Origin: a virus
IMG/VR virus record: IMGVR_UViG_3300046718_000378
Coordinates: 1 to 60,122 of that record
Direction: 5' to 3' (one strand)
Length of the DNA: 60,122 bases
This document shows, one piece after another, positions 1 to 60,122 of the stretch (the stretch's first letter is position 1; each line of letters opens with the position of its first letter). A program made the position numbers and the translations under genes. The notes under the pieces are model-generated. The model worked only from the letters and a program-made list of their open reading frames with translations. It did no database searches and was not told the DNA's origin.

Positions 1-127
1 GCGCCCAGAACTGTAGGGGCATGCCACGGCCGCCTGGCGGGTTCAGGAAGACCGAGAACGGCCCGCCGCCGTACGGCTCCCACGAGCACACCAGCCCGTT
101 CTCTGACGCCGTCAGGAAGCGCCTGGC
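1..127. repeat. Left copy of 127-bp terminal direct repeat
   Basis: Identical to 59996-60122. An exact 127-bp end overlap is the usual signature of a circular assembly graph (k-mer 127), so this is most likely redundancy of a circular or circularly permuted genome and not a biological terminal repeat. The methyltransferase gene reads straight through it. Confidence 0.95.
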
Positions 128-262
128 GCCCACGGCGGCGTTGGCCTCGGCATCGGACGCGGGGTCAAGGTCGATGCCGCCCAGCACGCGGCGGGCGCGG
201 TCTATGATGTCGGACGGGGTGTACCAGAGGTGGCTGGCGGCGGAGTGTTGCGCGTTGGGCAT
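1..262 (-). CDS. Phage DNA N-6-adenine methyltransferase, N-terminal part (continues at 59995)
   Basis: This is the N-terminal part of a gene that crosses the ends of the linear window and finishes at 59721 (537 nt, 178 aa in total). The joined protein shows the phage Dam family (PF05869) pattern: an N-terminal WYTPSDIIDRAR segment, then GGIDLDPAS, and an NPPGG catalytic motif of the DPPY/NPPY class in the part near 60,050. It should transfer a methyl group from SAM to adenine N6, protecting phage DNA from restriction or marking it. The start ATG at 262 has no Shine-Dalgarno but a -10 hexamer 5 nt upstream. It lies between the major capsid gene and a virion gene, an unusual place for a methyltransferase. 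Confidence 0.9.
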   Translation of the reverse strand, partial: MPNAQHSAASHLWYTPSDIIDRARRVLGGIDLDPASDAEANAAVGARRFLTASENGLVCSWEPYGGGPFSVFLNPPGGRGMPLQFWA

Positions 263-267
263 GCCCT

Positions 268-297
268 AGCGTGGCAGACGTAAGAACGCCCCGGCAA
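268..297 (-). promoter_or_regulatory. Leaderless promoter of the methyltransferase
   Basis: TTGCCG, 18-bp spacer, CACGCT, then 5 nt to the ATG at 262. Same geometry as the other leaderless promoters in this genome. Confidence 0.6.
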
Positions 298-347
298 CTG
301 TTTCCAGCGGCCAGGGCGGCTAAGCTACCAGTTCAGTTAGCTAGTCT

Positions 348-1343
348 TCAAACGAGCTGGTTATCGCTATACTCGACGGCGAGCGGGTAGTAGATATTGA
401 CGCCAGCGTAGCGCGCCTGGCAAACGTGCGTGAACACACCCTTCGCGTACTCGACCGGGAGAATCTCGAACTCGATGCCCGTCTCGAACTCGAGGACTTC
501 AGGCGACTTGTGGTAGCAGATGACTCGGCCGGCCGTGCCGTCTGCGCTCGCCGTGGACAGCTTGGTCCACGAGTCGATGCTGATGCCGGGGTTCTGCATC
601 TGGAAGCTCGAAAGCACCGTGGCGTTCGACGCGTTGTCGACGCTGAGGAGCTTCGTGGCCAGGATGCGCCACGCTGCCGTCGACACCAAGATGGCGTTCG
701 GCGAGAAGATTTCCTTCGTGTCCACGAGCATCGAGGTCACGAGGTAGTTGAGGTCTTCGAGGATTTCCTCGCCCGAAGCCGTTGCCCACGCGCCGTTCGG
801 CAGCGTCTTCAACGTTGCGTTCGGGTGGTTGGCAAGGCCGTAGGTGCCGATGTCCGGGACGCCGAAGGCCGTGATGCCGTCGCGTGCCAGCTCGATGCCG
901 CGGCGCGCTGCGTCGCCAAGGCGCGTGGTGAGCGCTACGCCCGCCGCCGAAGCCTTACGAAGGTCTTCGATGGAGTAGTAGTAGCCGTCCTTGACGTTGA
1001 AGTAGCGGACGATCTTCTCGACCGCGCTCGCCGACACCATGGGGATGTCGGTTGCGTAGTTGTGCATCACCTTGGCGACCACGAACGCGTCCCAGATGCG
1101 GACGACAAGCGTCTCACTGGTCGCGCCGCCTTCGTTCGACTCGGGAACGAAGCTGCGCGCCTTGAGCGCCTCGTACTTCTTTTCATAGATGCGTGACTTC
1201 ACAGTCTCGAGCTGGCGCGCGAAGATCATCGTCTCGGCAGCATCGTTCGATGCCGCACGGATTTCAGGCTCCACTGCGTCGAGGTTGGGAATGGTCTCGA
1301 GAACGTGCGCGTCAAACTCAAGCACTGCAGGGCGGTTCTTCAT
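348..1343 (-). CDS. Major capsid protein (DUF2184 family)
   Basis: About 331 aa with the features of the DUF2184 major capsid family: an N-terminal arm (FDAHVLETIPNLD), a long alpha-helical spine region and a C-terminal half ending in IYYPLAVEYSDNQLV. It forms the icosahedral shell. The ATG at 1343 is chosen because an AAGGTG Shine-Dalgarno sits 9 nt upstream; a GTG at 1355 is in frame but has none. A late-type TGCTAGGCT lies 57 nt upstream, giving a real 5' leader, as expected for the most abundant virion protein. Upstream is the cement gene, with an HNH gene inserted between the two. Confidence 0.88.
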   Translation of the reverse strand: MKNRPAVLEFDAHVLETIPNLDAVEPEIRAASNDAAETMIFARQLETVKSRIYEKKYEALKARSFVPESNEGGATSETLVVRIWDAFVVAKVMHNYATDIPMVSASAVEKIVRYFNVKDGYYYSIEDLRKASAAGVALTTRLGDAARRGIELARDGITAFGVPDIGTYGLANHPNATLKTLPNGAWATASGEEILEDLNYLVTSMLVDTKEIFSPNAILVSTAAWRILATKLLSVDNASNATVLSSFQMQNPGISIDSWTKLSTASADGTAGRVICYHKSPEVLEFETGIEFEILPVEYAKGVFTHVCQARYAGVNIYYPLAVEYSDNQLV

Positions 1344-1392
1344 GGCCGGGATCACCTTTTGTTGGCCCGGCGCTGCGACGCGACCGGTTGTA

Positions 1393-1983
1393 CTACAGGT
1401 AGCCTAGCACTTGATTTCCCTTGCGTGCGTTGCAGGGCCGGCAGAGCGGCTGGAGGTTCCAGATGTTCGAGCAACCTCCTCGAGAAACCGGAATAACGTG
1501 GTCCACTTCCAGCGCACCGTCGCATGCGCAGTGGCGGCAGCGGTGTCCGTAACACTCGAGCACGGCGTCCCACTCTGCAGGCGTGAACGAGCCGCCTGCG
1601 CCCGTCATGCGGGTGCGATACCGGAGGAGCGCCGCGCGCCTTGCCGGCCTGTTGCTGCGGTCCCAGCGGCGGTTGCGGGCGTTGTGCCGGGTCCGGTTCC
1701 GCCGCAACCACCGGGACATGTGCTCAGCCTGCCGTTCTGGGTGAGCGGCCACCCACGCCTTCACCCTGGCCTTGGTCTTCGCCAGCGTGTGTTTGTGGGC
1801 GTCGCAGACGCCCGTGGTGCTCGTGGTGTAGACGCTGTTCTGGCAGCCCGCCACAGAGCACGTGGACATCGGCGCCAGCTGCCCTGCATTGCGGGCCTTG
1901 TCGTAGTGCTTGCGGCACCACTGGCGGGAGTACCAGGCCGACTGACAGCCTTCAACGCAACATGCCCTGGCAACTTTCGTCAC
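1393..1983 (-). CDS. HNH homing endonuclease with paired N-terminal zinc knuckles
   Basis: 196 aa. Two CxxxC-type zinc modules near the N-terminus (CCVEGCQSAWYSRQWCRKH and CSVAGCQNSVYTT...CDAH) precede a basic linker and a C-terminal HNH domain (VDHVIPVSRGG, NLQPLCRPCNARKG). It should cut DNA site-specifically and promote its own spread. It sits between cement and capsid genes, a typical homing position. The GTG start at 1983 is set by a promoter whose -10 ends 6 nt before it. The core HNH closely resembles the HNH gene at 53188, so the two are probably paralogues. Confidence 0.85.
   Translation of the reverse strand: MTKVARACCVEGCQSAWYSRQWCRKHYDKARNAGQLAPMSTCSVAGCQNSVYTTSTTGVCDAHKHTLAKTKARVKAWVAAHPERQAEHMSRWLRRNRTRHNARNRRWDRSNRPARRAALLRYRTRMTGAGGSFTPAEWDAVLECYGHRCRHCACDGALEVDHVIPVSRGGCSNIWNLQPLCRPCNARKGNQVLGYL
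1401..1409 (-). promoter_or_regulatory. Late extended -10 promoter of the capsid gene
   Basis: TGCTAGGCT on the minus strand, 57 nt before the capsid ATG and inside the 3' end of the HNH gene. No -35. It shares the TGNTANNNT pattern seen before 13 other late genes. Confidence 0.5.
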
Positions 1984-1992
1984 CAGGGCATG
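1961..1992 (-). other. Stem-loop around the HNH start codon
   Basis: Perfect 10-bp inverted repeat (CATGCCCTGG / CCAGGGCATG) with a 12-nt loop. The GTG start lies at one edge of the stem, so folding or a bound protein could limit expression of the nuclease. Confidence 0.5.
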
Positions 1993-2019
1993 TTGGCATC
2001 TCGACGCCCTAGGCGTCAA
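1990..2019 (-). promoter_or_regulatory. Leaderless promoter of HNH gene
   Basis: TTGACG, 18-bp spacer, CAACAT, then 6 nt to the GTG at 1983. Confidence 0.65.
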
Positions 2020-2024
2020 GGGTC

Positions 2025-2942
2025 TCAACCGAGGAGGTTGATGTACGCGGGGGCAAGGCCCGCCGCCGACTTGCGGGTGAAGCGGCCGGGGACGAGCACG
2101 CACGATGCGGTGTCCGCGTCGTTACGGAACTGGCCGAGGACGCTGCCGCCTGCGCCCGCTGCAACGCGAACGTAGATCGGGTCCTGGTCGTTGACAGCTT
2201 CCTCGGTGATGACCCAGATGCCGCCCTTGGTGATGACGTTGAAGGGCTCGCCGTCAACGTAGTTGCCCTCGGCGCCCGTGGCGGTGAAGCCGGGGTAGCC
2301 GTAGAGGTTCGACGCGAACACGCCGGTCTTGATGGGCTCGCGCACCACGATTCCGAGGAGGTCCGACACGGTGAGCGAGGCGAGGGCCGGCACGCCAACG
2401 GTGAAGCTGCCCGCCACGCCGGCCTGGGCCGACATCACGACGGCCGAAACCGAGCTGAAGTACGTGGTGGTCGTAAGCGTCTGCCCGCCGCCGTCTGCCA
2501 TGGCAAGCGTCTCTGTCGTGGGCTGGTTGGTCAGGGCGTTGATGCCCGTGATTGCCACGGTGCCGACGTCGAAGTCGGCGTGCGTGGAGGTCGTGACGGT
2601 CACGAGGCGGGCAGGCTGCATGGCGCCGGCACCGATGAGGCCGTTCAAGCTCGCGCCTGACAGCGTGAGGATGGACGCGCTGGACGCGTGGGTCGTCACG
2701 ATGGCATCGACGTCCACTGCCGCGACGGGGGTCGGGCTCTGGAACGCTTGGCCGCACGACTCAACGAACGAGCCGCCCGATTGTCCGTGGACGCCGGGGA
2801 CCTTGAAGGTGCCCATGCCGGCGAGCTGCAGGCCGCGCGCGATGCGGGTCGTGATGCGGCGATCGTCATAGGCTTCCGAGAAGGAGCCCGCCGTTGCGAT
2901 GTCGTTCCGGGCCGTAAAAGTTGACTGGATGATGGTAGCCAT
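2025..2942 (-). CDS. Capsid cement/decoration protein (gp24/DUF2190-like)
   Basis: 305 aa. The ends resemble the phage structural cement protein family: an N-terminal FTARNDIATAGSFSEAYDDR segment and a C-terminal GRFTRKSAAGLAPAYINL segment. In between lies a long Thr/Val/Ala-rich stretch, probably an inserted beta-rich surface domain. It would stabilise the shell. The start at 2942 follows GGAGAAGAGA; the leader is about 69 nt from a TGCTAGGAT element. It lies directly upstream of the capsid gene apart from an HNH insertion. Confidence 0.65.
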   Translation of the reverse strand: MATIIQSTFTARNDIATAGSFSEAYDDRRITTRIARGLQLAGMGTFKVPGVHGQSGGSFVESCGQAFQSPTPVAAVDVDAIVTTHASSASILTLSGASLNGLIGAGAMQPARLVTVTTSTHADFDVGTVAITGINALTNQPTTETLAMADGGGQTLTTTTYFSSVSAVVMSAQAGVAGSFTVGVPALASLTVSDLLGIVVREPIKTGVFASNLYGYPGFTATGAEGNYVDGEPFNVITKGGIWVITEEAVNDQDPIYVRVAAGAGGSVLGQFRNDADTASCVLVPGRFTRKSAAGLAPAYINLLG

Positions 2943-3011
2943 TGTGGTCTCTTCTCCGGCGCCGTGCGCCGCTAGGGTGTCCGCTTCGCGCACCTGCCGC
3001 GCTTACAGACA

Positions 3012-3020
3012 ATCCTAGCA
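3012..3020 (-). promoter_or_regulatory. Late extended -10 promoter of the cement gene
   Basis: TGCTAGGAT, 69 nt before the ATG. It overlaps the TAG stop of the upstream HNH gene. Confidence 0.5.
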
Positions 3021-3566
3021 CCGGTTGCACTTGCTGGAGTTACAGGAACCGCACATTGGCAAAAGATTTTCGATTCCGTTGCTGCTTCCGGGCTTGCTGA
3101 GCGGGATTATGTGGTCCAGCGTCCTCTGCTTGCTGGGCAGCGCAAGCAGGTCGGCTGCGCACCTGGTGCACCTCCATCCGTACGCCTCGAACAGCGCAAG
3201 CCGGTCGTGCTTCGTGTGCTTGCCTGGGACGCCGAGCAGTCGCGCCTTGCGCGCTTGGTTTTTGACGGCCTGCTGCTCCGGAGTGAGCACCTGCTTCTTC
3301 CCGCAGCGGGCGTACGACTGTCGGGACAGTTCGCGGCAGCGCTCCAGGTTCTGGAGGCGCCACTCCTGCTGCTTGGCGTACGCCTTGGCCTTGTTGGCTT
3401 CCGCCCACGCCTGGTTGCGTGCTTTGCGCGACGGGTCGCGCTTGTAGCGCTCCGCGTCTTTGGCCCGCGCCTGCGCCCTGCGTGCTGGCGTGGCCTCGTA
3501 GCAGCGCCGACAGAAGCCTTTGCAGGAGTACGGCAGCGTGCAGCCAGAAGTCGAACAGACCTTCAT
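3015..3566 (-). CDS. HNH homing endonuclease
   Basis: 183 aa. N-terminal zinc knuckle (CSTSGCTLPYSCKGFCRRC), a long Lys/Arg/Ala-rich helical linker and a C-terminal HNH domain (CTRC, LDHIIPLSKPG, NLLPMCGSCNSSKC). It is a mobile nuclease inserted between the prohead protease/scaffold gene and the cement gene. The ATG at 3566 is preferred to one at 3578 because a complete leaderless promoter ends 7 nt before it and because the resulting MKVC start matches the other nucleases here. Confidence 0.83.
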   Translation of the reverse strand: MKVCSTSGCTLPYSCKGFCRRCYEATPARRAQARAKDAERYKRDPSRKARNQAWAEANKAKAYAKQQEWRLQNLERCRELSRQSYARCGKKQVLTPEQQAVKNQARKARLLGVPGKHTKHDRLALFEAYGWRCTRCAADLLALPSKQRTLDHIIPLSKPGSSNGIENLLPMCGSCNSSKCNRC

Positions 3567-3573
3567 GCCAGCC

Positions 3574-3603
3574 AGCATCTCACGACACTGGCTGCCGCGT
3601 CAA
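3574..3603 (-). promoter_or_regulatory. Leaderless promoter of HNH gene
   Basis: TTGACG, 18-bp spacer, GATGCT, then 7 nt to the ATG at 3566. Confidence 0.65.
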
Positions 3604-3606
3604 CGT

Positions 3607-4713
3607 TCAGCCTTCGGCGCTGCCGGGGGCGCGGTACGACGCGAGCATCGCCTGGCGACCACGCAAAGCCTTCGGGGCTGACGGCTTGGCGTCGGCTTCC
3701 GGTCCCTTGGTGATGATGGTGGCCGGGCTGAGGCGCTCGGCGCCGTCCTGGTCCGCTGCGTCTTCGGACGCAATGGCCTCGAACAGGGAGTCGATGGACT
3801 CCTGCGACTTGCCGTCCAGCGACAGCTTGGGGTAGCGCGCGGCCACCCTCGCCTTGCGCTCGCCAGCCTTGACGGCGTCTTCGCGCGCCTTGAGCTCCGT
3901 GGCGACCGCTGCGTCCAAGGTCTCCTTGGACTGGGCGACGACAAGGGCAGCCTTAGCAGCGTCGAGCTCGGCCCTGAGCGAGTCGTTCTCTGACAGGACA
4001 GCGTCCACACGAAGCGTCACGGCTTCGAGCTGGACGAGGGTGGAGACCAGCTTCGCATCGAAGGCGGCCTGGGCTTTGTCGGCGGCCACTTCGGCGCCAT
4101 CGATTGTGAACAACATTGGAACTCCGACCTGTGAGGTTTCGTCTACAGATTCTAGCGCATCCAGCGCCAAGCACACCTGGGCGCCAGCGCGACCGGCGCG
4201 CACCACGGCAGCGTGGTTGAACTCGATGGCCGTGCGGATGACGTGGTAGGAGTCGCCCTCCGGCGTCTGCCCGTCCTCGAACCGGAACGTGGACATGTAC
4301 CCGGCAGACACTTCTCGTGCCACGCCGCCGTCGATGACCAGGATCAGGTCGGCGTCCTGTAGCGTGAGCTTGGCCGACAAGTAGGTTCCGTCGAAGGCGA
4401 CCGAGTCAGCCGACACGATGCCCGCCGAATACTTGCGGTAGTTCTTCGGGGTGATGAGCTCGGGCGGGTGTTCGTTGGTCACAGGCGCGTTGCGCAGTGA
4501 ACTGGCGGCAGCCTCAAGCACGGCTGGCGGGTTGTACACGCGCAGCAGGTCTGAGTCCGCGAACTTCGCCGGCACGTCCACGCCCTTGTCGCGCCACGCC
4601 TTGGCCGAGTAGAGCATGGTGCCCGTGCGCGCGATCTTGGCGTCGGCTACGTAGCCGCCTTGCGGCGTGCGCTCAAGTTTGCCCAGCGGGGAGGCGCGGT
4701 CCAGGAATAGCAT
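3607..4713 (-). CDS. Prohead protease-scaffold fusion (DUF2213)
   Basis: 368 aa. The N-terminal half has the DUF2213 pattern with likely protease residues: His in NEHPPELI (about 80), the REVSAGY serine segment (about 132-138) and a His in FNHAAVV (about 165). Residues about 215-280 form an Ala/Glu/Lys-rich coiled coil typical of a scaffold, followed by a flexible tail. In this family the protease matures the capsid and removes the scaffold. The gene lies in the usual place between head genes and capsid. The start is 6 nt downstream of TGCTACGCT. Confidence 0.75.
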   Translation of the reverse strand: MLFLDRASPLGKLERTPQGGYVADAKIARTGTMLYSAKAWRDKGVDVPAKFADSDLLRVYNPPAVLEAAASSLRNAPVTNEHPPELITPKNYRKYSAGIVSADSVAFDGTYLSAKLTLQDADLILVIDGGVAREVSAGYMSTFRFEDGQTPEGDSYHVIRTAIEFNHAAVVRAGRAGAQVCLALDALESVDETSQVGVPMLFTIDGAEVAADKAQAAFDAKLVSTLVQLEAVTLRVDAVLSENDSLRAELDAAKAALVVAQSKETLDAAVATELKAREDAVKAGERKARVAARYPKLSLDGKSQESIDSLFEAIASEDAADQDGAERLSPATIITKGPEADAKPSAPKALRGRQAMLASYRAPGSAEG

Positions 4714-4719
4714 GCCTCT

Positions 4720-4728
4720 AGCGTAGCA
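4720..4728 (-). promoter_or_regulatory. Late extended -10 promoter, leaderless
   Basis: TGCTACGCT with 6 nt to the ATG at 4713; no TTG-type -35. Confidence 0.45.
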
Positions 4729-4732
4729 GGCG

Positions 4733-5497
4733 TCAGACGAGCGACTGCAGGACCAGGGATACGCTCGACGTTACGGACGTGTTGTTCGTCCCCACGACCG
4801 TTGCGCGCAGCTTCATGTCCGAGCCCGCCGTGACCGGGGTCATGAGCCGCGGCTGCAGCGCCACGGTGGGGCAGCCGTCGCCTGTGGTGAGGAAGGCGCG
4901 GGAAAGCCACGCGGATGCCGGCGACGAGCGGATGACCAGGCGGTGCCCACAGTACGCGTTGCCGGCCAGGTTGAGCTGGGTGAACACGCCGTCGATGAGC
5001 CAGGCGACGGTGTTAGCCGGCACCGTGTAGACGCCGGTCTGTCCGCGCCCGAAGTCTGGCGGGATGGAGTGCAGCCCGTTCGCGCCGACAACGGTGCGCA
5101 CCGTCACAGTGCCAACGTTGGTCTCGTAGGACCCCGCCGTAAGCACCTGCGCCAGGTTCACGCGGTAGTACGTGTTGACCAGCGCCACAGGCGTGAGGCC
5201 GTTCAACGTGACGTCTTCGGTAACCACGGCCAGCGCCAGGTTTAGCCCCACGACCCGGATGGTGCGGGCGCCGGTGCCGGCTGCTGCGTCGGCGGCGCTG
5301 TCGGACACCGCCTCAAGCGCCACGGCGGCAGTGGGGAACACGTAGGTGCCGCCAATAGGGCGTAGGTCCTCCGGGACCGAGCCGGTGTCGATGTCGGGGT
5401 TGGTCCCCTGGACCACGAAGGCAGAGTAGCCGGGCAGGGCGCCCATGGAAAGCGCCTGCAACCATTCCCGCGTCGGTTGACTGGAGAGCTCGAACAT
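4733..5497 (-). CDS. Virion structural protein of unknown function
   Basis: 254 aa, rich in Val, Thr and Ala and probably all-beta. A segment GARTIRVVGLNLALAVVTED followed by VTLNGLTPVAL is a motif I recognise from phage virion proteins of unknown exact role. The start at 5497 follows a GGAAGG Shine-Dalgarno. Its position between minor head and protease genes suggests a head decoration or head-fibre role. That is inference only. Confidence 0.6.
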   Translation of the reverse strand: MFELSSQPTREWLQALSMGALPGYSAFVVQGTNPDIDTGSVPEDLRPIGGTYVFPTAAVALEAVSDSAADAAAGTGARTIRVVGLNLALAVVTEDVTLNGLTPVALVNTYYRVNLAQVLTAGSYETNVGTVTVRTVVGANGLHSIPPDFGRGQTGVYTVPANTVAWLIDGVFTQLNLAGNAYCGHRLVIRSSPASAWLSRAFLTTGDGCPTVALQPRLMTPVTAGSDMKLRATVVGTNNTSVTSSVSLVLQSLV

Positions 5498-5500
5498 GGG

Positions 5501-5821
5501 TTACGCCTTCCGAACGGGTTTGATGGTGAGCAAGCTAGCGCCCACGACAGTTCGGGCGACCAGGCGCGACGCCTTGACCTGCACCTGCCGGAAGACCTTG
5601 TACCCGCCTGCGACCGGATCGGCCACCAGGGTGGTGGTGGACGCAGCCGTCGCCGTGACCACGAGCGTGGTGTCCGTGCTCGCGTCGGCGCTGAACGACA
5701 TCAGGAAGTCCGCGGGGCAGCTGATCGCCACGACGTAGCCCTGCAACGCGGACAAATCCAGCCCTACGGCCGTGCTGCTGATGGCGAATATGCCCCCGCC
5801 AGGGAGTCCTTGTACATCCAT
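5501..5821 (-). CDS. Small virion-associated protein of unknown function
   Basis: 106 aa, Val/Ala/Thr-rich, predicted beta structure, no recognised domain. It ends 3 nt before the next virion gene and is cotranscribed with it. It is similar in composition to its neighbour, so it may be a partner in the same head structure. Confidence 0.55.
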   Translation of the reverse strand: MDVQGLPGGGIFAISSTAVGLDLSALQGYVVAISCPADFLMSFSADASTDTTLVVTATAASTTTLVADPVAGGYKVFRQVQVKASRLVARTVVGASLLTIKPVRKA

Positions 5822-5828
5822 TCAGTGC

Positions 5829-5837
5829 ATGGTAGCA
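5829..5837 (-). promoter_or_regulatory. Late extended -10 promoter, leaderless
   Basis: TGCTACCAT with 7 nt to the ATG at 5821. Confidence 0.4.
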
Positions 5838-5844
5838 GGCCCGG

Positions 5845-6558
5845 CTAGGCTACCTCGAATGCCTCAACTAGGACAGCGCCGCACCGGCACGCTACGGCCT
5901 GTCCAGGGTGGTTGTTTCCTTCACGTCTGCCAGTGTTTGGCGGGCTGGCCCAGGAGAAGATCTTGCCGTCGAGGTGCGCGTGGCCGTCGCGCACGCGGTG
6001 GTCGTGGCGGGTGTGCCAGACGTAGGACCCGCTGCCGGCAGACACCGCCCAGTGTTCGACCACCGCGCCCTGGAGTTTCCAGGATTCGGCCCGCGCTACC
6101 AGCGGAATACGCCACAGCTGGTTGCGCCGCGGATCGGCAACAACATCGGCAACGACCTTGCGGTAGTACGTCATGTTGCGGTCGGTGAACAGCTGGAGCA
6201 GCACGCGCTCCCGTTCGTCCGCTGCCGGCATCTTGACCTGCAGCATGCGGCCGACTTCGCGCTTGCCTTGGGCAGAGATGCGCTTGGCCGCTGCGGCAGC
6301 GTTGCGGGCCAACGGGCGCACGATGTCCAGCAGACCCTGCTCCAGCTCCGCACCGACTACTCCAGTATCCAGTAGCCGGGCCATCCGTTCAGCAGCCTTG
6401 TTCGCCGCACCCTCGTAGGCCGTCACGGCGGCGTCCGCTGGCGTGGGCGCCATCTTGGCCACGGCGGCGCGGTCGGCGCGCTTGGCGGCGGCAGCACGCG
6501 CGGGCGCAACGGCCTTTGTAGAGGCGAACGCCTCGGCGAGGGTGCGGCGTTGGGTCAT
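5845..6558 (-). CDS. Minor head / head morphogenesis protein (SPP1 gp7 / Mu F-like)
   Basis: 237 aa. The C-terminal part carries the family signature: WHTRHDHRVRDGHAHLDGK, then an NNHPGQAVACRCGAVL segment with the paired cysteines. The N-terminal half is Ala/Arg-rich and helical. Members associate with the portal and help head assembly or DNA ejection. The ATG overlaps the stop of the SspB-like gene (ATGA), so the two are translationally coupled. The portal gene is upstream, as usual. Confidence 0.85.
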   Translation of the reverse strand: MTQRRTLAEAFASTKAVAPARAAAAKRADRAAVAKMAPTPADAAVTAYEGAANKAAERMARLLDTGVVGAELEQGLLDIVRPLARNAAAAAKRISAQGKREVGRMLQVKMPAADERERVLLQLFTDRNMTYYRKVVADVVADPRRNQLWRIPLVARAESWKLQGAVVEHWAVSAGSGSYVWHTRHDHRVRDGHAHLDGKIFSWASPPNTGRREGNNHPGQAVACRCGAVLVEAFEVA

Positions 6559-6875
6559 GCTGACTGCCTACGGCCGCCGTTAGGGCCGCCCGAGCCTGGT
6601 GCCGCGCCGAACACAGACAAGCACGCATACGGCACCTTGATTGGCAGGTTGCCGCGACCCTGGAACCGCAGCGTGGCCGTGAGGTGGTCCTCGGCGAACG
6701 TCACCGGTGCCGGGAACGCCAGCGCGGGGCCGACGTGGAAGCCAATGGTGCGCTGGTCGCGCAGGTGCGCCGGCACCACAACGCCGGGGTCGTTGATGAC
6801 CCCTATGAACGCGTTGCCGGTTTCGCGCAGCTGCTTTTCGAGCCGCGCACGTACGAGGTAGTGAAGTGTTCCCAT
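6555..6875 (-). CDS. SspB-like ClpXP adaptor homologue
   Basis: 106 aa. It follows the SspB (stringent starvation protein B) fold pattern: helix (HYLVRARLEKQLRETG), DPGVVVPAHLRDQRTIGFHVG, then LTATLRFQGRGNLPIKVPYACLSVFG and a short tail. SspB tethers SsrA-tagged or specific substrates to ClpXP. Cellular SspB is longer because of its flexible C-terminal ClpX-binding tail; here the tail is short (about 18 aa, AAPGSGGPNGGRRQSA). It may redirect ClpXP, block it, or act in head assembly. Its own leaderless promoter suggests expression independent of the late genes around it. Confidence 0.65.
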   Translation of the reverse strand: MGTLHYLVRARLEKQLRETGNAFIGVINDPGVVVPAHLRDQRTIGFHVGPALAFPAPVTFAEDHLTATLRFQGRGNLPIKVPYACLSVFGAAPGSGGPNGGRRQSA

Positions 6876-6881
6876 GCGCCT

Positions 6882-6911
6882 ATGATGGCGTCAGGCTTGT
6901 CCCAAAAACAA
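6882..6911 (-). promoter_or_regulatory. Leaderless promoter of SspB-like gene
   Basis: TTGTTT, 18-bp spacer, CATCAT, then 6 nt to the ATG at 6875. It overlaps the end of the 40-aa gene upstream. Confidence 0.55.
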
Positions 6912-7013
6912 GGACAATCCGCGGATGAGCGCCGGAAGCTCGCTAACGTGGAGGAAAGCCCAGTTGTAGGCGGTCGGGTTTGGTGCCCAGGTCACGTACG
7001 CGAACTTGGTCAT
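6891..7013 (-). CDS. 40-aa hypothetical protein
   Basis: Short reading frame beginning MTKFAYVTWAPNPTAYNW and ending LIRGLSLFLGQA. An AAGGTAGGGT Shine-Dalgarno precedes the ATG at 7013. It fills the gap between portal and SspB-like genes on the same strand. No function recognised. Confidence 0.5.
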   Translation of the reverse strand: MTKFAYVTWAPNPTAYNWAFLHVSELPALIRGLSLFLGQA

Positions 7014-7033
7014 ACCCTACCTTGCCACGCGGT

Positions 7034-8566
7034 TCAGGTCTGAGCCTTCGCCGACTTGGCCTTGGTCTTGCGGGCGCCGGACTTGGCTGGCGGGTTGGCC
7101 GTGGGCTTCGGGGCGTGTTTCGCCTCCACCTCGGCAGCGGCCTCTACCTGGCCGAGCCCTACTTCGCGGTTCTCCACCTCGGCGAGCCCGTCCTTGAGCG
7201 CCTTGCGCCGGGCGTCCAGGTCCACGCGCAGGCGCAGGCTGGGGGCGATCCGGTTCAGGTTGAGCGCGGCCTCCTCAGGAAGCAACGTCTGGGCGGCCAC
7301 GAGCGCGACCACGCCGTCAATGTTCATTTTTTCGGCCGTGGCAACGTCGAGCGGCTTCGGTCGTGACAGCTCCGGCCAGACGATCTTGAGGTCATCCACG
7401 TCGTCTTCGCCCAGCGTCTGGGCCAGCATCTTCACCAGGCGCAACAGCGGCGGCTGCAGCTCGTCGGCGCGGTACACGTCGATGGTGTTGAAGTAGAGCT
7501 CCATGTCTGAGTCGCCGGTGGCGTCCATGCCCGCTGGCGACATGCCCAGGAGCACGGTGAGCGGCATGCGCGCTGCCGTGGCCAAGCGGACCATGTACGC
7601 CTGCATGACGCCGTCCAGCGTGCCCAGCGTGGACCGCTCCACAACCTCGAAGGACTCCGGCTCACTGCCGTTGGCCTTGTCGCCAGCGTCGAGCATGATC
7701 GCCTTCGCCGACGAGCGGACCATGTCCATAAACGCCAGCCGGGTCTGCACGTCTTCGCGGCCTTCGCCGTCCGACTCCGCGAGCGACTGGATGAGGCCCT
7801 GCATCTTGAACACGGCTTGCGACGCGTCCGCGAACATCGCGTCTGTGGACGCCCACATGGAGTCGAAGGACTTGAGCACGTTGTACACGCGCTGCAGCAC
7901 GGACAGGTCCCAGCCCTGGTTGTACTGCTTGCGGCGGCGGGTAGTGGTCATGCCGCCAAACATCAGCATCCGAGACTCGTGGATGACCGTGGGCTGGATC
8001 GCCGTCACGCCGCCGATGGGCGTGGGCTGCCAGATGTACGTCTGCACCCGACCGTCGCCGTACCAGGTGTAGGCGGTGAGGTCTTGGCGGTCGAACGGTA
8101 TGAGCTCCAGCACCTCGGTAACGTCTTCGTCGCGCAGGGGCATGGCCGGCAGCCCGCCGCCCTTGACGCGCAGGATGACGCCGCCGCCGCCGAACAGCCG
8201 GCCCCACGTGGCGCCTTCCTTCATGAGCTCGCGGGCCTTGAGCCGCTCCAGCTCCAGCTGGATGTCGTGGGCGAGCTCGTCTTCTTCCTCGTCGGTCTCG
8301 GTGCGCTCGACCGTGAACCACGCGCGCAGGGCGTCGTCCACCGGCTTGGCCACGATGGTGTTCGCCAGGTCGTTGTTGGCGAACAGCGCCTCCAGCAGGT
8401 CACACGGCAAGGGCGCGTCGTCACAGTAGAAGAGCGCGCTGTTCTTGTCGCGGCTAGTCCCGATGCCCGTCACGAGGTTCGATATTGCATCGAACATGCC
8501 CGCCATCCGGGACTTTTTCCCCTGGTTCTTGATCGCTGCGACGACTACCGGATCAGAGGAGCTCAT
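7034..8566 (-). CDS. Portal protein (DUF1073 family)
   Basis: About 510 aa. It matches the DUF1073 phage portal family, with an N-terminal LFYCDDAPLPCDLLEALFANN region, FDRQDLTAYTWYGDGRVQTY in the middle, and a C-terminal Ala/Lys-rich extension. Portals form the dodecameric DNA channel and dock the terminase. Database labels for this family sometimes read anti-CBASS Acb1 because of domain naming; length and position next to terL make portal the right call. The start at 8566 lies 5 nt after a TGATATCAT extended -10. An in-frame ATG further in (MAGMFDAISN) is an alternative. Confidence 0.85.
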   Translation of the reverse strand: MSSSDPVVVAAIKNQGKKSRMAGMFDAISNLVTGIGTSRDKNSALFYCDDAPLPCDLLEALFANNDLANTIVAKPVDDALRAWFTVERTETDEEEDELAHDIQLELERLKARELMKEGATWGRLFGGGGVILRVKGGGLPAMPLRDEDVTEVLELIPFDRQDLTAYTWYGDGRVQTYIWQPTPIGGVTAIQPTVIHESRMLMFGGMTTTRRRKQYNQGWDLSVLQRVYNVLKSFDSMWASTDAMFADASQAVFKMQGLIQSLAESDGEGREDVQTRLAFMDMVRSSAKAIMLDAGDKANGSEPESFEVVERSTLGTLDGVMQAYMVRLATAARMPLTVLLGMSPAGMDATGDSDMELYFNTIDVYRADELQPPLLRLVKMLAQTLGEDDVDDLKIVWPELSRPKPLDVATAEKMNIDGVVALVAAQTLLPEEAALNLNRIAPSLRLRVDLDARRKALKDGLAEVENREVGLGQVEAAAEVEAKHAPKPTANPPAKSGARKTKAKSAKAQT

Positions 8567-9065
8567 CCTGGATGATATCACCATCCCGCCTGGCGGCGCG
8601 CAGGTAGGCCGCTGCGCCTTCCAGGTGCTCTGGGCTGTCTCCAAAGAAGCCGAGCCCTGAGTTGCAAGTTCGATGCAGCAGCCCTCGGATCTTCCCGGTC
8701 TTGTGGCAGTGGTCTACCACGCCAGAATAGGGAGTCCTGCCCTTTGTTGACAGTATGGCGCCCTTGCAGACAGCGCAGACGCCTCCCTGGCGCGTGAGGA
8801 GCTCTGTCAAGAAGTCCTCGGACGAGATGCCTCTACGCCGCAGGTTGTATCTGCGGTCCAGTACCCCCTTGTCTTGGTTGGCTTTGCGGTAGGCCCTGCG
8901 CTTGGCGAGCCACTCAGGGTCACCCTTGATTTTGGCGAACCACCGCTTCTTTGCCAGCTCCTCCTTTTCCGGGAATCTCTCCCGGTAGTCCTTCTTGTAG
9001 CAGGCGTGGCAGAAGCCACGCCGGCCCTTGTTTTCGGGCTTCTGACACCCTTCACGCTTGCACAT
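8553..9065 (-). CDS. Endonuclease VII-like HNH nuclease
   Basis: 170 aa. N-terminal zinc knuckle (CKREGCQKPENKGRRGFCHACY) and a recombination-endonuclease-VII type core: CAVCKGA, VDHCHKTGKIRGLLHRTCN, LGFFGDSPEHLEGAAAYL. It probably resolves or nicks branched DNA, or acts as a homing nuclease. It is inserted between terL and the portal gene, overlapping both ends of the junction. The start is fixed by a leaderless promoter 5 nt upstream. Confidence 0.83.
   Translation of the reverse strand: MCKREGCQKPENKGRRGFCHACYKKDYRERFPEKEELAKKRWFAKIKGDPEWLAKRRAYRKANQDKGVLDRRYNLRRRGISSEDFLTELLTRQGGVCAVCKGAILSTKGRTPYSGVVDHCHKTGKIRGLLHRTCNSGLGFFGDSPEHLEGAAAYLRAARRDGDIIQDELL
8572..8580 (-). promoter_or_regulatory. 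Late extended -10 promoter of the portal gene, leaderless
   Basis: TGATATCAT with 5 nt to the ATG at 8566; lies within the 3' end of the EndoVII-like gene. Confidence 0.45.
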
Positions 9066-9070
9066 ACCAA

Positions 9071-9100
9071 ATGCTCGCACAGCATCGCTGCACAAGTCAA
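9071..9100 (-). promoter_or_regulatory. Leaderless promoter of EndoVII-like gene
   Basis: TTGACT, 18-bp spacer, GAGCAT, then 5 nt to the ATG at 9065. The block GTGCGAGCATTTGG spanning the -10 is identical to that before the gene at 57030. Confidence 0.65.
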
Positions 9101-10641
9101 CGCAACATGTTACGCATCGCCTGGGCGGCCTGCTTGTTGCGCCCGGCGCGGTACTTGCCTGACGCCTCCATGAGGTACTGCGTCGCACAGTCGACCTGAT
9201 CGTCGTTTTTGGACGCGGGGAAGGTGATGTGCTCCTCGACGAACCCAGCCACCCAGGGCGCACGCTCCGGCAGCCAGACGTTACCTGCCGCCCACAAAGG
9301 GCTCACGGCCGCCGCGCGCGCCATCTTGCCGCCCCTGGGGTCCACGCCCTTCACACCGGGCAGCATGCGCTTGAGCGTGTCGATGATGGCCGTACCGTTG
9401 GCCTTGTCCTCGATGAGGAGCTGCCGGATGCCGGCGTGCTTGGCGAACATGACCTGGATGGCCGCCACCTGGTCCGTGAAGCCCATGCGCAGCCGCACCT
9501 GGTCCAGCAGCAGGTATCGGGCCATCGACTCCTGCGCCCAGCACTGGATGACCGTGAAGTCCTTGTCCGCGCCTTCCTTGAGCGACGAGTCGATAGACAG
9601 CGACAGCCGCGCGCCCTTGGCGAAGGTGCCGGGGTAGCGGTAGTCGAACCACGCGCGCTGGAAGATCGACCCGTCCTCGGGCGACGGGCGTTGCTGGTAC
9701 TGTGCCGCCCAGTCGCGTGCCGGCGTGATCGACTTGCGGAAGCTGATGACGTGCTGCGGAAAGCGCTTGGGGGCCAGGAGCTCGCCGTCCTTGCTGCGCC
9801 AGTCGGAACCCCACGGGGATTCGTACGCCTCGTGCGCCTCGAACTCCATAGGCAGGCGCAGGTGCTGGGCGCCCTGCTCGATGCAGTGGCCGGACAAGTC
9901 GTCCATGTGTAGCCGCTGGGCGATGACGATACGGCAGAACGTCGCGGCGTCCGCCGAGCGGTTGCTGAAGATCGCATCCCAGCGGTAGTGGGTCTTGGCC
10001 AGGGCTTCGCGGGCCGAGTCGCCCCCGAGCTTTAGGTCATCCGGCTTGATAGGGTCATCCGATAGCAAGAAGTGGGCATGTCGGCCGGTGGGTCGGCCGC
10101 CCATCGGGGTAGAGAAGCGGGACCCCTTGCGCGTGTTGACGTAGTAGCCCATCGAGGCGCGCTCGCCGCCCTCGATGTGAACCTCCACCTGTGACCATTC
10201 GGTGGGGGTAGAGAAGCGCTCTTGGTACCACTCGTTGTTGATCAGGTCGAACGAGCGCTTGGCGTCGCGCAGCGCCAAGTCTTCGCCGTAGGACGTGGTG
10301 ATGAACTTCGCTTCCGGGCACCACGACCAAACCCAGGCCGGGAAGAACACCATAGCCGTCAGCGACTTAGAGAAGCCGGGCGGGATTGCGATAACCAGGT
10401 CGGAGATGCCTCCAGGCGCGTCGGTACCCTTCCACACCCAGTGCGACCACGCTTGCGTCTCCCAGTCGAGCCGGAACGACTGGGTGCCGTAGTAGGCGCA
10501 CGCCTCCAGGTGGCGGCAGATAACCTCGATGTGGGGCTCTAGGACGAACTCGCAGCTCTCCACAAGGTGCCAACTGCGCTTCACGAACTCCAGCAAACCG
10601 TTGCGGCGTATCTGTTCACGGTCGAGCGCAGGACTGGCCAT
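9097..10641 (-). CDS. terL: Terminase large subunit
   Basis: 514 aa, normal length. ATPase: Walker A IPPGFSKSL (86-94), Walker B HFLLSDDP (190-197), and the C-motif region AQRLHMDDLSG (241-251). Nuclease: Asp351 in SLSIDSS, Glu411 in LLIEDKANG, Asp481/Asp484 in KNDDQVDCA. It pumps DNA into the prohead and cuts the concatemer. The ATG at 10641 overlaps the stop of the NUMOD3-type gene (TGATG), so translation is coupled. With terS upstream and portal downstream this is the packaging module. Confidence 0.95.
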   Translation of the reverse strand: MASPALDREQIRRNGLLEFVKRSWHLVESCEFVLEPHIEVICRHLEACAYYGTQSFRLDWETQAWSHWVWKGTDAPGGISDLVIAIPPGFSKSLTAMVFFPAWVWSWCPEAKFITTSYGEDLALRDAKRSFDLINNEWYQERFSTPTEWSQVEVHIEGGERASMGYYVNTRKGSRFSTPMGGRPTGRHAHFLLSDDPIKPDDLKLGGDSAREALAKTHYRWDAIFSNRSADAATFCRIVIAQRLHMDDLSGHCIEQGAQHLRLPMEFEAHEAYESPWGSDWRSKDGELLAPKRFPQHVISFRKSITPARDWAAQYQQRPSPEDGSIFQRAWFDYRYPGTFAKGARLSLSIDSSLKEGADKDFTVIQCWAQESMARYLLLDQVRLRMGFTDQVAAIQVMFAKHAGIRQLLIEDKANGTAIIDTLKRMLPGVKGVDPRGGKMARAAAVSPLWAAGNVWLPERAPWVAGFVEEHITFPASKNDDQVDCATQYLMEASGKYRAGRNKQAAQAMRNMLR

Positions 10642-11090
10642 CACCCATCGTAACAGTTCCAGGTGCACTGCGCATACACAAACTTCGGCTTGCGGCGGTA
10701 ATACGGCAGGGCGCCGTCCGAAACGGTCTTCGAAGGGTCGAACACCTTGCGGCGGGACTTCCACCCGTTGGACGCCTTGACGTCCTCGAACAGCGCGGCA
10801 CCTAAGCGCAGCGCCGCCCGCAGGTCTTTGCGCCACTGCTCCTTCACCGCTGCCGACCGGGCGGCGTGGCGGGCCTTGGTGACCGCGCGGGCGGCCGTGT
10901 CCAGCGGCGGGCGGGTTGCGTGGGCGGCGCGCATCTTGGCCTTGGCGGCCTCCGTGTGCTTCCGACCGGTCAACGTAGCCGCGATAGCGGCCTTGACCCC
11001 AGCGGGGCGCTTGCGGCCGAGCAGCGCCTTGGCGATCTTGGCCTTGGTGGCTGCCGAGTGCGGGAGCCGCTTGCGGGTACTAGCGGCCAC
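10641..11090 (-). CDS. NUMOD3-repeat DNA-binding protein
   Basis: 149 aa, very basic. Three consecutive helix repeats of the NUMOD3 kind (SAATKAKIAKALLGRKRP, GVKAAIAATLTGRKHT, EAAKAKMRAAHATRPP) bind DNA in many homing endonucleases; no nuclease motif follows. The C-terminal half is unrecognised and ends PYYRRKPKFVYAQCTWNCYDG. It starts at a GTG inside the 3' end of terS and its stop overlaps the terL start, so it is fully embedded in the packaging operon. It may be a homing relic, or a DNA-binding protein recruited to packaging. Confidence 0.65.
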   Translation of the reverse strand: MAASTRKRLPHSAATKAKIAKALLGRKRPAGVKAAIAATLTGRKHTEAAKAKMRAAHATRPPLDTAARAVTKARHAARSAAVKEQWRKDLRAALRLGAALFEDVKASNGWKSRRKVFDPSKTVSDGALPYYRRKPKFVYAQCTWNCYDG

Positions 11091-11544
11091 TGGGCAGCGC
11101 CTTCTTTTCGGCGAGGGCGAGCTTGATGTTCTCGGCGGCTTCGAGCGCGGCCAGCTGCTCCGGGGTAGCGTCGCGCAGGTCCATCAGGGACTGGCCCTTG
11201 TTGACCGTCACGTCCACCTTGGTGCGCTGCTCGCGGTCGTACTCCTCCGGGAAGCGCGCCTTCATCTCGGCGAGGCACGCCTTCGAGTCCAGCTTGACGT
11301 GGTCGCGCCAGCACTCTACTAGGTCACCGTCGAACTCGTCACGGCCTTTGTCACATGCAATGACGAAGGCTACAAGTTCAGCATTGGTACAAGTGTCTTC
11401 GCGACCGTCACGCATCCAGTTTGATAGTGTAGTGCGTGACACTCCTAGGAACGTAGCTACTTGTCTATCGTTCTTGCCTTCGGCGTACAGCTTCTGGGCG
11501 AAGGGCGCCATGTGGGGTTCGAGCTTGGTTATCCAACGTGCCAT
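11080..11544 (-). CDS. Terminase small subunit (probable)
   Basis: 154 aa. N-terminal helix-turn-helix (KLYAEGKNDRQVATFLGV, then SRTTLSNWMRDG), an acidic middle and a helical C-terminal part, as in small terminase subunits that recognise packaging sites. Immediately upstream of terL apart from the small NUMOD3 gene. The ATG at 11544 has no Shine-Dalgarno; CATCCT lies 6 nt upstream. The call rests on position and HTH. Confidence 0.65.
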   Translation of the reverse strand: MARWITKLEPHMAPFAQKLYAEGKNDRQVATFLGVSRTTLSNWMRDGREDTCTNAELVAFVIACDKGRDEFDGDLVECWRDHVKLDSKACLAEMKARFPEEYDREQRTKVDVTVNKGQSLMDLRDATPEQLAALEAAENIKLALAEKKALPSGR

Positions 11545-11576
11545 GCACCAAGGATGCCACGGCACCAAGTGGATGG

Positions 11577-12317
11577 CTAGGGCTTCCCGTAGCGGCGCTC
11601 CCACTCCTCCAACGTCTCGCGATCGGGGTCGCCCGGCAGACTGTCGGCGATCGCTTCCAACTTGTCTCTGTCGTAGGTCCCGAACTTGGGCTGCATCCGC
11701 GTCAAACGGATTAGCTCCGCCCGCGCCGCACGGCCGGCTGCGTCGGTAGCGTAGGCCGGGGCGTGGTTGATTCGGTCGTGGAGTCGGTCGGCTTCGCCTG
11801 AAGCGTCGTGGTACCGGTCGGTCATATCCTGCAGCTGCTCGCGCAGCGCGGCGTTGGCGGCCTCCGCCTCGGACAGGCACTTCCGCGCCTCGCTAACGTC
11901 GACATGCAACGCCACCAGCTCCTTGGCGAGGGTGGCCTTGTCCGCCAAGGCCGACCACAGCTGCCGCAGGGCTGTGTCGTTGGCCGTTTCGAGCTCGGCG
12001 ATGCGCCCCTGCATGGCGAAGGACGCAGCGCGGAAAAGCTCGATGTCGGTATGCAGGTCTCGCTGGGCGTTGTGGGCCTCGCCCAGGTCGCGGACCAGCA
12101 GGTCCACCCGCTTGCGCTCGGCTTGGAGCAGGTCGGCGGTGCGCACCAGCTTGGCGTAGGTGGCGGCCAGTTCGGCTTCGAGTGCGGCTACTTGCTCGTC
12201 CGGTTCGGGCGTGAGCGCCTCTAGGGCGGCACACAAGCGCGGCTTGTCCAGTCCGTAGTTCTCCACGACTGCACACACACGGTCCACCTGCTTGTCCGTG
12301 ATCTTGTTCTTCGTCAT
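11577..12317 (-). CDS. Long coiled-coil protein
   Basis: 246 aa. Residues about 30-185 are an almost continuous heptad-rich coiled coil (Ala/Leu/Glu/Arg); the C-terminal part (LTRMQPKFGTYDRDKLEAIA, then DRETLEEWERRYGKP) is globular. The ATG at 12317 is chosen because of GAGGATT upstream; one at 12350 is in frame. It precedes terS, so it may be a late structural or scaffold-like protein. No family recognised. Confidence 0.6.
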   Translation of the reverse strand: MTKNKITDKQVDRVCAVVENYGLDKPRLCAALEALTPEPDEQVAALEAELAATYAKLVRTADLLQAERKRVDLLVRDLGEAHNAQRDLHTDIELFRAASFAMQGRIAELETANDTALRQLWSALADKATLAKELVALHVDVSEARKCLSEAEAANAALREQLQDMTDRYHDASGEADRLHDRINHAPAYATDAAGRAARAELIRLTRMQPKFGTYDRDKLEAIADSLPGDPDRETLEEWERRYGKP

Positions 12318-12449
12318 CCGGCAATCCTCGCACAACTGAACATCGACCATCCACTATAAAATGCGCTCTACGGGCGCGCGTATCGTTACACAACGGTGGA
12401 CCAGGCGATCACTAACCAACCACATGGCAGCATCGGGCCGTGCGTTTAG

Positions 12450-13307
12450 TCACACGAGCCCGCCGCGGATCATGTGCCGGTAGATGTCGTGGGCCACGGA
12501 CCCGTCCGGCATGTAGCCGCCCGACGCCCGGACCCCCGGCAGCATCGCGCAGAACTCCGCCCAGGTTGGCGGGCGTTTACCGGCCAGTTCCTCGTCCGAC
12601 CACTGACACACCGGCTGCTGGGCAAGCGTGTAAGCCCAGTCTTCTGCCGTGATCCGGGCGAACTCCGGGTCCTCCGGGGGCAGCACCCCTACGGAGAACA
12701 ACGGGCGGTTGCTGGCACTGGCCGGCAGGGGAGGGGGTAGGCGGGCCGGCGCTTCGTGCGCAGGAACCAGTCGCGCGCTTGTGCTGCTGTCAAAAACCCC
12801 ACCTGCTGCCGGTACTCGGGCCAGTTCTCGCTGGTGTACCTCAGGACCCACTTGCCGTTCACGTCCTGCCACACCGACAGGTACGAGACTCGGTCCCAGA
12901 ACGGCAGCACCGGCGCCGGGTACACCCCGAACCCCGCCGGCACGCACGGCATCGAGTATGGCGAGCGCGTTCGGCGGTGCGCCCGCCCTTTGTACGCCGA
13001 CCAATAGGCCGCATTCGCTGCTTGCCGGGTCTCGAAGGACCCGATCAGGCGCTTGACCTTGTTCTCGACTATCTCCGCCAGCCACATCCCGGATTGTGGG
13101 TGCCACCTTGTTCCGCGCTTTTTTGGATCGCCCGTCTACTGCCTGACCTTTCGCCCTACGGTACGCGTCCTGTGCCTCGAACTCGTTGCTGAACCACCCC
13201 AGGTGCTTGATCTTCCCGTTCACCCGGATGCGGGCCTTGAACGGCTTCCTCCGCCCGAGCTCCTGGGTGACCCCCTTCGGGGTGTCTTTTTTCGGCTTCG
13301 TTTTCAT
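12450..13307 (-). pseudogene. AP2-domain protein with two compensating frame breaks
   Basis: The N-terminal part (13307 to about 13120) encodes an AP2-like module (KARIRVNGKIKHLGWFSNEF, then EAQDAYRRAK). At a run of six A near 13120 the meaningful frame changes: GTRWHPQSGMWLAEIVENK begins a second AP2 domain, followed by VWQDVNGKWVLRYTSENW. At a C-rich run near 12735 it returns to the first frame (FSVGVLPPEDPEFARITAED, ending HDIYRHMIRGGLV). The two shifts cancel. AP2 domains bind DNA and are common in phage homing nucleases. The gene is either decaying, wrongly sequenced at homopolymers, or frameshifted. Confidence 0.6.
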
Positions 13308-13316
13308 GGCCAGACC

Positions 13317-13346
13317 ACCGTATCTCGGCGGGGACACTTTACGCAA
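13317..13346 (-). promoter_or_regulatory. Near-leaderless promoter of the AP2 gene
   Basis: TTGCGT, 18-bp spacer, TACGGT, then 9 nt to the ATG at 13307. The spacer contains one copy of the GGGACACT repeat, so a protein bound there would block RNA polymerase. Confidence 0.55.
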
Positions 13347-13456
13347 GACCTAAAGTGTCCCGGGGACACTATTGGGGACAAAGTGTCCCCGGGACACTGC
13401 TGGGGACACTATACTGCAAACCCCGCGCGCTTACTGGCTTTTTCGTAAAGTGTCCC
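13330..13456. repeat. Array of GGGACACT / AGTGTCCC motifs
   Basis: About seven copies in 127 bp in both orientations: 13330-13337, 13354-13370 (a 17-bp palindrome), a truncated GGGGACA at 13374-13380, 13382-13398 (second palindrome), 13402-13410 and 13447-13456. Density and dyad symmetry suggest protein-binding sites such as operators or origin iterons. The first copy lies in the AP2 promoter. Confidence 0.75.
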
Positions 13457-14029
13457 AGGGTCGCACGCGCGAGGAACTACCTCCCAAACCAGACAAGGAG
13501 ACGGCCTAGAAGAAGAAAAGAAGAGACCGAGATACAACGTGCGCGACCCAAAGCTTGGCCCGAGCTCGGTTCGAAACGCACTGCTTGGCGTTGGGCAGCT
13601 ACCGGTCATTCGAAGTGCTGGGATGAACCGCGCGTAGCGCGCCTACACGAGACGTTTATGCTCCGTGCGCGTAGGGCGTGCGCCCGCACGTGTCATAGAT
13701 GCAGGCCCAGCTGGCACCCAGGCATGGTGACTCCGCCGCGGGGCGCTTAGCGCCCCGCGGCCCTAGGAGCCCGTATACGGCCCGCGACCACCCTTGGAGC
13801 TACCAGCCTAGCTACCCCTACCGGCAACGCCCGCCTAGGGGCCGGGACGGCGCCGCAATCGGCCTTCCGAAGGGCCGCTGCCAGCTAGGCCGGCATGCCA
13901 CCGGAACTTTTCCAAAATATTTTGCAGCCAACTCTGGTGCAGCACCCGGCCGACGTGTCGGTGCGCAGAGGTACCCCAGGGGGGATGTGCGCACACCACT
14001 CCGCGCCACGCACATGTCGCTCAACACGC

Positions 14030-14077
14030 TTTACAGGTGGTTTCGCCCACAATAATAAGGGTTTACATCGTTGTAAA
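14030..14077 (+). promoter_or_regulatory. Strong sigma70-type promoter with operator-like dyad
   Basis: TTTACA (14030-14035), 17-bp spacer, TAATAA (14053-14058). Immediately after, TTTACATCGTTGTAAA (14062-14077) is a 6-4-6 dyad over the expected start point. It reads towards the recombinase, 360 bp away; no gene lies between, so a regulatory RNA or long leader is possible. Confidence 0.6.
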
Positions 14078-14229
14078 GCGCACGAATCGCCCTGTGTCCG
14101 GCATACGTTCGTTTGTAGGACAGACTAGGTGCCTTGGCATGGACCTTGCCTTCCTAGGGTAGCGGGCTAGGCAGCACCCTTGGGCAGCGGTTGTGTTTGC
14201 TGCCCTGACAGGGGGGTGCACACATGCTG

Positions 14230-14352
14230 CCCTGCATGCAGGGTAGGGCGCCATGCATGCCTAGGGCGCACCACTACTGGTAGTGGGTACGTGTGCACCC
14301 CTAGGTACCCGCGGCCTATGCCCCTTATGACCGTACCCACTACGGGTAGTGG
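14230..14352. repeat. Cluster of dyads upstream of serine recombinase (res-like)
   Basis: CCCTGCATGCAGGG (14230-14243) is a perfect palindrome. CCACTAC-TG-GTAGTGG (14271-14286) and CCACTAC-GG-GTAGTGG (14337-14352) are two 7-2-7 dyads whose flanks also match in inverted orientation (GTGGGTACG outward of each). Palindromes with a central dinucleotide next to the gene are what a resolvase/invertase dimer binds. The central dinucleotides differ, which favours accessory or regulatory sites over a pair of crossover sites. Confidence 0.6.
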
Positions 14353-14400
14353 TGTGCCCTTGTGCGCCCAGTCGACACCGCCCACATGCCCGCAAGGGCC

Positions 14401-14430
14401 TTGTGCGGGGGTGCCCGCCCATGCGACCAT
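14401..14430 (+). promoter_or_regulatory. Leaderless promoter of serine recombinase
   Basis: TTGTGC, 18-bp spacer, GACCAT, then 7 nt to the ATG at 14438. Confidence 0.55.
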
Positions 14431-14437
14431 AGGGGCT

Positions 14438-15004
14438 ATGGCAAAGCTATGGGGCTACGTTCGGGTGTCCACGGAAGAGCAATCGTCGGCGCTGCAAGTC
14501 GACGCCTTGGTACGCGCCGGGGTCGCGCTTGCGGACATCATTGCGGACGACGGCGTGTCCGGCAGCAAGCCTGCCCGCGATCGGCCGGGCTTCGCACGCT
14601 TGCTCGCTGCAATGGCGCCTGGGGATGAGCTCGCTTGCTACGCGTTGTCTCGGGTAGGGCGTTCGACCTTGGACGTACTAGGGTTGCTACGCGATTTGGA
14701 TGCCCGCGGGATTACGTTCCGGTCTGTGACAGAACCGATTGAAACACGTACCCATGTAGGCAAGCTCGTGACTAGCATCCTTGCTGCCGTTGCCGAAATG
14801 GAGCGTAACGTGCTCATCGAACGCACTCGGGACGGCGTTGCCGCTGCAAAGGCACGTGGGGCTAAGCTAGGGCGTCCCCGCAAGCTAGGCCCCGACGCCG
14901 TTGCGGCCTTGCGTGCGCTGGTTGCTGGCGGGGCTAGCGTGCGGGTCGCGGCTGCCACGCTAGGCGTTTCCAAGTCCGCTGCCTATGCTGCCCTAGCCCC
15001 ATAA
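14438..15004 (+). CDS. Small serine recombinase (resolvase/invertase family)
   Basis: 188 aa. Catalytic Ser11 in YVRVSTEEQ, the active-site Arg region ALSRVGRSTLDVLGLL, a long E-helix (LVTSILAAVAEMERNVLIER) and a C-terminal helix-turn-helix (GASVRVAAATLGVSKSAAYA). The size is that of Tn3/Gin-type enzymes, far shorter than large serine integrases, so it should resolve multimers or invert a segment. The dyads at 14230-14352 are its probable sites. A strong hairpin terminator follows the stop. Confidence 0.9.
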   Translation: MAKLWGYVRVSTEEQSSALQVDALVRAGVALADIIADDGVSGSKPARDRPGFARLLAAMAPGDELACYALSRVGRSTLDVLGLLRDLDARGITFRSVTEPIETRTHVGKLVTSILAAVAEMERNVLIERTRDGVAAAKARGAKLGRPRKLGPDAVAALRALVAGGASVRVAAATLGVSKSAAYAALAP

Positions 15005-15009
15005 CGCCG

Positions 15010-15048
15010 AACGCCCCTGGCGGCCTTATGCGGGCTGCTAGGGGCGTT
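15010..15048 (+). terminator. Hairpin terminator after the recombinase
   Basis: AACGCCCCT (15010-15018) pairs with AGGGGCGTT (15040-15048), followed by TGGG. It lies between the convergent recombinase and 15064 genes and could serve both. Confidence 0.6.
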
Positions 15049-15063
15049 TGGGTGTCACGCGGT

Positions 15064-15255
15064 TTAGCGTTGTGACTTGCGCGCGTTGGCAACCATAGCG
15101 CCCAGCCGCTTGTAATCGGCTGCCGTTAGCTCGCCGTACAGGCAATCGAGCGCGCTTTCCATCGTATCGTAGTACTCGGGTGTCATTGCGGGCGCGTTCA
15201 TTAGCGCCGACAGTTCCAGATCCGCAAAGATGCGAGCGATTCGTTCGTTTGCCAT
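15064..15255 (-). CDS. 63-aa orphan protein
   Basis: 63 aa, helical (MANERIARIFADLELSALMN; C-terminal AADYKRLGAMVANARKSQR). No Shine-Dalgarno: a GATACT -10 ends 6 nt before the ATG and is followed by GGGTAC, as at the 35689 gene. The block further upstream is shared with two other orphan-gene promoters. First member of the small-gene array; function unknown, host takeover or anti-defence is a guess from context. Confidence 0.6.
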   Translation of the reverse strand: MANERIARIFADLELSALMNAPAMTPEYYDTMESALDCLYGELTAADYKRLGAMVANARKSQR

Positions 15256-15261
15256 GTACCC

Positions 15262-15308
15262 AGTATCGGCGAACTAGCGCCAGACCTGTAGCGGAAAGAT
15301 TCATGCCA
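15262..15308 (-). promoter_or_regulatory. Conserved upstream block (family 1, copy 1)
   Basis: Contains TGGCATGAATCTTTCCGCT and ACAGGTCTGGC followed by CCGATACT. The same arrangement occurs before the genes at 17907 (minus) and 19779 (plus). No good -35, so a phage or activator-dependent promoter, or an operator, is likely. Confidence 0.55.
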
Positions 15309-15634
15309 TTTCGGCAAGGCAGTTTTCGCGGGTTACCTAGCCCCGCCGTTATACCTCGGGTACGTCGGGGGCGCGATTCGCGGCGCGTAGTGCGTCTAGC
15401 GTAGTGCCGCGGTTCCAAGGGGACTGCGTGGGACGTTGCGTCGTGCAAGGTTGCCATGTGCGGTTTGCTCCGTTTGCTGCCTAGGCTTGCCTAGGACTTG
15501 TTTGCTGGGCTGTAAAGCCCGTTTGCAAACCAAACATCGCATGCGCGCTTGCGGCTATCAAGTCCTTTGTACTGGCGCAAGTGCCTTTTCTTTTGCACTG
15601 GCTGGGCTACCAAACGGTACCGCGAACGCAACAA
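15309..15634. other. Intergenic region, no convincing gene
   Basis: Contains a small hairpin GGGCT-GTAA-AGCCC (15507-15520) followed by GTTT that could terminate plus-strand transcripts. A 35-codon minus frame ending at 15491 lacks start signals and is not called. Confidence 0.5.
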
Positions 15635-15657
15635 AGCCCAGCGGGTTAGGCTGGGCT
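15635..15657 (-). terminator. Hairpin terminator of the small-gene operon
   Basis: AGCCCAGC (15635-15642) and GCTGGGCT (15650-15657) with a 7-nt loop; on the minus strand the stem is followed by TTTGTT. It lies 24 nt after the stop of the lipoprotein gene. Confidence 0.7.
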
Positions 15658-15680
15658 GCTTTGGTGGCGCGGTCGGCGGG

Positions 15681-15866
15681 CTAGGGCGCGTTGCGGATGC
15701 GATTGGCGCACTGGTTGCGGTAGAGCGGCGCGCCGCGGCACACCTGGGCAATGCGGGCTTCTAGCGCCTGCATACGGGCCTGGCCGCTCGCAGGCGGCGC
15801 GACGTATGGGTCGGACAACGTGCAGCCCGCTAGGGCTGCTAAGACGGCGACTAGGGCCTTACGCAT
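15681..15866 (-). CDS. Small lipoprotein
   Basis: 61 aa. A signal peptide of lipoprotein type, MRKALVAVLAALAGC, with the lipobox LAGC (Cys15), then a short exported domain with two more cysteines. It should be lipid-anchored outside the inner membrane. The start overlaps the previous stop by 8 bp. It could be an o-spanin-like lysis protein or a superinfection-exclusion protein; nothing decides. Confidence 0.65.
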   Translation of the reverse strand: MRKALVAVLAALAGCTLSDPYVAPPASGQARMQALEARIAQVCRGAPLYRNQCANRIRNAP

Positions 15867-16050
15867 GGCCGCGCACCCATGCATCTCGGCAAGCGTCGAA
15901 CGAAACGCCTACGAACGTCCTACCGCAACCGCACGCGCACCTAGCAACCACGCGGAAGCCGCTCCTGCCTACGTACACAGTTTCGACGGCAGGCTCCGCT
16001 ACAGCGAACTCAAACACACCATCAACCCATTGCCCGAGTTTGGTAGCCAT
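15859..16050 (-). CDS. 63-aa protein with CxCxC motif
   Basis: MATKLGQWVDGVFEFAVAEP at the start and a cysteine cluster CACGCGRTF that may bind zinc. A GGGAGGTAA Shine-Dalgarno precedes the ATG at 16050. Fourth gene from the end of a tight operon. Function unknown. Confidence 0.6.
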   Translation of the reverse strand: MATKLGQWVDGVFEFAVAEPAVETVYVGRSGFRVVARCACGCGRTFVGVSFDACRDAWVRGHA

Positions 16051-16052
16051 GG

Positions 16053-16166
16053 TCACTTACCTCCCGTTACTTGAAACCTGGCGATATACGTACACATGGC
16101 GTATACCGACTTCCACTCGGCACAACCCCGTTCCCACGCTTCCCTTGTGATCTTGTCGTTCGCCAC
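16053..16166 (-). CDS. 37-aa protein
   Basis: MANDKITREAWERGCAEWKS at the start and YIARFQVTGGK at the end. GTG start 3 nt after the upstream stop, preceded by GAGG; its own stop is 2 nt before the next ATG. Small, but spacing on both sides fits a coupled gene. Confidence 0.5.
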   Translation of the reverse strand: MANDKITREAWERGCAEWKSVYAMCTYIARFQVTGGK

Positions 16167-16168
16167 GG

Positions 16169-16411
16169 TCAAACCTCATCCGCAGCTGCTGGTGTGATCC
16201 CGTTGGCCACCATCAAACGGCGTACTTCCCCGTCAATCGTACCGCAATCAAGGTTGCCAGTCTCACCATTGAGCAGGTGTACAAGCGCGCGACCGATTGC
16301 GTACTTCACCCATCCGGCGTACATTGCGAGGATGGCCGCTTGATGGCCGCTTGCTAGGCGTGCTGTGATGGAGGCGATTGCGCGGTGCGTTGATTCGATG
16401 TTGCGGGGCAT
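16169..16411 (-). CDS. 80-aa orphan protein
   Basis: Helical (HRAIASITARLASGHQAAI, YAIGRALVHLLNGETG), no family recognised. The leader has GCACCATAGGAGCC, a variant of the array's AAAGGAGC Shine-Dalgarno. Confidence 0.6.
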   Translation of the reverse strand: MPRNIESTHRAIASITARLASGHQAAILAMYAGWVKYAIGRALVHLLNGETGNLDCGTIDGEVRRLMVANGITPAAADEV

Positions 16412-16444
16412 GGGTAGGCTCCTATGGTGCGGTGATGGTGTAGG

Positions 16445-16741
16445 TCAGAGGGTAACGATGTACGGAACGGTAGCGATGCGGTGACCTTTGAGGAAGCCTC
16501 GGTAGGCGCTAGGTGACGTTTCGATCTTCGTGGCAATGCGAGCCATCAGCTCGGCCGCTACGGCGGGGTCGCCGTCGCAGAACGATGCCACGACGCTATC
16601 GCCGGCATAGCCTTCATCCACGGCATCGATAAAGCCGTCAAGCGCGTGCGTCAGCACGTAGACTCGGCGCGGATCGCCGTTGCCATCGCGGCCGGCGCAC
16701 AGGTGTAGGACGATTAGTTCGGATGCTTTGTACGTGTTCAC
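16445..16741 (-). CDS. 98-aa orphan protein
   Basis: Mixed alpha/beta, starting MNTYKASELIVLHLCAGRDG. GTG start preceded by AAAGGAGCAACCAA. No family recognised. Part of the minus-strand run driven from 17585-17613. Confidence 0.6.
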   Translation of the reverse strand: MNTYKASELIVLHLCAGRDGNGDPRRVYVLTHALDGFIDAVDEGYAGDSVVASFCDGDPAVAAELMARIATKIETSPSAYRGFLKGHRIATVPYIVTL

Positions 16742-16783
16742 TTGGTTGCTCCTTTGATGTTTCGGGTGCGGGCGGTTGTGGGA

Positions 16784-17002
16784 CTAGCGCTTGTGCTGCT
16801 CGGTCGAGCATTCGCTGGGTTCGATTGCGTCGCACCAGCCTCCCTTGCGTGGCGGTGCCACAGCAATCCCGTGCCGGCCCGCTGCTTCCACAGCCTGTGT
16901 ACGGTACTCGAAAAACAGCGGTTCGCCTTCGATGCGCAAGGGCGCGTCTCCAAACACGAACAACCACGCCGAGTTGATATCCGAGAACATGAGTTTCATC
17001 AT
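16784..17002 (-). CDS. 72-aa orphan protein
   Basis: Begins MMKLMFSDINSAWLFVFGD; the C-terminal part is Cys-containing and ends ECSTEQHKR. Leader GCACCAAAAGGAGCAACAT. The ATG at 17002 fits the Shine-Dalgarno; the frame is open further upstream without a signal. Confidence 0.6.
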   Translation of the reverse strand: MMKLMFSDINSAWLFVFGDAPLRIEGEPLFFEYRTQAVEAAGRHGIAVAPPRKGGWCDAIEPSECSTEQHKR

Positions 17003-17024
17003 ATGTTGCTCCTTTTGGTGCGAT

Positions 17025-17309
17025 TTAGTATGCGTGTTGGGCGGTTGTACGTAAGTGCATGTGTCCGGCTTTGGCAAAAGCTGCCCGTTCGGCCATTCGC
17101 TCGTTCGGCACTACAGCGTAAACGTGCTCAGTTTCCGCGCCTGCATGGTCGTTTACCCTGGCTGAGAGTGAGCCAAAGACGGCAAAGCATGTGTGCACAC
17201 CATCGACCCATCGGGTCTTGGTGTAGGCGCGACGCCAGCCATGTTGCTTGCGCGCCTTTGCGAGGATCTCGCGTACCGTGCGCCCCGTGATCTGACGTGC
17301 ATCGCTCAT
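17025..17309 (-). CDS. 94-aa orphan protein
   Basis: Begins MSDARQITGRTVREILAKAR, basic, mixed alpha/beta (GWRRAYTKTRWVDGVHTC). Leader GCACCAAAGGAGCAAAACCAA. No family recognised. Confidence 0.6.
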   Translation of the reverse strand: MSDARQITGRTVREILAKARKQHGWRRAYTKTRWVDGVHTCFAVFGSLSARVNDHAGAETEHVYAVVPNERMAERAAFAKAGHMHLRTTAQHAY

Positions 17310-17401
17310 TTGGTTTTGCTCCTTTGGTGCTGTGTAGTCTGGGAGAGGGCTCCTCAGCGCTGGCCATACCAGCGGACGGCTCGCGCCGTTTCGCCCTAGT
17401 T

Positions 17402-17551
17402 TCAGCCCTGCAGGGCTGACTCGATTGCCATCGCAATCTCTACCCGTGCCAACACGGCGGCCTGTACTCGGCGACCGGCAGCGGTCTTTGCGGGACGCAT
17501 GATCATGAGCATCGCGATTTCAGCGTGCGACTTGCAGATTGACTTAGACAT
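17402..17551 (-). CDS. 49-aa orphan protein
   Basis: Begins MSKSICKSHAEIAMLMIMRP and ends EIAMAIESALQG; two short helices. It has the full array leader (GGCACCAAAGGAGCCCACCG) and a promoter 34 nt upstream, which is why this very short frame is called. Confidence 0.65.
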   Translation of the reverse strand: MSKSICKSHAEIAMLMIMRPAKTAAGRRVQAAVLARVEIAMAIESALQG

Positions 17552-17584
17552 CGGTGGGCTCCTTTGGTGCCGGGTGACTTAGCT

Positions 17585-17613
17585 ATTACGCGCCCGTTGG
17601 CGCCCGAATGCAA
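17585..17613 (-). promoter_or_regulatory. Orphan-array promoter, family 2
   Basis: TTGCAT, 17-bp spacer containing GGGCGCC, CGTAAT, then AGCTAAGTCACC and the AAAGGAGC leader. Drives 17551 and probably the run down to 15681. Confidence 0.7.
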
Positions 17614-17616
17614 CAA

Positions 17617-17907
17617 CTATTTGACGTGGCAATCCGGCAGCGCGCAAAGGACTTGGTCGCGCTCACGGCCCGTGATATCGATAACCATGCGCAACTCTGA
17701 GTTGATGCGTGGCGCGTTGTCGAAGCCTTGCCATGATGGCCCGTTCACTGTGCGCATTTCGAGCGCCCAGCAATCGCTGCGGATAGGGCACGAGCTAGAG
17801 CGCACACCGGGTGCATGCACTACGTAAGCCGTTACGGGCAACTGCTGGAAACCTTTGCTGTTTACGTATTGAAAGACTGCTGTGGGCGCGTATTTGATTG
17901 TGTGCAT
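17617..17907 (-). CDS. 96-aa orphan protein
   Basis: Begins MHTIKYAPTAVFQYVNSKGF; beta-rich (TAYVVHAPGVRSSSCPI, RMVIDITGRERDQ). Leader CGCACCAAAAGGAGCCCGCCACC. It has its own family-1 upstream block. No family recognised. Confidence 0.62.
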   Translation of the reverse strand: MHTIKYAPTAVFQYVNSKGFQQLPVTAYVVHAPGVRSSSCPIRSDCWALEMRTVNGPSWQGFDNAPRINSELRMVIDITGRERDQVLCALPDCHVK

Positions 17908-17946
17908 GGTGGCGGGCTCCTTTTGGTGCGTTTCGGTGACTGTCTA

Positions 17947-17993
17947 AGCATACGGCCGTAGCTGGCCAAAGCTTAAGCGGAAAGATGCGTGCC
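17947..17993 (-). promoter_or_regulatory. Conserved upstream block (family 1, copy 2)
   Basis: TGGCACGCATCTTTCCGCT, then TTTGGCCAGCTACGGCCG and a TATGCT -10. Nearly the same as 19691-19740 on the other strand. Confidence 0.65.
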
Positions 17994-17995
17994 AC

Positions 17996-18808
17996 CTAGG
18001 CACCGCGTGCGAATGCGAGCAGCTCGGCACGCGTCATTGCTTCGCCCACAATCGTCCATTCCCACGATGCGATGTATCCAGACTCGGTATAGGTCATGTC
18101 CACGCTAGCGCGCTCGTGAACCATATCCTGCACCTCATCAGAGTCGCGATCGGCGTGTTGTTCCTCAGTCAGCTCGCCGTCTGCCAACATTTCGTCGCGT
18201 GTGGCGTCCATTTCCAGGTCCGTAAACATGCCCGGCGCGACGTCCAGCAGCTTGCTAGCGGCTTCCTCGAGTGCGTCCTCGATCGACACGCCAGGGCGCG
18301 TGTTCTCGTATGGCACTGCCACGTACGTGGCCCCGTAAGCGCCGAACGCGAACACCACGAAGCGGTCGCTATCTGCCGTTACGCGCTCGTTTAGTGGGCC
18401 AGAGTCGGTAAGGTGCACCTTGCGATGCCGTCCTTTTGACTCCTCTGCGAGGTCGGACACGAACCGTTCCCAGTCGCGGTCCCTTGAATATTCCTCAGTC
18501 TCCCAGAAACCGAAATCTGCGCCGTCACCTTCATGCGCACCAAAGCAGTATCCTTCCGGGGCAGCGTCGTTAAGCGCGTCAAACAGGCATTCGTTTACGA
18601 ACCAGCCAGCATCCTCAGTGGCCCAATAATCAGCCGAGCGACCTTCATCGATGGCGCGCAAGTAGTCCGGCGTGATGCCTGCGGGGAACGCAAGCTGCTG
18701 GTAGGCCGCGGGGGCAACCGTTTCCAGTGCTTCAAGAAAGGCGTTTGCGAGATCGTACAGGTTGAGAGTGCCGTGTGATACAGTTCCGGGAACGAATGCT
18801 TTGGTCAT
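17996..18808 (-). CDS. Large acidic orphan protein
   Basis: 270 aa, the biggest gene of the array, very rich in Asp/Glu and poor in Lys. Recognisable segments include AGWFVNECLFDALNDAAPEG followed by YCFGAHEGDGADFGFWETEE, a pattern I have met only in uncharacterised phage proteins. Strong acidity is compatible with a DNA mimic, such as an anti-restriction or anti-defence protein, but this is inference. Leader CGCACCAAAGGAGCCCGCAACC and its own promoter indicate high early expression. Confidence 0.65.
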   Translation of the reverse strand: MTKAFVPGTVSHGTLNLYDLANAFLEALETVAPAAYQQLAFPAGITPDYLRAIDEGRSADYWATEDAGWFVNECLFDALNDAAPEGYCFGAHEGDGADFGFWETEEYSRDRDWERFVSDLAEESKGRHRKVHLTDSGPLNERVTADSDRFVVFAFGAYGATYVAVPYENTRPGVSIEDALEEAASKLLDVAPGMFTDLEMDATRDEMLADGELTEEQHADRDSDEVQDMVHERASVDMTYTESGYIASWEWTIVGEAMTRAELLAFARGA

Positions 18809-18849
18809 GGTTGCGGGCTCCTTTGGTGCGGTTTGCGGGGTGTCAGAAC

Positions 18850-18878
18850 ATTACGCGCCTTGCGGCGCTGCTAGTCAA
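18850..18878 (-). promoter_or_regulatory. Orphan-array promoter, family 2
   Basis: TTGACT, 17-bp spacer containing GCGCCGC, CGTAAT, then GTTCTGACACC and the AAAGGAGC leader. Overlaps the stop of the 47-aa gene upstream. Confidence 0.7.
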
Positions 18879-19018
18879 GCGGCCTGTGCAGCTACCGTAA
18901 CGGCGACATGCTTGGCATCGTAAGCAGCGCCCTTGCGGGCCCGGTGCGACACCGGCGCGAGCCATCCCGTGTGGACTGCGGGGAGGTACGAGACGCGTGC
19001 GAAGGGGACGTTTGCCAT
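18875..19018 (-). CDS. 47-aa orphan protein
   Basis: Begins MANVPFARVSYLPAVHTGWL and ends AVTVAAQAA. Called because the array promoter and the leader GGCACCAAAAGGAGCCCGCAACC stand before its ATG. Function unknown. Confidence 0.62.
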   Translation of the reverse strand: MANVPFARVSYLPAVHTGWLAPVSHRARKGAAYDAKHVAVTVAAQAA

Positions 19019-19054
19019 GGTTGCGGGCTCCTTTTGGTGCCTGGTGACTTAGCC

Positions 19055-19083
19055 ATTACGCGCTTGTTCGGCGCCGATGGCAA
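19055..19083 (-). promoter_or_regulatory. Orphan-array promoter, family 2
   Basis: TTGCCA, 17-bp spacer containing GGCGCC, CGTAAT, then GGCTAAGTCACC and the AAAGGAGC leader. Confidence 0.7.
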
Positions 19084-19092
19084 GCGCTATCT

Positions 19093-19488
19093 TCAGCGCG
19101 TCGCCTGGACAGATCCCCATGCGCCAGCCGTGCTCGTATAGGCGGCAACAGCACGCGTTTTACCGTGCGCGTCGATTTGGTCGCGCATGCTGACGTGCAG
19201 CTGCGTGCCCTGGTAGTCGCGGGCCGTCACGACGTTGCGCGCGATGCCGTCTGCACGGTTCTGTGCGTCCTTGACCATGGCGTCAGCTACCTGGACATGC
19301 TCACTGCTTCCGGCAGCCGCATAGGCCGCTTTAGCGCGTGCGTAGTGGGCCTGTGCGCGCGCTGTGTTGCCAAGCGCAAGCTCGGTCTTAGCAGCGGCCA
19401 GCTGGCGGTAGGCTTGCGCCATGAAGCGATTGGTCGCGGTCGTGGCAGCGGCTTCAAGTGCGGGTATGGACATTTGGCAGATAGTCAT
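19093..19488 (-). CDS. 131-aa helical orphan protein
   Basis: Ala-rich helical hairpins (NRFMAQAYRQLAAAKTELAL, RAQAHYARAKAAYAAAGS) reminiscent of TPR-like packing, then a beta-rich C-terminal part. ATG at 19488 after CACCCAAAGGAGCCTGCAC. Protein-protein contact is likely; target unknown. Confidence 0.65.
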   Translation of the reverse strand: MTICQMSIPALEAAATTATNRFMAQAYRQLAAAKTELALGNTARAQAHYARAKAAYAAAGSSEHVQVADAMVKDAQNRADGIARNVVTARDYQGTQLHVSMRDQIDAHGKTRAVAAYTSTAGAWGSVQATR

Positions 19489-19525
19489 GTGCAGGCTCCT
19501 TTGGGTGCGTGGCGTGGACAGACTA

Positions 19526-19554
19526 ATCATCGGGCGCCGCGGCGCCTGACTAAA
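19526..19554 (-). promoter_or_regulatory. Orphan-array promoter, family 2 (divergent member)
   Basis: TTTAGT, 17-bp spacer with GGCGCC twice, GATGAT, then TAGTCTGTCC and the AAAGGAGC leader. Confidence 0.55.
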
Positions 19555-19690
19555 CCACAAACTGTACGGACGGCGCGCTAGCGTACCAAACGGTCGATTT
19601 GCTGTTTTCGAGGCTATCGCGGCACCCGATCGGCGTGAGACAATGGATTGACGCCCTACGCACGCTAACGTGGGCGAACATACCGTGCGC

Positions 19691-19740
19691 TTGGCACGCA
19701 TCTTTCCGCTACAGGTTTGGCCGGCAACAGCCGTACTCTT
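19691..19740 (+). promoter_or_regulatory. Conserved upstream block (family 1, copy 3)
   Basis: TTGGCACGCATCTTTCCGCT, then ACAGGTTTGGCC and CCGTACTCTT, on the plus strand before the 19779 gene. The region 19489-19690 has no gene. Confidence 0.65.
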
Positions 19741-19778
19741 GAACAGACACAGCAACCGCACCCAAAGGAGCCCGCCAC

Positions 19779-19982
19779 ATGTCGAAGACCAACATCCGCA
19801 CGATTCACAAGCTTACGCTCACGAGCGACGTCCTCAGCAAGGTTCCCGCCCACGACCTGCGAACGCTTGCACGAGGCAACAGGGCGCTGGCAAAGGCGCA
19901 CAAGACTGGCGACGCGCAAGCGTTCGCAGCAGCAGCCAGCGCATTCTCAGAGCTGGGCATCCACTTTCTAGTGTGGGCCTGA
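19779..19982 (+). CDS. 67-aa orphan protein
   Basis: Begins MSKTNIRTIHKLTLTSDVLS; helical, ends SELGIHFLVWA. The only array member on the plus strand, but with the same leader (CCGCACCCAAAGGAGCCCGC). Function unknown. Confidence 0.65.
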   Translation: MSKTNIRTIHKLTLTSDVLSKVPAHDLRTLARGNRALAKAHKTGDAQAFAAAASAFSELGIHFLVWA

Positions 19983-20252
19983 CCCACAAGGGGGGGGCGC
20001 CAGCCCCGGTGTGCGCTCGGCGCCTACATCGGCCCGATGCAAGGCGCGGGCCACCTACACCGCGGTGCCTACACCCCGACCGGGGGTGCGCACATCCCCG
20101 CCGCTTAGGCGCACCGCACTCCGCATGTGCGCACCCCGCCTGCATGTCGGTGGCGCGCATATATGCGCCTACATCGGGATGTGCGCACCTATGCGCGCGC
20201 CACCGACCGCGGCGCCGGCCGCGTACCCGCGTGGCTGATCGGCTGATCGAGG
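19983..20252. other. Intergenic region with short palindromic and direct repeats
   Basis: GTGCGCAC occurs at 20086-20093, 20127-20134 and 20181-20188, and GCGCCTACATCGG occurs twice (about 20029 and 20165). No convincing frame. May be a regulatory or replication region. Confidence 0.5.
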
Positions 20253-20275
20253 GAGCTCTCTGGGAGCTCTTTTTT
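20253..20275 (+). terminator. Rho-independent terminator
   Basis: GAGCTC (20253-20258) and GAGCTC (20264-20269) pair, followed directly by six T. It isolates the HNH-AP2 gene from upstream transcription. Confidence 0.7.
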
Positions 20276-20326
20276 CGGGAGCTCTCGTCAAATACGGTAG
20301 CTCTTTCGCGTAGTTACACGACCCGC

Positions 20327-20355
20327 TTGCGCGTGAGTGGGAGCAGCTGCATGAT
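20327..20355 (+). promoter_or_regulatory. Leaderless promoter of HNH-AP2 gene
   Basis: TTGCGC, 17-bp spacer, CATGAT, then 6 nt to the ATG at 20362. Confidence 0.6.
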
Positions 20356-20361
20356 GTGAGC

Positions 20362-20832
20362 ATGCAGTACATCATCGCAACCGACGAAACAGGCAACCAT
20401 CAACGCGTGACAGTGGACGACGAGAGCTTCGCGGAGCTCTCGCAGTACCGCTGGAGAGTGGTCAAGGGCTACGTCGTAGCCGGCAAGCTTCGCATCCACC
20501 GGCTGGTGGTCGGGGTTCACGAAATACCCGCCAGCGTCCTGGAAGTCGACCACATCAACAACGATAAGCTCGACAACCGCCGCGCGAACCTGCGTCTCGC
20601 GACCAAGGCCCAAAACCAGCGAAACCAGCCGCTTCGCAAGGACAACAAGTCGGGCGTCAAGGGAGTCAGTTGGGACGCCAAGTGCGAGCTCTGGGAGGTC
20701 CGCGTCAAGGTCAACGGGAAGCAGAAGTTCGGCGGTCGGTTTGCGCTGCTGGCGGAAGCAACGCAGGCCGCCAAGAACCTCAGAGAGCTCTTGCACGGCC
20801 GATTCGCGAACCACGGCACCAAGGCCGCCTAG
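20362..20832 (+). CDS. HNH-AP2 homing endonuclease
   Basis: 156 aa. An HNH domain (LSQYRWRVVKGYVV, EVDHINNDKLDNRRANLRLA) followed by an AP2 DNA-binding domain (GVKGVSWDAKCELWEVRVKV, NGKQKFGGRF). This is a common free-standing phage homing endonuclease type. It ends 5 nt from the convergent ParB-like gene and lies between a terminator and that gene, so it is its own transcription unit. Confidence 0.9.
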   Translation: MQYIIATDETGNHQRVTVDDESFAELSQYRWRVVKGYVVAGKLRIHRLVVGVHEIPASVLEVDHINNDKLDNRRANLRLATKAQNQRNQPLRKDNKSGVKGVSWDAKCELWEVRVKVNGKQKFGGRFALLAEATQAAKNLRELLHGRFANHGTKAA

Positions 20833-20837
20833 CGGTA

Positions 20838-21944
20838 TCACTCGCTGGCCTTGCGCCGGCTGCGCTTGACTTCGGCCAGCACCGCTTCGGCCAGCTCGGG
20901 GTCACCCACCGCGACGGCGGCACCGTGGACCGTGACCAGCGCTGCATCGGTCTCGTCGGGGTCATAAGCCAGCGAGCCAGGGGGCGGCACGCTGGGGTGT
21001 TGTGGGGCGGAGTCGTAGTCGATGCGTGACTGGCGCTCCACGTTTTGCTGGCCGTTGGCCTGGGCCATCAACGACTGGAGCGACTTGTGCCGAGCAGGCT
21101 CCAGCTCGACCTCGTGCTCACCGGGCGCGATCGACGCGCGCTCGATCGCTTGGTAGTCCGGGCGAGACGAGCGCGCGATCCGCAAGGGCCTATCCTCGTG
21201 CACGGCCTGCAAGCAGTTGAGCGCGATGTCGAAGCGCGCCTTGATGCCCGCCTGGCCCGCCCCCAGCTTGGCAAACTCCCGCGAACGGTTCGCGAGCGCA
21301 CGCATGGGGTCGGTCTCTTGCGGCTCTGTCCACGGGCCGTTGTTCACAAGGCGTTCTGCGGCGTCCAAGGTCTCGGACCATCCTAGGGACGCACACCAGG
21401 CGAAGGCAGCCGCCACGGCCGGCGTGTAGCGCCTGGCGACCCCTAAGAACAACTCCAGCTCGGTCTGGTGCAGCAGTGCGTATTGTGCGGCTTCGGTGTT
21501 GGATGTGCGGGCGTGGCTGTACACCACCTGCAGGATTGCGCGCGACATGGCCACGATGCGCGGGGCATCCTTGGTCACGCCACCCATGGCCAGGATCTGG
21601 CCACCCGTGCGTTTGCGGTGTTGGTCGATGGTGCCGAACGCTTCGTTGGCTACGCCGTGGGCCACCATGATGGGCGCGGCGATACCGGCCTCTACGATCG
21701 CCGTGAGCCGGTGCTGGCCGTCAATGAGCCCGCCGTCCGGGGCGAAGGCCACGCCCTGGTGGTGGACCTGCCAGCGGCCCTCTTCGAGCTCGCGGCGGAG
21801 CTCGCGCACGTACGGGCGGCTGATGGGGCGGTTTGGGTCTGCGCGTTTGAGAATCTCTTCAGCGCGCTCGGGAGTCATTAGCTCCACTTTTGCAGTGATT
21901 GCGGGGTGTTCGTAGTCGAAGGATGCTGCGACGGCCGTTTGCAT
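20838..21944 (-). CDS. ParB/Srx-domain DNA-binding protein
   Basis: 368 aa. The N-terminal ParB/sulfiredoxin fold has the signature GGLIDGQHRLTAIVEAG (about residues 70-86), preceded by RPYVRELRRELEEGRW. The middle is helical and the C-terminal third is Pro/Asp/Glu-rich and probably flexible. Phage proteins of this type act as ParB-like regulators or nucleases/NTPases. The leader has CAGGAGCACCCA and a strong promoter at 21975-22003. There is no ParA next to it. Confidence 0.75.
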   Translation of the reverse strand: MQTAVAASFDYEHPAITAKVELMTPERAEEILKRADPNRPISRPYVRELRRELEEGRWQVHHQGVAFAPDGGLIDGQHRLTAIVEAGIAAPIMVAHGVANEAFGTIDQHRKRTGGQILAMGGVTKDAPRIVAMSRAILQVVYSHARTSNTEAAQYALLHQTELELFLGVARRYTPAVAAAFAWCASLGWSETLDAAERLVNNGPWTEPQETDPMRALANRSREFAKLGAGQAGIKARFDIALNCLQAVHEDRPLRIARSSRPDYQAIERASIAPGEHEVELEPARHKSLQSLMAQANGQQNVERQSRIDYDSAPQHPSVPPPGSLAYDPDETDAALVTVHGAAVAVGDPELAEAVLAEVKRSRRKASE

Positions 21945-21974
21945 TGGGTGCTCCTGTGCGTGATTGATAAGCCG

Positions 21975-22003
21975 ACCGTAGGCGCCTGCAAGGCGGGTGT
22001 CAA
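21975..22003 (-). promoter_or_regulatory. Sigma70-type promoter of ParB-like gene
   Basis: TTGACA, 17-bp spacer, TACGGT; 30 nt to the ATG at 21944, with a Shine-Dalgarno between. Confidence 0.75.
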
Positions 22004-22416
22004 GGCTGTTTTGCGATCGTCACGCGGTAGGAGCGCGAACGGAGGGCAGCGCGCAACCCGATAGCGAGCCGTGGCACTAGGTGTCGCGTATGGTCGTTTT
22101 TCCCTTGCATCTGCGATCCAGACAACCTAAGCAGGTGGTGGCGCGTGCCCGGCGCGCTGGATCAGCAGTGGCCTTACCCAGGCCGCAAGTGCGGAAAAGC
22201 CGAAAGGCCAAAATGCCGGGCACTTTCCTACACCCGCCTCACTTAGGCAGGCGCACAACCCGGCGTGCGTAGCGATGGTGTACGGGAGAAGACAACCGCC
22301 CCCAGAGCGCGAGGCCCGACGAACTGCCAGGGCCGGACGTAGCAGGAGCTATCGCACCTACGCCTTCGGGCGCACGCCATACACAGGCGGAAAAGCCGGG
22401 GGCCTACCCTGCGCGA
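22004..22416. other. Intergenic region without a convincing gene
   Basis: Frames on both strands have low-complexity Arg/Pro-rich translations and no start signals. Loose relatives of the 21-nt repeat at 22417 occur near 22127. Confidence 0.5.
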
Positions 22417-22482
22417 ATGTAAGCAGGCGGTGGGGGCAGGCGCCTGCAGCCTACAGACCCCATGTAAGCAGGCGGTGGGGGC
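22417..22482. repeat. Two 21-nt direct repeats around a palindrome
   Basis: 22417-22437 and 22462-22482 are identical (core GTAAGCAGGCGGTGGGGGC), 45 bp apart. Between and touching them is the 12-bp palindrome GCAGGCGCCTGC (22436-22447). Possible protein-binding or origin sequence. Confidence 0.7.
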
Positions 22483-22483
22483 G

Positions 22484-22741
22484 CTAGACCCAGTAGTAGT
22501 CTTCGAGGCTGAGCTCGGCAGCATAGTCGTCGGGCTCGGCGACCACTACAGGCGGCATGGGGTCGCTAAGGCGCCTGCAGGGTCCGTGGACGCCTTCGCC
22601 CCAGGGACACGACTCCGTGGACGGGTAGTGCTCGCCGTGGACGCTACAACGCACCAGGCCGCCGCCCTGGGCGCCGTGGTTGCGCCGCACGTTGCGCTGG
22701 AGGTGATCGCCCAGCAGCCGGAGCTCTTCGCGCTTGGTCAT
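22484..22741 (-). CDS. 85-aa protein with putative zinc-binding segment
   Basis: Begins MTKREELRLLGDHLQRNVRR; the middle has Cys and His at zinc-like spacing (RCSVHGEHYPSTESC, then GPC), and the tail is acidic (EPDDYAAELSLEDYYWV). An AAGGAGG Shine-Dalgarno precedes the ATG. It starts inside the stop of the 42-aa gene. Confidence 0.6.
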   Translation of the reverse strand: MTKREELRLLGDHLQRNVRRNHGAQGGGLVRCSVHGEHYPSTESCPWGEGVHGPCRRLSDPMPPVVVAEPDDYAAELSLEDYYWV

Positions 22742-22866
22742 GCTGCCTCCTTGATGCGGAACACGCCCGACTCGTCGATGCCTAGGTACGGGCGCTCCCG
22801 CGCCCTGGCCCCGTGATAGGCGCAGAAGGCGATATCCGCGAGCACCTTCCACCACACGCGGGTCAC
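22738..22866 (-). CDS. 42-aa protein
   Basis: Begins MTRVWWKVLADIAFCAYHGA and ends DESGVFRIKEAA. GTG start overlaps the upstream stop (GTGA), and its stop overlaps the next ATG, so it is coupled on both sides. Function unknown. Confidence 0.55.
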   Translation of the reverse strand: MTRVWWKVLADIAFCAYHGARARERPYLGIDESGVFRIKEAA

Positions 22867-23144
22867 AGCTGCGCCGCCACTTGGCTGCAGATTGCGTAGA
22901 TGAGACCGCCCAGGCCGATGGAGAAGAGCAGGAGCCCCACACGAGCCTTGGCGATGGCGCTAGCGGTGTAGACATCTACCCCGAACAGAAAGTCGGTCAG
23001 CGTGATTATGCCTGACAGCAGGAGGCAGAGACTGAGTATTTGGATGGCCAGCATGTGTACAACCTCGATGCTCCATTCTGCACTTTCGTCAGAAGCCGCG
23101 TCAAGGGTCGCGCGCACGGTGTACCTCAGCTTCCTTCCCTCCAC
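22863..23144 (-). CDS. Two-helix membrane protein
   Basis: 93 aa. Two clear transmembrane segments (MLAIQILSLCLLLSGIITL at about 31-49 and RVGLLLFSIGLGGLIYAIC at about 68-86) after a charged N-terminal 30 aa. GTG start after GGGAG. A holin or membrane-targeted exclusion protein would fit; its distance from the endolysin argues weakly against holin. Confidence 0.6.
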   Translation of the reverse strand: MEGRKLRYTVRATLDAASDESAEWSIEVVHMLAIQILSLCLLLSGIITLTDFLFGVDVYTASAIAKARVGLLLFSIGLGGLIYAICSQVAAQL

Positions 23145-23204
23145 TACGGCTCCCAGCTTCTTGTTTCAGGAGGCTTGATTTCCGCGCGCCTGCGCGCGAC
23201 CCGC

Positions 23205-23350
23205 CTGGCAGACATTGTAAGTGCGCCGGCAGCCTAAGCTTTCCGGGATCTGGCAGACATGGTTGATGTCAAGCTGGCAGACATCCCGGCCGCAGAATCT
23301 GGCAGACCCTGGCAGACATTCAACTTCGTGCTTGACGTCCTGGCAGACTT
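23205..23350. repeat. Six-copy CTGGCAGACAT direct repeat array
   Basis: Copies start at 23205, 23250, 23274, 23299, 23309 and 23340, all in one orientation; ten or more of eleven bases are conserved. Spacings are 45, 24, 25, 10 and 31 bp. It lies between divergent operons, and the last copy is inside the spacer of the 23367 promoter, so it looks like an operator or iteron array. Confidence 0.85.
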
Positions 23351-23360
23351 GGCCGAGCAT
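23332..23360 (+). promoter_or_regulatory. Leaderless promoter of the early operon
   Basis: TTGACG, 17-bp spacer that contains repeat copy 6, GAGCAT, then 6 nt to the GTG at 23367. Confidence 0.55.
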
Positions 23361-23366
23361 TGCTGA

Positions 23367-23573
23367 GTGTCGAACAGCGAGCTTCCTACAGGCGTCAGAC
23401 AGATGCCGCGCACCAGCCCACCTCTCTACGAGTGGAGGCTTATCGTGGCAGGCGTAGCGTACAGAGGCTGTACGGACGCGCTGGGGGTTACGTACACATG
23501 TCCGTACGCGTGCGCCAAAGCACGCGCAGCCTTCGCGGCATCGGCACTATCACACGCAGGAGTACCCAAATGA
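23367..23573 (+). CDS. 68-aa protein, first gene of the replication operon
   Basis: A GTG-started frame with a core WRLIVAGVAYRGCTDALGVT and Cys-rich turn TCPYACAKARAAF, ending ASALSHAGVPK. The leaderless promoter and the ATGA overlap with the next gene support it. Function unknown; a regulator binding the adjacent array is possible. Confidence 0.5.
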   Translation: MSNSELPTGVRQMPRTSPPLYEWRLIVAGVAYRGCTDALGVTYTCPYACAKARAAFAASALSHAGVPK

Positions 23574-24706
23574 ACAAGCAACTAGACATCGAAGCCGTCA
23601 TATCCCGCCTCCCTTTCCGCCAGTACGTAGGCCCTCGCGGCACGCTCACGTGCAAGCACAACGCGCTGCAGGCCAAGGTGGACGAGCTATACCCGCCCGC
23701 GTATCTGTCCAGCCGTCAGTCGGCGTGGTGTGAGTACGCTGCCGAAGAAGGGCCGGTTTACCGCATGTCGGGTGGTCGTGGCGAGGCCGCATACACACCC
23801 GACCAGTGCCGCGCGATCCTCAATCGCGTTCGCGTCAACGCTGGCGGCGTCCCACACGTGCACGAGGTCAACCAGGCCGCCAAGGAACGCCGGCTAGCGC
23901 TCAAGATGTTGCTTCCGCCCCTGCCGCCTAAGGCAGCCCAGCCCGTAGCCGCCCAGGAGACTGTGCCCGAGGCAGCCGGCACTGCCATCGCGCTCTCGGT
24001 GGCAGACATCCAGACGGTGGCCCAAGTCGAGGTGCTCGACCACGTAACGCTCGCTCGAAACCTCGGGTACGGGGACAAGGAGAACGCGAAGAACTTCCGC
24101 GAGTTCGTCAAGGGCACGTTGGCAAAAGACCCAGGCTTTCAGCATCTTGGAACCCTCGCGGAGGGCTCCGCGACCGTTCCCGGAGGCAACGGCGCCGTCA
24201 ACACCCGGGCCGTCTACTACTTCACGGAGGAGCAAGCGCTCTACGCCACGGCCAAGTCTCACAAGCCCGAGGCAGCCCGGTTGACCCTCGCCATGGTCAA
24301 GACGTTCGCAGCGTACCGCCAAGGCAAGCTCCAGCCCACGGAGCCTAGCGCTGGCCTCGTGCTCGGGCGGATGTCTGAGGTTGTCGAGCTGCTGGCCAAG
24401 CGCCTGGTCGCTCACGATGACCGCTTCCAAGAACTGGTCAGCGTCCAGGAGGTCGAGCGCGTTCGGGTGACCGACCTGGCAGCACGTATCTCCAGGCTGG
24501 AGGACGGGCGCCTGGCGGAGGCCACGCCAGACAACTCCAACGGCAAGCGCGTGCCATCCAAGTACGAAGCACAGTGCAAGCACCCTCGACTTCGCGGGCC
24601 GGCTAGCCCGAAGCAGGTGCAGTACGTGACGTCGCTAGGGTATGTGGTTCCTGGGTTGACCAAGGCGCAGGCGCACTGGTTGATCAGCAACCACTACGCT
24701 GCTTGA
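23571..24706 (+). CDS. Antirepressor-like DNA-binding protein
   Basis: 378 aa. The middle (about 150-255) resembles phage antirepressor/Rha-type domains: VTLARNLGYGDKENAKNFRE, then AVYYFTEEQALYATAKSHKP and LAMVKTFAAYRQGK. A coiled-coil stretch follows, and the C-terminus ends SPKQVQYVTSLGYVVPGLTK. Leader GCAGGAGTACCCAA gives the ATG at 23571. As the second gene after the repeat array it may regulate early transcription. Confidence 0.6.
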
Positions 24707-24732
24707 CCTGCAGCCCTGAAACCTGCCACGCT
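24703..24732 (+). promoter_or_regulatory. Near-leaderless promoter of primase-helicase
   Basis: TTGACC, 18-bp spacer, CACGCT, GGGTGACG, then ATG at 24741 (8 nt). Closest in sequence to the promoter of the 38274 gene. Confidence 0.6.
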
Positions 24733-24740
24733 GGGTGACG

Positions 24741-27356
24741 ATGATGCTGCGATTCAAGGGTCTTCGGTTCGAGGCGCGCGGGCAATACGGCGTCAAGATT
24801 GATGCCACGTTCGACGTGCCGTGGACCTACGCAGGCGTTTCTAGCGCCTTCCCTGACGAAGGCGTAACCGATAAGGCGTCACAGCGTCTGTGGGCCGCTG
24901 CGGAGTACCGCCCAGGCGCCACGCGCGGCAACCAGGGCGTGGTCCAGGTCTACGCAGCCGTGCTCGATGCGGACTGTATGGACCCTGGGTCCTTGGACAG
25001 CCTGCTGGCGCTCCTGTACAAACAAGGGCGTGCCTTTGCTGCCTACACAAGTTGGTCGCACGGCTCCCCGGAAAAGCACCACAAGGATTCTGGCAAAACC
25101 GGACCGTTCGACTGCTTTCGTTTAGTGCTCCCGTACAGCCGGCCTCTCACACCCCCAGAGCATCAATGTGTTGTGCCGTCCCTTTTCGGCTTCGAGTTAC
25201 CGGCGCTTGAGCCGCGCTACAACGCGGAGGTGCTGGGCAGGTGGATGGAGCGCGCAAACGGCACATTTGTTGCCGCCAAGCCGCGCGGCTGGGACCCTGC
25301 GTCAGCACGCCCCGCGCAAAGCTACTTCACACCCGCACCGCACTCGTCTCTTGACGTAGGCGAAGGATACCCGCTCGACGTGGCCGCGATACTCGCGCGC
25401 CCGCAGACCGCGAGGCCGAATCTGATACGCGTGCACCGCGACCGCCAGGCTCCTACGCAAGCGGCTGTCGGAGCTCTCGCGGATATCGGGAAGGCTCTCG
25501 CACAACAGGGCTTCCACCTGGGCGACGAGTCCCCGGACGGCTGGCGGCGCACGGCGTGCCCCGTGTGCGCCCCGGATGCGGTGCAGAAGTCCCCCTCATT
25601 CCGCATCCGCGCCAACGGGGAGGCCGTGGACGGCCACTGCTTTGCGGGCTGCAAACGCTTGGACATCATGCGCGCGCTCGGGCTCCAAGAAGACGGCCGC
25701 TTCGACGCACCGTCCGAGCTCCGCACGCTCTTCGACTTGCAGCTGGAGTCGCAGACCATAGGCGACCCAGTGCCTGTGGACAAAGCTGTGGATACCCTGG
25801 TGGCAGATATCCGCAACGCGGTGGCTTCGCAGACCCCCACGGTCATCCAATACCCGGCCGGCACCGGCAAGAGCCATGCCAGCGCCATCGTGCTTGCCGA
25901 GCGGGTGCGCGCGGGGCGCAAGATCGTCTACGCAACTCAAGAACACGTGGTCGCGCACGAGACGCGCAGTAAGCTGGAGCCGGACGTCCTTGCTCGATCG
26001 GTGCACATCCACTCGCCGCTCGTTCAGGTAGGCGACGGCCCCGTCTGCCAGCGCAAGGCCGAGGTGTCGGCCCAGGTGTTCGAGCTCGGCGTAGGGCTGC
26101 TGTCGTCGATCTGCCCCAAGTGCCCGTACGTGCAGACCTGCGAAGCCCACGCAGCAGCCAAGCAGCGGGCGGCAGCGCTGCCGGACGCAGACCTGGTGTT
26201 CGTCTCGCACGCCGGCATACAGCAGCTGATAGGCACGGACGCGCTGGGCATGGCGAAGGGGTCGGACTACGAACTCATCGTCGATGAGATGACCGGCGTG
26301 TTCAACCCGGTGCAGGTCCACCTACCCGACCTCCGGGAGCTCGCTGCCGAAGGCCCCGGCCTGCGCTCGGTTCCGAACCGACTCGGGCGCGCGCTGCGCT
26401 CGCTGGCGTCGTCGTACTTGGCGTGCGAGCCGCCCCAGGAGGTCCGCTTCGGGCCGGGCGGGTCTGCGATGGGCAACGCGTTGGAGATCGTGCTTGAGGC
26501 CGGCGCCGTGCAGCTGTCGCCCAACGCCCGGCCCGCACCCGACGAGCGCGCCCAGCTCAAGTCGGCGGCAGCGCTAGTCAAGCTCGCGGTCCACCAGTCA
26601 GGCGGTGGGCAAGTCTACGGTCTAGACGAACCACAGCGTGAGGGGCTATCGGCCATGCTGCCAGATCCGTGCCACCAGGCGCTGCTCGCGCGCAAGGGCA
26701 CGCTGCTGTCGGCCACGCCGCTCATGCCGGCGCTGCCGTCGTTCGCCTTGAGGGAAGTCCAGGTCACTGATGGTGCCCGCGTGCGGCGCGTCATGCTGCT
26801 GGCCGGCCGCCGTGGGTCGTGGGCGCTCACCCGGATGTACCGCGACGGCAGCGGCAAGTACGTCCAGCGGGCACCCGAGCCAGGCGAGCCAGCCGGCGTA
26901 CCGTGGCCCGTGGTCGCTGCAGCCGTCAAGCGCGCCCGCGACGAGGCCCAGCGGTACGAATGCAAGCGCGTGCTCTTCGTGACGTTCAAAGGCGTTGCAG
27001 ACGCCCTGCGCGCGTCGCCGGTGTACTCCAAGTACGACTGGTTAGACGTCGCCCACTACGGCGCGCTTCGGGGGAAGAACGACTGGATGGAAGGCCGCCC
27101 ACAAGAGTGCTCGGTGATCTACTGCCTGGGCACGCCGCGGTCGGACATCCTGCCCACGCTGGCGCAGCTGGGTCTCACGGGAGAGGCAGCAGACCAGGCG
27201 TGGCGCGCGTACGCTGCCGGCGAGCTCACGCAGGCCGAGGGCCGGCTTCGTCTGCCACGACGCACGAAGCCGTGCTCGGTGCTGGTCGAGGGCGACGTGG
27301 CCCCTTCGTCCTGGACGAGTTCGACCGTAGACGAAGTGATCGAGCTTGACGTCTAA
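24741..27356 (+). CDS. Primase-helicase (AEP-like primase, zinc domain, SF2 helicase)
   Basis: 871 aa. The N-terminal 200 aa look like an archaeo-eukaryotic-type primase: an acidic AAVLDADCMDP motif (about 72-82), YTSWSHGSPEKHHKDSG (about 102-118) and FRLVLPYSRPLTPP (about 126-139). A zinc-ribbon-like element follows (ACPVCAP...GHCFAGC, about 272-304). The helicase has Walker A YPAGTGKSHAS (about 371-381), a second cysteine cluster (CPKCPYVQTCEAH), Walker B YELIVDEMTG and LLSATPLMP. It should prime and unwind DNA at the phage fork. A GTG at 24735 is in frame; the ATG at 24741 suits the promoter. Confidence 0.75.
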   Translation: MMLRFKGLRFEARGQYGVKIDATFDVPWTYAGVSSAFPDEGVTDKASQRLWAAAEYRPGATRGNQGVVQVYAAVLDADCMDPGSLDSLLALLYKQGRAFAAYTSWSHGSPEKHHKDSGKTGPFDCFRLVLPYSRPLTPPEHQCVVPSLFGFELPALEPRYNAEVLGRWMERANGTFVAAKPRGWDPASARPAQSYFTPAPHSSLDVGEGYPLDVAAILARPQTARPNLIRVHRDRQAPTQAAVGALADIGKALAQQGFHLGDESPDGWRRTACPVCAPDAVQKSPSFRIRANGEAVDGHCFAGCKRLDIMRALGLQEDGRFDAPSELRTLFDLQLESQTIGDPVPVDKAVDTLVADIRNAVASQTPTVIQYPAGTGKSHASAIVLAERVRAGRKIVYATQEHVVAHETRSKLEPDVLARSVHIHSPLVQVGDGPVCQRKAEVSAQVFELGVGLLSSICPKCPYVQTCEAHAAAKQRAAALPDADLVFVSHAGIQQLIGTDALGMAKGSDYELIVDEMTGVFNPVQVHLPDLRELAAEGPGLRSVPNRLGRALRSLASSYLACEPPQEVRFGPGGSAMGNALEIVLEAGAVQLSPNARPAPDERAQLKSAAALVKLAVHQSGGGQVYGLDEPQREGLSAMLPDPCHQALLARKGTLLSATPLMPALPSFALREVQVTDGARVRRVMLLAGRRGSWALTRMYRDGSGKYVQRAPEPGEPAGVPWPVVAAAVKRARDEAQRYECKRVLFVTFKGVADALRASPVYSKYDWLDVAHYGALRGKNDWMEGRPQECSVIYCLGTPRSDILPTLAQLGLTGEAADQAWRAYAAGELTQAEGRLRLPRRTKPCSVLVEGDVAPSSWTSSTVDEVIELDV

Positions 27357-27375
27357 CACTTCGCCAGGCGAGGAT
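27346..27375 (+). promoter_or_regulatory. Leaderless promoter
   Basis: TTGACG, 18-bp spacer, GAGGAT, then 5 nt to the ATG at 27381. Begins inside the 3' end of the primase-helicase gene. Confidence 0.6.
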
Positions 27376-27380
27376 TACGT

Positions 27381-27590
27381 ATGGCCCACATAGCAAACCA
27401 AGTTCGGACGCTCTTCATGAACGCCGAAGACTACTTTCACGCCGGCTTCGCCGCCGATGCCATCGCCTTCTACATGGCTGGCACGGCGCTACTCCCCCAG
27501 GTCGGACATCCACTGGACTACTTAGAGCTCGTGCTGGAGCAAGAAACGCTCTTGCGCCGCTACGTAGTCCCAAACATGATGACGACTTGA
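27381..27590 (+). CDS. 69-aa helical protein
   Basis: MAHIANQVRTLFMNAEDYFH, then helical AADAIAFYMAGTALLPQVGH; TPR-like helix pair. No family recognised. Between primase-helicase and nuclease genes. Confidence 0.6.
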   Translation: MAHIANQVRTLFMNAEDYFHAGFAADAIAFYMAGTALLPQVGHPLDYLELVLEQETLLRRYVVPNMMTT

Positions 27591-27623
27591 AACGTGTCCG
27601 TTAGTAGTGGACAGGAGTACCCG

Positions 27624-27791
27624 ATGGACAAGCACATAGCAGCCGTGAACGCAGAGCTCTTCGCCGCCTTCGGTGGCGGCAGCCGTACGCTGGAGCTCCC
27701 CGAGCGCTACCAGCCGCTGGACATCGACGTCACGGTGGTTGAGGACGACGCCGAGCTGGAGCACTACACCCGCTGGTTGGTGGCAGCGTGA
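27624..27791 (+). CDS. 55-aa protein
   Basis: Starts MDKHIAAVNAELFAAFGGGS after CAGGAGTACCCG; acidic C-terminus. Stop overlaps the start of the nuclease gene, so it is coupled to it. Confidence 0.6.
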   Translation: MDKHIAAVNAELFAAFGGGSRTLELPERYQPLDIDVTVVEDDAELEHYTRWLVAA

Positions 27792-29383
27792 CCGCCGAAC
27801 CGAAGCGCCTTTCCGCGAGCCAGGTCAAGCTGTTCGGCCGATGCCAGCGCCGCTGGGCGTTCGAGTACCTGGAGGGTCGCAAGACCACGGCCGGTAAGGG
27901 CGCAGAGCTAGGGTCCGCCGTCCACAAGGAGCTCGAAGACTGGCTGCTGCACAGCAAGCCACCCGAGACCCGCATCGCGATGGCCTTCCTGCCCCACACA
28001 CCCGCCCCCGGCATTCCGAAGGTGGAGACGGCGATCACCTTCGCCACGACCAACGCGGCGTGGCGCGGCTTTATCGACGTGCTCTACACGGTCGGCCCTG
28101 CCCCGTATGCAGAGAGCGGTGACGTGGTGATCCACGACCACAAGACAACGTCCGCGCTGTCGTACGCCCTGACGCCCGAAGGTCTGGCTGTCGACGCCCA
28201 GGCCAACCTATACGCGTACTGGGCGTACCTGCAGGGTGCGCGCACCGTAACTGCAAAGTGGGTGTATGTCCAAACGAAAGGCGCCACGCGCGCGCAGCCT
28301 GTGGAGCTGACTTTCGAGCGCCACCGTGTTGAAGCCGTCGTCGGACTGCTTGACGAAGCCGGCGCCGTTGCGACAAGATTGTATCAGCTTCGTCCGAAAA
28401 CGTCTGACGTCCCGGCGAACACGACCGACTGTTACTCATACGGCCAACGCTGCCCCCACTACGAAGACTGCAAACCCGAGCGCACACTAGCCCTCAAGAT
28501 GCCCACCGGAGAACCAGAAACCATGTCCGAAGCCTTCAAAGCCTCCCTCACCTCATCCTTCCCCAAGTCCGCACCGCCCCTGCCCGCCAAGGCGCCAGCG
28601 CTGCCGGCCACCGCCAAGAAGGCGCCACCGCCCCTCCCCAAAGGCCCGACACCCGGCGCAGTGGAGTCCATCGCGGCCCAGTTCGCGGCCATAACGGGCT
28701 CGCTCACCCAGCTAGTGGACGCCGAGCCCGTGGTGGAGTCGGGGTTCATGAACAGCCCGGAAGCCCCTGTAGAGCCCGCCGTGTCGCCGGAGGACGCAGT
28801 GGTCAAGCAGCAGATTGCGCCGCCGCCACCGCCCCCCAAGGACGACTTGGACGACATGACCGACGAGCAGCTCAAGGAGCTCGGCATGGCGCTTGGCGCC
28901 TTCGACAAGTCGAACAAGGCCCGCCGCCCCGGCCGCATCGGCATGATCCGCGCCAAGCGTATGGAACTGGGGTCTGCAGCCCCCACGGCCGCAATCGCGG
29001 AAGAGCGCACGGAAGGCTGGGCTGCGGTTGAGGCAGCAGGCGGACTTTCCGAAAATACTGCGCAAAAATCTGGCGCCGAATCGGAGATCGGGATTTCGAC
29101 TGGCCTGAACGTCCTGTACCTGAACTGCGCACCCAGCTACGGCGGGCTCACGCTGCCCGAGCTGCTGGAGACCTTGCGCCCCGCGTTCAAGGCAGCCACC
29201 GGCGCCGACGACTACCGTCTGGTGGAGTACGGCAAGGGCGCTGGCGCGATGTCGGTAGGGTTGCGCGAACACTTCGCGGCCCACTACGTCAACGAGCTCG
29301 TGGTAGACACCCGCACGCAAGAAGGCATGGCGTTCGCGTCCACGCTGGCAGCCGTAGCCGCCAACGTCATCCGCGGCTTCTAA
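27788..29383 (+). CDS. PD-(D/E)XK nuclease (RecB/Cas4-like) with extra C-terminal domains
   Basis: 531 aa. N-terminal nuclease domain: SASQVKLFGRCQRRWAFEYL, His46 in GSAVHKELEDWL, Asp97 in WRGFIDVLY, and Asp117-X-Lys119 in VIHDHKTTSA; a cysteine cluster (CPHYEDCKPERTL) suggests a Cas4/AddB-like metal site. After a Pro/Ala-rich linker there is a SAP-like helical segment (about 355-398) and a separate C-terminal domain. It should degrade or process DNA ends for recombination or replication. The linker codes through a 29-nt element repeated at 31465. Confidence 0.8.
   Translation: MTAEPKRLSASQVKLFGRCQRRWAFEYLEGRKTTAGKGAELGSAVHKELEDWLLHSKPPETRIAMAFLPHTPAPGIPKVETAITFATTNAAWRGFIDVLYTVGPAPYAESGDVVIHDHKTTSALSYALTPEGLAVDAQANLYAYWAYLQGARTVTAKWVYVQTKGATRAQPVELTFERHRVEAVVGLLDEAGAVATRLYQLRPKTSDVPANTTDCYSYGQRCPHYEDCKPERTLALKMPTGEPETMSEAFKASLTSSFPKSAPPLPAKAPALPATAKKAPPPLPKGPTPGAVESIAAQFAAITGSLTQLVDAEPVVESGFMNSPEAPVEPAVSPEDAVVKQQIAPPPPPPKDDLDDMTDEQLKELGMALGAFDKSNKARRPGRIGMIRAKRMELGSAAPTAAIAEERTEGWAAVEAAGGLSENTAQKSGAESEIGISTGLNVLYLNCAPSYGGLTLPELLETLRPAFKAATGADDYRLVEYGKGAGAMSVGLREHFAAHYVNELVVDTRTQEGMAFASTLAAVAANVIRGF
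29052..29080. repeat. 29-nt repeat, copy 1 (inside nuclease gene)
   Basis: Identical over 29 nt to 31465-31493; core ATACTGCGCAAAAATCTGGC. Lies in the linker coding region, AT-richer than its surroundings. Confidence 0.9.
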
Positions 29384-29416
29384 TACTGCTACCTAACGCC
29401 AGCGTCGGAGTGTAAC

Positions 29417-31450
29417 GTGAACGCCCTTGCCCTGCTCGACTCGGTCGGCCTTACCCTGGCGCAGCTGCGCGCTGCAACGGAAGAAGTCGAGGAGAAGAAG
29501 CCTCGCTTCACGGACGTACAGTCCGGCCCCGAGATGCTGCGCATCCTGGCGCTGCCCCGCCGCAAGGCCCCAAAGGTCGACTGCCCCGTAGCAGCCGAGC
29601 TCGCGCAGTTCTGCACGGCCACGCTCGCCAAGGTGCCTGCGCCCTTCCCAGGCACGCTTCGGGCGCTCCAAGGCGCCGCCCTGTCCGAGATGTGGCAGGT
29701 GCGGGGGCTGGCCGGGTTCATCCGCGCAGGCGGCGGCAAGATGCTCACGTCGTACCTGGCGCCGTCCGTACTGCGCACCGGTGGCAGCGTGCTGCTCATC
29801 GCCCCGGCGCAGATGCGGCCGGACACGGCGAAGATGTTCAAGCTGTACGCCCGTGACTGGCACGGCTACCCGCTTGCGGAGTTCCCGTTCCGGTCGTACG
29901 AAGAGCTGTCCCAGCCGGCAGCGGGGGAAGAGCTCGACGCGGAAGGCAACGTCATCCGCCCTGGGCTGCTCGACCTGCTGCGCCCGTCCATCATCATCCT
30001 GGACGAAGCCCACAAGGTCCAGTCCCTGGACAACGTGGCCAGGCGCCGGCTAGAGCGCTACAAGCGCGCGAACCCTTCTACGATCTTCATCGTGCTAACG
30101 GCCACGCCGTTCAACACCAGCATCAAAGACGCGTGCCACCTGCTCGACTGGGCGCTGGGCGCCGGGTCGCCGCTGCCGCGCGCCGGCAACGAGCACTGGA
30201 ACGAGCGCGAGATGTGGGCGCAGTACCTGGACCCCCGCCAGTCCCAAGGGCCGCGCGTGGGCGTGGGCGCGCTGCTCAACTTCCTGTCGCCGGCGGAGCT
30301 AGTAGCCTTCGACGAGGCCACAGACACCGACGAAGGACTAGACCGGGGCGACGTCCAGCGCAAGATCGTTCGCCGCGCCATAGCGCGCTGGATGTACGAC
30401 ACGCCCGGCGTGATCTCCAGCCAAGAAGGTAAGCTCATCGACGATGACGGCCGGGAGATCGGCTTGGAGATCATGGCGCAGGAGCCGTTGCGGGAGACGC
30501 CCGAAGTGGAGGAGTTCTTCAAGCACCTACGTGGCGATGCACTGGAAGCCCTGCGTGAAGGCCGCCCACGTGAGCAGCTGGACGAGTACGATGAGAACGG
30601 CAAGCAGCTCCTGGCCTACCCAGGCTGGCGCCTGCCTGACGGCACCGAAGGCGAAGACGGCCTCTGGTTCGCTGCGCAAGCGGACAAGGGCGGGCTGGGG
30701 TTCTGGCAGCGCCCGTGCGAGCCGCTGGCGGACGATGGCTACGTGGCCGCGCGCAACCAGTGGGCCAAGTGGTGCCGCGACATGATCAAGCGCAACCGCC
30801 GAGGCATCGACTCGGCCGCGCGCATGGAAGCCGCCGTGCGCAAGGGACTCTACGACGACGAGGGGCTGCTGGAGCACTGGGTGGAGATGCAGCGCAACTA
30901 CACCGCCACGACTGGGCTAAAGACCCCGCCCACGGAGCCGGTGTGGCTGTCGGACGAAGCAATCCGCGCCGCCGAGCAGTGGGTCCGCGAACACAGCGGT
31001 GTCATCTGGGTGCGCTACACGTGCCTGGGTGAGCGGCTGGCACAGGAGCTGGGGCTGCCGTTCTATCGCCGCGGGGCCAAGGATGCCAAGACCAAGCGCC
31101 ACATCATGGAGCACCGGGGCGGCGCCGCCGTGGTGTCCATCCAGTCTGCCAAGGAGGGCAAGAACTTGCAGGGCTTGTGGTCCAGCAACCTGTGGATGGC
31201 GCCGCCCGGCGAGCAGTCCCTGGCGCGCACCCACCGAGCCGGCCAGCGCGCCGCCGTAGTGCGCAACTGGGTTTACGTCGGCAGTTACGAGCACTTGGCG
31301 TCGTTTTACCGTGGTCGTGACGTGAAAGCGGACTTCCACAGTGACCTCACCCTGCAGGACCAGAAGATGGTGTACGCGGCAGGTGAACTGCCGTCGCTGG
31401 CAGAGCTCCAGGCACGCGGCACCAACCGCTGGACGAAGAGCGAGCTGTAG
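29417..31450 (+). CDS. SF2 (SNF2-like) DNA helicase
   Basis: 677 aa. Walker A region IRAGGGKMLTSYL (about 102-114, degenerate), DEAH box IIILDEAHKVQ (192-202), motif III LTATPFNTS (227-235), and C-terminal motifs VVSIQSAKEGKNLQ and SLARTHRAGQRAAV (motif VI). A DNA-dependent ATPase remodelling forks or recombination intermediates. GTG start after GGAG. The adjacent RecB-like nuclease suggests a functional nuclease-helicase pair. Confidence 0.85.
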   Translation: MNALALLDSVGLTLAQLRAATEEVEEKKPRFTDVQSGPEMLRILALPRRKAPKVDCPVAAELAQFCTATLAKVPAPFPGTLRALQGAALSEMWQVRGLAGFIRAGGGKMLTSYLAPSVLRTGGSVLLIAPAQMRPDTAKMFKLYARDWHGYPLAEFPFRSYEELSQPAAGEELDAEGNVIRPGLLDLLRPSIIILDEAHKVQSLDNVARRRLERYKRANPSTIFIVLTATPFNTSIKDACHLLDWALGAGSPLPRAGNEHWNEREMWAQYLDPRQSQGPRVGVGALLNFLSPAELVAFDEATDTDEGLDRGDVQRKIVRRAIARWMYDTPGVISSQEGKLIDDDGREIGLEIMAQEPLRETPEVEEFFKHLRGDALEALREGRPREQLDEYDENGKQLLAYPGWRLPDGTEGEDGLWFAAQADKGGLGFWQRPCEPLADDGYVAARNQWAKWCRDMIKRNRRGIDSAARMEAAVRKGLYDDEGLLEHWVEMQRNYTATTGLKTPPTEPVWLSDEAIRAAEQWVREHSGVIWVRYTCLGERLAQELGLPFYRRGAKDAKTKRHIMEHRGGAAVVSIQSAKEGKNLQGLWSSNLWMAPPGEQSLARTHRAGQRAAVVRNWVYVGSYEHLASFYRGRDVKADFHSDLTLQDQKMVYAAGELPSLAELQARGTNRWTKSEL

Positions 31451-31464
31451 CAGCCGATTTCGCC

Positions 31465-31493
31465 AAAATACTGCGCAAAAATCTGGCGCCGAA
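31465..31493. repeat. 29-nt repeat, copy 2 (intergenic)
   Basis: Identical to 29052-29080; begins 14 nt after the helicase stop, just upstream of a promoter. Flanks add TTTCG...CGAAA dyad symmetry. Confidence 0.9.
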
Positions 31494-31513
31494 ACGAGTT
31501 TGCAAAAACCAGA

Positions 31514-31542
31514 TTGACCCCACGCACCCGGCATGGTCTGAT
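31514..31542 (+). promoter_or_regulatory. Sigma70-type promoter of ssDNA-binding gene
   Basis: TTGACC, 17-bp spacer, TCTGAT; 41 nt leader with CAGGAGTACAGCAC before the ATG at 31584. Confidence 0.7.
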
Positions 31543-31583
31543 TAGCAAGTCACCGCAACCAAGCAGTCGCAGGAGTACAGCAC

Positions 31584-32249
31584 ATGGCATTCGGAATGAG
31601 CAACGCAACGTCGTCGGAAAAGTACAATCGTGAGAAGCTTTCGCCCGGCGAGCATATATGCCGGGTTCGCGATGTCCGCGAAAACAACGGGTTCAAGGGG
31701 GAAGGCTTCTTCGTAGATTTCGAGGTGGTGTCGGGACCCAGTGGCGCCGGCTTCCAGAGCGCGTACATCGTGTACCCCAAGAAGGCGCGCGGCAACGACA
31801 AGATGACCGAGGAGCAGGCGTTCGCCCGCGAGCTCGGCAAGATCCAGCGCGCGGTCGCTGCGTGCTCGGGCCTCACCGCCAAGCAGCAGGGCGAGATCAA
31901 CGACGCGCGCTACCAGGCCGCCATCGCGCGCCCCGTATCGCCGCTCAAAGGTCGGCTCATCGTGGTGAACGCAGTGCGCCACGTCAACGTGAAGAAGGAA
32001 GAGACCGTGTACTACGAGCTCTCCCCGCACTTCGGTGACGTGTCCGCCTCCGTTCCCGCAGCAGCGCCGGCCAACACCAACGCGCCAGCGAAGCCCGGCC
32101 CGGCGCTGCCCGTCAAGGCAGCCAAGCCCGCGTTCGTGGACGCCATGCTCGCTGCCGGCTACGTCCTGCACGAGGAGAATGCGGACTACTGCCACAACGG
32201 CGTCGAAGTGATCGAGCTCAGCGAGCTCCGCACGCGCCTCGGCTACTAG
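31584..32249 (+). CDS. ssDNA-binding-like protein (DUF669-type)
   Basis: 221 aa. N-terminal OB-fold-like domain (GEHICRVRDVRENNGFKGEG, FFVDFEVVSGPS, YIVYPKKARGNDKM) as in phage DUF669 proteins thought to bind single-stranded DNA. After an Ala/Pro linker the C-terminal part is a small separate domain (FVDAMLAAGYVLHEENADYC). Its own promoter and Shine-Dalgarno fit high expression. It sits between helicase and nucleotide genes. Confidence 0.6.
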   Translation: MAFGMSNATSSEKYNREKLSPGEHICRVRDVRENNGFKGEGFFVDFEVVSGPSGAGFQSAYIVYPKKARGNDKMTEEQAFARELGKIQRAVAACSGLTAKQQGEINDARYQAAIARPVSPLKGRLIVVNAVRHVNVKKEETVYYELSPHFGDVSASVPAAAPANTNAPAKPGPALPVKAAKPAFVDAMLAAGYVLHEENADYCHNGVEVIELSELRTRLGY

Positions 32250-32276
32250 TCCCGGCTGCCGACTACGGTCGGCCGT

Positions 32277-32346
32277 CTCAATCTGTGCCGCTTCAGCGCG
32301 CTAACGCAGCGGGCGAGGAGACGCCCGTGAAGCGGCACAGATTGAG
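32277..32346 (+). other. Perfect 19-bp inverted repeat
   Basis: 32277-32295 and 32328-32346 are exact reverse complements (arm core AATCTGTGCCGCTTCA). The 32-nt loop holds a second small hairpin GGGCG-AGGAGA-CGCCC. No T-run, so not a standard terminator. In RNA it would be very stable and stands 29 nt before a start codon. Confidence 0.9.
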
Positions 32347-32375
32347 GCGTAGCCTTGCGCCTTACAGGAGTACCA

Positions 32376-32657
32376 ATGTCAATCGTCCGCACCATCGCCC
32401 GTTCAATCGACCGCACCGACCACCGCCTGGCCCTGCTTGGCGAGCGCAACGTGCTCCCCAGCACCAGCAACTTCCGCGCCGCGCTGGCCGGCAACGGGTC
32501 GGCAGGACTCCGCAAGCGCGCGGCGAAGGCGGCGGCCCACTACGACCGCAAGGCGACGCTGGACAGCAAGCCGTTGCTAACCAAGCAGCAGGTCCGTCAG
32601 CTGGAGCTCCACATCGCGAAGCTTGAAGCCGCCCACCGTGCCGAGGTGTCCAAGTGA
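32376..32657 (+). CDS. 93-aa basic protein
   Basis: MSIVRTIARSIDRTDHRLAL, helical, Lys/Arg-rich middle, C-terminal helix LHIAKLEAAHRAEVSK. Leader CAGGAGTACCA. Unknown; basic character allows nucleic-acid binding. Confidence 0.6.
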   Translation: MSIVRTIARSIDRTDHRLALLGERNVLPSTSNFRAALAGNGSAGLRKRAAKAAAHYDRKATLDSKPLLTKQQVRQLELHIAKLEAAHRAEVSK

Positions 32658-33169
32658 AATCCGTTGACCGCTTCCAGCTGATGACCGAGCGCTTCATGCT
32701 CAACCTGACGCGCGGCGCCATCATCCCCGAAGACACCTGCGCGCTCGGCCTGGCCGGCGAAGTGGGCGAAGTCTGTGCCTTACTGGCCGCCAAGCCTGCC
32801 GACGCAGCCATGGTCTTGGAGCTTGGCGACGTGCTGTGGTACATCACAGCGCTTGCTTGGCACTACGACTGCAAGCTTGCCGATCTGATTGCCGATGCCG
32901 GCGACCACTACCGCGCCGACACCGCCAACGCTGTGCTGTCCTTGGTCGCCCACACCGGCGCCGTTTGCGACATCATCAAGAAGACCCAGTGGCACGGCAA
33001 GGAGCCCAACCAAGGCGCCGTACTTGCCGGTCTGCGAGACGCAGTGGCGGCCATCCGAGTGCTGGCGTACCGCCACGGTGCGACGCTGGACCTGGTCATG
33101 GACGCGAACATAGCGAAGCTCCGGGCGCGGTATCCTGCAGGGTTCGTAGAAGGCGGGGGAGTGCGATGA
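32654..33169 (+). CDS. MazG-like nucleotide pyrophosphohydrolase
   Basis: 171 aa. MazG signature: ALGLAGEVGEVCALLAAK (about 30-47) and VLELGDVLWYITALA (about 55-69), supplying the EExxE/ExxD metal ligands. A second helical repeat region follows (LVAHTGAVCDIIKKTQWHGK). It would hydrolyse NTPs or dNTPs to monophosphates, clearing ppGpp-like or modified nucleotides. Start overlaps the previous stop. Confidence 0.75.
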   Translation: MKSVDRFQLMTERFMLNLTRGAIIPEDTCALGLAGEVGEVCALLAAKPADAAMVLELGDVLWYITALAWHYDCKLADLIADAGDHYRADTANAVLSLVAHTGAVCDIIKKTQWHGKEPNQGAVLAGLRDAVAAIRVLAYRHGATLDLVMDANIAKLRARYPAGFVEGGGVR

Positions 33170-33306
33170 ACCCAGGCGACGTTGTGCAGCTGCCAGACGG
33201 CCGCACCGGATACTTCCAGACCAAGAACAAGGACGGCACCGCGGACGTACTGGTCCGCATTACGGTCCCAGCAACCGACGCCAAGAAGTTGAAGGCAGTC
33301 CGATGA
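33166..33306 (+). CDS. 46-aa protein
   Basis: MNPGDVVQLPDGRTGYFQTK, a compact SH3-like/KOW-like beta pattern. Start and stop overlap both neighbours (ATGA), so it is part of a fully coupled operon. Confidence 0.6.
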   Translation: MNPGDVVQLPDGRTGYFQTKNKDGTADVLVRITVPATDAKKLKAVR

Positions 33307-34736
33307 CCAAGCGCTACCTCATAACCACTGCAGTAAATGAGACCCGCGTACACACCGGCTTCTGGGGTGCGCTCAAGACGTACGCCCGCGAGCAAGGCGC
33401 AGAGCTCTTGGTCGTGGCGGCCATGTACAAGAACCCCACCGCCAAGCGTGGCAAGGCCAAGCGCCTCGCTGAGTCGGTGTACGCCAAGCAGGTGGTGCCC
33501 TACTTGACGCGCGACACCATCCGCCTCGGCCGCAACCTGACGCTGTTCGCAGACGTCCCGGTGCAGCCTACGGCATCGAGCCCCACCAGCGGGTTCGAGG
33601 TCTTGTGCGCGGGCACGTCCGCCATCATAGGCCACGTCAAGCGCGCCATGACCGTGGTGCCCACCGAGACCCGCTCGCCCAGAGTCATCTGGTCCACGGG
33701 TGCGTGCACCCTGGCGAAGTATTCCAAATCCCGCGCCGGTGCGCGGGCCAAGCGCCACCACGCGCTCGGTGCCGTGGTGGTCGAGTGCGAGCGCGGCGGA
33801 GACTTCTACGTCCGCCACGTCTCGGGCAACCACGATGGCTCGTTCACAGACCTAGACCGCGTGTATACGGCTACCGGCTCCAGGCCGGCCCCGTCCGCGC
33901 TGTCCGTAGTCCTGGGCGATGTCCACGTAGGGCACGAGGACGAGGCCGTTCTGGAGGCGTCTGAAGCGCTCGTAGACCTACTCAAGCCTAAGCACTTGGT
34001 GCTGCATGACGTGCTGGACATGTCGTCTCGTAGCCACCACCGCCAAGGTGAGCGCGACCGCTACGACGGGCGCTTCGACACGGTTGAAGCCGAAGTCAAG
34101 GCGAACGCCGCCATGCTCACGCGCTTCGCACATTGGGACTGCGGCCAAGTGGACGTCGTAAGGTCCAACCATGACGAACACCTGACGCGCTGGCTCCAGG
34201 AGTTCCGCCCGGACCAGGACATCGTCAACGTGCCGTACTGGCACCGGCTCAAGGCGCGGGTGTACGACCACCGTGAAGAGCACGGGTCATGGCCTAACGA
34301 GTTCGAGATGGAAATGCGCCGGCTGGAGGTGCCCTATTACGTAAAGTTCCTCAGCCGCGAAGACTCCCTTCGGGTAGGCAACGTGGAGCACTCCTTCCAC
34401 GGGGATGACGGCGTTAACGGGTCACGCGGGTCCATCCTTGGCTACACCAAGCTGGGCGCCAAGGTTACTATCGGCCACTCGCACACCCCCGGCATCCGGG
34501 ACGGTGTGTTCCAGACGGGCGTCACCGGGTCACGGCGAATGGGCTACAACCGTCGCCCCAGCACCTGGCTGAACGCGCACGTAGTCCTCCACGCAGACGG
34601 CAAACGGCAGCTGGTTGTGATCATCAACGGGAAGTTTCGAGGCACCCCATGTCAATCTGCACGTACACGCGCCACCACGGTCACTACTATTGCCAAGACA
34701 ACGCGGCGTGCCACGCCGGCCCGGAGAGCAGCATGA
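33303..34736 (+). CDS. Calcineurin-like metallophosphoesterase
   Basis: 477 aa. The phosphoesterase domain has GDVHVGHED (205-213), RSNHDEHLTRW (about 282-292) and IGHSHTPGI (about 393-401), the metal ligands of the superfamily. The 200-aa N-terminal region is not recognised. The domain order resembles T5 A1-type pre-early proteins, but that comparison is from memory. Likely a nuclease or nucleotide phosphatase. The C-terminal 30 aa are low-complexity and overlap the next gene, so an earlier natural end is possible. Confidence 0.75.
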   Translation: MTKRYLITTAVNETRVHTGFWGALKTYAREQGAELLVVAAMYKNPTAKRGKAKRLAESVYAKQVVPYLTRDTIRLGRNLTLFADVPVQPTASSPTSGFEVLCAGTSAIIGHVKRAMTVVPTETRSPRVIWSTGACTLAKYSKSRAGARAKRHHALGAVVVECERGGDFYVRHVSGNHDGSFTDLDRVYTATGSRPAPSALSVVLGDVHVGHEDEAVLEASEALVDLLKPKHLVLHDVLDMSSRSHHRQGERDRYDGRFDTVEAEVKANAAMLTRFAHWDCGQVDVVRSNHDEHLTRWLQEFRPDQDIVNVPYWHRLKARVYDHREEHGSWPNEFEMEMRRLEVPYYVKFLSREDSLRVGNVEHSFHGDDGVNGSRGSILGYTKLGAKVTIGHSHTPGIRDGVFQTGVTGSRRMGYNRRPSTWLNAHVVLHADGKRQLVVIINGKFRGTPCQSARTRATTVTTIAKTTRRATPARRAA

Positions 34737-35233
34737 CTAAGAAGAAGACTGCAAAGGTGTTCGGCATCGGTGACCACGTGCGCGTGCTGCCTGCGCACGA
34801 GGATGACCGGGAGGTGGGTTTCGGGATTGTGGTCAAGAAGGGCCACGATGACGGCTGGCTCATCCAGCTGGACAAGAGCGCCGCGGGATACCTCACCTGG
34901 TCCGACCCTGCCCACACCGAGCTCTTGTACAGCGCAGCAGGCGCTGAAGTTGAGGCGCCTGCTGCCAGCGAAGCCACGCCTACCCAGGCCGCCATCGTCG
35001 CCGTGTGCGACGGGCTCAAGGAGTTACTGCTCGAGAAGAACCGTGCCTACGGGAACAGCGCGCTCGACCCCGTGCGCATCTTCTCCAAGGCGTCGGCCGA
35101 GGAGCAGCTGCTGGTCCGCATCGACGACAAGCTGTCCCGGCTGGTGCGCGGGCACGAGTACCCCGGCGATGACACAATCAAAGACCTCGCTGGCTACCTC
35201 GTGTTGTTGCTGGTGGGCCGGAGCAAGCCGTGA
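34733..35233 (+). CDS. DUF1599/Nmad1-type nucleotide-associated protein
   Basis: 166 aa. N-terminal beta-barrel-like part (GDHVRVLPAHEDDREVGFGI); C-terminal all-alpha domain with the family pattern KNRAYGNSALDPVRIF, VRIDDKLSRLVRG and DDTIKDLAGYLVLLL. This domain, a MazG relative, is found with modified-nucleotide systems. The ATG at 34733 follows GGAGAGCAGC and overlaps the stop upstream; an in-frame ATG at 34649 would add a Cys/His-rich 28 aa. Confidence 0.7.
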   Translation: MTKKKTAKVFGIGDHVRVLPAHEDDREVGFGIVVKKGHDDGWLIQLDKSAAGYLTWSDPAHTELLYSAAGAEVEAPAASEATPTQAAIVAVCDGLKELLLEKNRAYGNSALDPVRIFSKASAEEQLLVRIDDKLSRLVRGHEYPGDDTIKDLAGYLVLLLVGRSKP

Positions 35234-35670
35234 CAATCCGCCTACGCCAGACCGAAGACACCGACACCATCATAGAGCTCAACGCTGAAATCTTCCCGTT
35301 CGACGGGGGCATCTCGGTGGAAGAGCTCGACGAGTCCACGTGGTGGGTGGCCGAGGTCGACGGCGAGCTGGCGGGGTTCGGCGGGGTGCAGCTGCTGGAC
35401 GGCAAGGCGTACATGGCGCGTGCGGGAGTGCGCAAGCAGTTCCGTGGCGCCGGCATCCAGCAGCGGCTTATCCGGGTGCGTGCGGCGTACGCCAAGCGCG
35501 CCGGCAAGGCACGCATCTACACGTACGTCTGGGTTGGCAACCTGGCGTCCACCCGGTCGCTGCTTCGGTGCGGGTTCGTACCGTACCACTGGGAGCGTTC
35601 CGAGACGTCACCAGGTCACGAACAAACTTTCGTCTACTACGAGCGGAAGCTGTTGACGAAGGCTGCTTAA
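35230..35670 (+). CDS. GNAT N-acetyltransferase
   Basis: 146 aa, full GNAT domain: WVAEVDGELAGFGGVQ (beta2-beta3), the acetyl-CoA loop ARAGVRKQFRGAGIQQRLIR, then YVWVGNLASTRSLLRCGFVP. Acetylates an amine of an unknown substrate, perhaps a host protein. GTG start coupled to the previous gene. Confidence 0.85.
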   Translation: MTIRLRQTEDTDTIIELNAEIFPFDGGISVEELDESTWWVAEVDGELAGFGGVQLLDGKAYMARAGVRKQFRGAGIQQRLIRVRAAYAKRAGKARIYTYVWVGNLASTRSLLRCGFVPYHWERSETSPGHEQTFVYYERKLLTKAA

Positions 35671-35682
35671 ACCACCCATCAT
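35653..35682 (+). promoter_or_regulatory. Leaderless promoter
   Basis: TTGACG, 18-bp spacer, CATCAT, GGGTAC, ATG at 35689 (6 nt). Confidence 0.65.
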
Positions 35683-35688
35683 GGGTAC

Positions 35689-35856
35689 ATGTTTAAGTTG
35701 TTGCTCATCAGGTTGCTCTCACAGATAGCCCCCAAGCGCCGCCCGCCCGTCGACTACTGCAGAGATGCCCTGGTCGACAAGTGCCTGGAGCTCCAGCGCC
35801 GCGTCAACCAGCTGGAACGTATAGTGCGCGAGCTCGACCCAGGGGCGGCACTGTGA
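35689..35856 (+). CDS. 55-aa protein with hydrophobic N-terminus
   Basis: MFKLLLIRLLSQIAPKRRPP, then a coiled-coil-like helix (DKCLELQRRVNQLERIVREL). No Shine-Dalgarno; the leaderless promoter sets the start. Possibly membrane-associated, spanin-like in design but tiny. Confidence 0.6.
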   Translation: MFKLLLIRLLSQIAPKRRPPVDYCRDALVDKCLELQRRVNQLERIVRELDPGAAL

Positions 35857-36056
35857 TCCCGTCGTTCATCAAACGCAGCTGGGCCTCGTACGCTGACCGG
35901 CTTGTGGGGCAGGCGCGCGAGCTGCAGAGCATCGGCCTGCTGCCCAGGCAGCACGCACGCTACATGGCACAGGACCCGGTATACCAGGCAGGCGGCGCTA
36001 GATGGTCTGTCTACCAGACAGAGCTGCTCCGGTCTAAGGGCAGGGGGCGCGCGTGA
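35853..36056 (+). CDS. 67-aa protein
   Basis: MIPSFIKRSWASYADRLVGQ, helical, ends LLRSKGRGRA. GTG start overlapping the previous stop; stop overlaps the polymerase GTG. Unknown. Confidence 0.6.
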   Translation: MIPSFIKRSWASYADRLVGQARELQSIGLLPRQHARYMAQDPVYQAGGARWSVYQTELLRSKGRGRA

Positions 36057-37300
36057 CGCACTATCTTTTTTGGGACGTAGAGACGTTACTAATCCAGCCG
36101 GGCATGACGGCCCCGCCGATCGTCTGCATGTCGTACGCACTCGACAACGGCCCGGCACAGCTGGTGCATGCACGCGACCCGCGCATGGCAGCACTGCTCG
36201 CATGGGGGCTGCAGACCCCAGGCGTGGTGCTCGTAGCCCAAAACGCGGCCTTTGAAGCCGTGTGCACGATAGCGTTCCGCCCGGACTGGGCTGCGCTCGT
36301 AGCCGCCAAGATCGACGCAGGCGAGTGGCGCTGCACGATGCTGCGCGAGAAGCTGCTGCGTATCGGCAAGGGCGACCACCGCGAAGGCTTCGGCCTACAG
36401 GAGTGCCTGCACGCCCACCGGCTGGACATCCTGCTGGACAAGGAAGGCCCCGAGCGGTTGCGGTATGGCACGCTCTGGCACCTACCTGTAGCGGAGTGGC
36501 CGGCGCCGGCCGTCAAGTACGCGCTCGAAGACATCGCGGTGCGCGAGCTCTACCACGCCCAGGCTGCCCAAGGCGCCGAATACTTCGTGAACGAGCGCGA
36601 GCAGATGCAGAACGCCGTCTACCTCGCGTCCACGTCGGCCTGGGGTTTCGCCACTGACGGGGCCACGGCTGCGGTGCTGGTCGAGGAGACCAAGGTCCGC
36701 CTTGAAGAGTACAAGCAAGAGCTCTTGCGCGCGGACCCGCCGCTACTCCGCTACGAGGTCACCAAGGGCGTGCCGCACCCCGTGCGCAACACCAAGGTCG
36801 CCCAGGACCGTATCGTCGCCGCCTACACCAAGCTCGGCCGTGAGCCCCCGCGGGGCGACGTGTCGCCCACGATGCTGATGAAGGCGTACGCCGATGCCGG
36901 CGTGCCGGGGTCGCCCACGTGGACCAAGGAACAGAAGAAGCGGGTCAAGGTCACGGCGAAGATGATCCAAGAAGCCATCGAAGACGGCTGCGATCCTGCC
37001 GCACTGGTCGGTAACATCTCGTGCGACAAGGACTCGTGCCTGCTGTCACGCGACCCGCTGCTGCTCGCCTACTCGGCCTACGGCCAGGCAGACGGCCTGC
37101 TCGGCAAGGCCCGCCGCCCGCTGCGTGCAGCCGAGGCAGGCAAACCCATCCAGCCGTTCTACAACCCCATCGTAAACACTGGGCGCACGTCGGTGTCGCA
37201 AGGTGAAGACCCGGACGACGGCGAAGCCTGGACTACGTACGGTGCACAGGTGCAAAACCTGCCACGCGCAGGCGAGATTGTGGAGTCAGCAGATGTCTAA
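36053..37300 (+). CDS. DNA polymerase family A, part 1 (exonuclease and thumb)
   Basis: 415 aa. DEDD-type 3'-5' exonuclease: FWDVETLL (Asp8, Glu10), VAQNAAFEAV (about 62-71), and KYALEDIAVRELY. The second half reaches the polymerase motif NTGRTSVSQGEDPDDGEAW and ends just after VQNLPRAG, immediately before where motif A should follow. The chain stops there; motif A, B and C are in the next, overlapping gene. GTG start, coupled upstream. Confidence 0.88.
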   Translation: MTHYLFWDVETLLIQPGMTAPPIVCMSYALDNGPAQLVHARDPRMAALLAWGLQTPGVVLVAQNAAFEAVCTIAFRPDWAALVAAKIDAGEWRCTMLREKLLRIGKGDHREGFGLQECLHAHRLDILLDKEGPERLRYGTLWHLPVAEWPAPAVKYALEDIAVRELYHAQAAQGAEYFVNEREQMQNAVYLASTSAWGFATDGATAAVLVEETKVRLEEYKQELLRADPPLLRYEVTKGVPHPVRNTKVAQDRIVAAYTKLGREPPRGDVSPTMLMKAYADAGVPGSPTWTKEQKKRVKVTAKMIQEAIEDGCDPAALVGNISCDKDSCLLSRDPLLLAYSAYGQADGLLGKARRPLRAAEAGKPIQPFYNPIVNTGRTSVSQGEDPDDGEAWTTYGAQVQNLPRAGEIVESADV

Positions 37301-38234
37301 AATCGTGAAGCTGGGGATACGTGAGCAGTTCGTCGCCCGCGCCGGCCACGCGCTGGTGTCCGTGGACTTTGATTCCTTTGAGCTCCGCACATGGGCGCAG
37401 TGCTGCCTGTGGATTCTGAAGTACAGCGAGCTCGCCAACATCCTGAACAACCCGAAGCGCTGCCCCCACGTGGAGATGGGCACGTACCTACGCAACCAGC
37501 TGGGCACCGGCGACTGGGCCACCAAGTACGCATGGGGGTACGGACTCAAGGGCAAGGAGCGGTTGAAGTTGCGCGGTCTCGCAAAGGGACCTAACTTCGG
37601 CTTGCCAGGCGGCATGGGGGCTGCACGCCTGCAGGACTATTGCTACTCCAACTACGCGGAGGAGCTCACACTGGAGCAGGCCCAGCTAGCGTGTCGCGTC
37701 TGGCGCGAGATCTACCCAGAAGCCCAGCCGTACCTGGACTGGGTGTCAGAGCAGGTGGGCAAGAAGCGCGGCTCGCGCAGCACCATCGAGCAGTTCGTCA
37801 GCAAGCGCCTACGAGGCGACGTGGGGTTCACGGACGCGTCGAACGGGTACTTCCAAGGGCTCGCTGCCGACGCCGCCAAGGCGGCCGGCTGGGCGCTCTG
37901 GAAGGAGGCGTACGTGAACAAGGCGTCCCCGCTGTACGGCTGCAGGCCGCTCGCCTTCATCCATGACGAGCACATCTTCGAAATCCCGCTGGACCGACTG
38001 CACGAAGCGGCCTACCACATGGCGAAGGTGCAGCAGGCGGCGGCCCAGGCGTACTGCCCGGACGTGGCCATTACTTGTGGCCCGGCAGCGATGTACCGCT
38101 GGTCGAAGTCAGGCGGAGACCCCGTGCACAACAAAGCAGGCGAGCTCATCTGTTTCGAGGAAGCCCCCGGCTACACTGGTGCCCCGCCGCCAGCGTGTAA
38201 CCTCGCCAACTGGGAACGTCGAAAGGCTGCATAG
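37293..38234 (+). CDS. DNA polymerase family A, part 2 (palm and fingers)
   Basis: 313 aa. Motif A VSVDFDSFELRTWAQ (23-37), motif B RGLAKGPNFGLPGGMG (94-109), motif C FIHDEHIFEI (222-231), all catalytic residues present. It begins with MSKIVKLGIREQF inside the end of part 1 (8-bp overlap, +1 frame) with a GGAG Shine-Dalgarno 8 nt before the ATG, so it can be translated on its own. Together the two chains make one replicative polymerase. Confidence 0.88.
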   Translation: MSKIVKLGIREQFVARAGHALVSVDFDSFELRTWAQCCLWILKYSELANILNNPKRCPHVEMGTYLRNQLGTGDWATKYAWGYGLKGKERLKLRGLAKGPNFGLPGGMGAARLQDYCYSNYAEELTLEQAQLACRVWREIYPEAQPYLDWVSEQVGKKRGSRSTIEQFVSKRLRGDVGFTDASNGYFQGLAADAAKAAGWALWKEAYVNKASPLYGCRPLAFIHDEHIFEIPLDRLHEAAYHMAKVQQAAAQAYCPDVAITCGPAAMYRWSKSGGDPVHNKAGELICFEEAPGYTGAPPPACNLANWERRKAA

Positions 38235-38237
38235 TGG

Positions 38238-38267
38238 TTGCGCCCGTAGCCCGTCGTGACGCACGAT
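38238..38267 (+). promoter_or_regulatory. Leaderless promoter
   Basis: TTGCGC, 18-bp spacer, CACGAT, GGGTGG, ATG at 38274 (6 nt). Confidence 0.65.
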
Positions 38268-38273
38268 GGGTGG

Positions 38274-38474
38274 ATGAAGTACGCCGTTATATGCCGCCAA
38301 CCCCGAGACCCGAACGCCGAGACGATCATGCTCGGCCGAGTGTTCGATGACATCACCACCGCCCGCTTCGTTGCAGCCCGGCTTAGGTCGGACTTCACGG
38401 ACGTGGAGCTGGTAGCCGTCGACCACACGGACCAAATCACCTGGCGCACCCAGTCCATGCCGCGTGGCGTATGA
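38274..38474 (+). CDS. 66-aa protein
   Basis: MKYAVICRQPRDPNAETIML, beta-alpha-beta (ARFVAARLRSDFTDVELVAV). The ATG at 38274 is chosen from the promoter; a GTG at 38256 is in frame. Coupled to the RuvC-like gene by ATGA overlap. Confidence 0.6.
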   Translation: MKYAVICRQPRDPNAETIMLGRVFDDITTARFVAARLRSDFTDVELVAVDHTDQITWRTQSMPRGV

Positions 38475-39067
38475 CTGCGCTGCTAGCCATAGACCCCGGC
38501 GCGTGCGCAGGCTGGGCGTGGTTCGAGGACGGCGTGCTCGTCCGGTGCGGGTTGTCGCGGACCAAAGGGAAGACCCCCGTCGCCCGCATCAAAGACCACC
38601 GCTGCCGACTCCAGGTGGAGCTGGAGCGTGCCAGCACCATCGCCGTGGAGCGCGCCACCTACCGTGGTGGGCGCAAGGGCGCAGCGCGCGCTATGACCCC
38701 GGCGCAGCTGGCGGACTTCAACCTGGTGGCCGGCGCGCTGTGCGTAGGGCTGCAGGCGGACCCCGTGCTCTACACGCCGGACGAGTGGAAGGGCAAGGTG
38801 CCGAAGGACACCCACCAGCCCCGCATCTGGGCCGCGTTGACCGCCGACGAACGCGCGCTGTTGGAAGCCGTGCAGCCGCCGTCCCTGCGCAACAACGCCG
38901 TGGACGCCGTGGGCATCGGGCTGTTCCACCTCGGTCGCCTGCAACGCAAGCCGGTGACGAAAGCGCCTGCCGTCCGTAAGCCGGCACGCAAGACCAAACG
39001 AAAGACCACCACGAAGCCAGCGCGCAAGGGCAAGCTGGTGTTGTTCTCGATGAAGAAGGCGGCCTAG
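38471..39067 (+). CDS. RuvC-like Holliday junction resolvase
   Basis: 198 aa. RNase-H/RuvC fold: Asp8 in LLAIDPGACAGWAWF, an acidic Glu in IAVERATYRGG, and NNAVDAVGIGLFHLGR with the last acidic ligand. A very basic C-terminal tail (about 155-195, Lys/Arg) for DNA binding. It should cut branched DNA before packaging. Confidence 0.8.
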   Translation: MTALLAIDPGACAGWAWFEDGVLVRCGLSRTKGKTPVARIKDHRCRLQVELERASTIAVERATYRGGRKGAARAMTPAQLADFNLVAGALCVGLQADPVLYTPDEWKGKVPKDTHQPRIWAALTADERALLEAVQPPSLRNNAVDAVGIGLFHLGRLQRKPVTKAPAVRKPARKTKRKTTTKPARKGKLVLFSMKKAA

Positions 39068-39069
39068 CG

Positions 39070-39765
39070 ATGAGCAAGCGAACCCAGGCAGCGGCGGCAG
39101 TGCACGCCGCGACAGCGAACATACCCGTGGCGGCGACCCAATCGCGCGCCGAAGCGGCCAGCATCGTGGCCGTGGACCGCCACCGACTGGCCGAGACCGA
39201 GGCCCAGTGGCGCGCGGGCGTCGCCGAGCTGGCGGCCCTCCAGTTCGAGACCTTGGAGCAGGAGCAGTGGGGCGGCGCCAAGCTCAAGGAAGTTCAGGCG
39301 CTGTTCAACACGTACGAAGCCGAGCGCACTGAGCTCACAAAGCCGATGAACGCCCAGCTGCGCGAAGTGAACGCCGCCTTCAAGCCGGTGCTGTCCGCGC
39401 TTGAGGAGGCCAAGTCTGTCCTGGCCACCAAGCTGTCGGACGCCGCTACGGCCCGTGGGCGGCTCGCTGCGGCCCAGCGCGAAGCTGCGGTGCTCGCTGC
39501 CCAGGCAGGCGACACAGCGGGCTGCCAGCAGGCGCTGGCGGCCATTGCTGACGACGTCAAGGTTGCCGGGGTCGCCACCGTTTGGTCGTGGGACTACGCC
39601 GTGGCCGACTTCGCCGTACTGTCGGACGCCTTCAAGGCCGTGAACGACAAGACCCTCAAGGATTTGTGCAAGGCGTTCAAGGACAAGGAAACCGCCCCGG
39701 TCGTACCGGGCGTTACATTCACGCGCTCAGCCAAAGTGCAACCGGCTGGTGGAGGAACCAGGTGA
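39070..39765 (+). CDS. Coiled-coil protein of phage recombination type
   Basis: 231 aa. Ala/Glu-rich coiled coil (about 35-165), then the C-terminal pattern WSWDYAVADFAVLSDAFKAV, LKDLCKAFKD and VPGVTFTRSAKV, found in phage proteins encoded with recombination genes (DUF1351-like). Function not established. Confidence 0.6.
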   Translation: MSKRTQAAAAVHAATANIPVAATQSRAEAASIVAVDRHRLAETEAQWRAGVAELAALQFETLEQEQWGGAKLKEVQALFNTYEAERTELTKPMNAQLREVNAAFKPVLSALEEAKSVLATKLSDAATARGRLAAAQREAAVLAAQAGDTAGCQQALAAIADDVKVAGVATVWSWDYAVADFAVLSDAFKAVNDKTLKDLCKAFKDKETAPVVPGVTFTRSAKVQPAGGGTR

Positions 39766-40004
39766 ACGAGTACCAAGATATATCAATCGACACCATCGAC
39801 CACCGCGGCTGCATGGGGGCGTTCGTCATGTCGCGCCCGGACGGCAGCTCCTTCGCTATCCCGTTCGTGTACGACGGTAAGACCAAGCAGCTGTCTATGC
39901 ACCCGGACTACCTGTCCGAGGCCGCTGCGTTCAACACCACGTTCCATGCAGAAGTTCGCGAAGCGTGGCTGGCCCACCGCGACACCCTTAGGAGCATGCA
40001 CTGA
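39762..40004 (+). CDS. 80-aa protein
   Basis: MNEYQDISIDTIDHRGCMGA; beta-rich N-terminal half, helical C-terminus. GTG start preceded by GGAGGAACCAG, the best Shine-Dalgarno of the operon. Confidence 0.6.
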   Translation: MNEYQDISIDTIDHRGCMGAFVMSRPDGSSFAIPFVYDGKTKQLSMHPDYLSEAAAFNTTFHAEVREAWLAHRDTLRSMH

Positions 40005-40147
40005 TGTTACGCCTAACGCCCTGGCGCTGGGTTACGCGCGCCCGCCGCTGGAATGCCTACGCAGATCAGCTCGTCACCTGGGAACACCACCCAGGCTTCA
40101 ATCACTTCCCGCTCATGTATGATGCAACCGGAAGGCAGTTCCGATGA
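40004..40147 (+). CDS. 47-aa protein
   Basis: MLRLTPWRWVTRARRWNAYA, Trp/Arg-rich. ATG overlaps the upstream stop (TGATG) and its stop overlaps the ligase ATG. Unknown. Confidence 0.55.
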   Translation: MLRLTPWRWVTRARRWNAYADQLVTWEHHPGFNHFPLMYDATGRQFR

Positions 40148-41067
40148 CCAGCTTCAAGCCAATGCTCGCGGCCAAAACACCCGGCCCCGACTTCAACTAC
40201 TTCTCCCGCGGCCCGGTGCTCGTGTCGCCGAAGATTGACGGCGTACGCGCCATCGTCCGGGACGGCAAGCTCGTGTCCCGCGCGCTCAAGCCCATCCCGA
40301 ACAAACACACCCAGGCGCTGTTCGGCCGCCCCGAGCTCGAAGGACTGGACGGCGAGCTGGTGGTAGGCAGCCCGCGCGGCAACGACGTCATGCAGCGGAC
40401 TACGTCTGGGGTCATGAGCATTGCCGGCGAGCCGGACGTAACGTTCTGGGTCTTCGACGACACGTCCGAGGACGAGGGCTTCTACGCGCGGCTGGCCCTG
40501 GCAGAGGAGCGCCTGAAGTACAACGCCGTCGCCCACGCAACGCCCGTGTACCATACGACCGTCACCCACCAGCAACAGCTGGACGACTTGGAGGCGTACT
40601 TCCTGGACCTGGGCTACGAAGGCGCCATGGTTCGGGCGATGCACGGCGCCTACAAGCAGGGCCGGTCGACCGCCAAGGAGGGCGGGTTGATCAAGCTCAA
40701 GCGCTTCGAGGACTCGGAAGCCGTCGTAGTCGGCTACGAAGAGCGCATGCACAACGGCAACGTGGCGACCGTCGACAACCTGGGGCACACCAAGCGGTCC
40801 ACCCACCAGGCCAACAAGACCGGGCTCGGCGACCTAGGCGCGCTGGTGTGTGCTGTAGACTCCGCCAACTACTTCGGAGGGGACACCCGCACGTTCAACA
40901 TCGGCACCGGCTTCACTGCCGAGCAACGCCAGGAGCTGTGGCTGGTCCGGGAGTCCCTGCCTGGGCGCATCGCCAAGTTCCGCCACTTCGCCGCAGCTGG
41001 CGTAAAGGATGCGCCAAGGTTCCCTGTTTTCGTAGGCTTCCGCAACCCACTGGACATGTCCACATGA
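40144..41067 (+). CDS. ATP-dependent DNA ligase
   Basis: 307 aa, T7-like size. Nucleotidyltransferase motif I SPKIDGVRA with Lys30, motif III LDGELVVG, motif IV region LGYEGAMVRAM, motif V GLIKLKRFEDSEAVVVGYEE, then an OB-fold. Seals nicks during replication and repair. Confidence 0.9.
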   Translation: MTSFKPMLAAKTPGPDFNYFSRGPVLVSPKIDGVRAIVRDGKLVSRALKPIPNKHTQALFGRPELEGLDGELVVGSPRGNDVMQRTTSGVMSIAGEPDVTFWVFDDTSEDEGFYARLALAEERLKYNAVAHATPVYHTTVTHQQQLDDLEAYFLDLGYEGAMVRAMHGAYKQGRSTAKEGGLIKLKRFEDSEAVVVGYEERMHNGNVATVDNLGHTKRSTHQANKTGLGDLGALVCAVDSANYFGGDTRTFNIGTGFTAEQRQELWLVRESLPGRIAKFRHFAAAGVKDAPRFPVFVGFRNPLDMST

Positions 41068-41243
41068 ACAAGTACGCAATAGCAATCCTGGTCCTGGCTG
41101 GCTGCGCGAGCCGCCCTGCCTCCGTGACGGTGCCCACCAAGCACACTGTCCAGACGTGCACCGTCACGTGCACGCCGCCCATCAACTACGATGAGCACGC
41201 CCCGCCGTTGCCGGCCGCGGTCTGCGAAACGGTGTGCCGATGA
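41064..41243 (+). CDS. 59-aa lipoprotein
   Basis: MNKYAIAILVLAGCASRPAS, with lipobox LAGC (Cys14), then four further Cys in a short exported domain. First of three small exported or membrane proteins closing the early operon. Possibly superinfection exclusion or lysis; undecided. Confidence 0.65.
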   Translation: MNKYAIAILVLAGCASRPASVTVPTKHTVQTCTVTCTPPINYDEHAPPLPAAVCETVCR

Positions 41244-41473
41244 CCCTGGTACAGCTGTCCATCGGGCTCGGCCTAGCCCTGGCTGCCGTGCGCTGCTTCC
41301 CGGTCGAGCCCGCCCACGCCAAGGCACCTGCGCCTCCCGAGGTCACCATCTACGGTCCCGTGGAGTGCCGCACGCAGTCCAAGTGCACTGACACCGCCTG
41401 CTACACCTGGACGATCTGCAAGCGCCGCATTTGCGACGCCAACGGTTGCCGTACCGAGGAGCGCTGGCTATGA
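41240..41473 (+). CDS. 77-aa secreted Cys-rich protein
   Basis: Signal peptide (MTLVQLSIGLGLALAAVRCF, cleavage near AHA-K), then a mature domain with six Cys (VECRTQSKCTDTACYTWTIC). Disulfide-bonded and therefore likely periplasmic or extracellular. Coupled by ATGA. Confidence 0.6.
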   Translation: MTLVQLSIGLGLALAAVRCFPVEPAHAKAPAPPEVTIYGPVECRTQSKCTDTACYTWTICKRRICDANGCRTEERWL

Positions 41474-41574
41474 CCCGCCCGAACCCACTGCACACCGCAG
41501 CCGTGCTGGCGCCGGTCGGCGCCTTCTGCTGGTACCTGTTGTTCTGTTTGGCAGCTGCCGTCACCGGCTGTTAG
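41470..41574 (+). CDS. 34-aa membrane peptide
   Basis: A single hydrophobic span (AAVLAPVGAFCWYLLFCLAA) ending in VTGC. ATGA overlap with the upstream gene. Very short, but coupling and composition support it. Confidence 0.45.
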   Translation: MTRPNPLHTAAVLAPVGAFCWYLLFCLAAAVTGC

Positions 41575-41577
41575 TAG

Positions 41578-41607
41578 TTGCGTCGTGGAGCCCTTGGCGC
41601 GCATGCT
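41578..41607 (+). promoter_or_regulatory. Leaderless promoter
   Basis: TTGCGT, 18-bp spacer, CATGCT, TAGTAC, ATG at 41614 (6 nt). Confidence 0.55.
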
Positions 41608-41634
41608 TAGTACATGCACATCGCCAAGGGCTCC
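41587..41634 (+). other. 13-bp inverted repeat across promoter and start codon
   Basis: GGAGCCCTTGGCG (41587-41599) and CGCCAAGGGCTCC (41622-41634) are exact reverse complements; inside them GCATG/CATGC pair again. It covers the -10 and the ATG of the 41614 gene, so it is more likely a protein site or cruciform than a leader hairpin. Confidence 0.8.
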
Positions 41635-41865
41635 ATGGTCGAGACGATAACCGCAACCTACTGGAAGCACTCCAGCCCTGGCCGCGCACGAGTTGAACGT
41701 GGCGCACGAGGCCGGGTCATCGACGTCATCCACAAGGACATGGGCCTCGTGGTGGTCAAGGTGCGTTTCACCGAGCACCGAACGCCTGGAGCCAAGGACG
41801 TGGACCTGGTGCTCGCGCCGTCTATGCTGCGGGTAATCCCGTCGCCTTGCGGTACTCTACGATGA
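41614..41865 (+). CDS. 83-aa protein, last gene of the early operon
   Basis: Begins MHIAKGSMVETITATYWKHS; SH3/KOW-like beta pattern (GRVIDVIHKDMGLVVVKVRF). Its 3' end overlaps the convergent endolysin gene by 44 bp. Unknown. Confidence 0.55.
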   Translation: MHIAKGSMVETITATYWKHSSPGRARVERGARGRVIDVIHKDMGLVVVKVRFTEHRTPGAKDVDLVLAPSMLRVIPSPCGTLR

Positions 41866-42283
41866 CGCGGTCGCGGTCGGCTGCCGATGCTTCGGCGGTG
41901 CCCAGCGCCCGGATCTTGTTCTGCCACCGCCCCACAGGCACGGCCTGGAAGTGCGGCAGGTCGCCTACCGGACCCATGCAGCAGCCATCGGCCAGGTAGA
42001 CCTCACGCAGGCGGCGGTAGAACTTGCACTTCTGCGCGGCGCATGACCACCCGTGCACGTTGCAGATGACGTCGCACGCCGCGCCGTACAAATGCAAACT
42101 GTTCAATATTCCCGTGCCCTTGGCTGCGTTTCGGGCGGCTTCTTCCAAGGTGCGCAAGGTGTCAAACACCACGGGTTCGAAGCCCAATGCCTGCATGCGG
42201 GCAACCACCCGGACCACAGAAGCACGGAACGTCGGCAGCAGCAGGTCGACGTCGTCCTGGCGGTACTTGAGCTTGTAGGTCAT
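41822..42283 (-). CDS. Endolysin, M15 peptidase (VanY/L-Ala-D-Glu type)
   Basis: 153 aa. Metal ligands in the M15 pattern: NSLHLYGAACDVI (His and Asp) and GDLPHFQAV (final His). Cuts the peptide part of peptidoglycan at lysis. ATG at 42283 overlaps the stop of the metzincin gene (ATGA). No signal peptide, so release needs a holin; the upstream gene has the membrane segment. Confidence 0.85.
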   Translation of the reverse strand: MTYKLKYRQDDVDLLLPTFRASVVRVVARMQALGFEPVVFDTLRTLEEAARNAAKGTGILNSLHLYGAACDVICNVHGWSCAAQKCKFYRRLREVYLADGCCMGPVGDLPHFQAVPVGRWQNKIRALGTAEASAADRDRVIVEYRKATGLPAA

Positions 42284-43050
42284 CGCACTTGGTCCAGCTC
42301 GTAGTCGGCCACGGCGTACCAGTCGGGTACGTGCCACGGGAACATCAGGGACCCAGGCGCATCACTATGGTCCAGCCCTAGCGCGTGGCCCAGCTCGTGC
42401 GCAGCTACCTGCGGGTGACACAGGCGTAGCTCTACGTCCGCGGCCACCAGCTCTCCGGTTGCCTTGGTGCGCACGAAGTACGTTATGCCGGCGACGGGGT
42501 CCACGAGGGGCGTCTGGGTGATGCGGATGGTGCCCAGCCCAGGCTCGGGCGGGTTGATGTACAGCACCGGCTCCAGGTAGTCTACGCGCTCCATCCAGAA
42601 CGCCAGCGCATCGGTAGCGGCGGCCAGGCACGCCGGCTCCATGCGGGCGTCTACGAGCACCGTGACGGGCCGCAGGGCGTCGGGCCAGGTGTGGGTGTGT
42701 TCGACAGCGGCGCAGCCGGCTATGGTCACCGCAGCCACGGCAGGCGCCAGGTACTTGCCGAAGTGTTCCCACATCCACAAGGCGGCGGACACCGCGAGCA
42801 TGATGCCGCCCGTGGAGTAGATGACCTTGGCCTGGGCCTTCTCTAGGGCCTCGACACGCGTGGTGAGCGGCTGCAGGGACTCGGCCACTGCGGATTTGAT
42901 TACGTCACGCATGGCCGCTTCTCGTTCGTCGCGCAGGTCTTCTTCGCGGTCGTTCCGCTCCCGCAATCCCTTGATCTGCTCCTCGATGCGCGCCTGGCCG
43001 ATGGCTATGGCAAGCAGCGACGGGTCGCCTGGCAGATGATCCGTGCCCAC
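42280..43050 (-). CDS. Membrane-anchored metzincin-type zinc protease
   Basis: 256 aa. N-terminal coiled coil (about 20-75), a transmembrane helix (IYSTGGIMLAVSAALWMW, 77-94), a second hydrophobic stretch ending in a lipobox-like TIAGC (110-113), then a protease domain with HELGHALGLDH (218-228), the HExxHxxGxxH zinc motif, and a Met-turn GSLMFP (about 233-238). A shorter product from an internal Met near 93 would carry a complete lipoprotein signal. Next to the endolysin, so a role in lysis or envelope disruption is likely. I know no standard phage family for this fusion. Confidence 0.7.
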   Translation of the reverse strand: MGTDHLPGDPSLLAIAIGQARIEEQIKGLRERNDREEDLRDEREAAMRDVIKSAVAESLQPLTTRVEALEKAQAKVIYSTGGIMLAVSAALWMWEHFGKYLAPAVAAVTIAGCAAVEHTHTWPDALRPVTVLVDARMEPACLAAATDALAFWMERVDYLEPVLYINPPEPGLGTIRITQTPLVDPVAGITYFVRTKATGELVAADVELRLCHPQVAAHELGHALGLDHSDAPGSLMFPWHVPDWYAVADYELDQVR

Positions 43051-43051
43051 G

Positions 43052-43960
43052 TCACTTGACCGTGAGCCAGTTGTTCGTGGCGTGCACCTGCGCCCAGCCC
43101 AAGAGGGCGGACGAAGACGTGACCTGCGTACCGCTGTCGAACAGCACCGTGTACGTGGCGCCAGCGTTGTCTACCAGCTCCGGGGCTCCCAGGGCCAGGG
43201 AGACGGTGCTGAGGGCGGCGCCGGCTGTAACCGTTACGGACCCAAGGTTCGTGGTGCTGGCGATGCCGCCTGTGCCTGTGTTCGGGACGACCTTCCACAC
43301 GGTGATCGTGCTGTCGTTGTCTACCGTGGGGCGAAAGCCGAAGCGCAGGGAGTCGAAGGACGTGCCATAGGGCAACGAGAGGGGCAGTTGCACCGCTCCT
43401 GAGTTGCCGGCAGCGCCACGGAACGTAATCCCGGTCAGCACGTTGCGGGAATATACGCTGGTGGCCGGCTCCGCGACGTCCGTAACAGCGTGGGCAAGTC
43501 CTACGAACCGCCACTCCGCCACCGGCGCCGAGATGAACACGGCTTCGTTGGCGCCGCCTAGGGACAGCCCGGCGTTACAAAGCGCGGCGCCGTTCAGCGT
43601 GGTCGCGCCGGCAACAACCAGCGTGCTGTTGGCCGTTGCGGCGCCGTCCATCTGGATCGTGGAGTTGCACTCGACGGTGCCGTTGAACGTCTCTGCGCCC
43701 GCGTGGGTGTTGGCGCCGGTGAAGGCGAAGTTGCTCGCCAGGAACTGGGCATCCGTAGCCAGGCCGTCCAGGTACACGACCCACGTATAGATGAGATTCA
43801 GGAGCCAGTTGTACCAACGCGCCGGGGCGTACTTGCCGGGCACGAAGCCCTGCTGCTTGACGCCCAAGGAAGGCTCCAGCTTTACAGTCTGGCCGGACTC
43901 AGTGCCAGTCGCGAGGTTGGTATCGGTTCCCCAGACGGGGAGCGTGACTGGTTTGGCCAT
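43052..43960 (-). CDS. Tail fibre / receptor-binding protein (probable)
   Basis: 302 aa. N-terminal anchor (PGKYAPARWYNWLLNLIYTW), a repetitive middle of short beta repeats (FNGTVECNSTIQMDGAATAN) and a beta-rich C-terminal domain with WKVVPN and WAQVHATNNWLTVK. Position after baseplate genes and before lysis genes is normal for fibres. Confidence 0.65.
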   Translation of the reverse strand: MAKPVTLPVWGTDTNLATGTESGQTVKLEPSLGVKQQGFVPGKYAPARWYNWLLNLIYTWVVYLDGLATDAQFLASNFAFTGANTHAGAETFNGTVECNSTIQMDGAATANSTLVVAGATTLNGAALCNAGLSLGGANEAVFISAPVAEWRFVGLAHAVTDVAEPATSVYSRNVLTGITFRGAAGNSGAVQLPLSLPYGTSFDSLRFGFRPTVDNDSTITVWKVVPNTGTGGIASTTNLGSVTVTAGAALSTVSLALGAPELVDNAGATYTVLFDSGTQVTSSSALLGWAQVHATNNWLTVK

Positions 43961-43966
43961 ACCCGT

Positions 43967-43975
43967 AGGGTAGCA
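43967..43975 (-). promoter_or_regulatory. Late extended -10 promoter, leaderless
   Basis: TGCTACCCT with 6 nt to the ATG at 43960. Confidence 0.5.
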
Positions 43976-44623
43976 TCACCAGACGTCAGCAAACGTCCCG
44001 CCCACGGTCTGGGCCACGTCCGCCCAGGACGCCGTAGTGTTCGCCACGCCGCCCTGTGCCACGGTGCCCCACACGAACGTCCCGGGCACTACGGCCTGGA
44101 CCTTCACGCCCGCGGCCTTGGCCTTCTGCATGAGCTGCATGAGCTCCAAGGCGGACAGCACGGCGAAGCCGCCTACCCACTGGAACAGCAGGCCGGCTGG
44201 GAACGTCTCGCGCACCGTAACGACCATGGTCGGGTCGGCCAGGTCCAGGATAGCCAGCAGCTCGTTCATGCTGCCCTGGCTGGTGTTCACCAAGATGCGC
44301 ACGTTGATCGCCACCCGGTAGGCGACGTCGGTGCGGTCATCCCGGAACTCACCTACCTGCGCACCGAGGAAGTCCAGCTGTTCGCCCTCGGCCGTGTCTA
44401 TGTCGAACTTGACCCGGTGGTCGGCGGCCACGTCTTCGAGCTCCTGCACCTGGGTGAGGAAGGCTTCGAGCGCCTTCAACGTCCGGGGCTTGCGGAAGAA
44501 CTCGATGAGCAGCGCCTGGCCCTCCGCCACGTGGGCGGCGTTGTAGACGTACGTACCTTCGACGGCGGGCTCTGCTACCGGGGTCGGCGACTCAGGCAGG
44601 GTGTAGCTTGCTGACTCAGCCAT
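43976..44623 (-). CDS. Baseplate/tail protein (DUF2612)
   Basis: 215 aa. DUF2612 pattern: EGEQLDFLGAQVGEFRDDRT, DVAYRVAINVRILVNTSQGS and MNELLAILDLAD. Members are baseplate wedge proteins encoded after baseplate J, as here. Confidence 0.75.
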   Translation of the reverse strand: MAESASYTLPESPTPVAEPAVEGTYVYNAAHVAEGQALLIEFFRKPRTLKALEAFLTQVQELEDVAADHRVKFDIDTAEGEQLDFLGAQVGEFRDDRTDVAYRVAINVRILVNTSQGSMNELLAILDLADPTMVVTVRETFPAGLLFQWVGGFAVLSALELMQLMQKAKAAGVKVQAVVPGTFVWGTVAQGGVANTTASWADVAQTVGGTFADVW

Positions 44624-44624
44624 G

Positions 44625-45647
44625 TCACGGGACCTTCGGTTGGAGGATTGACAGGTGCGTCAAGTATGCCGCGCAGTTCTGATTCCTGGTGAGCACTAGG
44701 CCGGGGTTGGACATCGTCGACGTAGCCCGTCTGCCGGAGAGCCCCGACGCGAACGAGTAGATGTCCGTGGGCATCGTGCCAGCGTAGGCCGCGTGCCCCG
44801 TGTGCCCAATGCGCTTCGCGGGCATGCCCACAGAGAACACGTTATTGCCGAGCGTGGCGGAGGCGCCCACCAAGGTACTGGGGTGGAAGCCCAGCGTATC
44901 CCCGTCTGTGTAGCTGTGGAAGTTGACAGCGTCTCCTTGGTAGCGCCCGAGAATCTGGTTGTCCCGCTCGGCTGACTGCCAGTAGGCCGTAGAGTTGGCC
45001 ATGGAGGCTATGCCGAACACGAGGTATGTGGTGCTCGTTACGCCCGTGCCTGCCCAGCGCACCACCACCGCGACCGGCGCGGCTGCGTTGTAGTCGGCGA
45101 GCTGGGCAAACGGCATCCACAGGCACTGGTGCGTGAAGCTGCCGGTGGCGCCGAAGGCACACGACGCAGCCGCTAGCCCCGAGCCGTTGATCAGCGCGTT
45201 CTGCCGGACGCCGCCCGTGCCGTTGAACGCAAGCGAGCCCTTCGACCACCACGTCTTACCGTCGATCGTGTATGAGCCGGCCGTGGTCATCGTCTGGGAT
45301 GCCTGCGCGGTCATGTCGACGGCGTAGATGGCGCCCCAGCCCTGGCCGGCCGTAGGCGCTACGGTGGGCTCCGGGCCTGGCTCCACCAGCAGCTCGAAGG
45401 CGGCAGGCCAGCGGCTACTGCGCACGAGCTCGAACACCGTACCGCCGCTGGTGGCAGTGGACAGCGAGTATCCCGTGGTGAAGTGGCCGTCGCCGTCGTT
45501 GTCCACGTAGTAGGCCAGCTCGGCTTTGCCGCTGGCGGTGAAGCGCACGGACACGGACAGCACCGCACGGGTGCACGTGAAGTTCATCGGCTCGCTGGTG
45601 TTAGCCAGTTGGCCGGGGGAGTCAATGAAGGTGACCGCCGACGTCAC
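44625..45647 (-). CDS. Tail protein of unknown function, probably adsorption-related
   Basis: 340 aa, beta-rich, Thr/Gly/Ala-rich. Segments such as YYVDNDGDGHFTTGYSLS and YTDGDTLGFHPSTLVG suggest a lectin- or fibre-like fold. GTG start overlapping the baseplate J stop. Inserted between J and DUF2612 genes, so likely bound to the baseplate. Confidence 0.55.
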   Translation of the reverse strand: MTSAVTFIDSPGQLANTSEPMNFTCTRAVLSVSVRFTASGKAELAYYVDNDGDGHFTTGYSLSTATSGGTVFELVRSSRWPAAFELLVEPGPEPTVAPTAGQGWGAIYAVDMTAQASQTMTTAGSYTIDGKTWWSKGSLAFNGTGGVRQNALINGSGLAAASCAFGATGSFTHQCLWMPFAQLADYNAAAPVAVVVRWAGTGVTSTTYLVFGIASMANSTAYWQSAERDNQILGRYQGDAVNFHSYTDGDTLGFHPSTLVGASATLGNNVFSVGMPAKRIGHTGHAAYAGTMPTDIYSFASGLSGRRATSTMSNPGLVLTRNQNCAAYLTHLSILQPKVP

Positions 45648-46819
45648 GGCACACCGAGGACGGGCAGGGCGTTGACCACGATGCGGCTGGTGTCCAGCCG
45701 GGCAATCTCACGCACGCCGATAGGGAAGTTGGTCGTGGTGGCCACGAAGGCCCCTGTGGGGGCGTCGTCCATCTCGAAGGCCACGTCGACCACGCCGGGC
45801 AGGTCCATCAGCACCTGGGTGATCCTGGCCACGATCACGTCGTTGCCCGGTCCCAGGTTGGCGTCGCCCCAGTCCGCCAGGGCCTGGGCGAAGGCGTCGG
45901 CGCCGATGAACTGCCCGGACAAGTAGTTGACCTGGATGGCGAAATACATGTCCACGTCGTCAGGGCGGCTGAAGCCGATGTTGTGGCCGTTGCCCTGGTC
46001 ATCCGTGACCACTACGACAGTGGACCCGTACGCCTGGATGCCCGCCGCCTTCGTGTCGAAGATAGCCTGCGCGATGTCGTCATCGTCCCCGCCAAGCACG
46101 AGGACTTCGAACGAGTGCCCCGGCAGCCCGTTGGCGTCTACGGAATCGCCGTCGTTCTCATAGACCCGCACGAAGTCCGACACCTGCAGCACGTCCGCGC
46201 GGATGGCATCAACGGTGCTGGAGCCGCGCCGGGCAAGCTCTTGCTGCCAGCGCAGCCGCAGCGCTGCGTCGGTCTCCGCCTCAGAGCCCAGGTCCGCATC
46301 GAGCGGGTTGGTGCCGCTGGTGAACCCGACCACAGGGGAAGCGATCACGGTGAGCGTGCCGGCGTTCGCGCGCACTGCGCCGGTGGCCTCGGACTCGAAC
46401 ACCTGGTCAACAAGCGTGCCACCGACCGTGGTGATTTCGTCCCGGTTCGCGAAGCGCGCGGTGGGGTCGCCAACAACGTGCATCACCAAGGTACCGACCG
46501 TATAGGTGCCGGCAGCGAGCGTGACCGTCTGCAGCACCTGCGAAGGCGTGGCACCGCGACGGTTGACGCCGACCTTGCGGGTGTGGGACTCGAGGGCCGC
46601 GCCGGTCGCCTGGTAGGGGTCCTGGTTCGCGTAGTTCTCCTGCTCGACTTCCCAGAGCTGCCGGAGCTGTGAGCAGATCACGCCAACGAGCTGCCCCCAC
46701 GGGCTGGTCTCGCCCAGGTCCAGCTGGTCAGAGATGCCCCCGAGCAGCACCTCGTTGACTTCCTGCCGGAGAACCTCTAGCGATTTCGCACTAAACCCTG
46801 CGCTGGTAATCCCGGCCAT
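45644..46819 (-). CDS. Baseplate J-like protein
   Basis: 391 aa. PF04865 pattern: GQLVGVICSQLRQLWEVEQE near the N-terminus, ETDAALRLRWQQELARRGSS in the middle and HSFEVLVLGGDDDDIAQAIF further on. Forms the baseplate wedge ring. ATG at 46819 lies 6 nt after TATGCT. Confidence 0.88.
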   Translation of the reverse strand: MAGITSAGFSAKSLEVLRQEVNEVLLGGISDQLDLGETSPWGQLVGVICSQLRQLWEVEQENYANQDPYQATGAALESHTRKVGVNRRGATPSQVLQTVTLAAGTYTVGTLVMHVVGDPTARFANRDEITTVGGTLVDQVFESEATGAVRANAGTLTVIASPVVGFTSGTNPLDADLGSEAETDAALRLRWQQELARRGSSTVDAIRADVLQVSDFVRVYENDGDSVDANGLPGHSFEVLVLGGDDDDIAQAIFDTKAAGIQAYGSTVVVVTDDQGNGHNIGFSRPDDVDMYFAIQVNYLSGQFIGADAFAQALADWGDANLGPGNDVIVARITQVLMDLPGVVDVAFEMDDAPTGAFVATTTNFPIGVREIARLDTSRIVVNALPVLGVP

Positions 46820-46825
46820 ACGCAC

Positions 46826-46834
46826 AGCATAGCA
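46826..46834 (-). promoter_or_regulatory. Late extended -10 promoter of baseplate J, leaderless
   Basis: TGCTATGCT with 6 nt to the ATG at 46819. Confidence 0.5.
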
Positions 46835-46835
46835 G

Positions 46836-47234
46836 TCACACTGCGACTACGAACGGCGCGTAGTCCCGCGAACGGAACGTGGTGGCGTCCTTGAGCCGGG
46901 CTTCAAACGTGACGGTCATCTCACGGGTACGGCTCACCGAGTAGGCGAACTTCGTCAGGGCGTCGACGCCTTCCGTTCCCAGGATGACCTGGGAGAAGAT
47001 GGACCGGATGATGGCGTCGGATGGCCCCTTCTTCAGGATGTGCTCGAAGAAAGGGGTGCCGGCGTCCAGGTCCAGGAACCACTCGCCGCGCCAGAACTCG
47101 AACCGAACGCGCAAGCGCTGGGCTACTTCGTTCCCCAGCACGGTGTGGAACACGAAGTCCCCGGTCTCCGAGAGCAGCAGGTCCCCTTCGTCCGGGTTGA
47201 TGTCGTCGGCTTTGATGCAGATTGCGGGTTCCAT
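46836..47234 (-). CDS. Baseplate wedge protein (gp25/W-like)
   Basis: 132 aa. Pattern VAQRLRVRFEFWRGEWFLDL, DAGTPFFEHILKKGPSD, followed by FSQVILGTEGVDALTKF and a C-terminal beta hairpin, as in gp25-type (or DUF2634-type) wedge proteins. Lies directly before baseplate J, as expected. Confidence 0.75.
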   Translation of the reverse strand: MEPAICIKADDINPDEGDLLLSETGDFVFHTVLGNEVAQRLRVRFEFWRGEWFLDLDAGTPFFEHILKKGPSDAIIRSIFSQVILGTEGVDALTKFAYSVSRTREMTVTFEARLKDATTFRSRDYAPFVVAV

Positions 47235-47235
47235 G

Positions 47236-47832
47236 TCAGGACTCCAGCTTCAGAACGGTGGACCCGCTGGTAGCGAGCGGGTTGGCGTAGGCGGCGAACT
47301 GCGTCTTGAGCGCGGCAAGCCCAGGCTCTTGCGGGCCAGGGGTGCAGGTCGCGAGCGCCGACAGGAACTCGTCTACCTTGGACGCCAGGGCGGCGGCGTC
47401 GCCAGGTGCCGGGAAAGGGCTCTGGGCGGGCACCAGGCCGGGGACAGCCACGGCACTGGACCAGCTATGCACCCGCGCGTCCTCGGGCTCTGCAGGCTGC
47501 CCTGTGCGCCGCCAGCCGCTGATGTCCCGGTCCATGCAGACCAGCAGCACAGAATCGCCGGGGGCGAGCGTGCCGAGCACCTGGAAGCCTCGACCCACGG
47601 GCCAGCAAACGGGCACGTCCTGTAGGGCAGGGTGCTCCTCCACGTCGTCCAGGTCCGCGTCGTTGGCCGAAGGCACCAGCCTGTGTACGCCCATGCGCAC
47701 GGTGCAGGTGCTGCGGGCGGCGTCGTACGACACCACCGTACCCGGCGTGGCCACGCCAGTGCGGGCTAGCCGGACGTCGAGGGCCATCCGAATGTTCTGC
47801 CCCGGCAGCGGGGTCGTGTTTGCGATTGACAC
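47236..47832 (-). CDS. Baseplate spike / Gp138-type protein
   Basis: 198 aa. N-terminal Gp138-like OB domain (PGTVVSYDAARSTCTVRMGV, DVPVCWPVGRGFQVLGTL, PGDSVLLVCMDRDISGW), followed by a Pro/Ala-rich region and a C-terminal helix. Forms the central spike. GTG start 6 nt after TAGGCT. Confidence 0.75.
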   Translation of the reverse strand: MSIANTTPLPGQNIRMALDVRLARTGVATPGTVVSYDAARSTCTVRMGVHRLVPSANDADLDDVEEHPALQDVPVCWPVGRGFQVLGTLAPGDSVLLVCMDRDISGWRRTGQPAEPEDARVHSWSSAVAVPGLVPAQSPFPAPGDAAALASKVDEFLSALATCTPGPQEPGLAALKTQFAAYANPLATSGSTVLKLES

Positions 47833-47855
47833 CCCGTAAGCCTAGCAGGTAGCCT
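47826..47855 (+). promoter_or_regulatory. Leaderless promoter of the 69-aa plus-strand gene
   Basis: TTGACA, 18-bp spacer, TAGCCT, then 7 nt to the ATG at 47863. Confidence 0.65.
47839..47847 (-). promoter_or_regulatory. Late extended -10 promoter of the spike gene, leaderless
   Basis: TGCTAGGCT with 6 nt to the GTG at 47832. It lies inside the opposing plus-strand promoter, so the two should exclude each other. Confidence 0.5.
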
Positions 47856-47862
47856 TTGACCT

Positions 47863-48072
47863 ATGAAAGCCCTCGAGTTCGTAGCGTCCCTGTTCCTGGT
47901 GTCCTGCCTCGTCGCGGGCTCGTTCTACGTCGGCGCACTGTCCGGTGCGCAGGGTGTGCGGCGATGTGTGGCGGAGGCCCGCACGCTCGACGATGACGAA
48001 GCCATTCCCGGACAGGGTTACGCGTCAGGCTTCGCCAAGCATGTTGAAAACCAGTGCCTCAGCCTGGAGTAA
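47863..48072 (+). CDS. 69-aa membrane protein, plus-strand insertion in the tail genes
   Basis: MKALEFVASLFLVSCLVAGS is a membrane anchor or signal peptide; the rest is a small Cys-containing domain ending HVENQCLSLE. Opposite to all surrounding late genes, with its own strong promoter, so it behaves as a moron expressed early. Overlaps the hub gene end by 14 bp. Confidence 0.6.
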   Translation: MKALEFVASLFLVSCLVAGSFYVGALSGAQGVRRCVAEARTLDDDEAIPGQGYASGFAKHVENQCLSLE

Positions 48073-48940
48073 GACCCAGCCTGGCGTACCAAGCCTGCCC
48101 CGCCAGCTCCAGGTCGTATTCGACCGTCTGGATTCGGAACACGCCTGACGTCTTCTTGGACTGGAGTTGCACGAAGCCGCCCGGCGCAATCGTAGGCAGC
48201 AGCAGGCATGTGACTACAACTTGTCCCGACGAGTCGAGTTCGGGCGAGCCCACCATTCCCGTGTTCGAGTCCAGATAGAACGCCGTGGTGTTGAGCCCCT
48301 GGCCGGCAGCCAGGAACTGCAGCACGCCGTTCTGGATCGAGTAGGTAATGCCGGGGCGGCGCAGCACCCCGGAAAGCTCCGCCGACGCCTGGCCCGATAG
48401 CAGCGTGCCCGACGTGTAGGGCTGCTGCAGCAGGTGTGCCACCGATACGATGTTGCCCAGCCCCAGCCCCATAGCCGCTGCGCAAGCTTCGACCACGGCG
48501 TAGCGGGTGGTGCCGGCCGGGAATGACTGCTGCACTCGTGACGATATTACCGAGCGCCCCCCGTCCTCGCCTTCAAGTTCCGTAGTGGCGGTGCTACCGT
48601 CGCTGGTGGTGACCGCGCGCCGTAGGTCTCCGCGCCACAGCAGGTGCATGCCTGTGGTCTCGTAGCCGGCCTCAAGTTCTACGGCGATGCGCCCGAGCTT
48701 AGGGGTGCTGGAGGAGACCTTGGCTTTTTTTGGGTCGCGCTTCTGCCCCTTGACGCGCTTGGGGTCGTAGAGGTTCAACGCCTCGATCTGCCGCTGGTGG
48801 TCGGGCGACAGGTTGTAGACCGTGATCTGGGCGCAGTTAGGCTCCGGGCGCAGCGATTTCTTGATCTGCGCCGTGAAGTTCAGGCCCTCGAACTGCAGGC
48901 CGTCAATCGTCAGCCGGTACTTGCGGTTTTTCAGTTCCAT
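48059..48940 (-). CDS. Baseplate hub protein
   Basis: 293 aa. Pattern of phage hub proteins (XkdQ-like/Gp44-type): an N-terminal beta domain (LTIDGLQFEGLNFTAQIKKS, NCAQITVYNLSPDHQRQIEA), LWRGDLRRAVTTSDGSTATT, and a C-terminal SSGQVVVTCLLLPTIAPGGF segment. Docks the spike. Confidence 0.75.
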   Translation of the reverse strand: MELKNRKYRLTIDGLQFEGLNFTAQIKKSLRPEPNCAQITVYNLSPDHQRQIEALNLYDPKRVKGQKRDPKKAKVSSSTPKLGRIAVELEAGYETTGMHLLWRGDLRRAVTTSDGSTATTELEGEDGGRSVISSRVQQSFPAGTTRYAVVEACAAAMGLGLGNIVSVAHLLQQPYTSGTLLSGQASAELSGVLRRPGITYSIQNGVLQFLAAGQGLNTTAFYLDSNTGMVGSPELDSSGQVVVTCLLLPTIAPGGFVQLQSKKTSGVFRIQTVEYDLELAGQAWYARLGLTPG

Positions 48941-49284
48941 CAGTCGACCGTCTGGTAGAGCAGGTAGACGCGTCCCTGGGGGTCTCGTGTTGATGGGCCG
49001 GACACGAAGTCCTCAAAACCTGGGTCTAGCTCCTGCTCCGTGATGTCGTACACCCACAGCGCTCCCGGTGGGCAGGACGCCAGATGGCGGCAGTGCTGCA
49101 GCAGGTCTTGGTTGACCACGATCTTGCGCGGATGGAACAGCACGTCGTTGCCCTGGGCCAGCCCAAGGTACCAGCCGCTGCGGCTGTTCCACTCGAAGCG
49201 CAGGGTGTAGTCTTGGTCCGACAGCGTGTTGCGCTGGGTGAAGAACGGCTTGCCCTTCGGCAACTGGATCACGGTCAACGCCAT
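48940..49284 (-). CDS. Baseplate plug protein (Pam3 gp18-like)
   Basis: 114 aa. Matches the small baseplate plug family: LSDQDYTLRFEWNSRSGWYL, GNDVLFHPRKIV and ASCPPGALWVYD. Start 5 nt after TAGCCT. Confidence 0.75.
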   Translation of the reverse strand: MALTVIQLPKGKPFFTQRNTLSDQDYTLRFEWNSRSGWYLGLAQGNDVLFHPRKIVVNQDLLQHCRHLASCPPGALWVYDITEQELDPGFEDFVSGPSTRDPQGRVYLLYQTVD

Positions 49285-49289
49285 ACCGT

Positions 49290-49298
49290 AGGCTAGCA
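49290..49298 (-). promoter_or_regulatory. Late extended -10 promoter, leaderless
   Basis: TGCTAGCCT with 5 nt to the ATG at 49284. Confidence 0.5.
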
Positions 49299-49299
49299 G

Positions 49300-50145
49300 C
49301 TACTGGGCTCCGGGGTCGCTGGAATAGTTGCGGTCATGGATGTCCAGCAGCTGGTCCTGGATGCGGCCCTGCACGGACTGCAGGTCTTCGCCGCGCCCAT
49401 CCATCTCGTAGCCTTTGGGCTTGGCTCCCGCGTCCACCACGGGCTCGGCGCGCTTGGTGGCAACGCGGGCCGGTGCCCGGCGCACACCCACCGTGCGGAC
49501 TTCGGCTCTGCGAAACTCCACGAAATCCATGGAAAACGATATGGCATCGTGGCCAGCGCGCGGCGCCGACAGCGACGTCATGATCATTTGCTCGTAGTCC
49601 TTGACCCCTGTAGCCACGAACAGCTCCGTGCCGGTGACGAGCAGTGACCACAGGACGTCAAACACGGCCCTTACTCGGTCAATGCGCTCCGGGAACTGCA
49701 GCGACAACCCTCCGTACTGGTGCGGCGTCGAGCGGTACTCGCTGGGCTCTACGGTGATGGGCGTGTGCGGGCGGGGCAGCCCGTTGATGCGCAGGCTGGC
49801 CGGAGGTATCTGGCCGCCACGCACCACGGCTACCTTGGACTGCTTGCGGTCGTAGCCCGTTATCTCGAACCCCATCTTGCTGCCGAACCTCGGCCCGAGC
49901 TGCCCGTCTGGGCCTTCCTGCCGGCTCACCGCTGCCGCCACCTCATTGATGGGCGTGTTCGTGATGACGCACTCCAAGGACAGCCGCGCCAGGTTGATTT
50001 TGACGTGGTCGGTGACCGCCACGCCGAGCTCAATCGGGTGTTCCGTGGGGGATGCCGTGAACGACGGCGCTTCCGCCGAGGTGACGTCAAACGTCACGAA
50101 CGACATCACTCCGCTATTCGGGGCCGTGTACCGCAAGAACGCCAT
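49300..50145 (-). CDS. Dit-like tail protein
   Basis: 281 aa. N-terminal domain of the Dit-like family in myoviruses (MSFVTFDVTSAEAPSFTASP, TDHVKINLARLSLECVITNT). The middle has a helical region and LSAPRAGHDAISFSMDFVEF; the C-terminal tail is charged. ATG overlaps the tape-measure stop (TGATG). Confidence 0.7.
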   Translation of the reverse strand: MAFLRYTAPNSGVMSFVTFDVTSAEAPSFTASPTEHPIELGVAVTDHVKINLARLSLECVITNTPINEVAAAVSRQEGPDGQLGPRFGSKMGFEITGYDRKQSKVAVVRGGQIPPASLRINGLPRPHTPITVEPSEYRSTPHQYGGLSLQFPERIDRVRAVFDVLWSLLVTGTELFVATGVKDYEQMIMTSLSAPRAGHDAISFSMDFVEFRRAEVRTVGVRRAPARVATKRAEPVVDAGAKPKGYEMDGRGEDLQSVQGRIQDQLLDIHDRNYSSDPGAQ

Positions 50146-51815
50146 CACTCGCCCCCTTCTTCTTGTGGCCCGGACTGTTCCGCCAGCGCCGCGGCTTCCT
50201 CACGGTGCCACGTACCGAGCGCCTTGTATACCGCGCGCTCGGTCGTTGCTGGGTCGCCGTCGCCGAACGTCATATTGAACGTAGCCTGGATGGGTCCACG
50301 TCCGTTGTGTACGCCGCTCGCGCCGCGCGCGTTGTTGATGCGCGGGCCGGCCGGCGTGTAGGCAATGCCTTCGACCAATCCCTCGCCGATGTCCTCGGAC
50401 TTGGGTCGCGCCCTGCCGGTGAAGAGCGCGGCCTTGCGCTGCATGTCGAACGCCTGGCGGATCTGCCCGTTGTCCATGCCCGAGCCGGACATCGCATTCT
50501 GGAACGCCTGCAGGTCGCCCTTCTGCACCGCTGCGTCAGCCTGCACGTTCTGGATGCGGGCATCTTCGTCGCCCTTAGGCTTCAGGATGTTGGGCCGCCA
50601 GCCGACGTCAAAACCGCTTCGTCCAGTCGCGAAGTATTCGATGACGCGTGTTGGCAGGGCGGTGACCGGGAACCAGCGGTAGATTTCTTTCATGTACTGG
50701 GCGGCGTTGTGTAGGTTGATCGCCCACTTCTCGAAGGAAGCATTGACCAGGTCGGCCGGGCGCTTGAGCCCGGTGGTTTGAGTGATCAGGTCCCCGATGA
50801 CCGACTTGCCGCCGCGCATCATGGTCCAGATGTCTTCGAACACCAGGAACGCCGCAGCGGCCAGCAGGATCTTGCCTACGAACAGCCCGATCTGCGCGTT
50901 GATGGCGGTCTGGGCCATGCCCGCCTTTATGCACGCCGCCTGGTACGCGAGCAAGCCCATGGCCGCCTTGTATACGGCGAACGCGAACGCACCCACCAGC
51001 AAGGTCTGCAAGGTGCTCGTGCGCAGCGTGATGGCTTCTAGCGCCTCCACCAGCTTCTCGCCCCAGTGCAGGAGCTTGGTGGCCGGCCCCAGCAGGAACT
51101 TCCCCAGGCGCACCGTAAGCGTCTTCCATCGGTCCTGCAGGCGCCGTAAGGAGTTGGCCCAGTCCTTGCCCGTTCTGGCGGCGTCGCCTTGTTTCTTGGC
51201 CGTGTCCTGAATGATCTTCTCGAAGCGAAGTACCGTCTTCTCCTGCAAGGTCATCTGCGCGAGGTTGCGCTTGTCGCCGCGCTTGTGATTCAGGTCCGAC
51301 AGCGAAGTGTCCGAGATGTCAATACCCAGCCGGCGAACGGCCTCGGTCTCACCGCTGATGCCGGAGAACAAGCGCATCTGCGCTTCCTCGTCCGACGTGT
51401 TGTAGAACGACGCCAAGTCAACCGCGAGGGCGGACAGCTTCTGGGACATCGTAGCGATGTCTTGGTTGCTGCCCTCAAACACCGGCTGCAGGAAGGACCC
51501 GAAGCGGCCTACGGAGTCTTGGAGCGTGTACTCCGAACGCCCTAGCTCCTTGGACATGGTCTTGGACCACTCCAGCACGGAGTCCTTGTTGGCCCCGAAG
51601 GTCTGGGTGAGGACGTTCAAGGACTCGTTGGCGTCGGACGCCGCGTCCACCAGCTTGTACGCCCCGAAGGCGGCGGCGGTGAACCCGGCGGCTGCGTACG
51701 TGCCGAACTTCTTGATGTTCTCCTTGACCTTTTCGATGCGCTTGTCCAGCTTGGTCAACGGGGCATCGTCGACCAAAACTGCGAAGCGGGCGAGTACGTC
51801 ACGGAGCAGGGCCAT
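50145..51815 (-). CDS. Tail tape measure protein
   Basis: 556 aa. Long helical protein with hydrophobic segments (TLLVGAFAFAVYKAAMGLLA, VGKILLAAAAFLVFEDIW) and the phage tape-measure N-terminal pattern (NESLNVLTQTFGANKDSVLE). The length implies a rather short tail. ATG 5 nt after TGCTAGGCT. Confidence 0.85.
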   Translation of the reverse strand: MALLRDVLARFAVLVDDAPLTKLDKRIEKVKENIKKFGTYAAAGFTAAAFGAYKLVDAASDANESLNVLTQTFGANKDSVLEWSKTMSKELGRSEYTLQDSVGRFGSFLQPVFEGSNQDIATMSQKLSALAVDLASFYNTSDEEAQMRLFSGISGETEAVRRLGIDISDTSLSDLNHKRGDKRNLAQMTLQEKTVLRFEKIIQDTAKKQGDAARTGKDWANSLRRLQDRWKTLTVRLGKFLLGPATKLLHWGEKLVEALEAITLRTSTLQTLLVGAFAFAVYKAAMGLLAYQAACIKAGMAQTAINAQIGLFVGKILLAAAAFLVFEDIWTMMRGGKSVIGDLITQTTGLKRPADLVNASFEKWAINLHNAAQYMKEIYRWFPVTALPTRVIEYFATGRSGFDVGWRPNILKPKGDEDARIQNVQADAAVQKGDLQAFQNAMSGSGMDNGQIRQAFDMQRKAALFTGRARPKSEDIGEGLVEGIAYTPAGPRINNARGASGVHNGRGPIQATFNMTFGDGDPATTERAVYKALGTWHREEAAALAEQSGPQEEGGE

Positions 51816-51820
51816 GTGTC

Positions 51821-51829
51821 AGCCTAGCA
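51821..51829 (-). promoter_or_regulatory. Late extended -10 promoter of tape measure, leaderless
   Basis: TGCTAGGCT with 5 nt to the ATG at 51815. Confidence 0.5.
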
Positions 51830-51838
51830 CGCCAGGCT

Positions 51839-52096
51839 TCATTTTCCCTTAGGCTTGCTCATCTCGGCCTGTAAGTCCTCCATCATATCCATGACGGCGT
51901 GGGCGTCGTACACCTGCTCTAGGGTCATGCCCTGCGTCACCTCGCCAGGGAGTCGGAGCAGGTTGCCTTTGCGGTCCACGCAAAGCCGCCACACGATCCA
52001 GTCGATCCCGTAGGGGACCGGAGCCGTGACTACGCCTTCGGCTCTGCCTTTGCCGGGACGACGCTCTCTAGCCCGGCGCGTGTTTTTGCAATGAGG
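51839..52096 (-). CDS. Tail assembly chaperone, frameshift extension (T part)
   Basis: A protein-like frame (VPYGIDWIVWRLCVDRKGNL, then MTLEQVYDAHAVMDMMEDLQ, ending EMSKPKGK) overlapping the end of the chaperone gene in the -1 frame. It has no good start of its own. In most tailed phages the chaperone before the tape measure is made as G and G-T by -1 frameshifting. The open overlap runs 52030-52096 and contains an A5 run at 52083-52087, though no canonical slippery heptamer. Confidence 0.6.
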   Translation of the reverse strand, partial: PHCKNTRRARERRPGKGRAEGVVTAPVPYGIDWIVWRLCVDRKGNLLRLPGEVTQGMTLEQVYDAHAVMDMMEDLQAEMSKPKGK

Positions 52097-52485
52097 CTAC
52101 CGAAGTTAACCTGCACGCACTTGTCGAGCCAGACGAAAAGTTCGTCAAGGGCGCCCGCGAACACCTCGTCCATCGGGTTGATTTCTTCGCCGTTCTTGGA
52201 CTTCGGGATCTTCTTCAGAAGAAGCTCGCGGCCGTCTGCGAACCTGCAGGTGGTGGTCTCGCCGAAGACCTTGATGTACATCTCCAGGTCATCGCTCGGC
52301 AGCTGTCCAGCCATGCCCGCCATTTGGAACACAGGCAGACCGCCTACGGCGGACTCGTCCATGAAGCCGGCGATCAACCGCTGGAGCTTACCGTACACCT
52401 TGAGTGACTCGTCAAAGTTCAGACAGCGGATGGTGAGCGTTTTGTCGCCCAGTTCTAGCGTTTCGGTTGGGAGCAACAGGTTCAT
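52030..52485 (-). CDS. Tail assembly chaperone (G part)
   Basis: 151 aa. Begins MNLLLPTETLELGDKTLTIR, with FDESLKVYGKLQRLIAGFMD and an acidic C-terminal region. Size, fold pattern and position one gene upstream of the tape measure fit a tail chaperone. ATG overlaps the stop of the hydrolase gene. Confidence 0.7.
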   Translation of the reverse strand: MNLLLPTETLELGDKTLTIRCLNFDESLKVYGKLQRLIAGFMDESAVGGLPVFQMAGMAGQLPSDDLEMYIKVFGETTTCRFADGRELLLKKIPKSKNGEEINPMDEVFAGALDELFVWLDKCVQVNFGSLIAKTRAGLESVVPAKAEPKA

Positions 52486-53165
52486 AGCCCAAGGATGCGC
52501 CCTGGCACTGTGGATGTCCAGAACCTTTTGTCTGCGAAGTAGGCAGTGTGTGACAGCCCCCACCAACCGGTGAGCAGGCCGCCTACGGACACCTCGACGT
52601 CCCGGACCTTCGGCAGCCACGCGCGCACGGGCCAGCCCAGCATGTCATCCTCGTCGAACGCGTTTACCCACTTGCCGGGGGCGTCCACCTGGGGCGGCAC
52701 CACGAAGCTGGCTTCGGCGCCCTGGTAGAACAGCTCCAGGTTGCAGCCGAAGGTGACCAGCTTGTCCACCTTGACGCCGGTGCGGGAGCGCAGGTAGTCG
52801 CATGCGATTAGCGCGCCTAACGAATGCGCGAAGATGACCACGTTGTCCGCGCGCAGCTGGCGGATTTCGTAGTCCATCACGTAGTGAATGGCGTCGCGGT
52901 GGTGGCCGTACGACAAGGCGTCTGCGAGCGTCCTGATGACCAGCCCCTGCGCCGGACGGCCCGCAGACCCACCGCGCTTGACGGCAGCCGCCATGGCCTG
53001 CTGGGGGGCGTCCAGGATGGGTGCCCAGTGGACGCTGCGACCGTAGAGCGTGCAGCCGCGGGCCGACAGCGCGCCGGCCAACCAGCGCTGGGCGCGGTCG
53101 GCGAAGTCGGCGGTCTGTTGGCCTACGCCGTGAATAAACAGCGCCGCTATGCTTGACGTGGGCAT
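52482..53165 (-). CDS. Alpha/beta hydrolase (lipase/esterase-like)
   Basis: 227 aa. Begins MPTSSIAALFIHGVGQQTAD (oxyanion HGVG motif), with nucleophile elbow VIFAHSLGALIACDYL (Ser about 126) and later Asp in NAFDEDDMLGWP and a likely His in WGLSHTAYF. A hydrolase of ester or lipid bonds, placed between tube and chaperone genes where none is expected. It may be a virion enzyme acting on the envelope, or a moron. ATG 7 nt after TGCTAGACT. Confidence 0.75.
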   Translation of the reverse strand: MPTSSIAALFIHGVGQQTADFADRAQRWLAGALSARGCTLYGRSVHWAPILDAPQQAMAAAVKRGGSAGRPAQGLVIRTLADALSYGHHRDAIHYVMDYEIRQLRADNVVIFAHSLGALIACDYLRSRTGVKVDKLVTFGCNLELFYQGAEASFVVPPQVDAPGKWVNAFDEDDMLGWPVRAWLPKVRDVEVSVGGLLTGWWGLSHTAYFADKRFWTSTVPGRILGL

Positions 53166-53182
53166 GTAGGCCAGTCTAGCAT
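53153..53182 (+). promoter_or_regulatory. Leaderless promoter of plus-strand HNH gene
   Basis: TTGACG, 18-bp spacer, TAGCAT, then 5 nt to the ATG at 53188. Confidence 0.65.
53173..53181 (-). promoter_or_regulatory. Late extended -10 promoter of the hydrolase gene, leaderless
   Basis: TGCTAGACT with 7 nt to the ATG at 53165. It overlaps the -10 of the divergent HNH promoter: one ATGCTAGACT-type segment serves both strands. Confidence 0.5.
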
Positions 53183-53187
53183 CGGGG

Positions 53188-53640
53188 ATGCTCTGCCAGG
53201 TCTGCGCGGCTCCTCTTCGAAGAGACAACACCATCGGACATTGTCGCGCCCACAGGGAGCTTGCGCCTGCGCGAGTGTCATTCGTGCGCCAGCACCGCGA
53301 AGACAACAGGGACGCCTACGTGGCCAGGTCCACCCGGTGGGCCAAGAAAAACGTTGAGAGGGCCAGGGCTCACCACAACGCCTGGCGCGAACGCAACCCA
53401 GAAACGGCGAGAGTACGTCACCACAGGCGTAGGGTGCGCAAAGCTGGCAACGGGGGCAGCCACACAGCAGCCGACTGGTTCGCCATCCTGGAAGCGTACG
53501 GGCACCGATGCCGCATCTGCGCCGATGACGGCAAGATGACGGTGGACCACATAGTTCCTGTAAGCAGGGGCGGGTCGAACAACATTGACAACCTGCAGCC
53601 GCTTTGTCCTTCCTGCAACAGCAGGAAGGGTGCGCGCTAG
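53188..53640 (+). CDS. HNH homing endonuclease (plus strand)
   Basis: 150 aa. N-terminal Cys/His knuckle (CQVCAAPLRRDNTIGHCRAH), basic helical middle, HNH core (CRICADDGKMTVDHIVPVSR, NLQPLCPSCNSRKG). Nearly the same core as the 1393 HNH. Inserted between tube and hydrolase genes against the direction of late transcription; its stop overlaps the tube stop. Confidence 0.85.
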   Translation: MLCQVCAAPLRRDNTIGHCRAHRELAPARVSFVRQHREDNRDAYVARSTRWAKKNVERARAHHNAWRERNPETARVRHHRRRVRKAGNGGSHTAADWFAILEAYGHRCRICADDGKMTVDHIVPVSRGGSNNIDNLQPLCPSCNSRKGAR

Positions 53641-54065
53641 TTGCCAGCGTCGAGGCGCTCCAATCTGGCCACCTGGATGACCCATTCGCGGCTGGTGGCT
53701 TCGCGGTCGTAGGTCACTGACGGCGGGGCGCTGATCCACGCCTGGGCTGCCGTGTACAACGAGCGGCCGTTACGGTCGCGGATGTACAACGGAACCACGC
53801 CGGCACCGTTAGGTGCGTCACGGTCGAGGATGTGCAGGGCGGACAATAGGTCGTTGGCCGTGGACGACTGCATCAGCTTGATCGTGATCGTGGCCATGCG
53901 GTTGAGCGTCTTCGAGCGCGTGACCTGGCCGTCCATGCCTACGACTGCCGTGAAGGTCTCTGCCGCCTGTTCAATCGTGACGCCTTCGCCGTCCTGGAAG
54001 CCTTGAAGCATGATGGGGCCGAGCGCTACCGTGACCTGGTCCGCGTCGTACGTGTAAAAGGCCAT
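53637..54065 (-). CDS. Tail tube protein (DUF3277)
   Basis: 142 aa. DUF3277/KPP10-type tube pattern: LQGFQDGEGVTIEQAAETFT, GMDGQVTRSKTLNRMATITI, LLSALHILDRDAPNGAG and YIRDRNGRSLY. Forms the inner tail tube. The leader has GGGAG, and a TGCTAACTT 51 nt upstream. Confidence 0.85.
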   Translation of the reverse strand: MAFYTYDADQVTVALGPIMLQGFQDGEGVTIEQAAETFTAVVGMDGQVTRSKTLNRMATITIKLMQSSTANDLLSALHILDRDAPNGAGVVPLYIRDRNGRSLYTAAQAWISAPPSVTYDREATSREWVIQVARLERLDAGN

Positions 54066-54115
54066 GATACGAAAACTCCCGCTCCCTCATCGGGCAGCTT
54101 GAAACACCTGCCTAA

Positions 54116-54124
54116 AAGTTAGCA
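54116..54124 (-). promoter_or_regulatory. Late extended -10 promoter of the tube gene
   Basis: TGCTAACTT, 50 nt before the ATG at 54065; overlaps the stop of the 64-aa gene. Confidence 0.5.
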
Positions 54125-54313
54125 CGGGCGCCAGCAGCCGAACGCCGGTGGCGACTGGCGCACGATCTGGATGGCCGTGCAGCCTTCGTTGGACCGTCTC
54201 ACGAAGGTCCACTGGGCGTCACGGAAGTCCATGAACGGGCCGTCCTTGGCCGTGTTGCCTGCCGTGTCGGTGTACTGGACCCACATGGGAACGCGCATGC
54301 CACAGCTTGACAT
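54119..54313 (-). CDS. 64-aa protein between sheath and tube
   Basis: Begins MSSCGMRVPMWVQYTDTAGN, then FMDFRDAQWTFVRRSNEGCT and a C-terminus FGCWRPC. Protein-like, beta-rich. ATG at 54313 after ACAGGGCGCC. Perhaps a small tail protein; unrecognised. Confidence 0.5.
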   Translation of the reverse strand: MSSCGMRVPMWVQYTDTAGNTAKDGPFMDFRDAQWTFVRRSNEGCTAIQIVRQSPPAFGCWRPC

Positions 54314-54336
54314 GGCGCCCTGTTCCACGAGACCAT
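54307..54336 (+). promoter_or_regulatory. Leaderless promoter of HTH gene
   Basis: TTGACA, 18-bp spacer, GACCAT, then 5 nt to the ATG at 54342. Confidence 0.65.
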
Positions 54337-54341
54337 GGGGC

Positions 54342-54812
54342 ATGGCATGGCAGAACCTGGCAGAGGAAATAGGCGAGCTATTTACGGTCGACGCTACCGA
54401 GCGCACGGTCATAGCGGGGCTGGCCCGCAAGTCGTTCAGCGTCATGCGCAGGGTTGGGCGCAAGGAGCGTGAGGCCCGCACGGCGCGCGACGCAGCCCGC
54501 GACAACGCTTACCGCACCGCGTACTGGGCAGCCAACCCCGACAAGTGGCGCGCGACCTTGGACCGCGACAACGCCGGCAAACGCCGCAGGCGCGCGGCCC
54601 GCGGGCTGAAGAAGAACAAGCCGGCACCGATGACGCCCAAACAGGTAGCGTTCGCCGTCGCCAGCGAGCTACCCATCTGGCACGTGGCCAGCATTTTGAA
54701 GGTCACCAAGCACGCGGTGATGTACCACCGCCGCAAGGCTGGCCTACTCAGCTCACAGGGACAGGGTGCCCGTGATGCTGACGTAGTGGATCGCGCCGCC
54801 GAGCGTGGCTGA
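54342..54812 (+). CDS. Basic helix-turn-helix DNA-binding protein (plus strand)
   Basis: 156 aa, strongly basic. A central Arg/Ala-rich helix (RKEREARTARDAARDNAYRT) and C-terminal HTH (ELPIWHVASILKVTKHAVMY). No nuclease motif. Like the HNH genes it is inserted against late transcription with a leaderless promoter, so it may be a homing-endonuclease remnant or a regulator. Overlaps the sheath gene end by 60 bp. Confidence 0.65.
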   Translation: MAWQNLAEEIGELFTVDATERTVIAGLARKSFSVMRRVGRKEREARTARDAARDNAYRTAYWAANPDKWRATLDRDNAGKRRRRAARGLKKNKPAPMTPKQVAFAVASELPIWHVASILKVTKHAVMYHRRKAGLLSSQGQGARDADVVDRAAERG

Positions 54813-56066
54813 GAAGCGCACACCGGTCAGGCGGCGGGCGGCCTTGTCGGCCTGCGAAATGGCCGACAGCTCGGGCATGAGCACCACGGACGAGTTGGGC
54901 ACCAGCAGCGCCTGCTCGCCCTCGAAGCGCTTGAGCGCCCCCAGGATGGCGTTGGCTACGAGGTCGAGGCCGCCAGCCGTGAACGGCACCTTGGCGCTGT
55001 TGGCCAGGAGACCGAACACGGACTCTTGGATGTCGGCTTCCAGGGCGTCGATGCCGTGGATGATGTCAATGAACTCGCCCGACGTGACCACGCCCTGGCG
55101 CGTGATGTTGTAGCCCTTGACCGTCTGGTAGTGGTTGACCGAGTCGGCTTCCAGGGCGGCCTTCTGCGTGGCCGTTAGCGCCTTCGGGGTGACTCCCGAC
55201 AGGGACTTCATGGCCCAGGTGATGGAGCCCGGCTCTGCCGGTGCGCCAACGCCCACCCACGCCATCGCCGCGCACTCGCTGGGGTTCTTTGCCCAGATGA
55301 TGACGGTGCGGTCGCGGCCCAGGGCAAGCAGGTCGGAACCCATCGTGCTGGTGCCGTCGAGCACTGCCGAGGAGTTGGTGGTCACGAAGTACAGCTTCTT
55401 CTGGGTCTCGGTCCAGGCGGACACTAGGTCCACGTTGGTTTCGCTGGCGGAGTCCGTGGTCACGAAGTACCAGTCGTCGTTCTCCAGCTGGAGCGCCGTG
55501 AGCTCGTCGTCGTAGCCGGCGTCCGCCGTGGTCTCTTCGAGCGTGCAGTTCTCCAGGTCGTACATCACAACGGGCTTGCCGGCCGTGGTGGGGGTCACGG
55601 TGATGGTGGACGAGAACGCGACTGAGTCAACGCCCGCAACGGCCTCGATCAAGGCCTCCACTGCCGCGGCGACCGACGACAAGGACTGCGCTGCCGGGAT
55701 CGTGTAGTCAACGGCGGTGACGGCGCCGCTCGTGGGCGACATGACGCTAACCTTGACGTGGTTGCCTCCGGTCGAAGACGTGATGGCAAGCGTGTGGGTG
55801 AAGGCCGGGGCTGCGGGCAAACGGCCGACCACGATGGACGCGGGCGCGGGGTTCTGGCTGAACGCTGCGCGGGCGGCCTGGTAGGCGCGGTCGGTCGCCA
55901 CGAAGCCGTCCGATGACATGCCCGCAAGGTCCGTGTACAGCCGGTACCGCTCCGCGAAATGCGTGTGGTACGTGAGGCTGAGGGGCGTCCCGAAGCCGGT
56001 GCGGCTGGGGGTCGTGGTGTTTGCCGTGATGTTTACGGCGACAACGCTGTCGATATCTGATGCCAC
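54753..56066 (-). CDS. Tail sheath protein (DUF3383)
   Basis: 437 aa. DUF3383 sheath pattern: TPSRTGFGTPLSLTYHTHFA, SIVVGRLPAAPAFTHTLAI, ENDDWYFVTTDSASETNVDL, and a C-terminal RLTGVRFSATLGGAIHYVSI. It forms the contractile sheath, which makes the virion a myovirus. Confidence 0.9.
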   Translation of the reverse strand: MASDIDSVVAVNITANTTTPSRTGFGTPLSLTYHTHFAERYRLYTDLAGMSSDGFVATDRAYQAARAAFSQNPAPASIVVGRLPAAPAFTHTLAITSSTGGNHVKVSVMSPTSGAVTAVDYTIPAAQSLSSVAAAVEALIEAVAGVDSVAFSSTITVTPTTAGKPVVMYDLENCTLEETTADAGYDDELTALQLENDDWYFVTTDSASETNVDLVSAWTETQKKLYFVTTNSSAVLDGTSTMGSDLLALGRDRTVIIWAKNPSECAAMAWVGVGAPAEPGSITWAMKSLSGVTPKALTATQKAALEADSVNHYQTVKGYNITRQGVVTSGEFIDIIHGIDALEADIQESVFGLLANSAKVPFTAGGLDLVANAILGALKRFEGEQALLVPNSSVVLMPELSAISQADKAARRLTGVRFSATLGGAIHYVSITGTLSL

Positions 56067-56073
56067 GGCAAAA

Positions 56074-56104
56074 CCTCTGGAGGTAGTTGTTCTCCCTCCA
56101 GGTT
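56074..56104 (-). other. Hairpin in the sheath leader
   Basis: CTGGAGG/CCTCCAG arms (56077-56083, 56095-56101), extended by AACC/GGTT, then TTTTG on the minus strand. It sits in the leader of the sheath mRNA and may be an attenuator or an mRNA-stabilising stem. Confidence 0.5.
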
Positions 56105-56108
56105 AGCA
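56100..56108 (-). promoter_or_regulatory. Late extended -10 promoter of the sheath gene
   Basis: TGCTAACCT, 34 nt before the ATG; the transcript would start inside the hairpin. Confidence 0.5.
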
Positions 56109-56121
56109 CGCAGGCGCTTTG

Positions 56122-56742
56122 CTACTCCGTGACCACGTCGAAGCTGGCGCGCTCCAAATCCTCGTCGTCTACGCCGGTTCCGTGGGCTTCGGCAATCCAG
56201 TTGCCGGGGCCGTCCTCGTCCACGTCTTCCTCGGTAGTGCCAAAACGCAGGTCAACGACGCTGGCCGAGATGACCCGCCCCTCGGACACATAGTCCGCGT
56301 CCGTGGTGCTAGCGATGTCCACGAAGGCCACGTCGTAAGCCTGGAGGATCTCCAAGATATCGTCGCACTGGATGCGCGTGCGCAGGCGCCCGGTGACGGT
56401 GCCCGCGGATGCGTCTGCGGGGTCCTGGGAGTCAACCTCCACCAGCACAGACACCGTGAACACGACCGAGCGCCCGTAGGTGGGGCGCAGCGTGGACAAG
56501 GCAGCCGTGCCCCCGTCCGTGTACGTGTAGCGGCGCTCTACCTGGCCCTTGGTGCGGATGGCGCCCAGGCGTAGGTCGGCGGTCGGTCCACCTTGGGACC
56601 AGCGGTTCGCCGAGTCCCTGCCGTTCCACTCCACGCGCTTGTACGTGCGCTTGCCGCCAATGGTGGCGGCGTCAGGCAGCTTGAGCGCGCCCGCGATGGC
56701 TAGCCGGACGGCTTCTTGTTTCTCTGCCCACGTGCTCGCCAT
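56122..56742 (-). CDS. Neck/tail terminator protein
   Basis: 206 aa. Beta-rich, with GRSVVFTVSVLVEVDSQDPA, a RLRTRIQCDDILEILQAYDV segment and VISASVVDLRFGTTEED, as in phage neck/terminator proteins that cap the tail. Lies immediately upstream of the sheath. ATG 5 nt after TATCCT. Confidence 0.65.
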   Translation of the reverse strand: MASTWAEKQEAVRLAIAGALKLPDAATIGGKRTYKRVEWNGRDSANRWSQGGPTADLRLGAIRTKGQVERRYTYTDGGTAALSTLRPTYGRSVVFTVSVLVEVDSQDPADASAGTVTGRLRTRIQCDDILEILQAYDVAFVDIASTTDADYVSEGRVISASVVDLRFGTTEEDVDEDGPGNWIAEAHGTGVDDEDLERASFDVVTE

Positions 56743-56763
56743 CCTCAAGGATAGCGCGCCTGG

Positions 56764-57030
56764 TCATGCCACGAACGCGAGCAGGCAGTCTTCGGCCACC
56801 TCGATGCGGTCATCGTCCAGCCGGATCTTCTCGCCGTCCACCTTGAGCACCGGCACGGGGCGCTTGGTGGGCAGGGAGTCGAGCTCGCGGGTGTAGGACA
56901 GCTTGATGTCGCACACCTCGGTGTCGAGCAGGACGTGCAGCAGCTTCGGGAACCGCACCTCGTCTCCGGTATCGTCCCGGAGGTAGCGTTCGCCCGATGC
57001 GTCGTAGACCAGTTTTATAAATCGCTCCAT
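56764..57030 (-). CDS. 88-aa protein between neck genes
   Basis: MERFIKLVYDASGERYLRDD; all-beta pattern (LPTKRPVPVLKVDGEKIRL). No recognised family. It has a leaderless promoter almost identical at the -10 to that of the 9065 nuclease, so despite its position it may be a separately expressed gene. Confidence 0.6.
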   Translation of the reverse strand: MERFIKLVYDASGERYLRDDTGDEVRFPKLLHVLLDTEVCDIKLSYTRELDSLPTKRPVPVLKVDGEKIRLDDDRIEVAEDCLLAFVA

Positions 57031-57036
57031 GCCCAA

Positions 57037-57066
57037 ATGCTCGCACGTCACGACGCCGAAGCACAA
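57037..57066 (-). promoter_or_regulatory. Leaderless promoter
   Basis: TTGTGC, 18-bp spacer, GAGCAT, then 6 nt to the ATG at 57030. Confidence 0.6.
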
Positions 57067-57068
57067 GC

Positions 57069-58070
57069 CTATTTGAAGAAGCCCGCGCGCCCGGTTCTGC
57101 CGCCCTTGCCCGAGTTGGTGAAGCCCCTGTTGCGGAAGTCGCCGCCCGACTTGCCTTTTCGCAGCATCATCTGGGCCTTGCGAAGCAGCCACAGCAGCAT
57201 GTTGGACTTCCGCGCGCGGCGGTAGTTGGCGCGCAAGGCCCTGGCCTTGCCGGGCTTCAGTCGCCGGAAGCCCTTGGGCAGCTTGGGGCCAAAGAACTTC
57301 GGCTTGCGGAACACCGGCCCGAACTGCTTGGGCTGCTTCGGCCCTTGCTGCGGCGCCTTGCGCTTGGAGTAGAAACCGCCGCCGTGCTCCTGGCGCAGCC
57401 GTGGGCCGATCAGGCGGCCACCGCGGCCCGGCGATTTTGCTGGCGGCTGCGGGCTGCCCACCACAGGCTGCGTGCCGGCCGGAGACGCCGACCCACCGCT
57501 GGTGGAGGGGAATCCACCAACCAAGGTCTTGGCGAACGCAGCGGGGCCACCAAGGGCCTCCTTGGCCTTGTTGCGCTCGGACGCGAACTTGCCGCCGACC
57601 CGGAGGTTGCGGGGCAGGTGCGCTACGTAGGTGATGCCCTTGGCCATCGTGCCGGTGTCGAACAGCGGCATGCCGGTACGATTGCGGTAGCCGGCCGACA
57701 GCGGGGGCGTAATCCGCCCGGTGTAGATATCGTCCCGGACTTCCTTGACCCACTTGTAGCCCAGCGCCTCGAACGCTTTCTTCCGGGACATGCGGCCTTC
57801 GGCCACCTCGATCAACATCGCCTTGGCCTCGGCAGCGAGCCGGACCTGGTTCTGGTCCATGAACCGCCCGAGCCATGAGCGCTGCGGCACGCCCAGCCCG
57901 AGCTCATGGATGGCGCCGATTTCGCCCACCGTCAGGTCGGACTCGGGGTGCTGCTCCAGCGCTTCCTTGCCTTGGATGCCGATAGTGAGCGCGCCGAGGC
58001 CGCCGAGCTCGGTCATCAACCGGGCGTAGCCTTTGTCCTTGTCGGTGACCTTGCCCTTGACGCGGATCAT
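57069..58070 (-). CDS. Neck / virion morphogenesis protein with long basic tail
   Basis: 333 aa. The N-terminal 140 aa match neck/tail-completion proteins (LTIGIQGKEALEQHPESDLT, IHELGLGVPQRSWLGRFMDQ). The last 150 aa are Gly/Pro/Lys/Arg-rich (FGPKLPKGFRRLKPGKARAL), unusual for this family and probably disordered or DNA-contacting. ATG overlaps the stop of the inserted EndoVII-like gene. Confidence 0.7.
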   Translation of the reverse strand: MIRVKGKVTDKDKGYARLMTELGGLGALTIGIQGKEALEQHPESDLTVGEIGAIHELGLGVPQRSWLGRFMDQNQVRLAAEAKAMLIEVAEGRMSRKKAFEALGYKWVKEVRDDIYTGRITPPLSAGYRNRTGMPLFDTGTMAKGITYVAHLPRNLRVGGKFASERNKAKEALGGPAAFAKTLVGGFPSTSGGSASPAGTQPVVGSPQPPAKSPGRGGRLIGPRLRQEHGGGFYSKRKAPQQGPKQPKQFGPVFRKPKFFGPKLPKGFRRLKPGKARALRANYRRARKSNMLLWLLRKAQMMLRKGKSGGDFRNRGFTNSGKGGRTGRAGFFK

Positions 58071-58606
58071 GCCGCCGCCCTGGCAGGCGGGGCCGACAAG
58101 TACACCTCGTAAGGCTCGATGCGAAGCGTGGCCCGCTGGCGCTTCTCGTAGTGGCCGAGCCCTACGTTGCAGTGGTAGCAAAGCACGCCCCGAGCAAGCC
58201 CCGTTGTGTGGTCGTGGTCTGCGCAGGCGTTTGACCGCCCGTCTTTGAAAGCTCTAAATGCCTGCCGGCAAATGGCGCACACGTTGCCCTGCGCTATCAG
58301 CAGCTCCGCAACCTGCCCCTTGCGGAAGCCGCACTCCTTGCGCTGGCGTTCGCGGGCGGCGGGCTGGTTGCGCTTGTCCCGAGCACGCCTCTTGACGGGG
58401 TCACCTGGGCGGTGGGGCCTAGCTGCGTCGTACGCGCGCAGAGCGTCCAGGTTCTCCTGGCGGTATTTGGCATATCCGGCAGCGCATGCCTCGCGAAAGC
58501 CGGGGTCTGTGGCGTAGCGCTCCCGGCGCATGGTGTTAGAGCACGGAACGCAACGCCCTTTGCGCTCGCCGTCGTTCACGCAGCCTTCAGTGAGGCACTT
58601 CTTCAT
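58067..58606 (-). CDS. Endonuclease VII-like HNH nuclease
   Basis: 179 aa. N-terminal knuckle (CLTEGCVNDGERKGRCVPC), Arg-rich middle, EndoVII core CAICRQAFRAFKDGRSNACA, DHDHTTGLARGVLCYHCNVG. Inserted between connector and neck genes, overlapping both by a few bases. Paralogue of the 8553 nuclease. Confidence 0.85.
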   Translation of the reverse strand: MKKCLTEGCVNDGERKGRCVPCSNTMRRERYATDPGFREACAAGYAKYRQENLDALRAYDAARPHRPGDPVKRRARDKRNQPAARERQRKECGFRKGQVAELLIAQGNVCAICRQAFRAFKDGRSNACADHDHTTGLARGVLCYHCNVGLGHYEKRQRATLRIEPYEVYLSAPPARAAA

Positions 58607-58953
58607 ACCAGGGAAGGTATCAGATGCCCCAGCACGAACGCAACCCCAACGAAGCCGAACACCCGGCGACCCATCGTAGCGGCGCGCTGGCGCATGCGGA
58701 GCCGGTACTCGTACTGCAGCCCCGCGCCCTCGCCGAGCCGCATCTTGCGCGCGAAGGGCGATTGCGACAGCAGCACGGCCGCCTGCAGCATGACCGCCGT
58801 CGTACACGCTGCGTCCGTGGGGTACACGTCGGCGTTGGTCGACTCGGCCGCCTCGTCCAAGGCAGCCTGCACCAGGGCCGTGTACTCCGCGGGAATCTCA
58901 CCAAACTCGGGGTATCGGTCGGTGAACGCAACGACGGTAGGAGCAACGGCCAT
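58603..58953 (-). CDS. Head-tail connector (DUF4054)
   Basis: 116 aa. DUF4054 pattern: VVAFTDRYPEFGEIPAEYTA, LVQAALDEAAESTNADVYPT, MLQAAVLLSQSPFARKMRLG and a C-terminal YRLRMRQRA. Joins the portal to the tail. ATG 5 nt after TAGACT. Confidence 0.78.
   Translation of the reverse strand: MAVAPTVVAFTDRYPEFGEIPAEYTALVQAALDEAAESTNADVYPTDAACTTAVMLQAAVLLSQSPFARKMRLGEGAGLQYEYRLRMRQRAATMGRRVFGFVGVAFVLGHLIPSLV
58614..58643 (-). promoter_or_regulatory. Leaderless promoter of EndoVII-like gene
   Basis: TTGCGT, 18-bp spacer, TACCTT, then 7 nt to the ATG at 58606. Confidence 0.55.
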
Positions 58954-58958
58954 GCTCC

Positions 58959-58967
58959 AGTCTATCA
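58959..58967 (-). promoter_or_regulatory. Late extended -10 promoter of the connector gene, leaderless
   Basis: TGATAGACT with 5 nt to the ATG at 58953; contains the TGA stop of the zinc-ribbon gene. Confidence 0.45.
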
Positions 58968-59135
58968 CGCAGCTGCGGGCGTCTTTCCTTCTACCAGGTC
59001 GGCCAGGTTCTCGAAGAACTTGCCGTGGCAGTAGGTGCAGTCGTCAGGCGGGTTGACGCCAGCGAAGCACGTGCCGCAGTCCTCACACACCCAGTGGTGC
59101 TCCACCGGGGTGGTGTCTACCTTCGCCTTAGCCAC
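58965..59135 (-). CDS. 56-aa zinc-ribbon (rubredoxin-like) protein
   Basis: WVCEDCGTCFAGVNPPDDCT followed by YCHGKF: two CxxC knuckles at rubredoxin/zinc-ribbon spacing. GTG start 3 nt after the upstream virion gene, in the same late operon. It probably binds one zinc ion; role unknown. Confidence 0.65.
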   Translation of the reverse strand: MAKAKVDTTPVEHHWVCEDCGTCFAGVNPPDDCTYCHGKFFENLADLVEGKTPAAA

Positions 59136-59138
59136 GGG

Positions 59139-59654
59139 TCACTTCAGTCCGGCGAGGCGCGTAGAGATGTTGATCTTGAGCGTCGAGTCCTTGGTGGACT
59201 TGAGCCAGCGCTCCAGGGCAGCGCGCTCGGTGGTGACCGCGATGATGGCGTTCGCTGCATCGGCGCTCGCCGGCAGGGTCATGGGGGCGGGCGGGCCGTC
59301 TTCGCGACCGACTTGCGAGTCCTCGAACACCGTGATTTGCGGGCCGACCTTGGTGCCTTGGACCGTGATGATCGTCACGGGCGTCTGGAGCTGCGACAGG
59401 ATCTCCAGGCCGGGGTAGCGGTACAGCGGGGCGCCCTTCTTGTCCGCGCGCGGGCGGCCCATCTTGTCGCACATGACGCGCTTCTGGGCACGCAGGGCGT
59501 CCATGTAGACGTCGGGCACGCTGTTGAGCCCCGGCTGCAGGCGCACGCCGTTCGGGAAGTCGGTGAAGTCCCCGTCGTCGCCGGTCTCGATGCCGAGGAT
59601 GGGCGGGAGGTCGATGAAACGAGCGGTGTTGTTTTCGATCTTCTTGGTCGGCAT
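59139..59654 (-). CDS. Virion-associated protein of unknown function
   Basis: 171 aa. FIDLPPILGIETGDDGDFTD near the start and a charged C-terminal region (ERAALERWLKSTKDSTLKIN). GGAGTAGCGC precedes the ATG. Between the methyltransferase and connector genes, so probably a capsid or neck component. Confidence 0.6.
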   Translation of the reverse strand: MPTKKIENNTARFIDLPPILGIETGDDGDFTDFPNGVRLQPGLNSVPDVYMDALRAQKRVMCDKMGRPRADKKGAPLYRYPGLEILSQLQTPVTIITVQGTKVGPQITVFEDSQVGREDGPPAPMTLPASADAANAIIAVTTERAALERWLKSTKDSTLKINISTRLAGLK

Positions 59655-59720
59655 GCGCTACTCCTGCGACGAACACCTTAGTTGTGTCCTGACGCCGCAC
59701 CATCCGCCACAGGAAACGTA

Positions 59721-60122
59721 CTAGAGCTTGGTCTTTCCTACGTCAGCGAACACACAACGGAACTCCTGGGAGCGGTCGTAGGTGCCGTCCACGTAGACTA
59801 TTGCGTTGGCGTGCGTGGGTGACGTGGCCTTGCCGCCAGCGCCGGGTACGAACCGCAGTCGGCGGTCTGGTACACACACCGCGAAGTCCAGCATGGACAG
59901 GTGGTCGCGGCCCTGGGTGAGCTGCAGCTGTTCGATGGAGTAGGCCACTACCACGGCGTGCTTGAGCAACCCGCGCTTGCGGTAGTCCATCAGCCGCGCC
60001 CAGAACTGTAGGGGCATGCCACGGCCGCCTGGCGGGTTCAGGAAGACCGAGAACGGCCCGCCGCCGTACGGCTCCCACGAGCACACCAGCCCGTTCTCTG
60101 ACGCCGTCAGGAAGCGCCTGGC
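59721..60122 (-). CDS. Phage DNA N-6-adenine methyltransferase, C-terminal part (starts at 262)
   Basis: The rest of the gene described at 1-262; read the joined circle for the full 178-aa protein. This part holds FSVFLNPPGGRG with the catalytic NPPG motif, VVVAYSIEQLQLTQGRDHLS and FAVCVPDRRLRFVPG. The right end of the window repeats bases 1-127. Confidence 0.9.
   Translation of the reverse strand, partial: ARRFLTASENGLVCSWEPYGGGPFSVFLNPPGGRGMPLQFWARLMDYRKRGLLKHAVVVAYSIEQLQLTQGRDHLSMLDFAVCVPDRRLRFVPGAGGKATSPTHANAIVYVDGTYDRSQEFRCVFADVGKTKL
59996..60122. repeat. Right copy of 127-bp terminal direct repeat
   Basis: Exact copy of 1-127; shows that the assembly closes into a circle of 59,995 bp. 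Confidence 0.95.

What the first reader, a model, noticed from the sequence alone, without database searches (positions are those of the whole stretch)
1..60122. Genome-wide class of leaderless promoters with a fixed 18-bp spacer
Nineteen genes have a TTG-type -35, a spacer of exactly 18 bp (17 in two), a NANNNT -10 and a start codon only 5-9 nt further on, with no Shine-Dalgarno. Start codons: 262, 1983, 3566, 6875, 9065, 13307, 14438, 20362, 23367, 24741, 27381, 35689, 38274, 41614, 47863, 53188, 54342, 57030, 58606. Every HNH, EndoVII and AP2 gene is in the list, and all five plus-strand genes outside the replication operon except 19779. RNA would start at or within a few nt of the first codon. 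The inserted nucleases thus seem to carry a portable promoter-start unit that frees them from the operons they invade. The geometry is seen directly; leaderless translation follows from it as inference.
Basis: partly seen in the sequence, partly recalled or inferred. Interest (0 to 1): 0.88.

Follow-up and report, generated by a model that had tools for sequence, protein, structure and literature searches.

The report
Phage genes starting without mRNA leaders
About a third of the genes in this bacterial virus appear to be read from promoters placed so close to the first codon that the message has no untranslated front end; mobile DNA-cutting genes carry this arrangement with them, and the most abundant particle proteins are the exception that keeps a leader.

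Summary
All 19 sites exist as described (17 with an 18-bp spacer, 2 with 17). Among 84 starts called blind from codon usage, 12 carry TTG-18-NANNNT-(5..9)-start, against 5 of 3634 other ATG/GTG (p=4e-17) and at most 2 in 500 shuffles. Three of the 19 starts (13307, 23367, 54342) are insecure.

A second class, extended -10 TGCTANNNT without a TTG -35, abuts late genes, also 5-7 nt before the start. In four relatives (orthologs 26-59% identical) the start-adjacent -10 is conserved gene by gene; seven virion genes have it in all five genomes. The same TGCTANNNT stands 18-74 nt upstream, usually with an SD-like stretch, before major capsid, sheath, tube and a probable decoration protein.

All six HNH/EndoVII genes use the class. 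One, with its promoter, lies in a 777-bp tract identical in a relative that otherwise differs by about 8%; another is absent there. Streptomyces-phage HNH genes are enriched for start-adjacent promoters (15/27 v 75/524).

Leaderless translation is inferred; no RNA was mapped. Leaderless promoters are known; the genome-wide use, the leader split by protein abundance, and nucleases moving with the unit look new.

The parts
263..297 (-). class 1 promoter (TTGCCG-18-CACGCT, 5 nt to ATG 262; Dam-like methylase fragment)
1984..2019 (-). class 1 promoter (TTGACG-18-CAACAT, 6 nt to GTG 1983; HNH gene 1393-1983)
   Evidence: gene and promoter absent in relative L001
3567..3603 (-). class 1 promoter (TTGACG-18-GATGCT, 7 nt to ATG 3566; HNH gene 3015-3566)
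   Evidence: gene and promoter lie in identical tract 2851-3627 shared with L001
6876..6911 (-). class 1 promoter (TTGTTT-18-CATCAT, 6 nt to ATG 6875)
9066..9100 (-). class 1 promoter (TTGACT-18-GAGCAT, 5 nt to ATG 9065; EndoVII gene 8553-9065)
13308..13346 (-). class 1-like site before ATG 13307 (AP2-only ORF, insecure)
14401..14437 (+). class 1 promoter before ATG 14438 (serine resolvase)
20327..20361 (+). class 1 promoter, 17-bp spacer, before ATG 20362 (HNH_3 gene)
23332..23366 (+). class 1-like site, 17-bp spacer, before GTG 23367 (insecure start)
24703..24740 (+). class 1 promoter (TTGACC-18-CACGCT) before ATG 24741 (871-aa gene of the replication region)
   Evidence: ortholog in G002 (38116, 52% aa identity) has TTGACG-18-CAAGCT, 6 nt to its called TTG start
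27346..27380 (+). class 1 promoter before ATG 27381
35653..35688 (+). class 1 promoter before ATG 35689
38238..38273 (+). class 1 promoter before ATG 38274
41578..41613 (+). class 1 promoter before ATG 41614
47826..47862 (+). class 1 promoter before ATG 47863, interleaved with the class 2 promoter of divergent gene 47832(-)
   Evidence: start codons 30 bp apart
53153..53187 (+). class 1 promoter before ATG 53188 (HNH gene), interleaved with the class 2 promoter of divergent gene 53165(-)
   Evidence: start codons 22 bp apart
54307..54341 (+). class 1 site before ATG 54342 (insecure start)
57031..57066 (-). class 1 promoter before ATG 57030
   Evidence: start-adjacent -10 CATGCT in the G001 ortholog
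58607..58643 (-). class 1 promoter (TTGCGT-18-TACCTT) before ATG 58606 (EndoVII gene 58067-58606)
   Evidence: start-adjacent -10 in the G001 ortholog
4720..4728 (-). class 2 extended -10 TGCTACGCT, 6 nt before ATG 4713 (head maturation protease)
   Evidence: start-adjacent in all five genomes
5829..5837 (-). class 2 extended -10 TGCTACCAT, 7 nt before ATG 5821
8572..8580 (-). class 2 extended -10 TGATATCAT, 5 nt before ATG 8566 (portal)
   Evidence: start-adjacent -10 in all five genomes
43967..43975 (-). class 2 extended -10 TGCTACCCT, 6 nt before ATG 43960
46826..46834 (-). class 2 extended -10 TGCTATGCT, 6 nt before ATG 46819 (baseplate J-like)
   Evidence: start-adjacent in all five genomes
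47839..47847 (-). class 2 extended -10 TGCTAGGCT, 6 nt before GTG 47832
49290..49298 (-). class 2 extended -10 TGCTAGCCT, 5 nt before ATG 49284
   Evidence: not seen in the orthologs
51821..51829 (-). class 2 extended -10 TGCTAGGCT, 5 nt before ATG 51815 (tape measure)
   Evidence: start-adjacent in all five genomes
53173..53181 (-). class 2 extended -10 TGCTAGACT, 7 nt before ATG 53165
56748..56753 (-). class 2 -10 TATCCT, 5 nt before ATG 56742 (no TG in the window; TGCTANNNT in orthologs)
1401..1409 (-). class 2 promoter TGCTAGGCT of the major capsid gene (348-1355), with a leader; lies inside the last codons of HNH gene 1393-1983
3012..3020 (-). class 2 promoter before 2993 (virion protein, probable decoration), leadered
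54116..54124 (-). class 2 promoter TGCTAACTT, 50 nt before ATG 54065 (tail tube candidate), leadered
56100..56108 (-). class 2 promoter TGCTAACCT, 33 nt before GTG 56066 (tail sheath), leadered, short 5' hairpin

Best explanation
These are sigma-70-type promoters whose -10 hexamer ends 5-9 (mostly 5-7) nt before the start codon, so transcription would begin at or within a nucleotide or two of it and the mRNA would be leaderless. There are two kinds: class 1 (TTGNNN, 18-bp spacer, weak -10 SANSAT) for nucleases, small ORFs and the replication-region gene 24741; class 2 (extended -10 TGCTANNNT, no TTG -35) for late virion genes. The phage uses leaderless starts by default for proteins needed in few copies. 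For capsid, sheath, tube and a probable decoration protein the same class 2 promoter is moved 18-74 nt upstream, leaving room for a leader and an SD-like site. Free-standing HNH/EndoVII genes carry a class 1 promoter fused to their first codon and move with it, so each insertion is self-expressing. Shown: geometry, statistics, conservation, co-transfer of promoter and gene. Inferred: host RNA polymerase uses them, TSS at the start codon, translation by 70S/leaderless initiation, lower yield than SD-led mRNA.
For: Geometry against chance. -10 peak at 5-7 nt in blind starts of the window and five related records. Ortholog conservation at low protein identity: 91 pairs both, 187 neither, 67 discordant, odds ratio 15 (pairs not independent); seven virion genes start-adjacent in all five genomes. 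Starts with the -10 less often have an SD (9 of 33 v 30 of 50, p=0.004) and are mostly ATG (30 of 33 v 27 of 50). Divergent genes with start codons 22 and 30 bp apart share interleaved promoters, leaving almost no room for leaders. Leadered copies of TGCTANNNT before capsid, sheath and tube mark the motif as promoter, not translation signal. No sigma-70 region 2 gene found in the window or four relatives. Mobility: identical tract 2851-3627 over HNH and promoter; empty site for HNH 1393-1983 in L001.
Against: No RNA data exist, so no TSS is mapped. The host is unknown, so it cannot be shown that it translates leaderless mRNA well. Class 1 -10 boxes are weak (T at -12 in only 4 of 19) and might need an activator. 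The exact 18-bp spacing is enriched only in the window and G001. G004's two nuclease genes lack the feature. Gene 49284 does not keep it in relatives. Translation could also come from read-through of longer upstream transcripts.
Confidence: 0.82

Rival explanations
1. The motif is a start-associated translational or regulatory signal (as 'start-associated sequences' of some actinophages, from memory) read at RNA or DNA level by a phage factor, not a promoter.
For: It abuts start codons and is phage-wide.
Against: It matches -35/-10 geometry with fixed spacing; class 2 copies before capsid, sheath and tube stand far from the start; overlapping divergent pairs share it.
Confidence: 0.08
2. Promoters are real, but the main mRNAs are leadered: transcripts come from upstream operon promoters, and the start-adjacent promoters only add a minor leaderless form.
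For: Many genes lie in same-strand operons and some starts have an SD.
Against: SD is depleted at these starts; positions are conserved; several genes face away from their neighbours.
Confidence: 0.25
3. Two temporal classes switched by a phage factor that blocks sigma region 4, as gp39 of Thermus phage P23-45 does: -35-dependent class 1 early, extended -10 class 2 late. (This is an addition to the best explanation rather than an exclusive rival.)
For: Class 2 serves virion genes and lacks TTG -35; T at -12 is 4 of 19 in class 1 and 10 of 13 in class 2, the latter partly by selection; gp39 precedent in PMC7403470.
Against: TG and TTG are not mutually exclusive; some class 1 genes lie among late genes; no gp39 homolog was sought or identified.
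Confidence: 0.35
4. Chance or artefact of picking start codons.
For: A few starts (13307, 23367, 54342) were chosen against the coding signal.
Against: 12 of 84 blind starts against 5 of 3634 other codons, p=4e-17.
Confidence: 0.01

Closest known systems
Bacterial leaderless genes with TANNNT about 10-12 bp before the start (Zheng et al. 2011, PMC3160421)
   Same: Same -10 placement and inference of missing 5'-UTR.
   Different: Those are cellular genes; here a phage group in unknown hosts, with a fixed 18-bp -35 class and a TG-extended class.
Cluster O mycobacteriophages (Corndog group) promoters PL1, PR2, PL2 (PMC4351075)
   Different: Two or three promoters there; about 30 here, split by gene type, with nuclease cassettes.
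Thermus phage P23-45 middle/late promoters and gp39 (PMC7403470; leaderless mRNAs from memory)
   Same: Extended -10 class for middle and late genes, -35/-10 class otherwise.
   Different: No gp39 homolog was identified; both classes here are start-adjacent.
Free-standing homing endonucleases with their own promoters (T4 Seg/Mob type; from memory)
   Same: Mobile nuclease gene carries its own expression signals.
   Different: Here the promoter abuts the start codon and would give a leaderless message.

Membership tests
Leaderless gene/promoter | -10 box ending about 5-8 nt before the start codon, above chance | tested here: met
Leaderless gene/promoter | SD lacking or depleted at these starts | tested here: met
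   (18 of 19 class 1; 9 of 33 against 30 of 50)
Leaderless gene/promoter | TSS mapped at the start codon | not testable with these tools
   no RNA data
Sigma-70-type -35/-10 promoter | TTGACA-like -35 and TATAAT-like -10 at 16-18 bp | tested here: met
   TTG, A at -11 and T at -7 in 19/19 (required by the pattern); beyond the pattern, -35 position 4 is A in 10/19, spacer 18 in 17/19; -12T in only 4/19
Extended -10 promoter | TGn before TANNNT with a dispensable -35 | tested here: met
   9 TGCTANNCT against 3.75 expected, all upstream of starts on one strand; TG in 11 of 13 class 2
gp39-type promoter switching | phage factor displacing sigma region 4 | not tested
   no gp39 homology search was run
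Homing endonuclease mobility | endonuclease gene present or absent at a fixed site between relatives | tested here: met
   HNH 1393-1983 absent in L001
Homing endonuclease mobility | co-conversion tract around the gene | tested here: met
   777-bp identical tract 2851-3627 in a 92% background
Homing endonuclease mobility | cleavage of the empty site | not testable with these tools
   needs biochemistry

The most novel reading that the evidence does not exclude
A phage lineage sets virion protein dosage by leader presence: one promoter motif is used everywhere, leaderless for low-copy proteins and leadered with an SD-like site for capsid, sheath, tube and decoration, while free-standing HNH/EndoVII genes move as ready-made leaderless expression cassettes, a habit also seen in Streptomyces phages.
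Probability: 0.5. Interest if true: 0.78.

Novelty: new variant of a known kind. Interest (0 to 1): 0.66.

Why it matters
Leaderless mRNAs in phages are known from single cases or small sets. Here sequence alone predicts about 30 in one genome and the same genes in relatives, which makes a test of leaderless translation in infection straightforward. The split between leaderless low-copy and leadered high-copy virion genes under one promoter motif offers a simple rule for protein dosage. The nuclease cassettes show how a mobile gene can be expressed wherever it lands. It also warns that start-codon annotation guided by SD sites can misplace starts (annotated TTG of Streptomyces phage EGole gene 223 against an ATG 30 nt later with a perfect -10).

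Tried and rejected
Megablast to named phages: no match. Single-protein scans of viral contigs gave only L001 or nothing; an alignment of the T5 A1-like protein reached the relatives. Host identification failed: genome hits of that protein are only 31-40% identical and mostly proteobacterial; resolvase and nuclease hits are mixed. A strict trade-off between TTG -35 and TGn was rejected. 'All HNH genes in phages carry such promoters' was rejected: Kenmech, 16-3, RHph_X2_25, Poludnitsa and GMA6 score 0. Codon-based calling missed many nuclease genes in named phages, so the comparison was redone by scanning all in-frame starts. A single-subunit RNA polymerase search rang nowhere, controls included, so it is uninformative.

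Full report
What was checked. All 19 sites were read out and match the description exactly: TTGNNN, 18 bp (17 at 20362 and 23367), NANNNT, 5-9 nt, start codon. A codon-usage gene caller that knows nothing of promoters gave 85 starts. Twelve carry the TTG-18 geometry, against 5 of 3634 other ATG/GTG codons on both strands (p=4e-17) and 0.15 on average in shuffled upstream sequences (maximum 2 in 500). Other spacers give 0-3. NANNNT boxes peak at 5, 6 and 7 nt (9, 18, 7 starts, against about 3 at other distances). Three claimed starts are insecure (13307, 23367, 54342); 3566 and 24741 have near alternatives.

A second class. Ten further genes have TANNNT 5-7 nt before the start, nearly always as TGCTANNNT. 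TGCTANNCT occurs 9 times, all on the minus strand and all upstream of starts, against 3.75 expected and never 9 in 100 shuffles. T at -12 is in 4 of 19 class 1 and 10 of 13 class 2 boxes (partly by selection of class 2). TG and TTG are not mutually exclusive.

Conservation. An alignment of the T5 A1-like protein found related phages in IMG/VR. Four were read in full (G001-G004), and a fifth record (G006) was scanned. All show the -10 peak next to blind-called starts. Between reciprocal best hits (mean identity 38-45%) the start-adjacent box is shared far more than expected: 91 both, 187 neither, 67 discordant, odds ratio 15, pairs not independent. Protease, portal, 43960, baseplate J, tape measure, 56742 and 58968 have it in all five genomes; for 58968, and for several others in some genomes, this uses alternative starts within 4 log units of the called one.

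The leader rule. The same TGCTANNNT also stands 18-74 nt upstream of four virion genes: major capsid (phrog_264), tail sheath (phrog_205), tail tube candidate (phrog_280, KPP10_Orf10) and 2993 (virion protein next to the capsid gene, probably decoration), in nearly every genome; the G004 capsid gene is the exception without a clear match. A purine-rich SD-like stretch is visible by eye in most of these leaders. The script placed the G002 sheath at 5 nt through an alternative start, but the sequence shows an ATG 35 nt on with TTTGAGGGG before it. The hand-tallied comparison of abundant and other genes gave p=1e-11 by gene (18 of 19 leadered against 2 of 38) and 5e-4 by family. The idea arose from these data, so it needs independent testing; protein abundance is assumed from general knowledge of tailed phages.

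Mobile nucleases. The window has six HNH/EndoVII genes over Pfam cut-offs, all class 1. In relative L001 (92% identical), HNH 1393-1983 and its promoter are absent; L001 has a GC-rich inverted repeat followed by Ts and the capsid promoter there. In the window the last codons of that HNH gene contain the capsid promoter TGCTAGGCT. HNH 3015-3566 is 552/552 identical in L001, inside a 777-bp identical tract that includes its promoter, while neighbouring genes are 84-96% identical. That pattern fits recent homing with co-conversion of the promoter-start unit. In named Streptomyces phages, 15 of 27 HNH genes have a start-adjacent promoter score of 3 or more against 75 of 524 other genes (p=2e-6; starts were scanned from the upstream stop to the domain for HNH and to a fixed depth for others, so chances differ somewhat, and the four phages are partly related). 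In the relatives it is 5 of 8 against 36 of 167 (p=0.018), and in other named phages 1 of 22 against 13 of 483.

Mechanism. Spacing between -10 and start codon puts the expected TSS on or beside the first base of the codon (established sigma-70 geometry). No sigma-70 region 2 gene was found in the window or the four relatives, so host RNA polymerase is the likely reader. Divergent start codons 22 and 30 bp apart with interleaved promoters leave almost no room for leaders. A gp39-like switch between classes is possible but untested.

Known and new. Leaderless bacterial genes with this signature are described (PMC3160421), and three such promoters were predicted in cluster O mycobacteriophages (PMC4351075). 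The literature searches, limited to open-licence papers, found no report of the leader split, nor of nucleases moving as leaderless cassettes; absence there is weak evidence.

Noticed in passing
window 36053-38234: DNA polymerase matches one PHROG over two consecutive ORFs (positions 670-989 and 996-1235), as if the gene were split.
   Followed up: no
window 1-127 and 59996-60122: Identical 127-bp direct terminal repeat; with L001 bridging the ends, the record looks like a complete circularly closed or permuted genome.
   Followed up: partly
window 1393-1410: The end of HNH gene 1393-1983 (GTGCTAGGCTACCTGTAG) contains the capsid promoter, so the inserted gene's C-terminal codons double as a -10 element.
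   Followed up: partly
window 16169-19982: Small genes share a strong repeated SD context (CACCAAAGGAGCCC) unlike the rest of the genome; probably an early leadered operon.
   Followed up: no
L112 (EGole) 408-438: HNH gene 223 is annotated from a TTG; an ATG 30 nt later has TGCTATAAT ending 6 nt upstream, suggesting a misannotated start.
   Followed up: partly
G002, for example 23687-23716 and 35169-35198: A palindrome around CTACGATCGTAG recurs near promoter-like sites in relative G002; possible operator.
   Followed up: no
window 56066-56099: Sheath leader folds into a short hairpin right at the 5' end in the window, and also in G001.
   Followed up: partly
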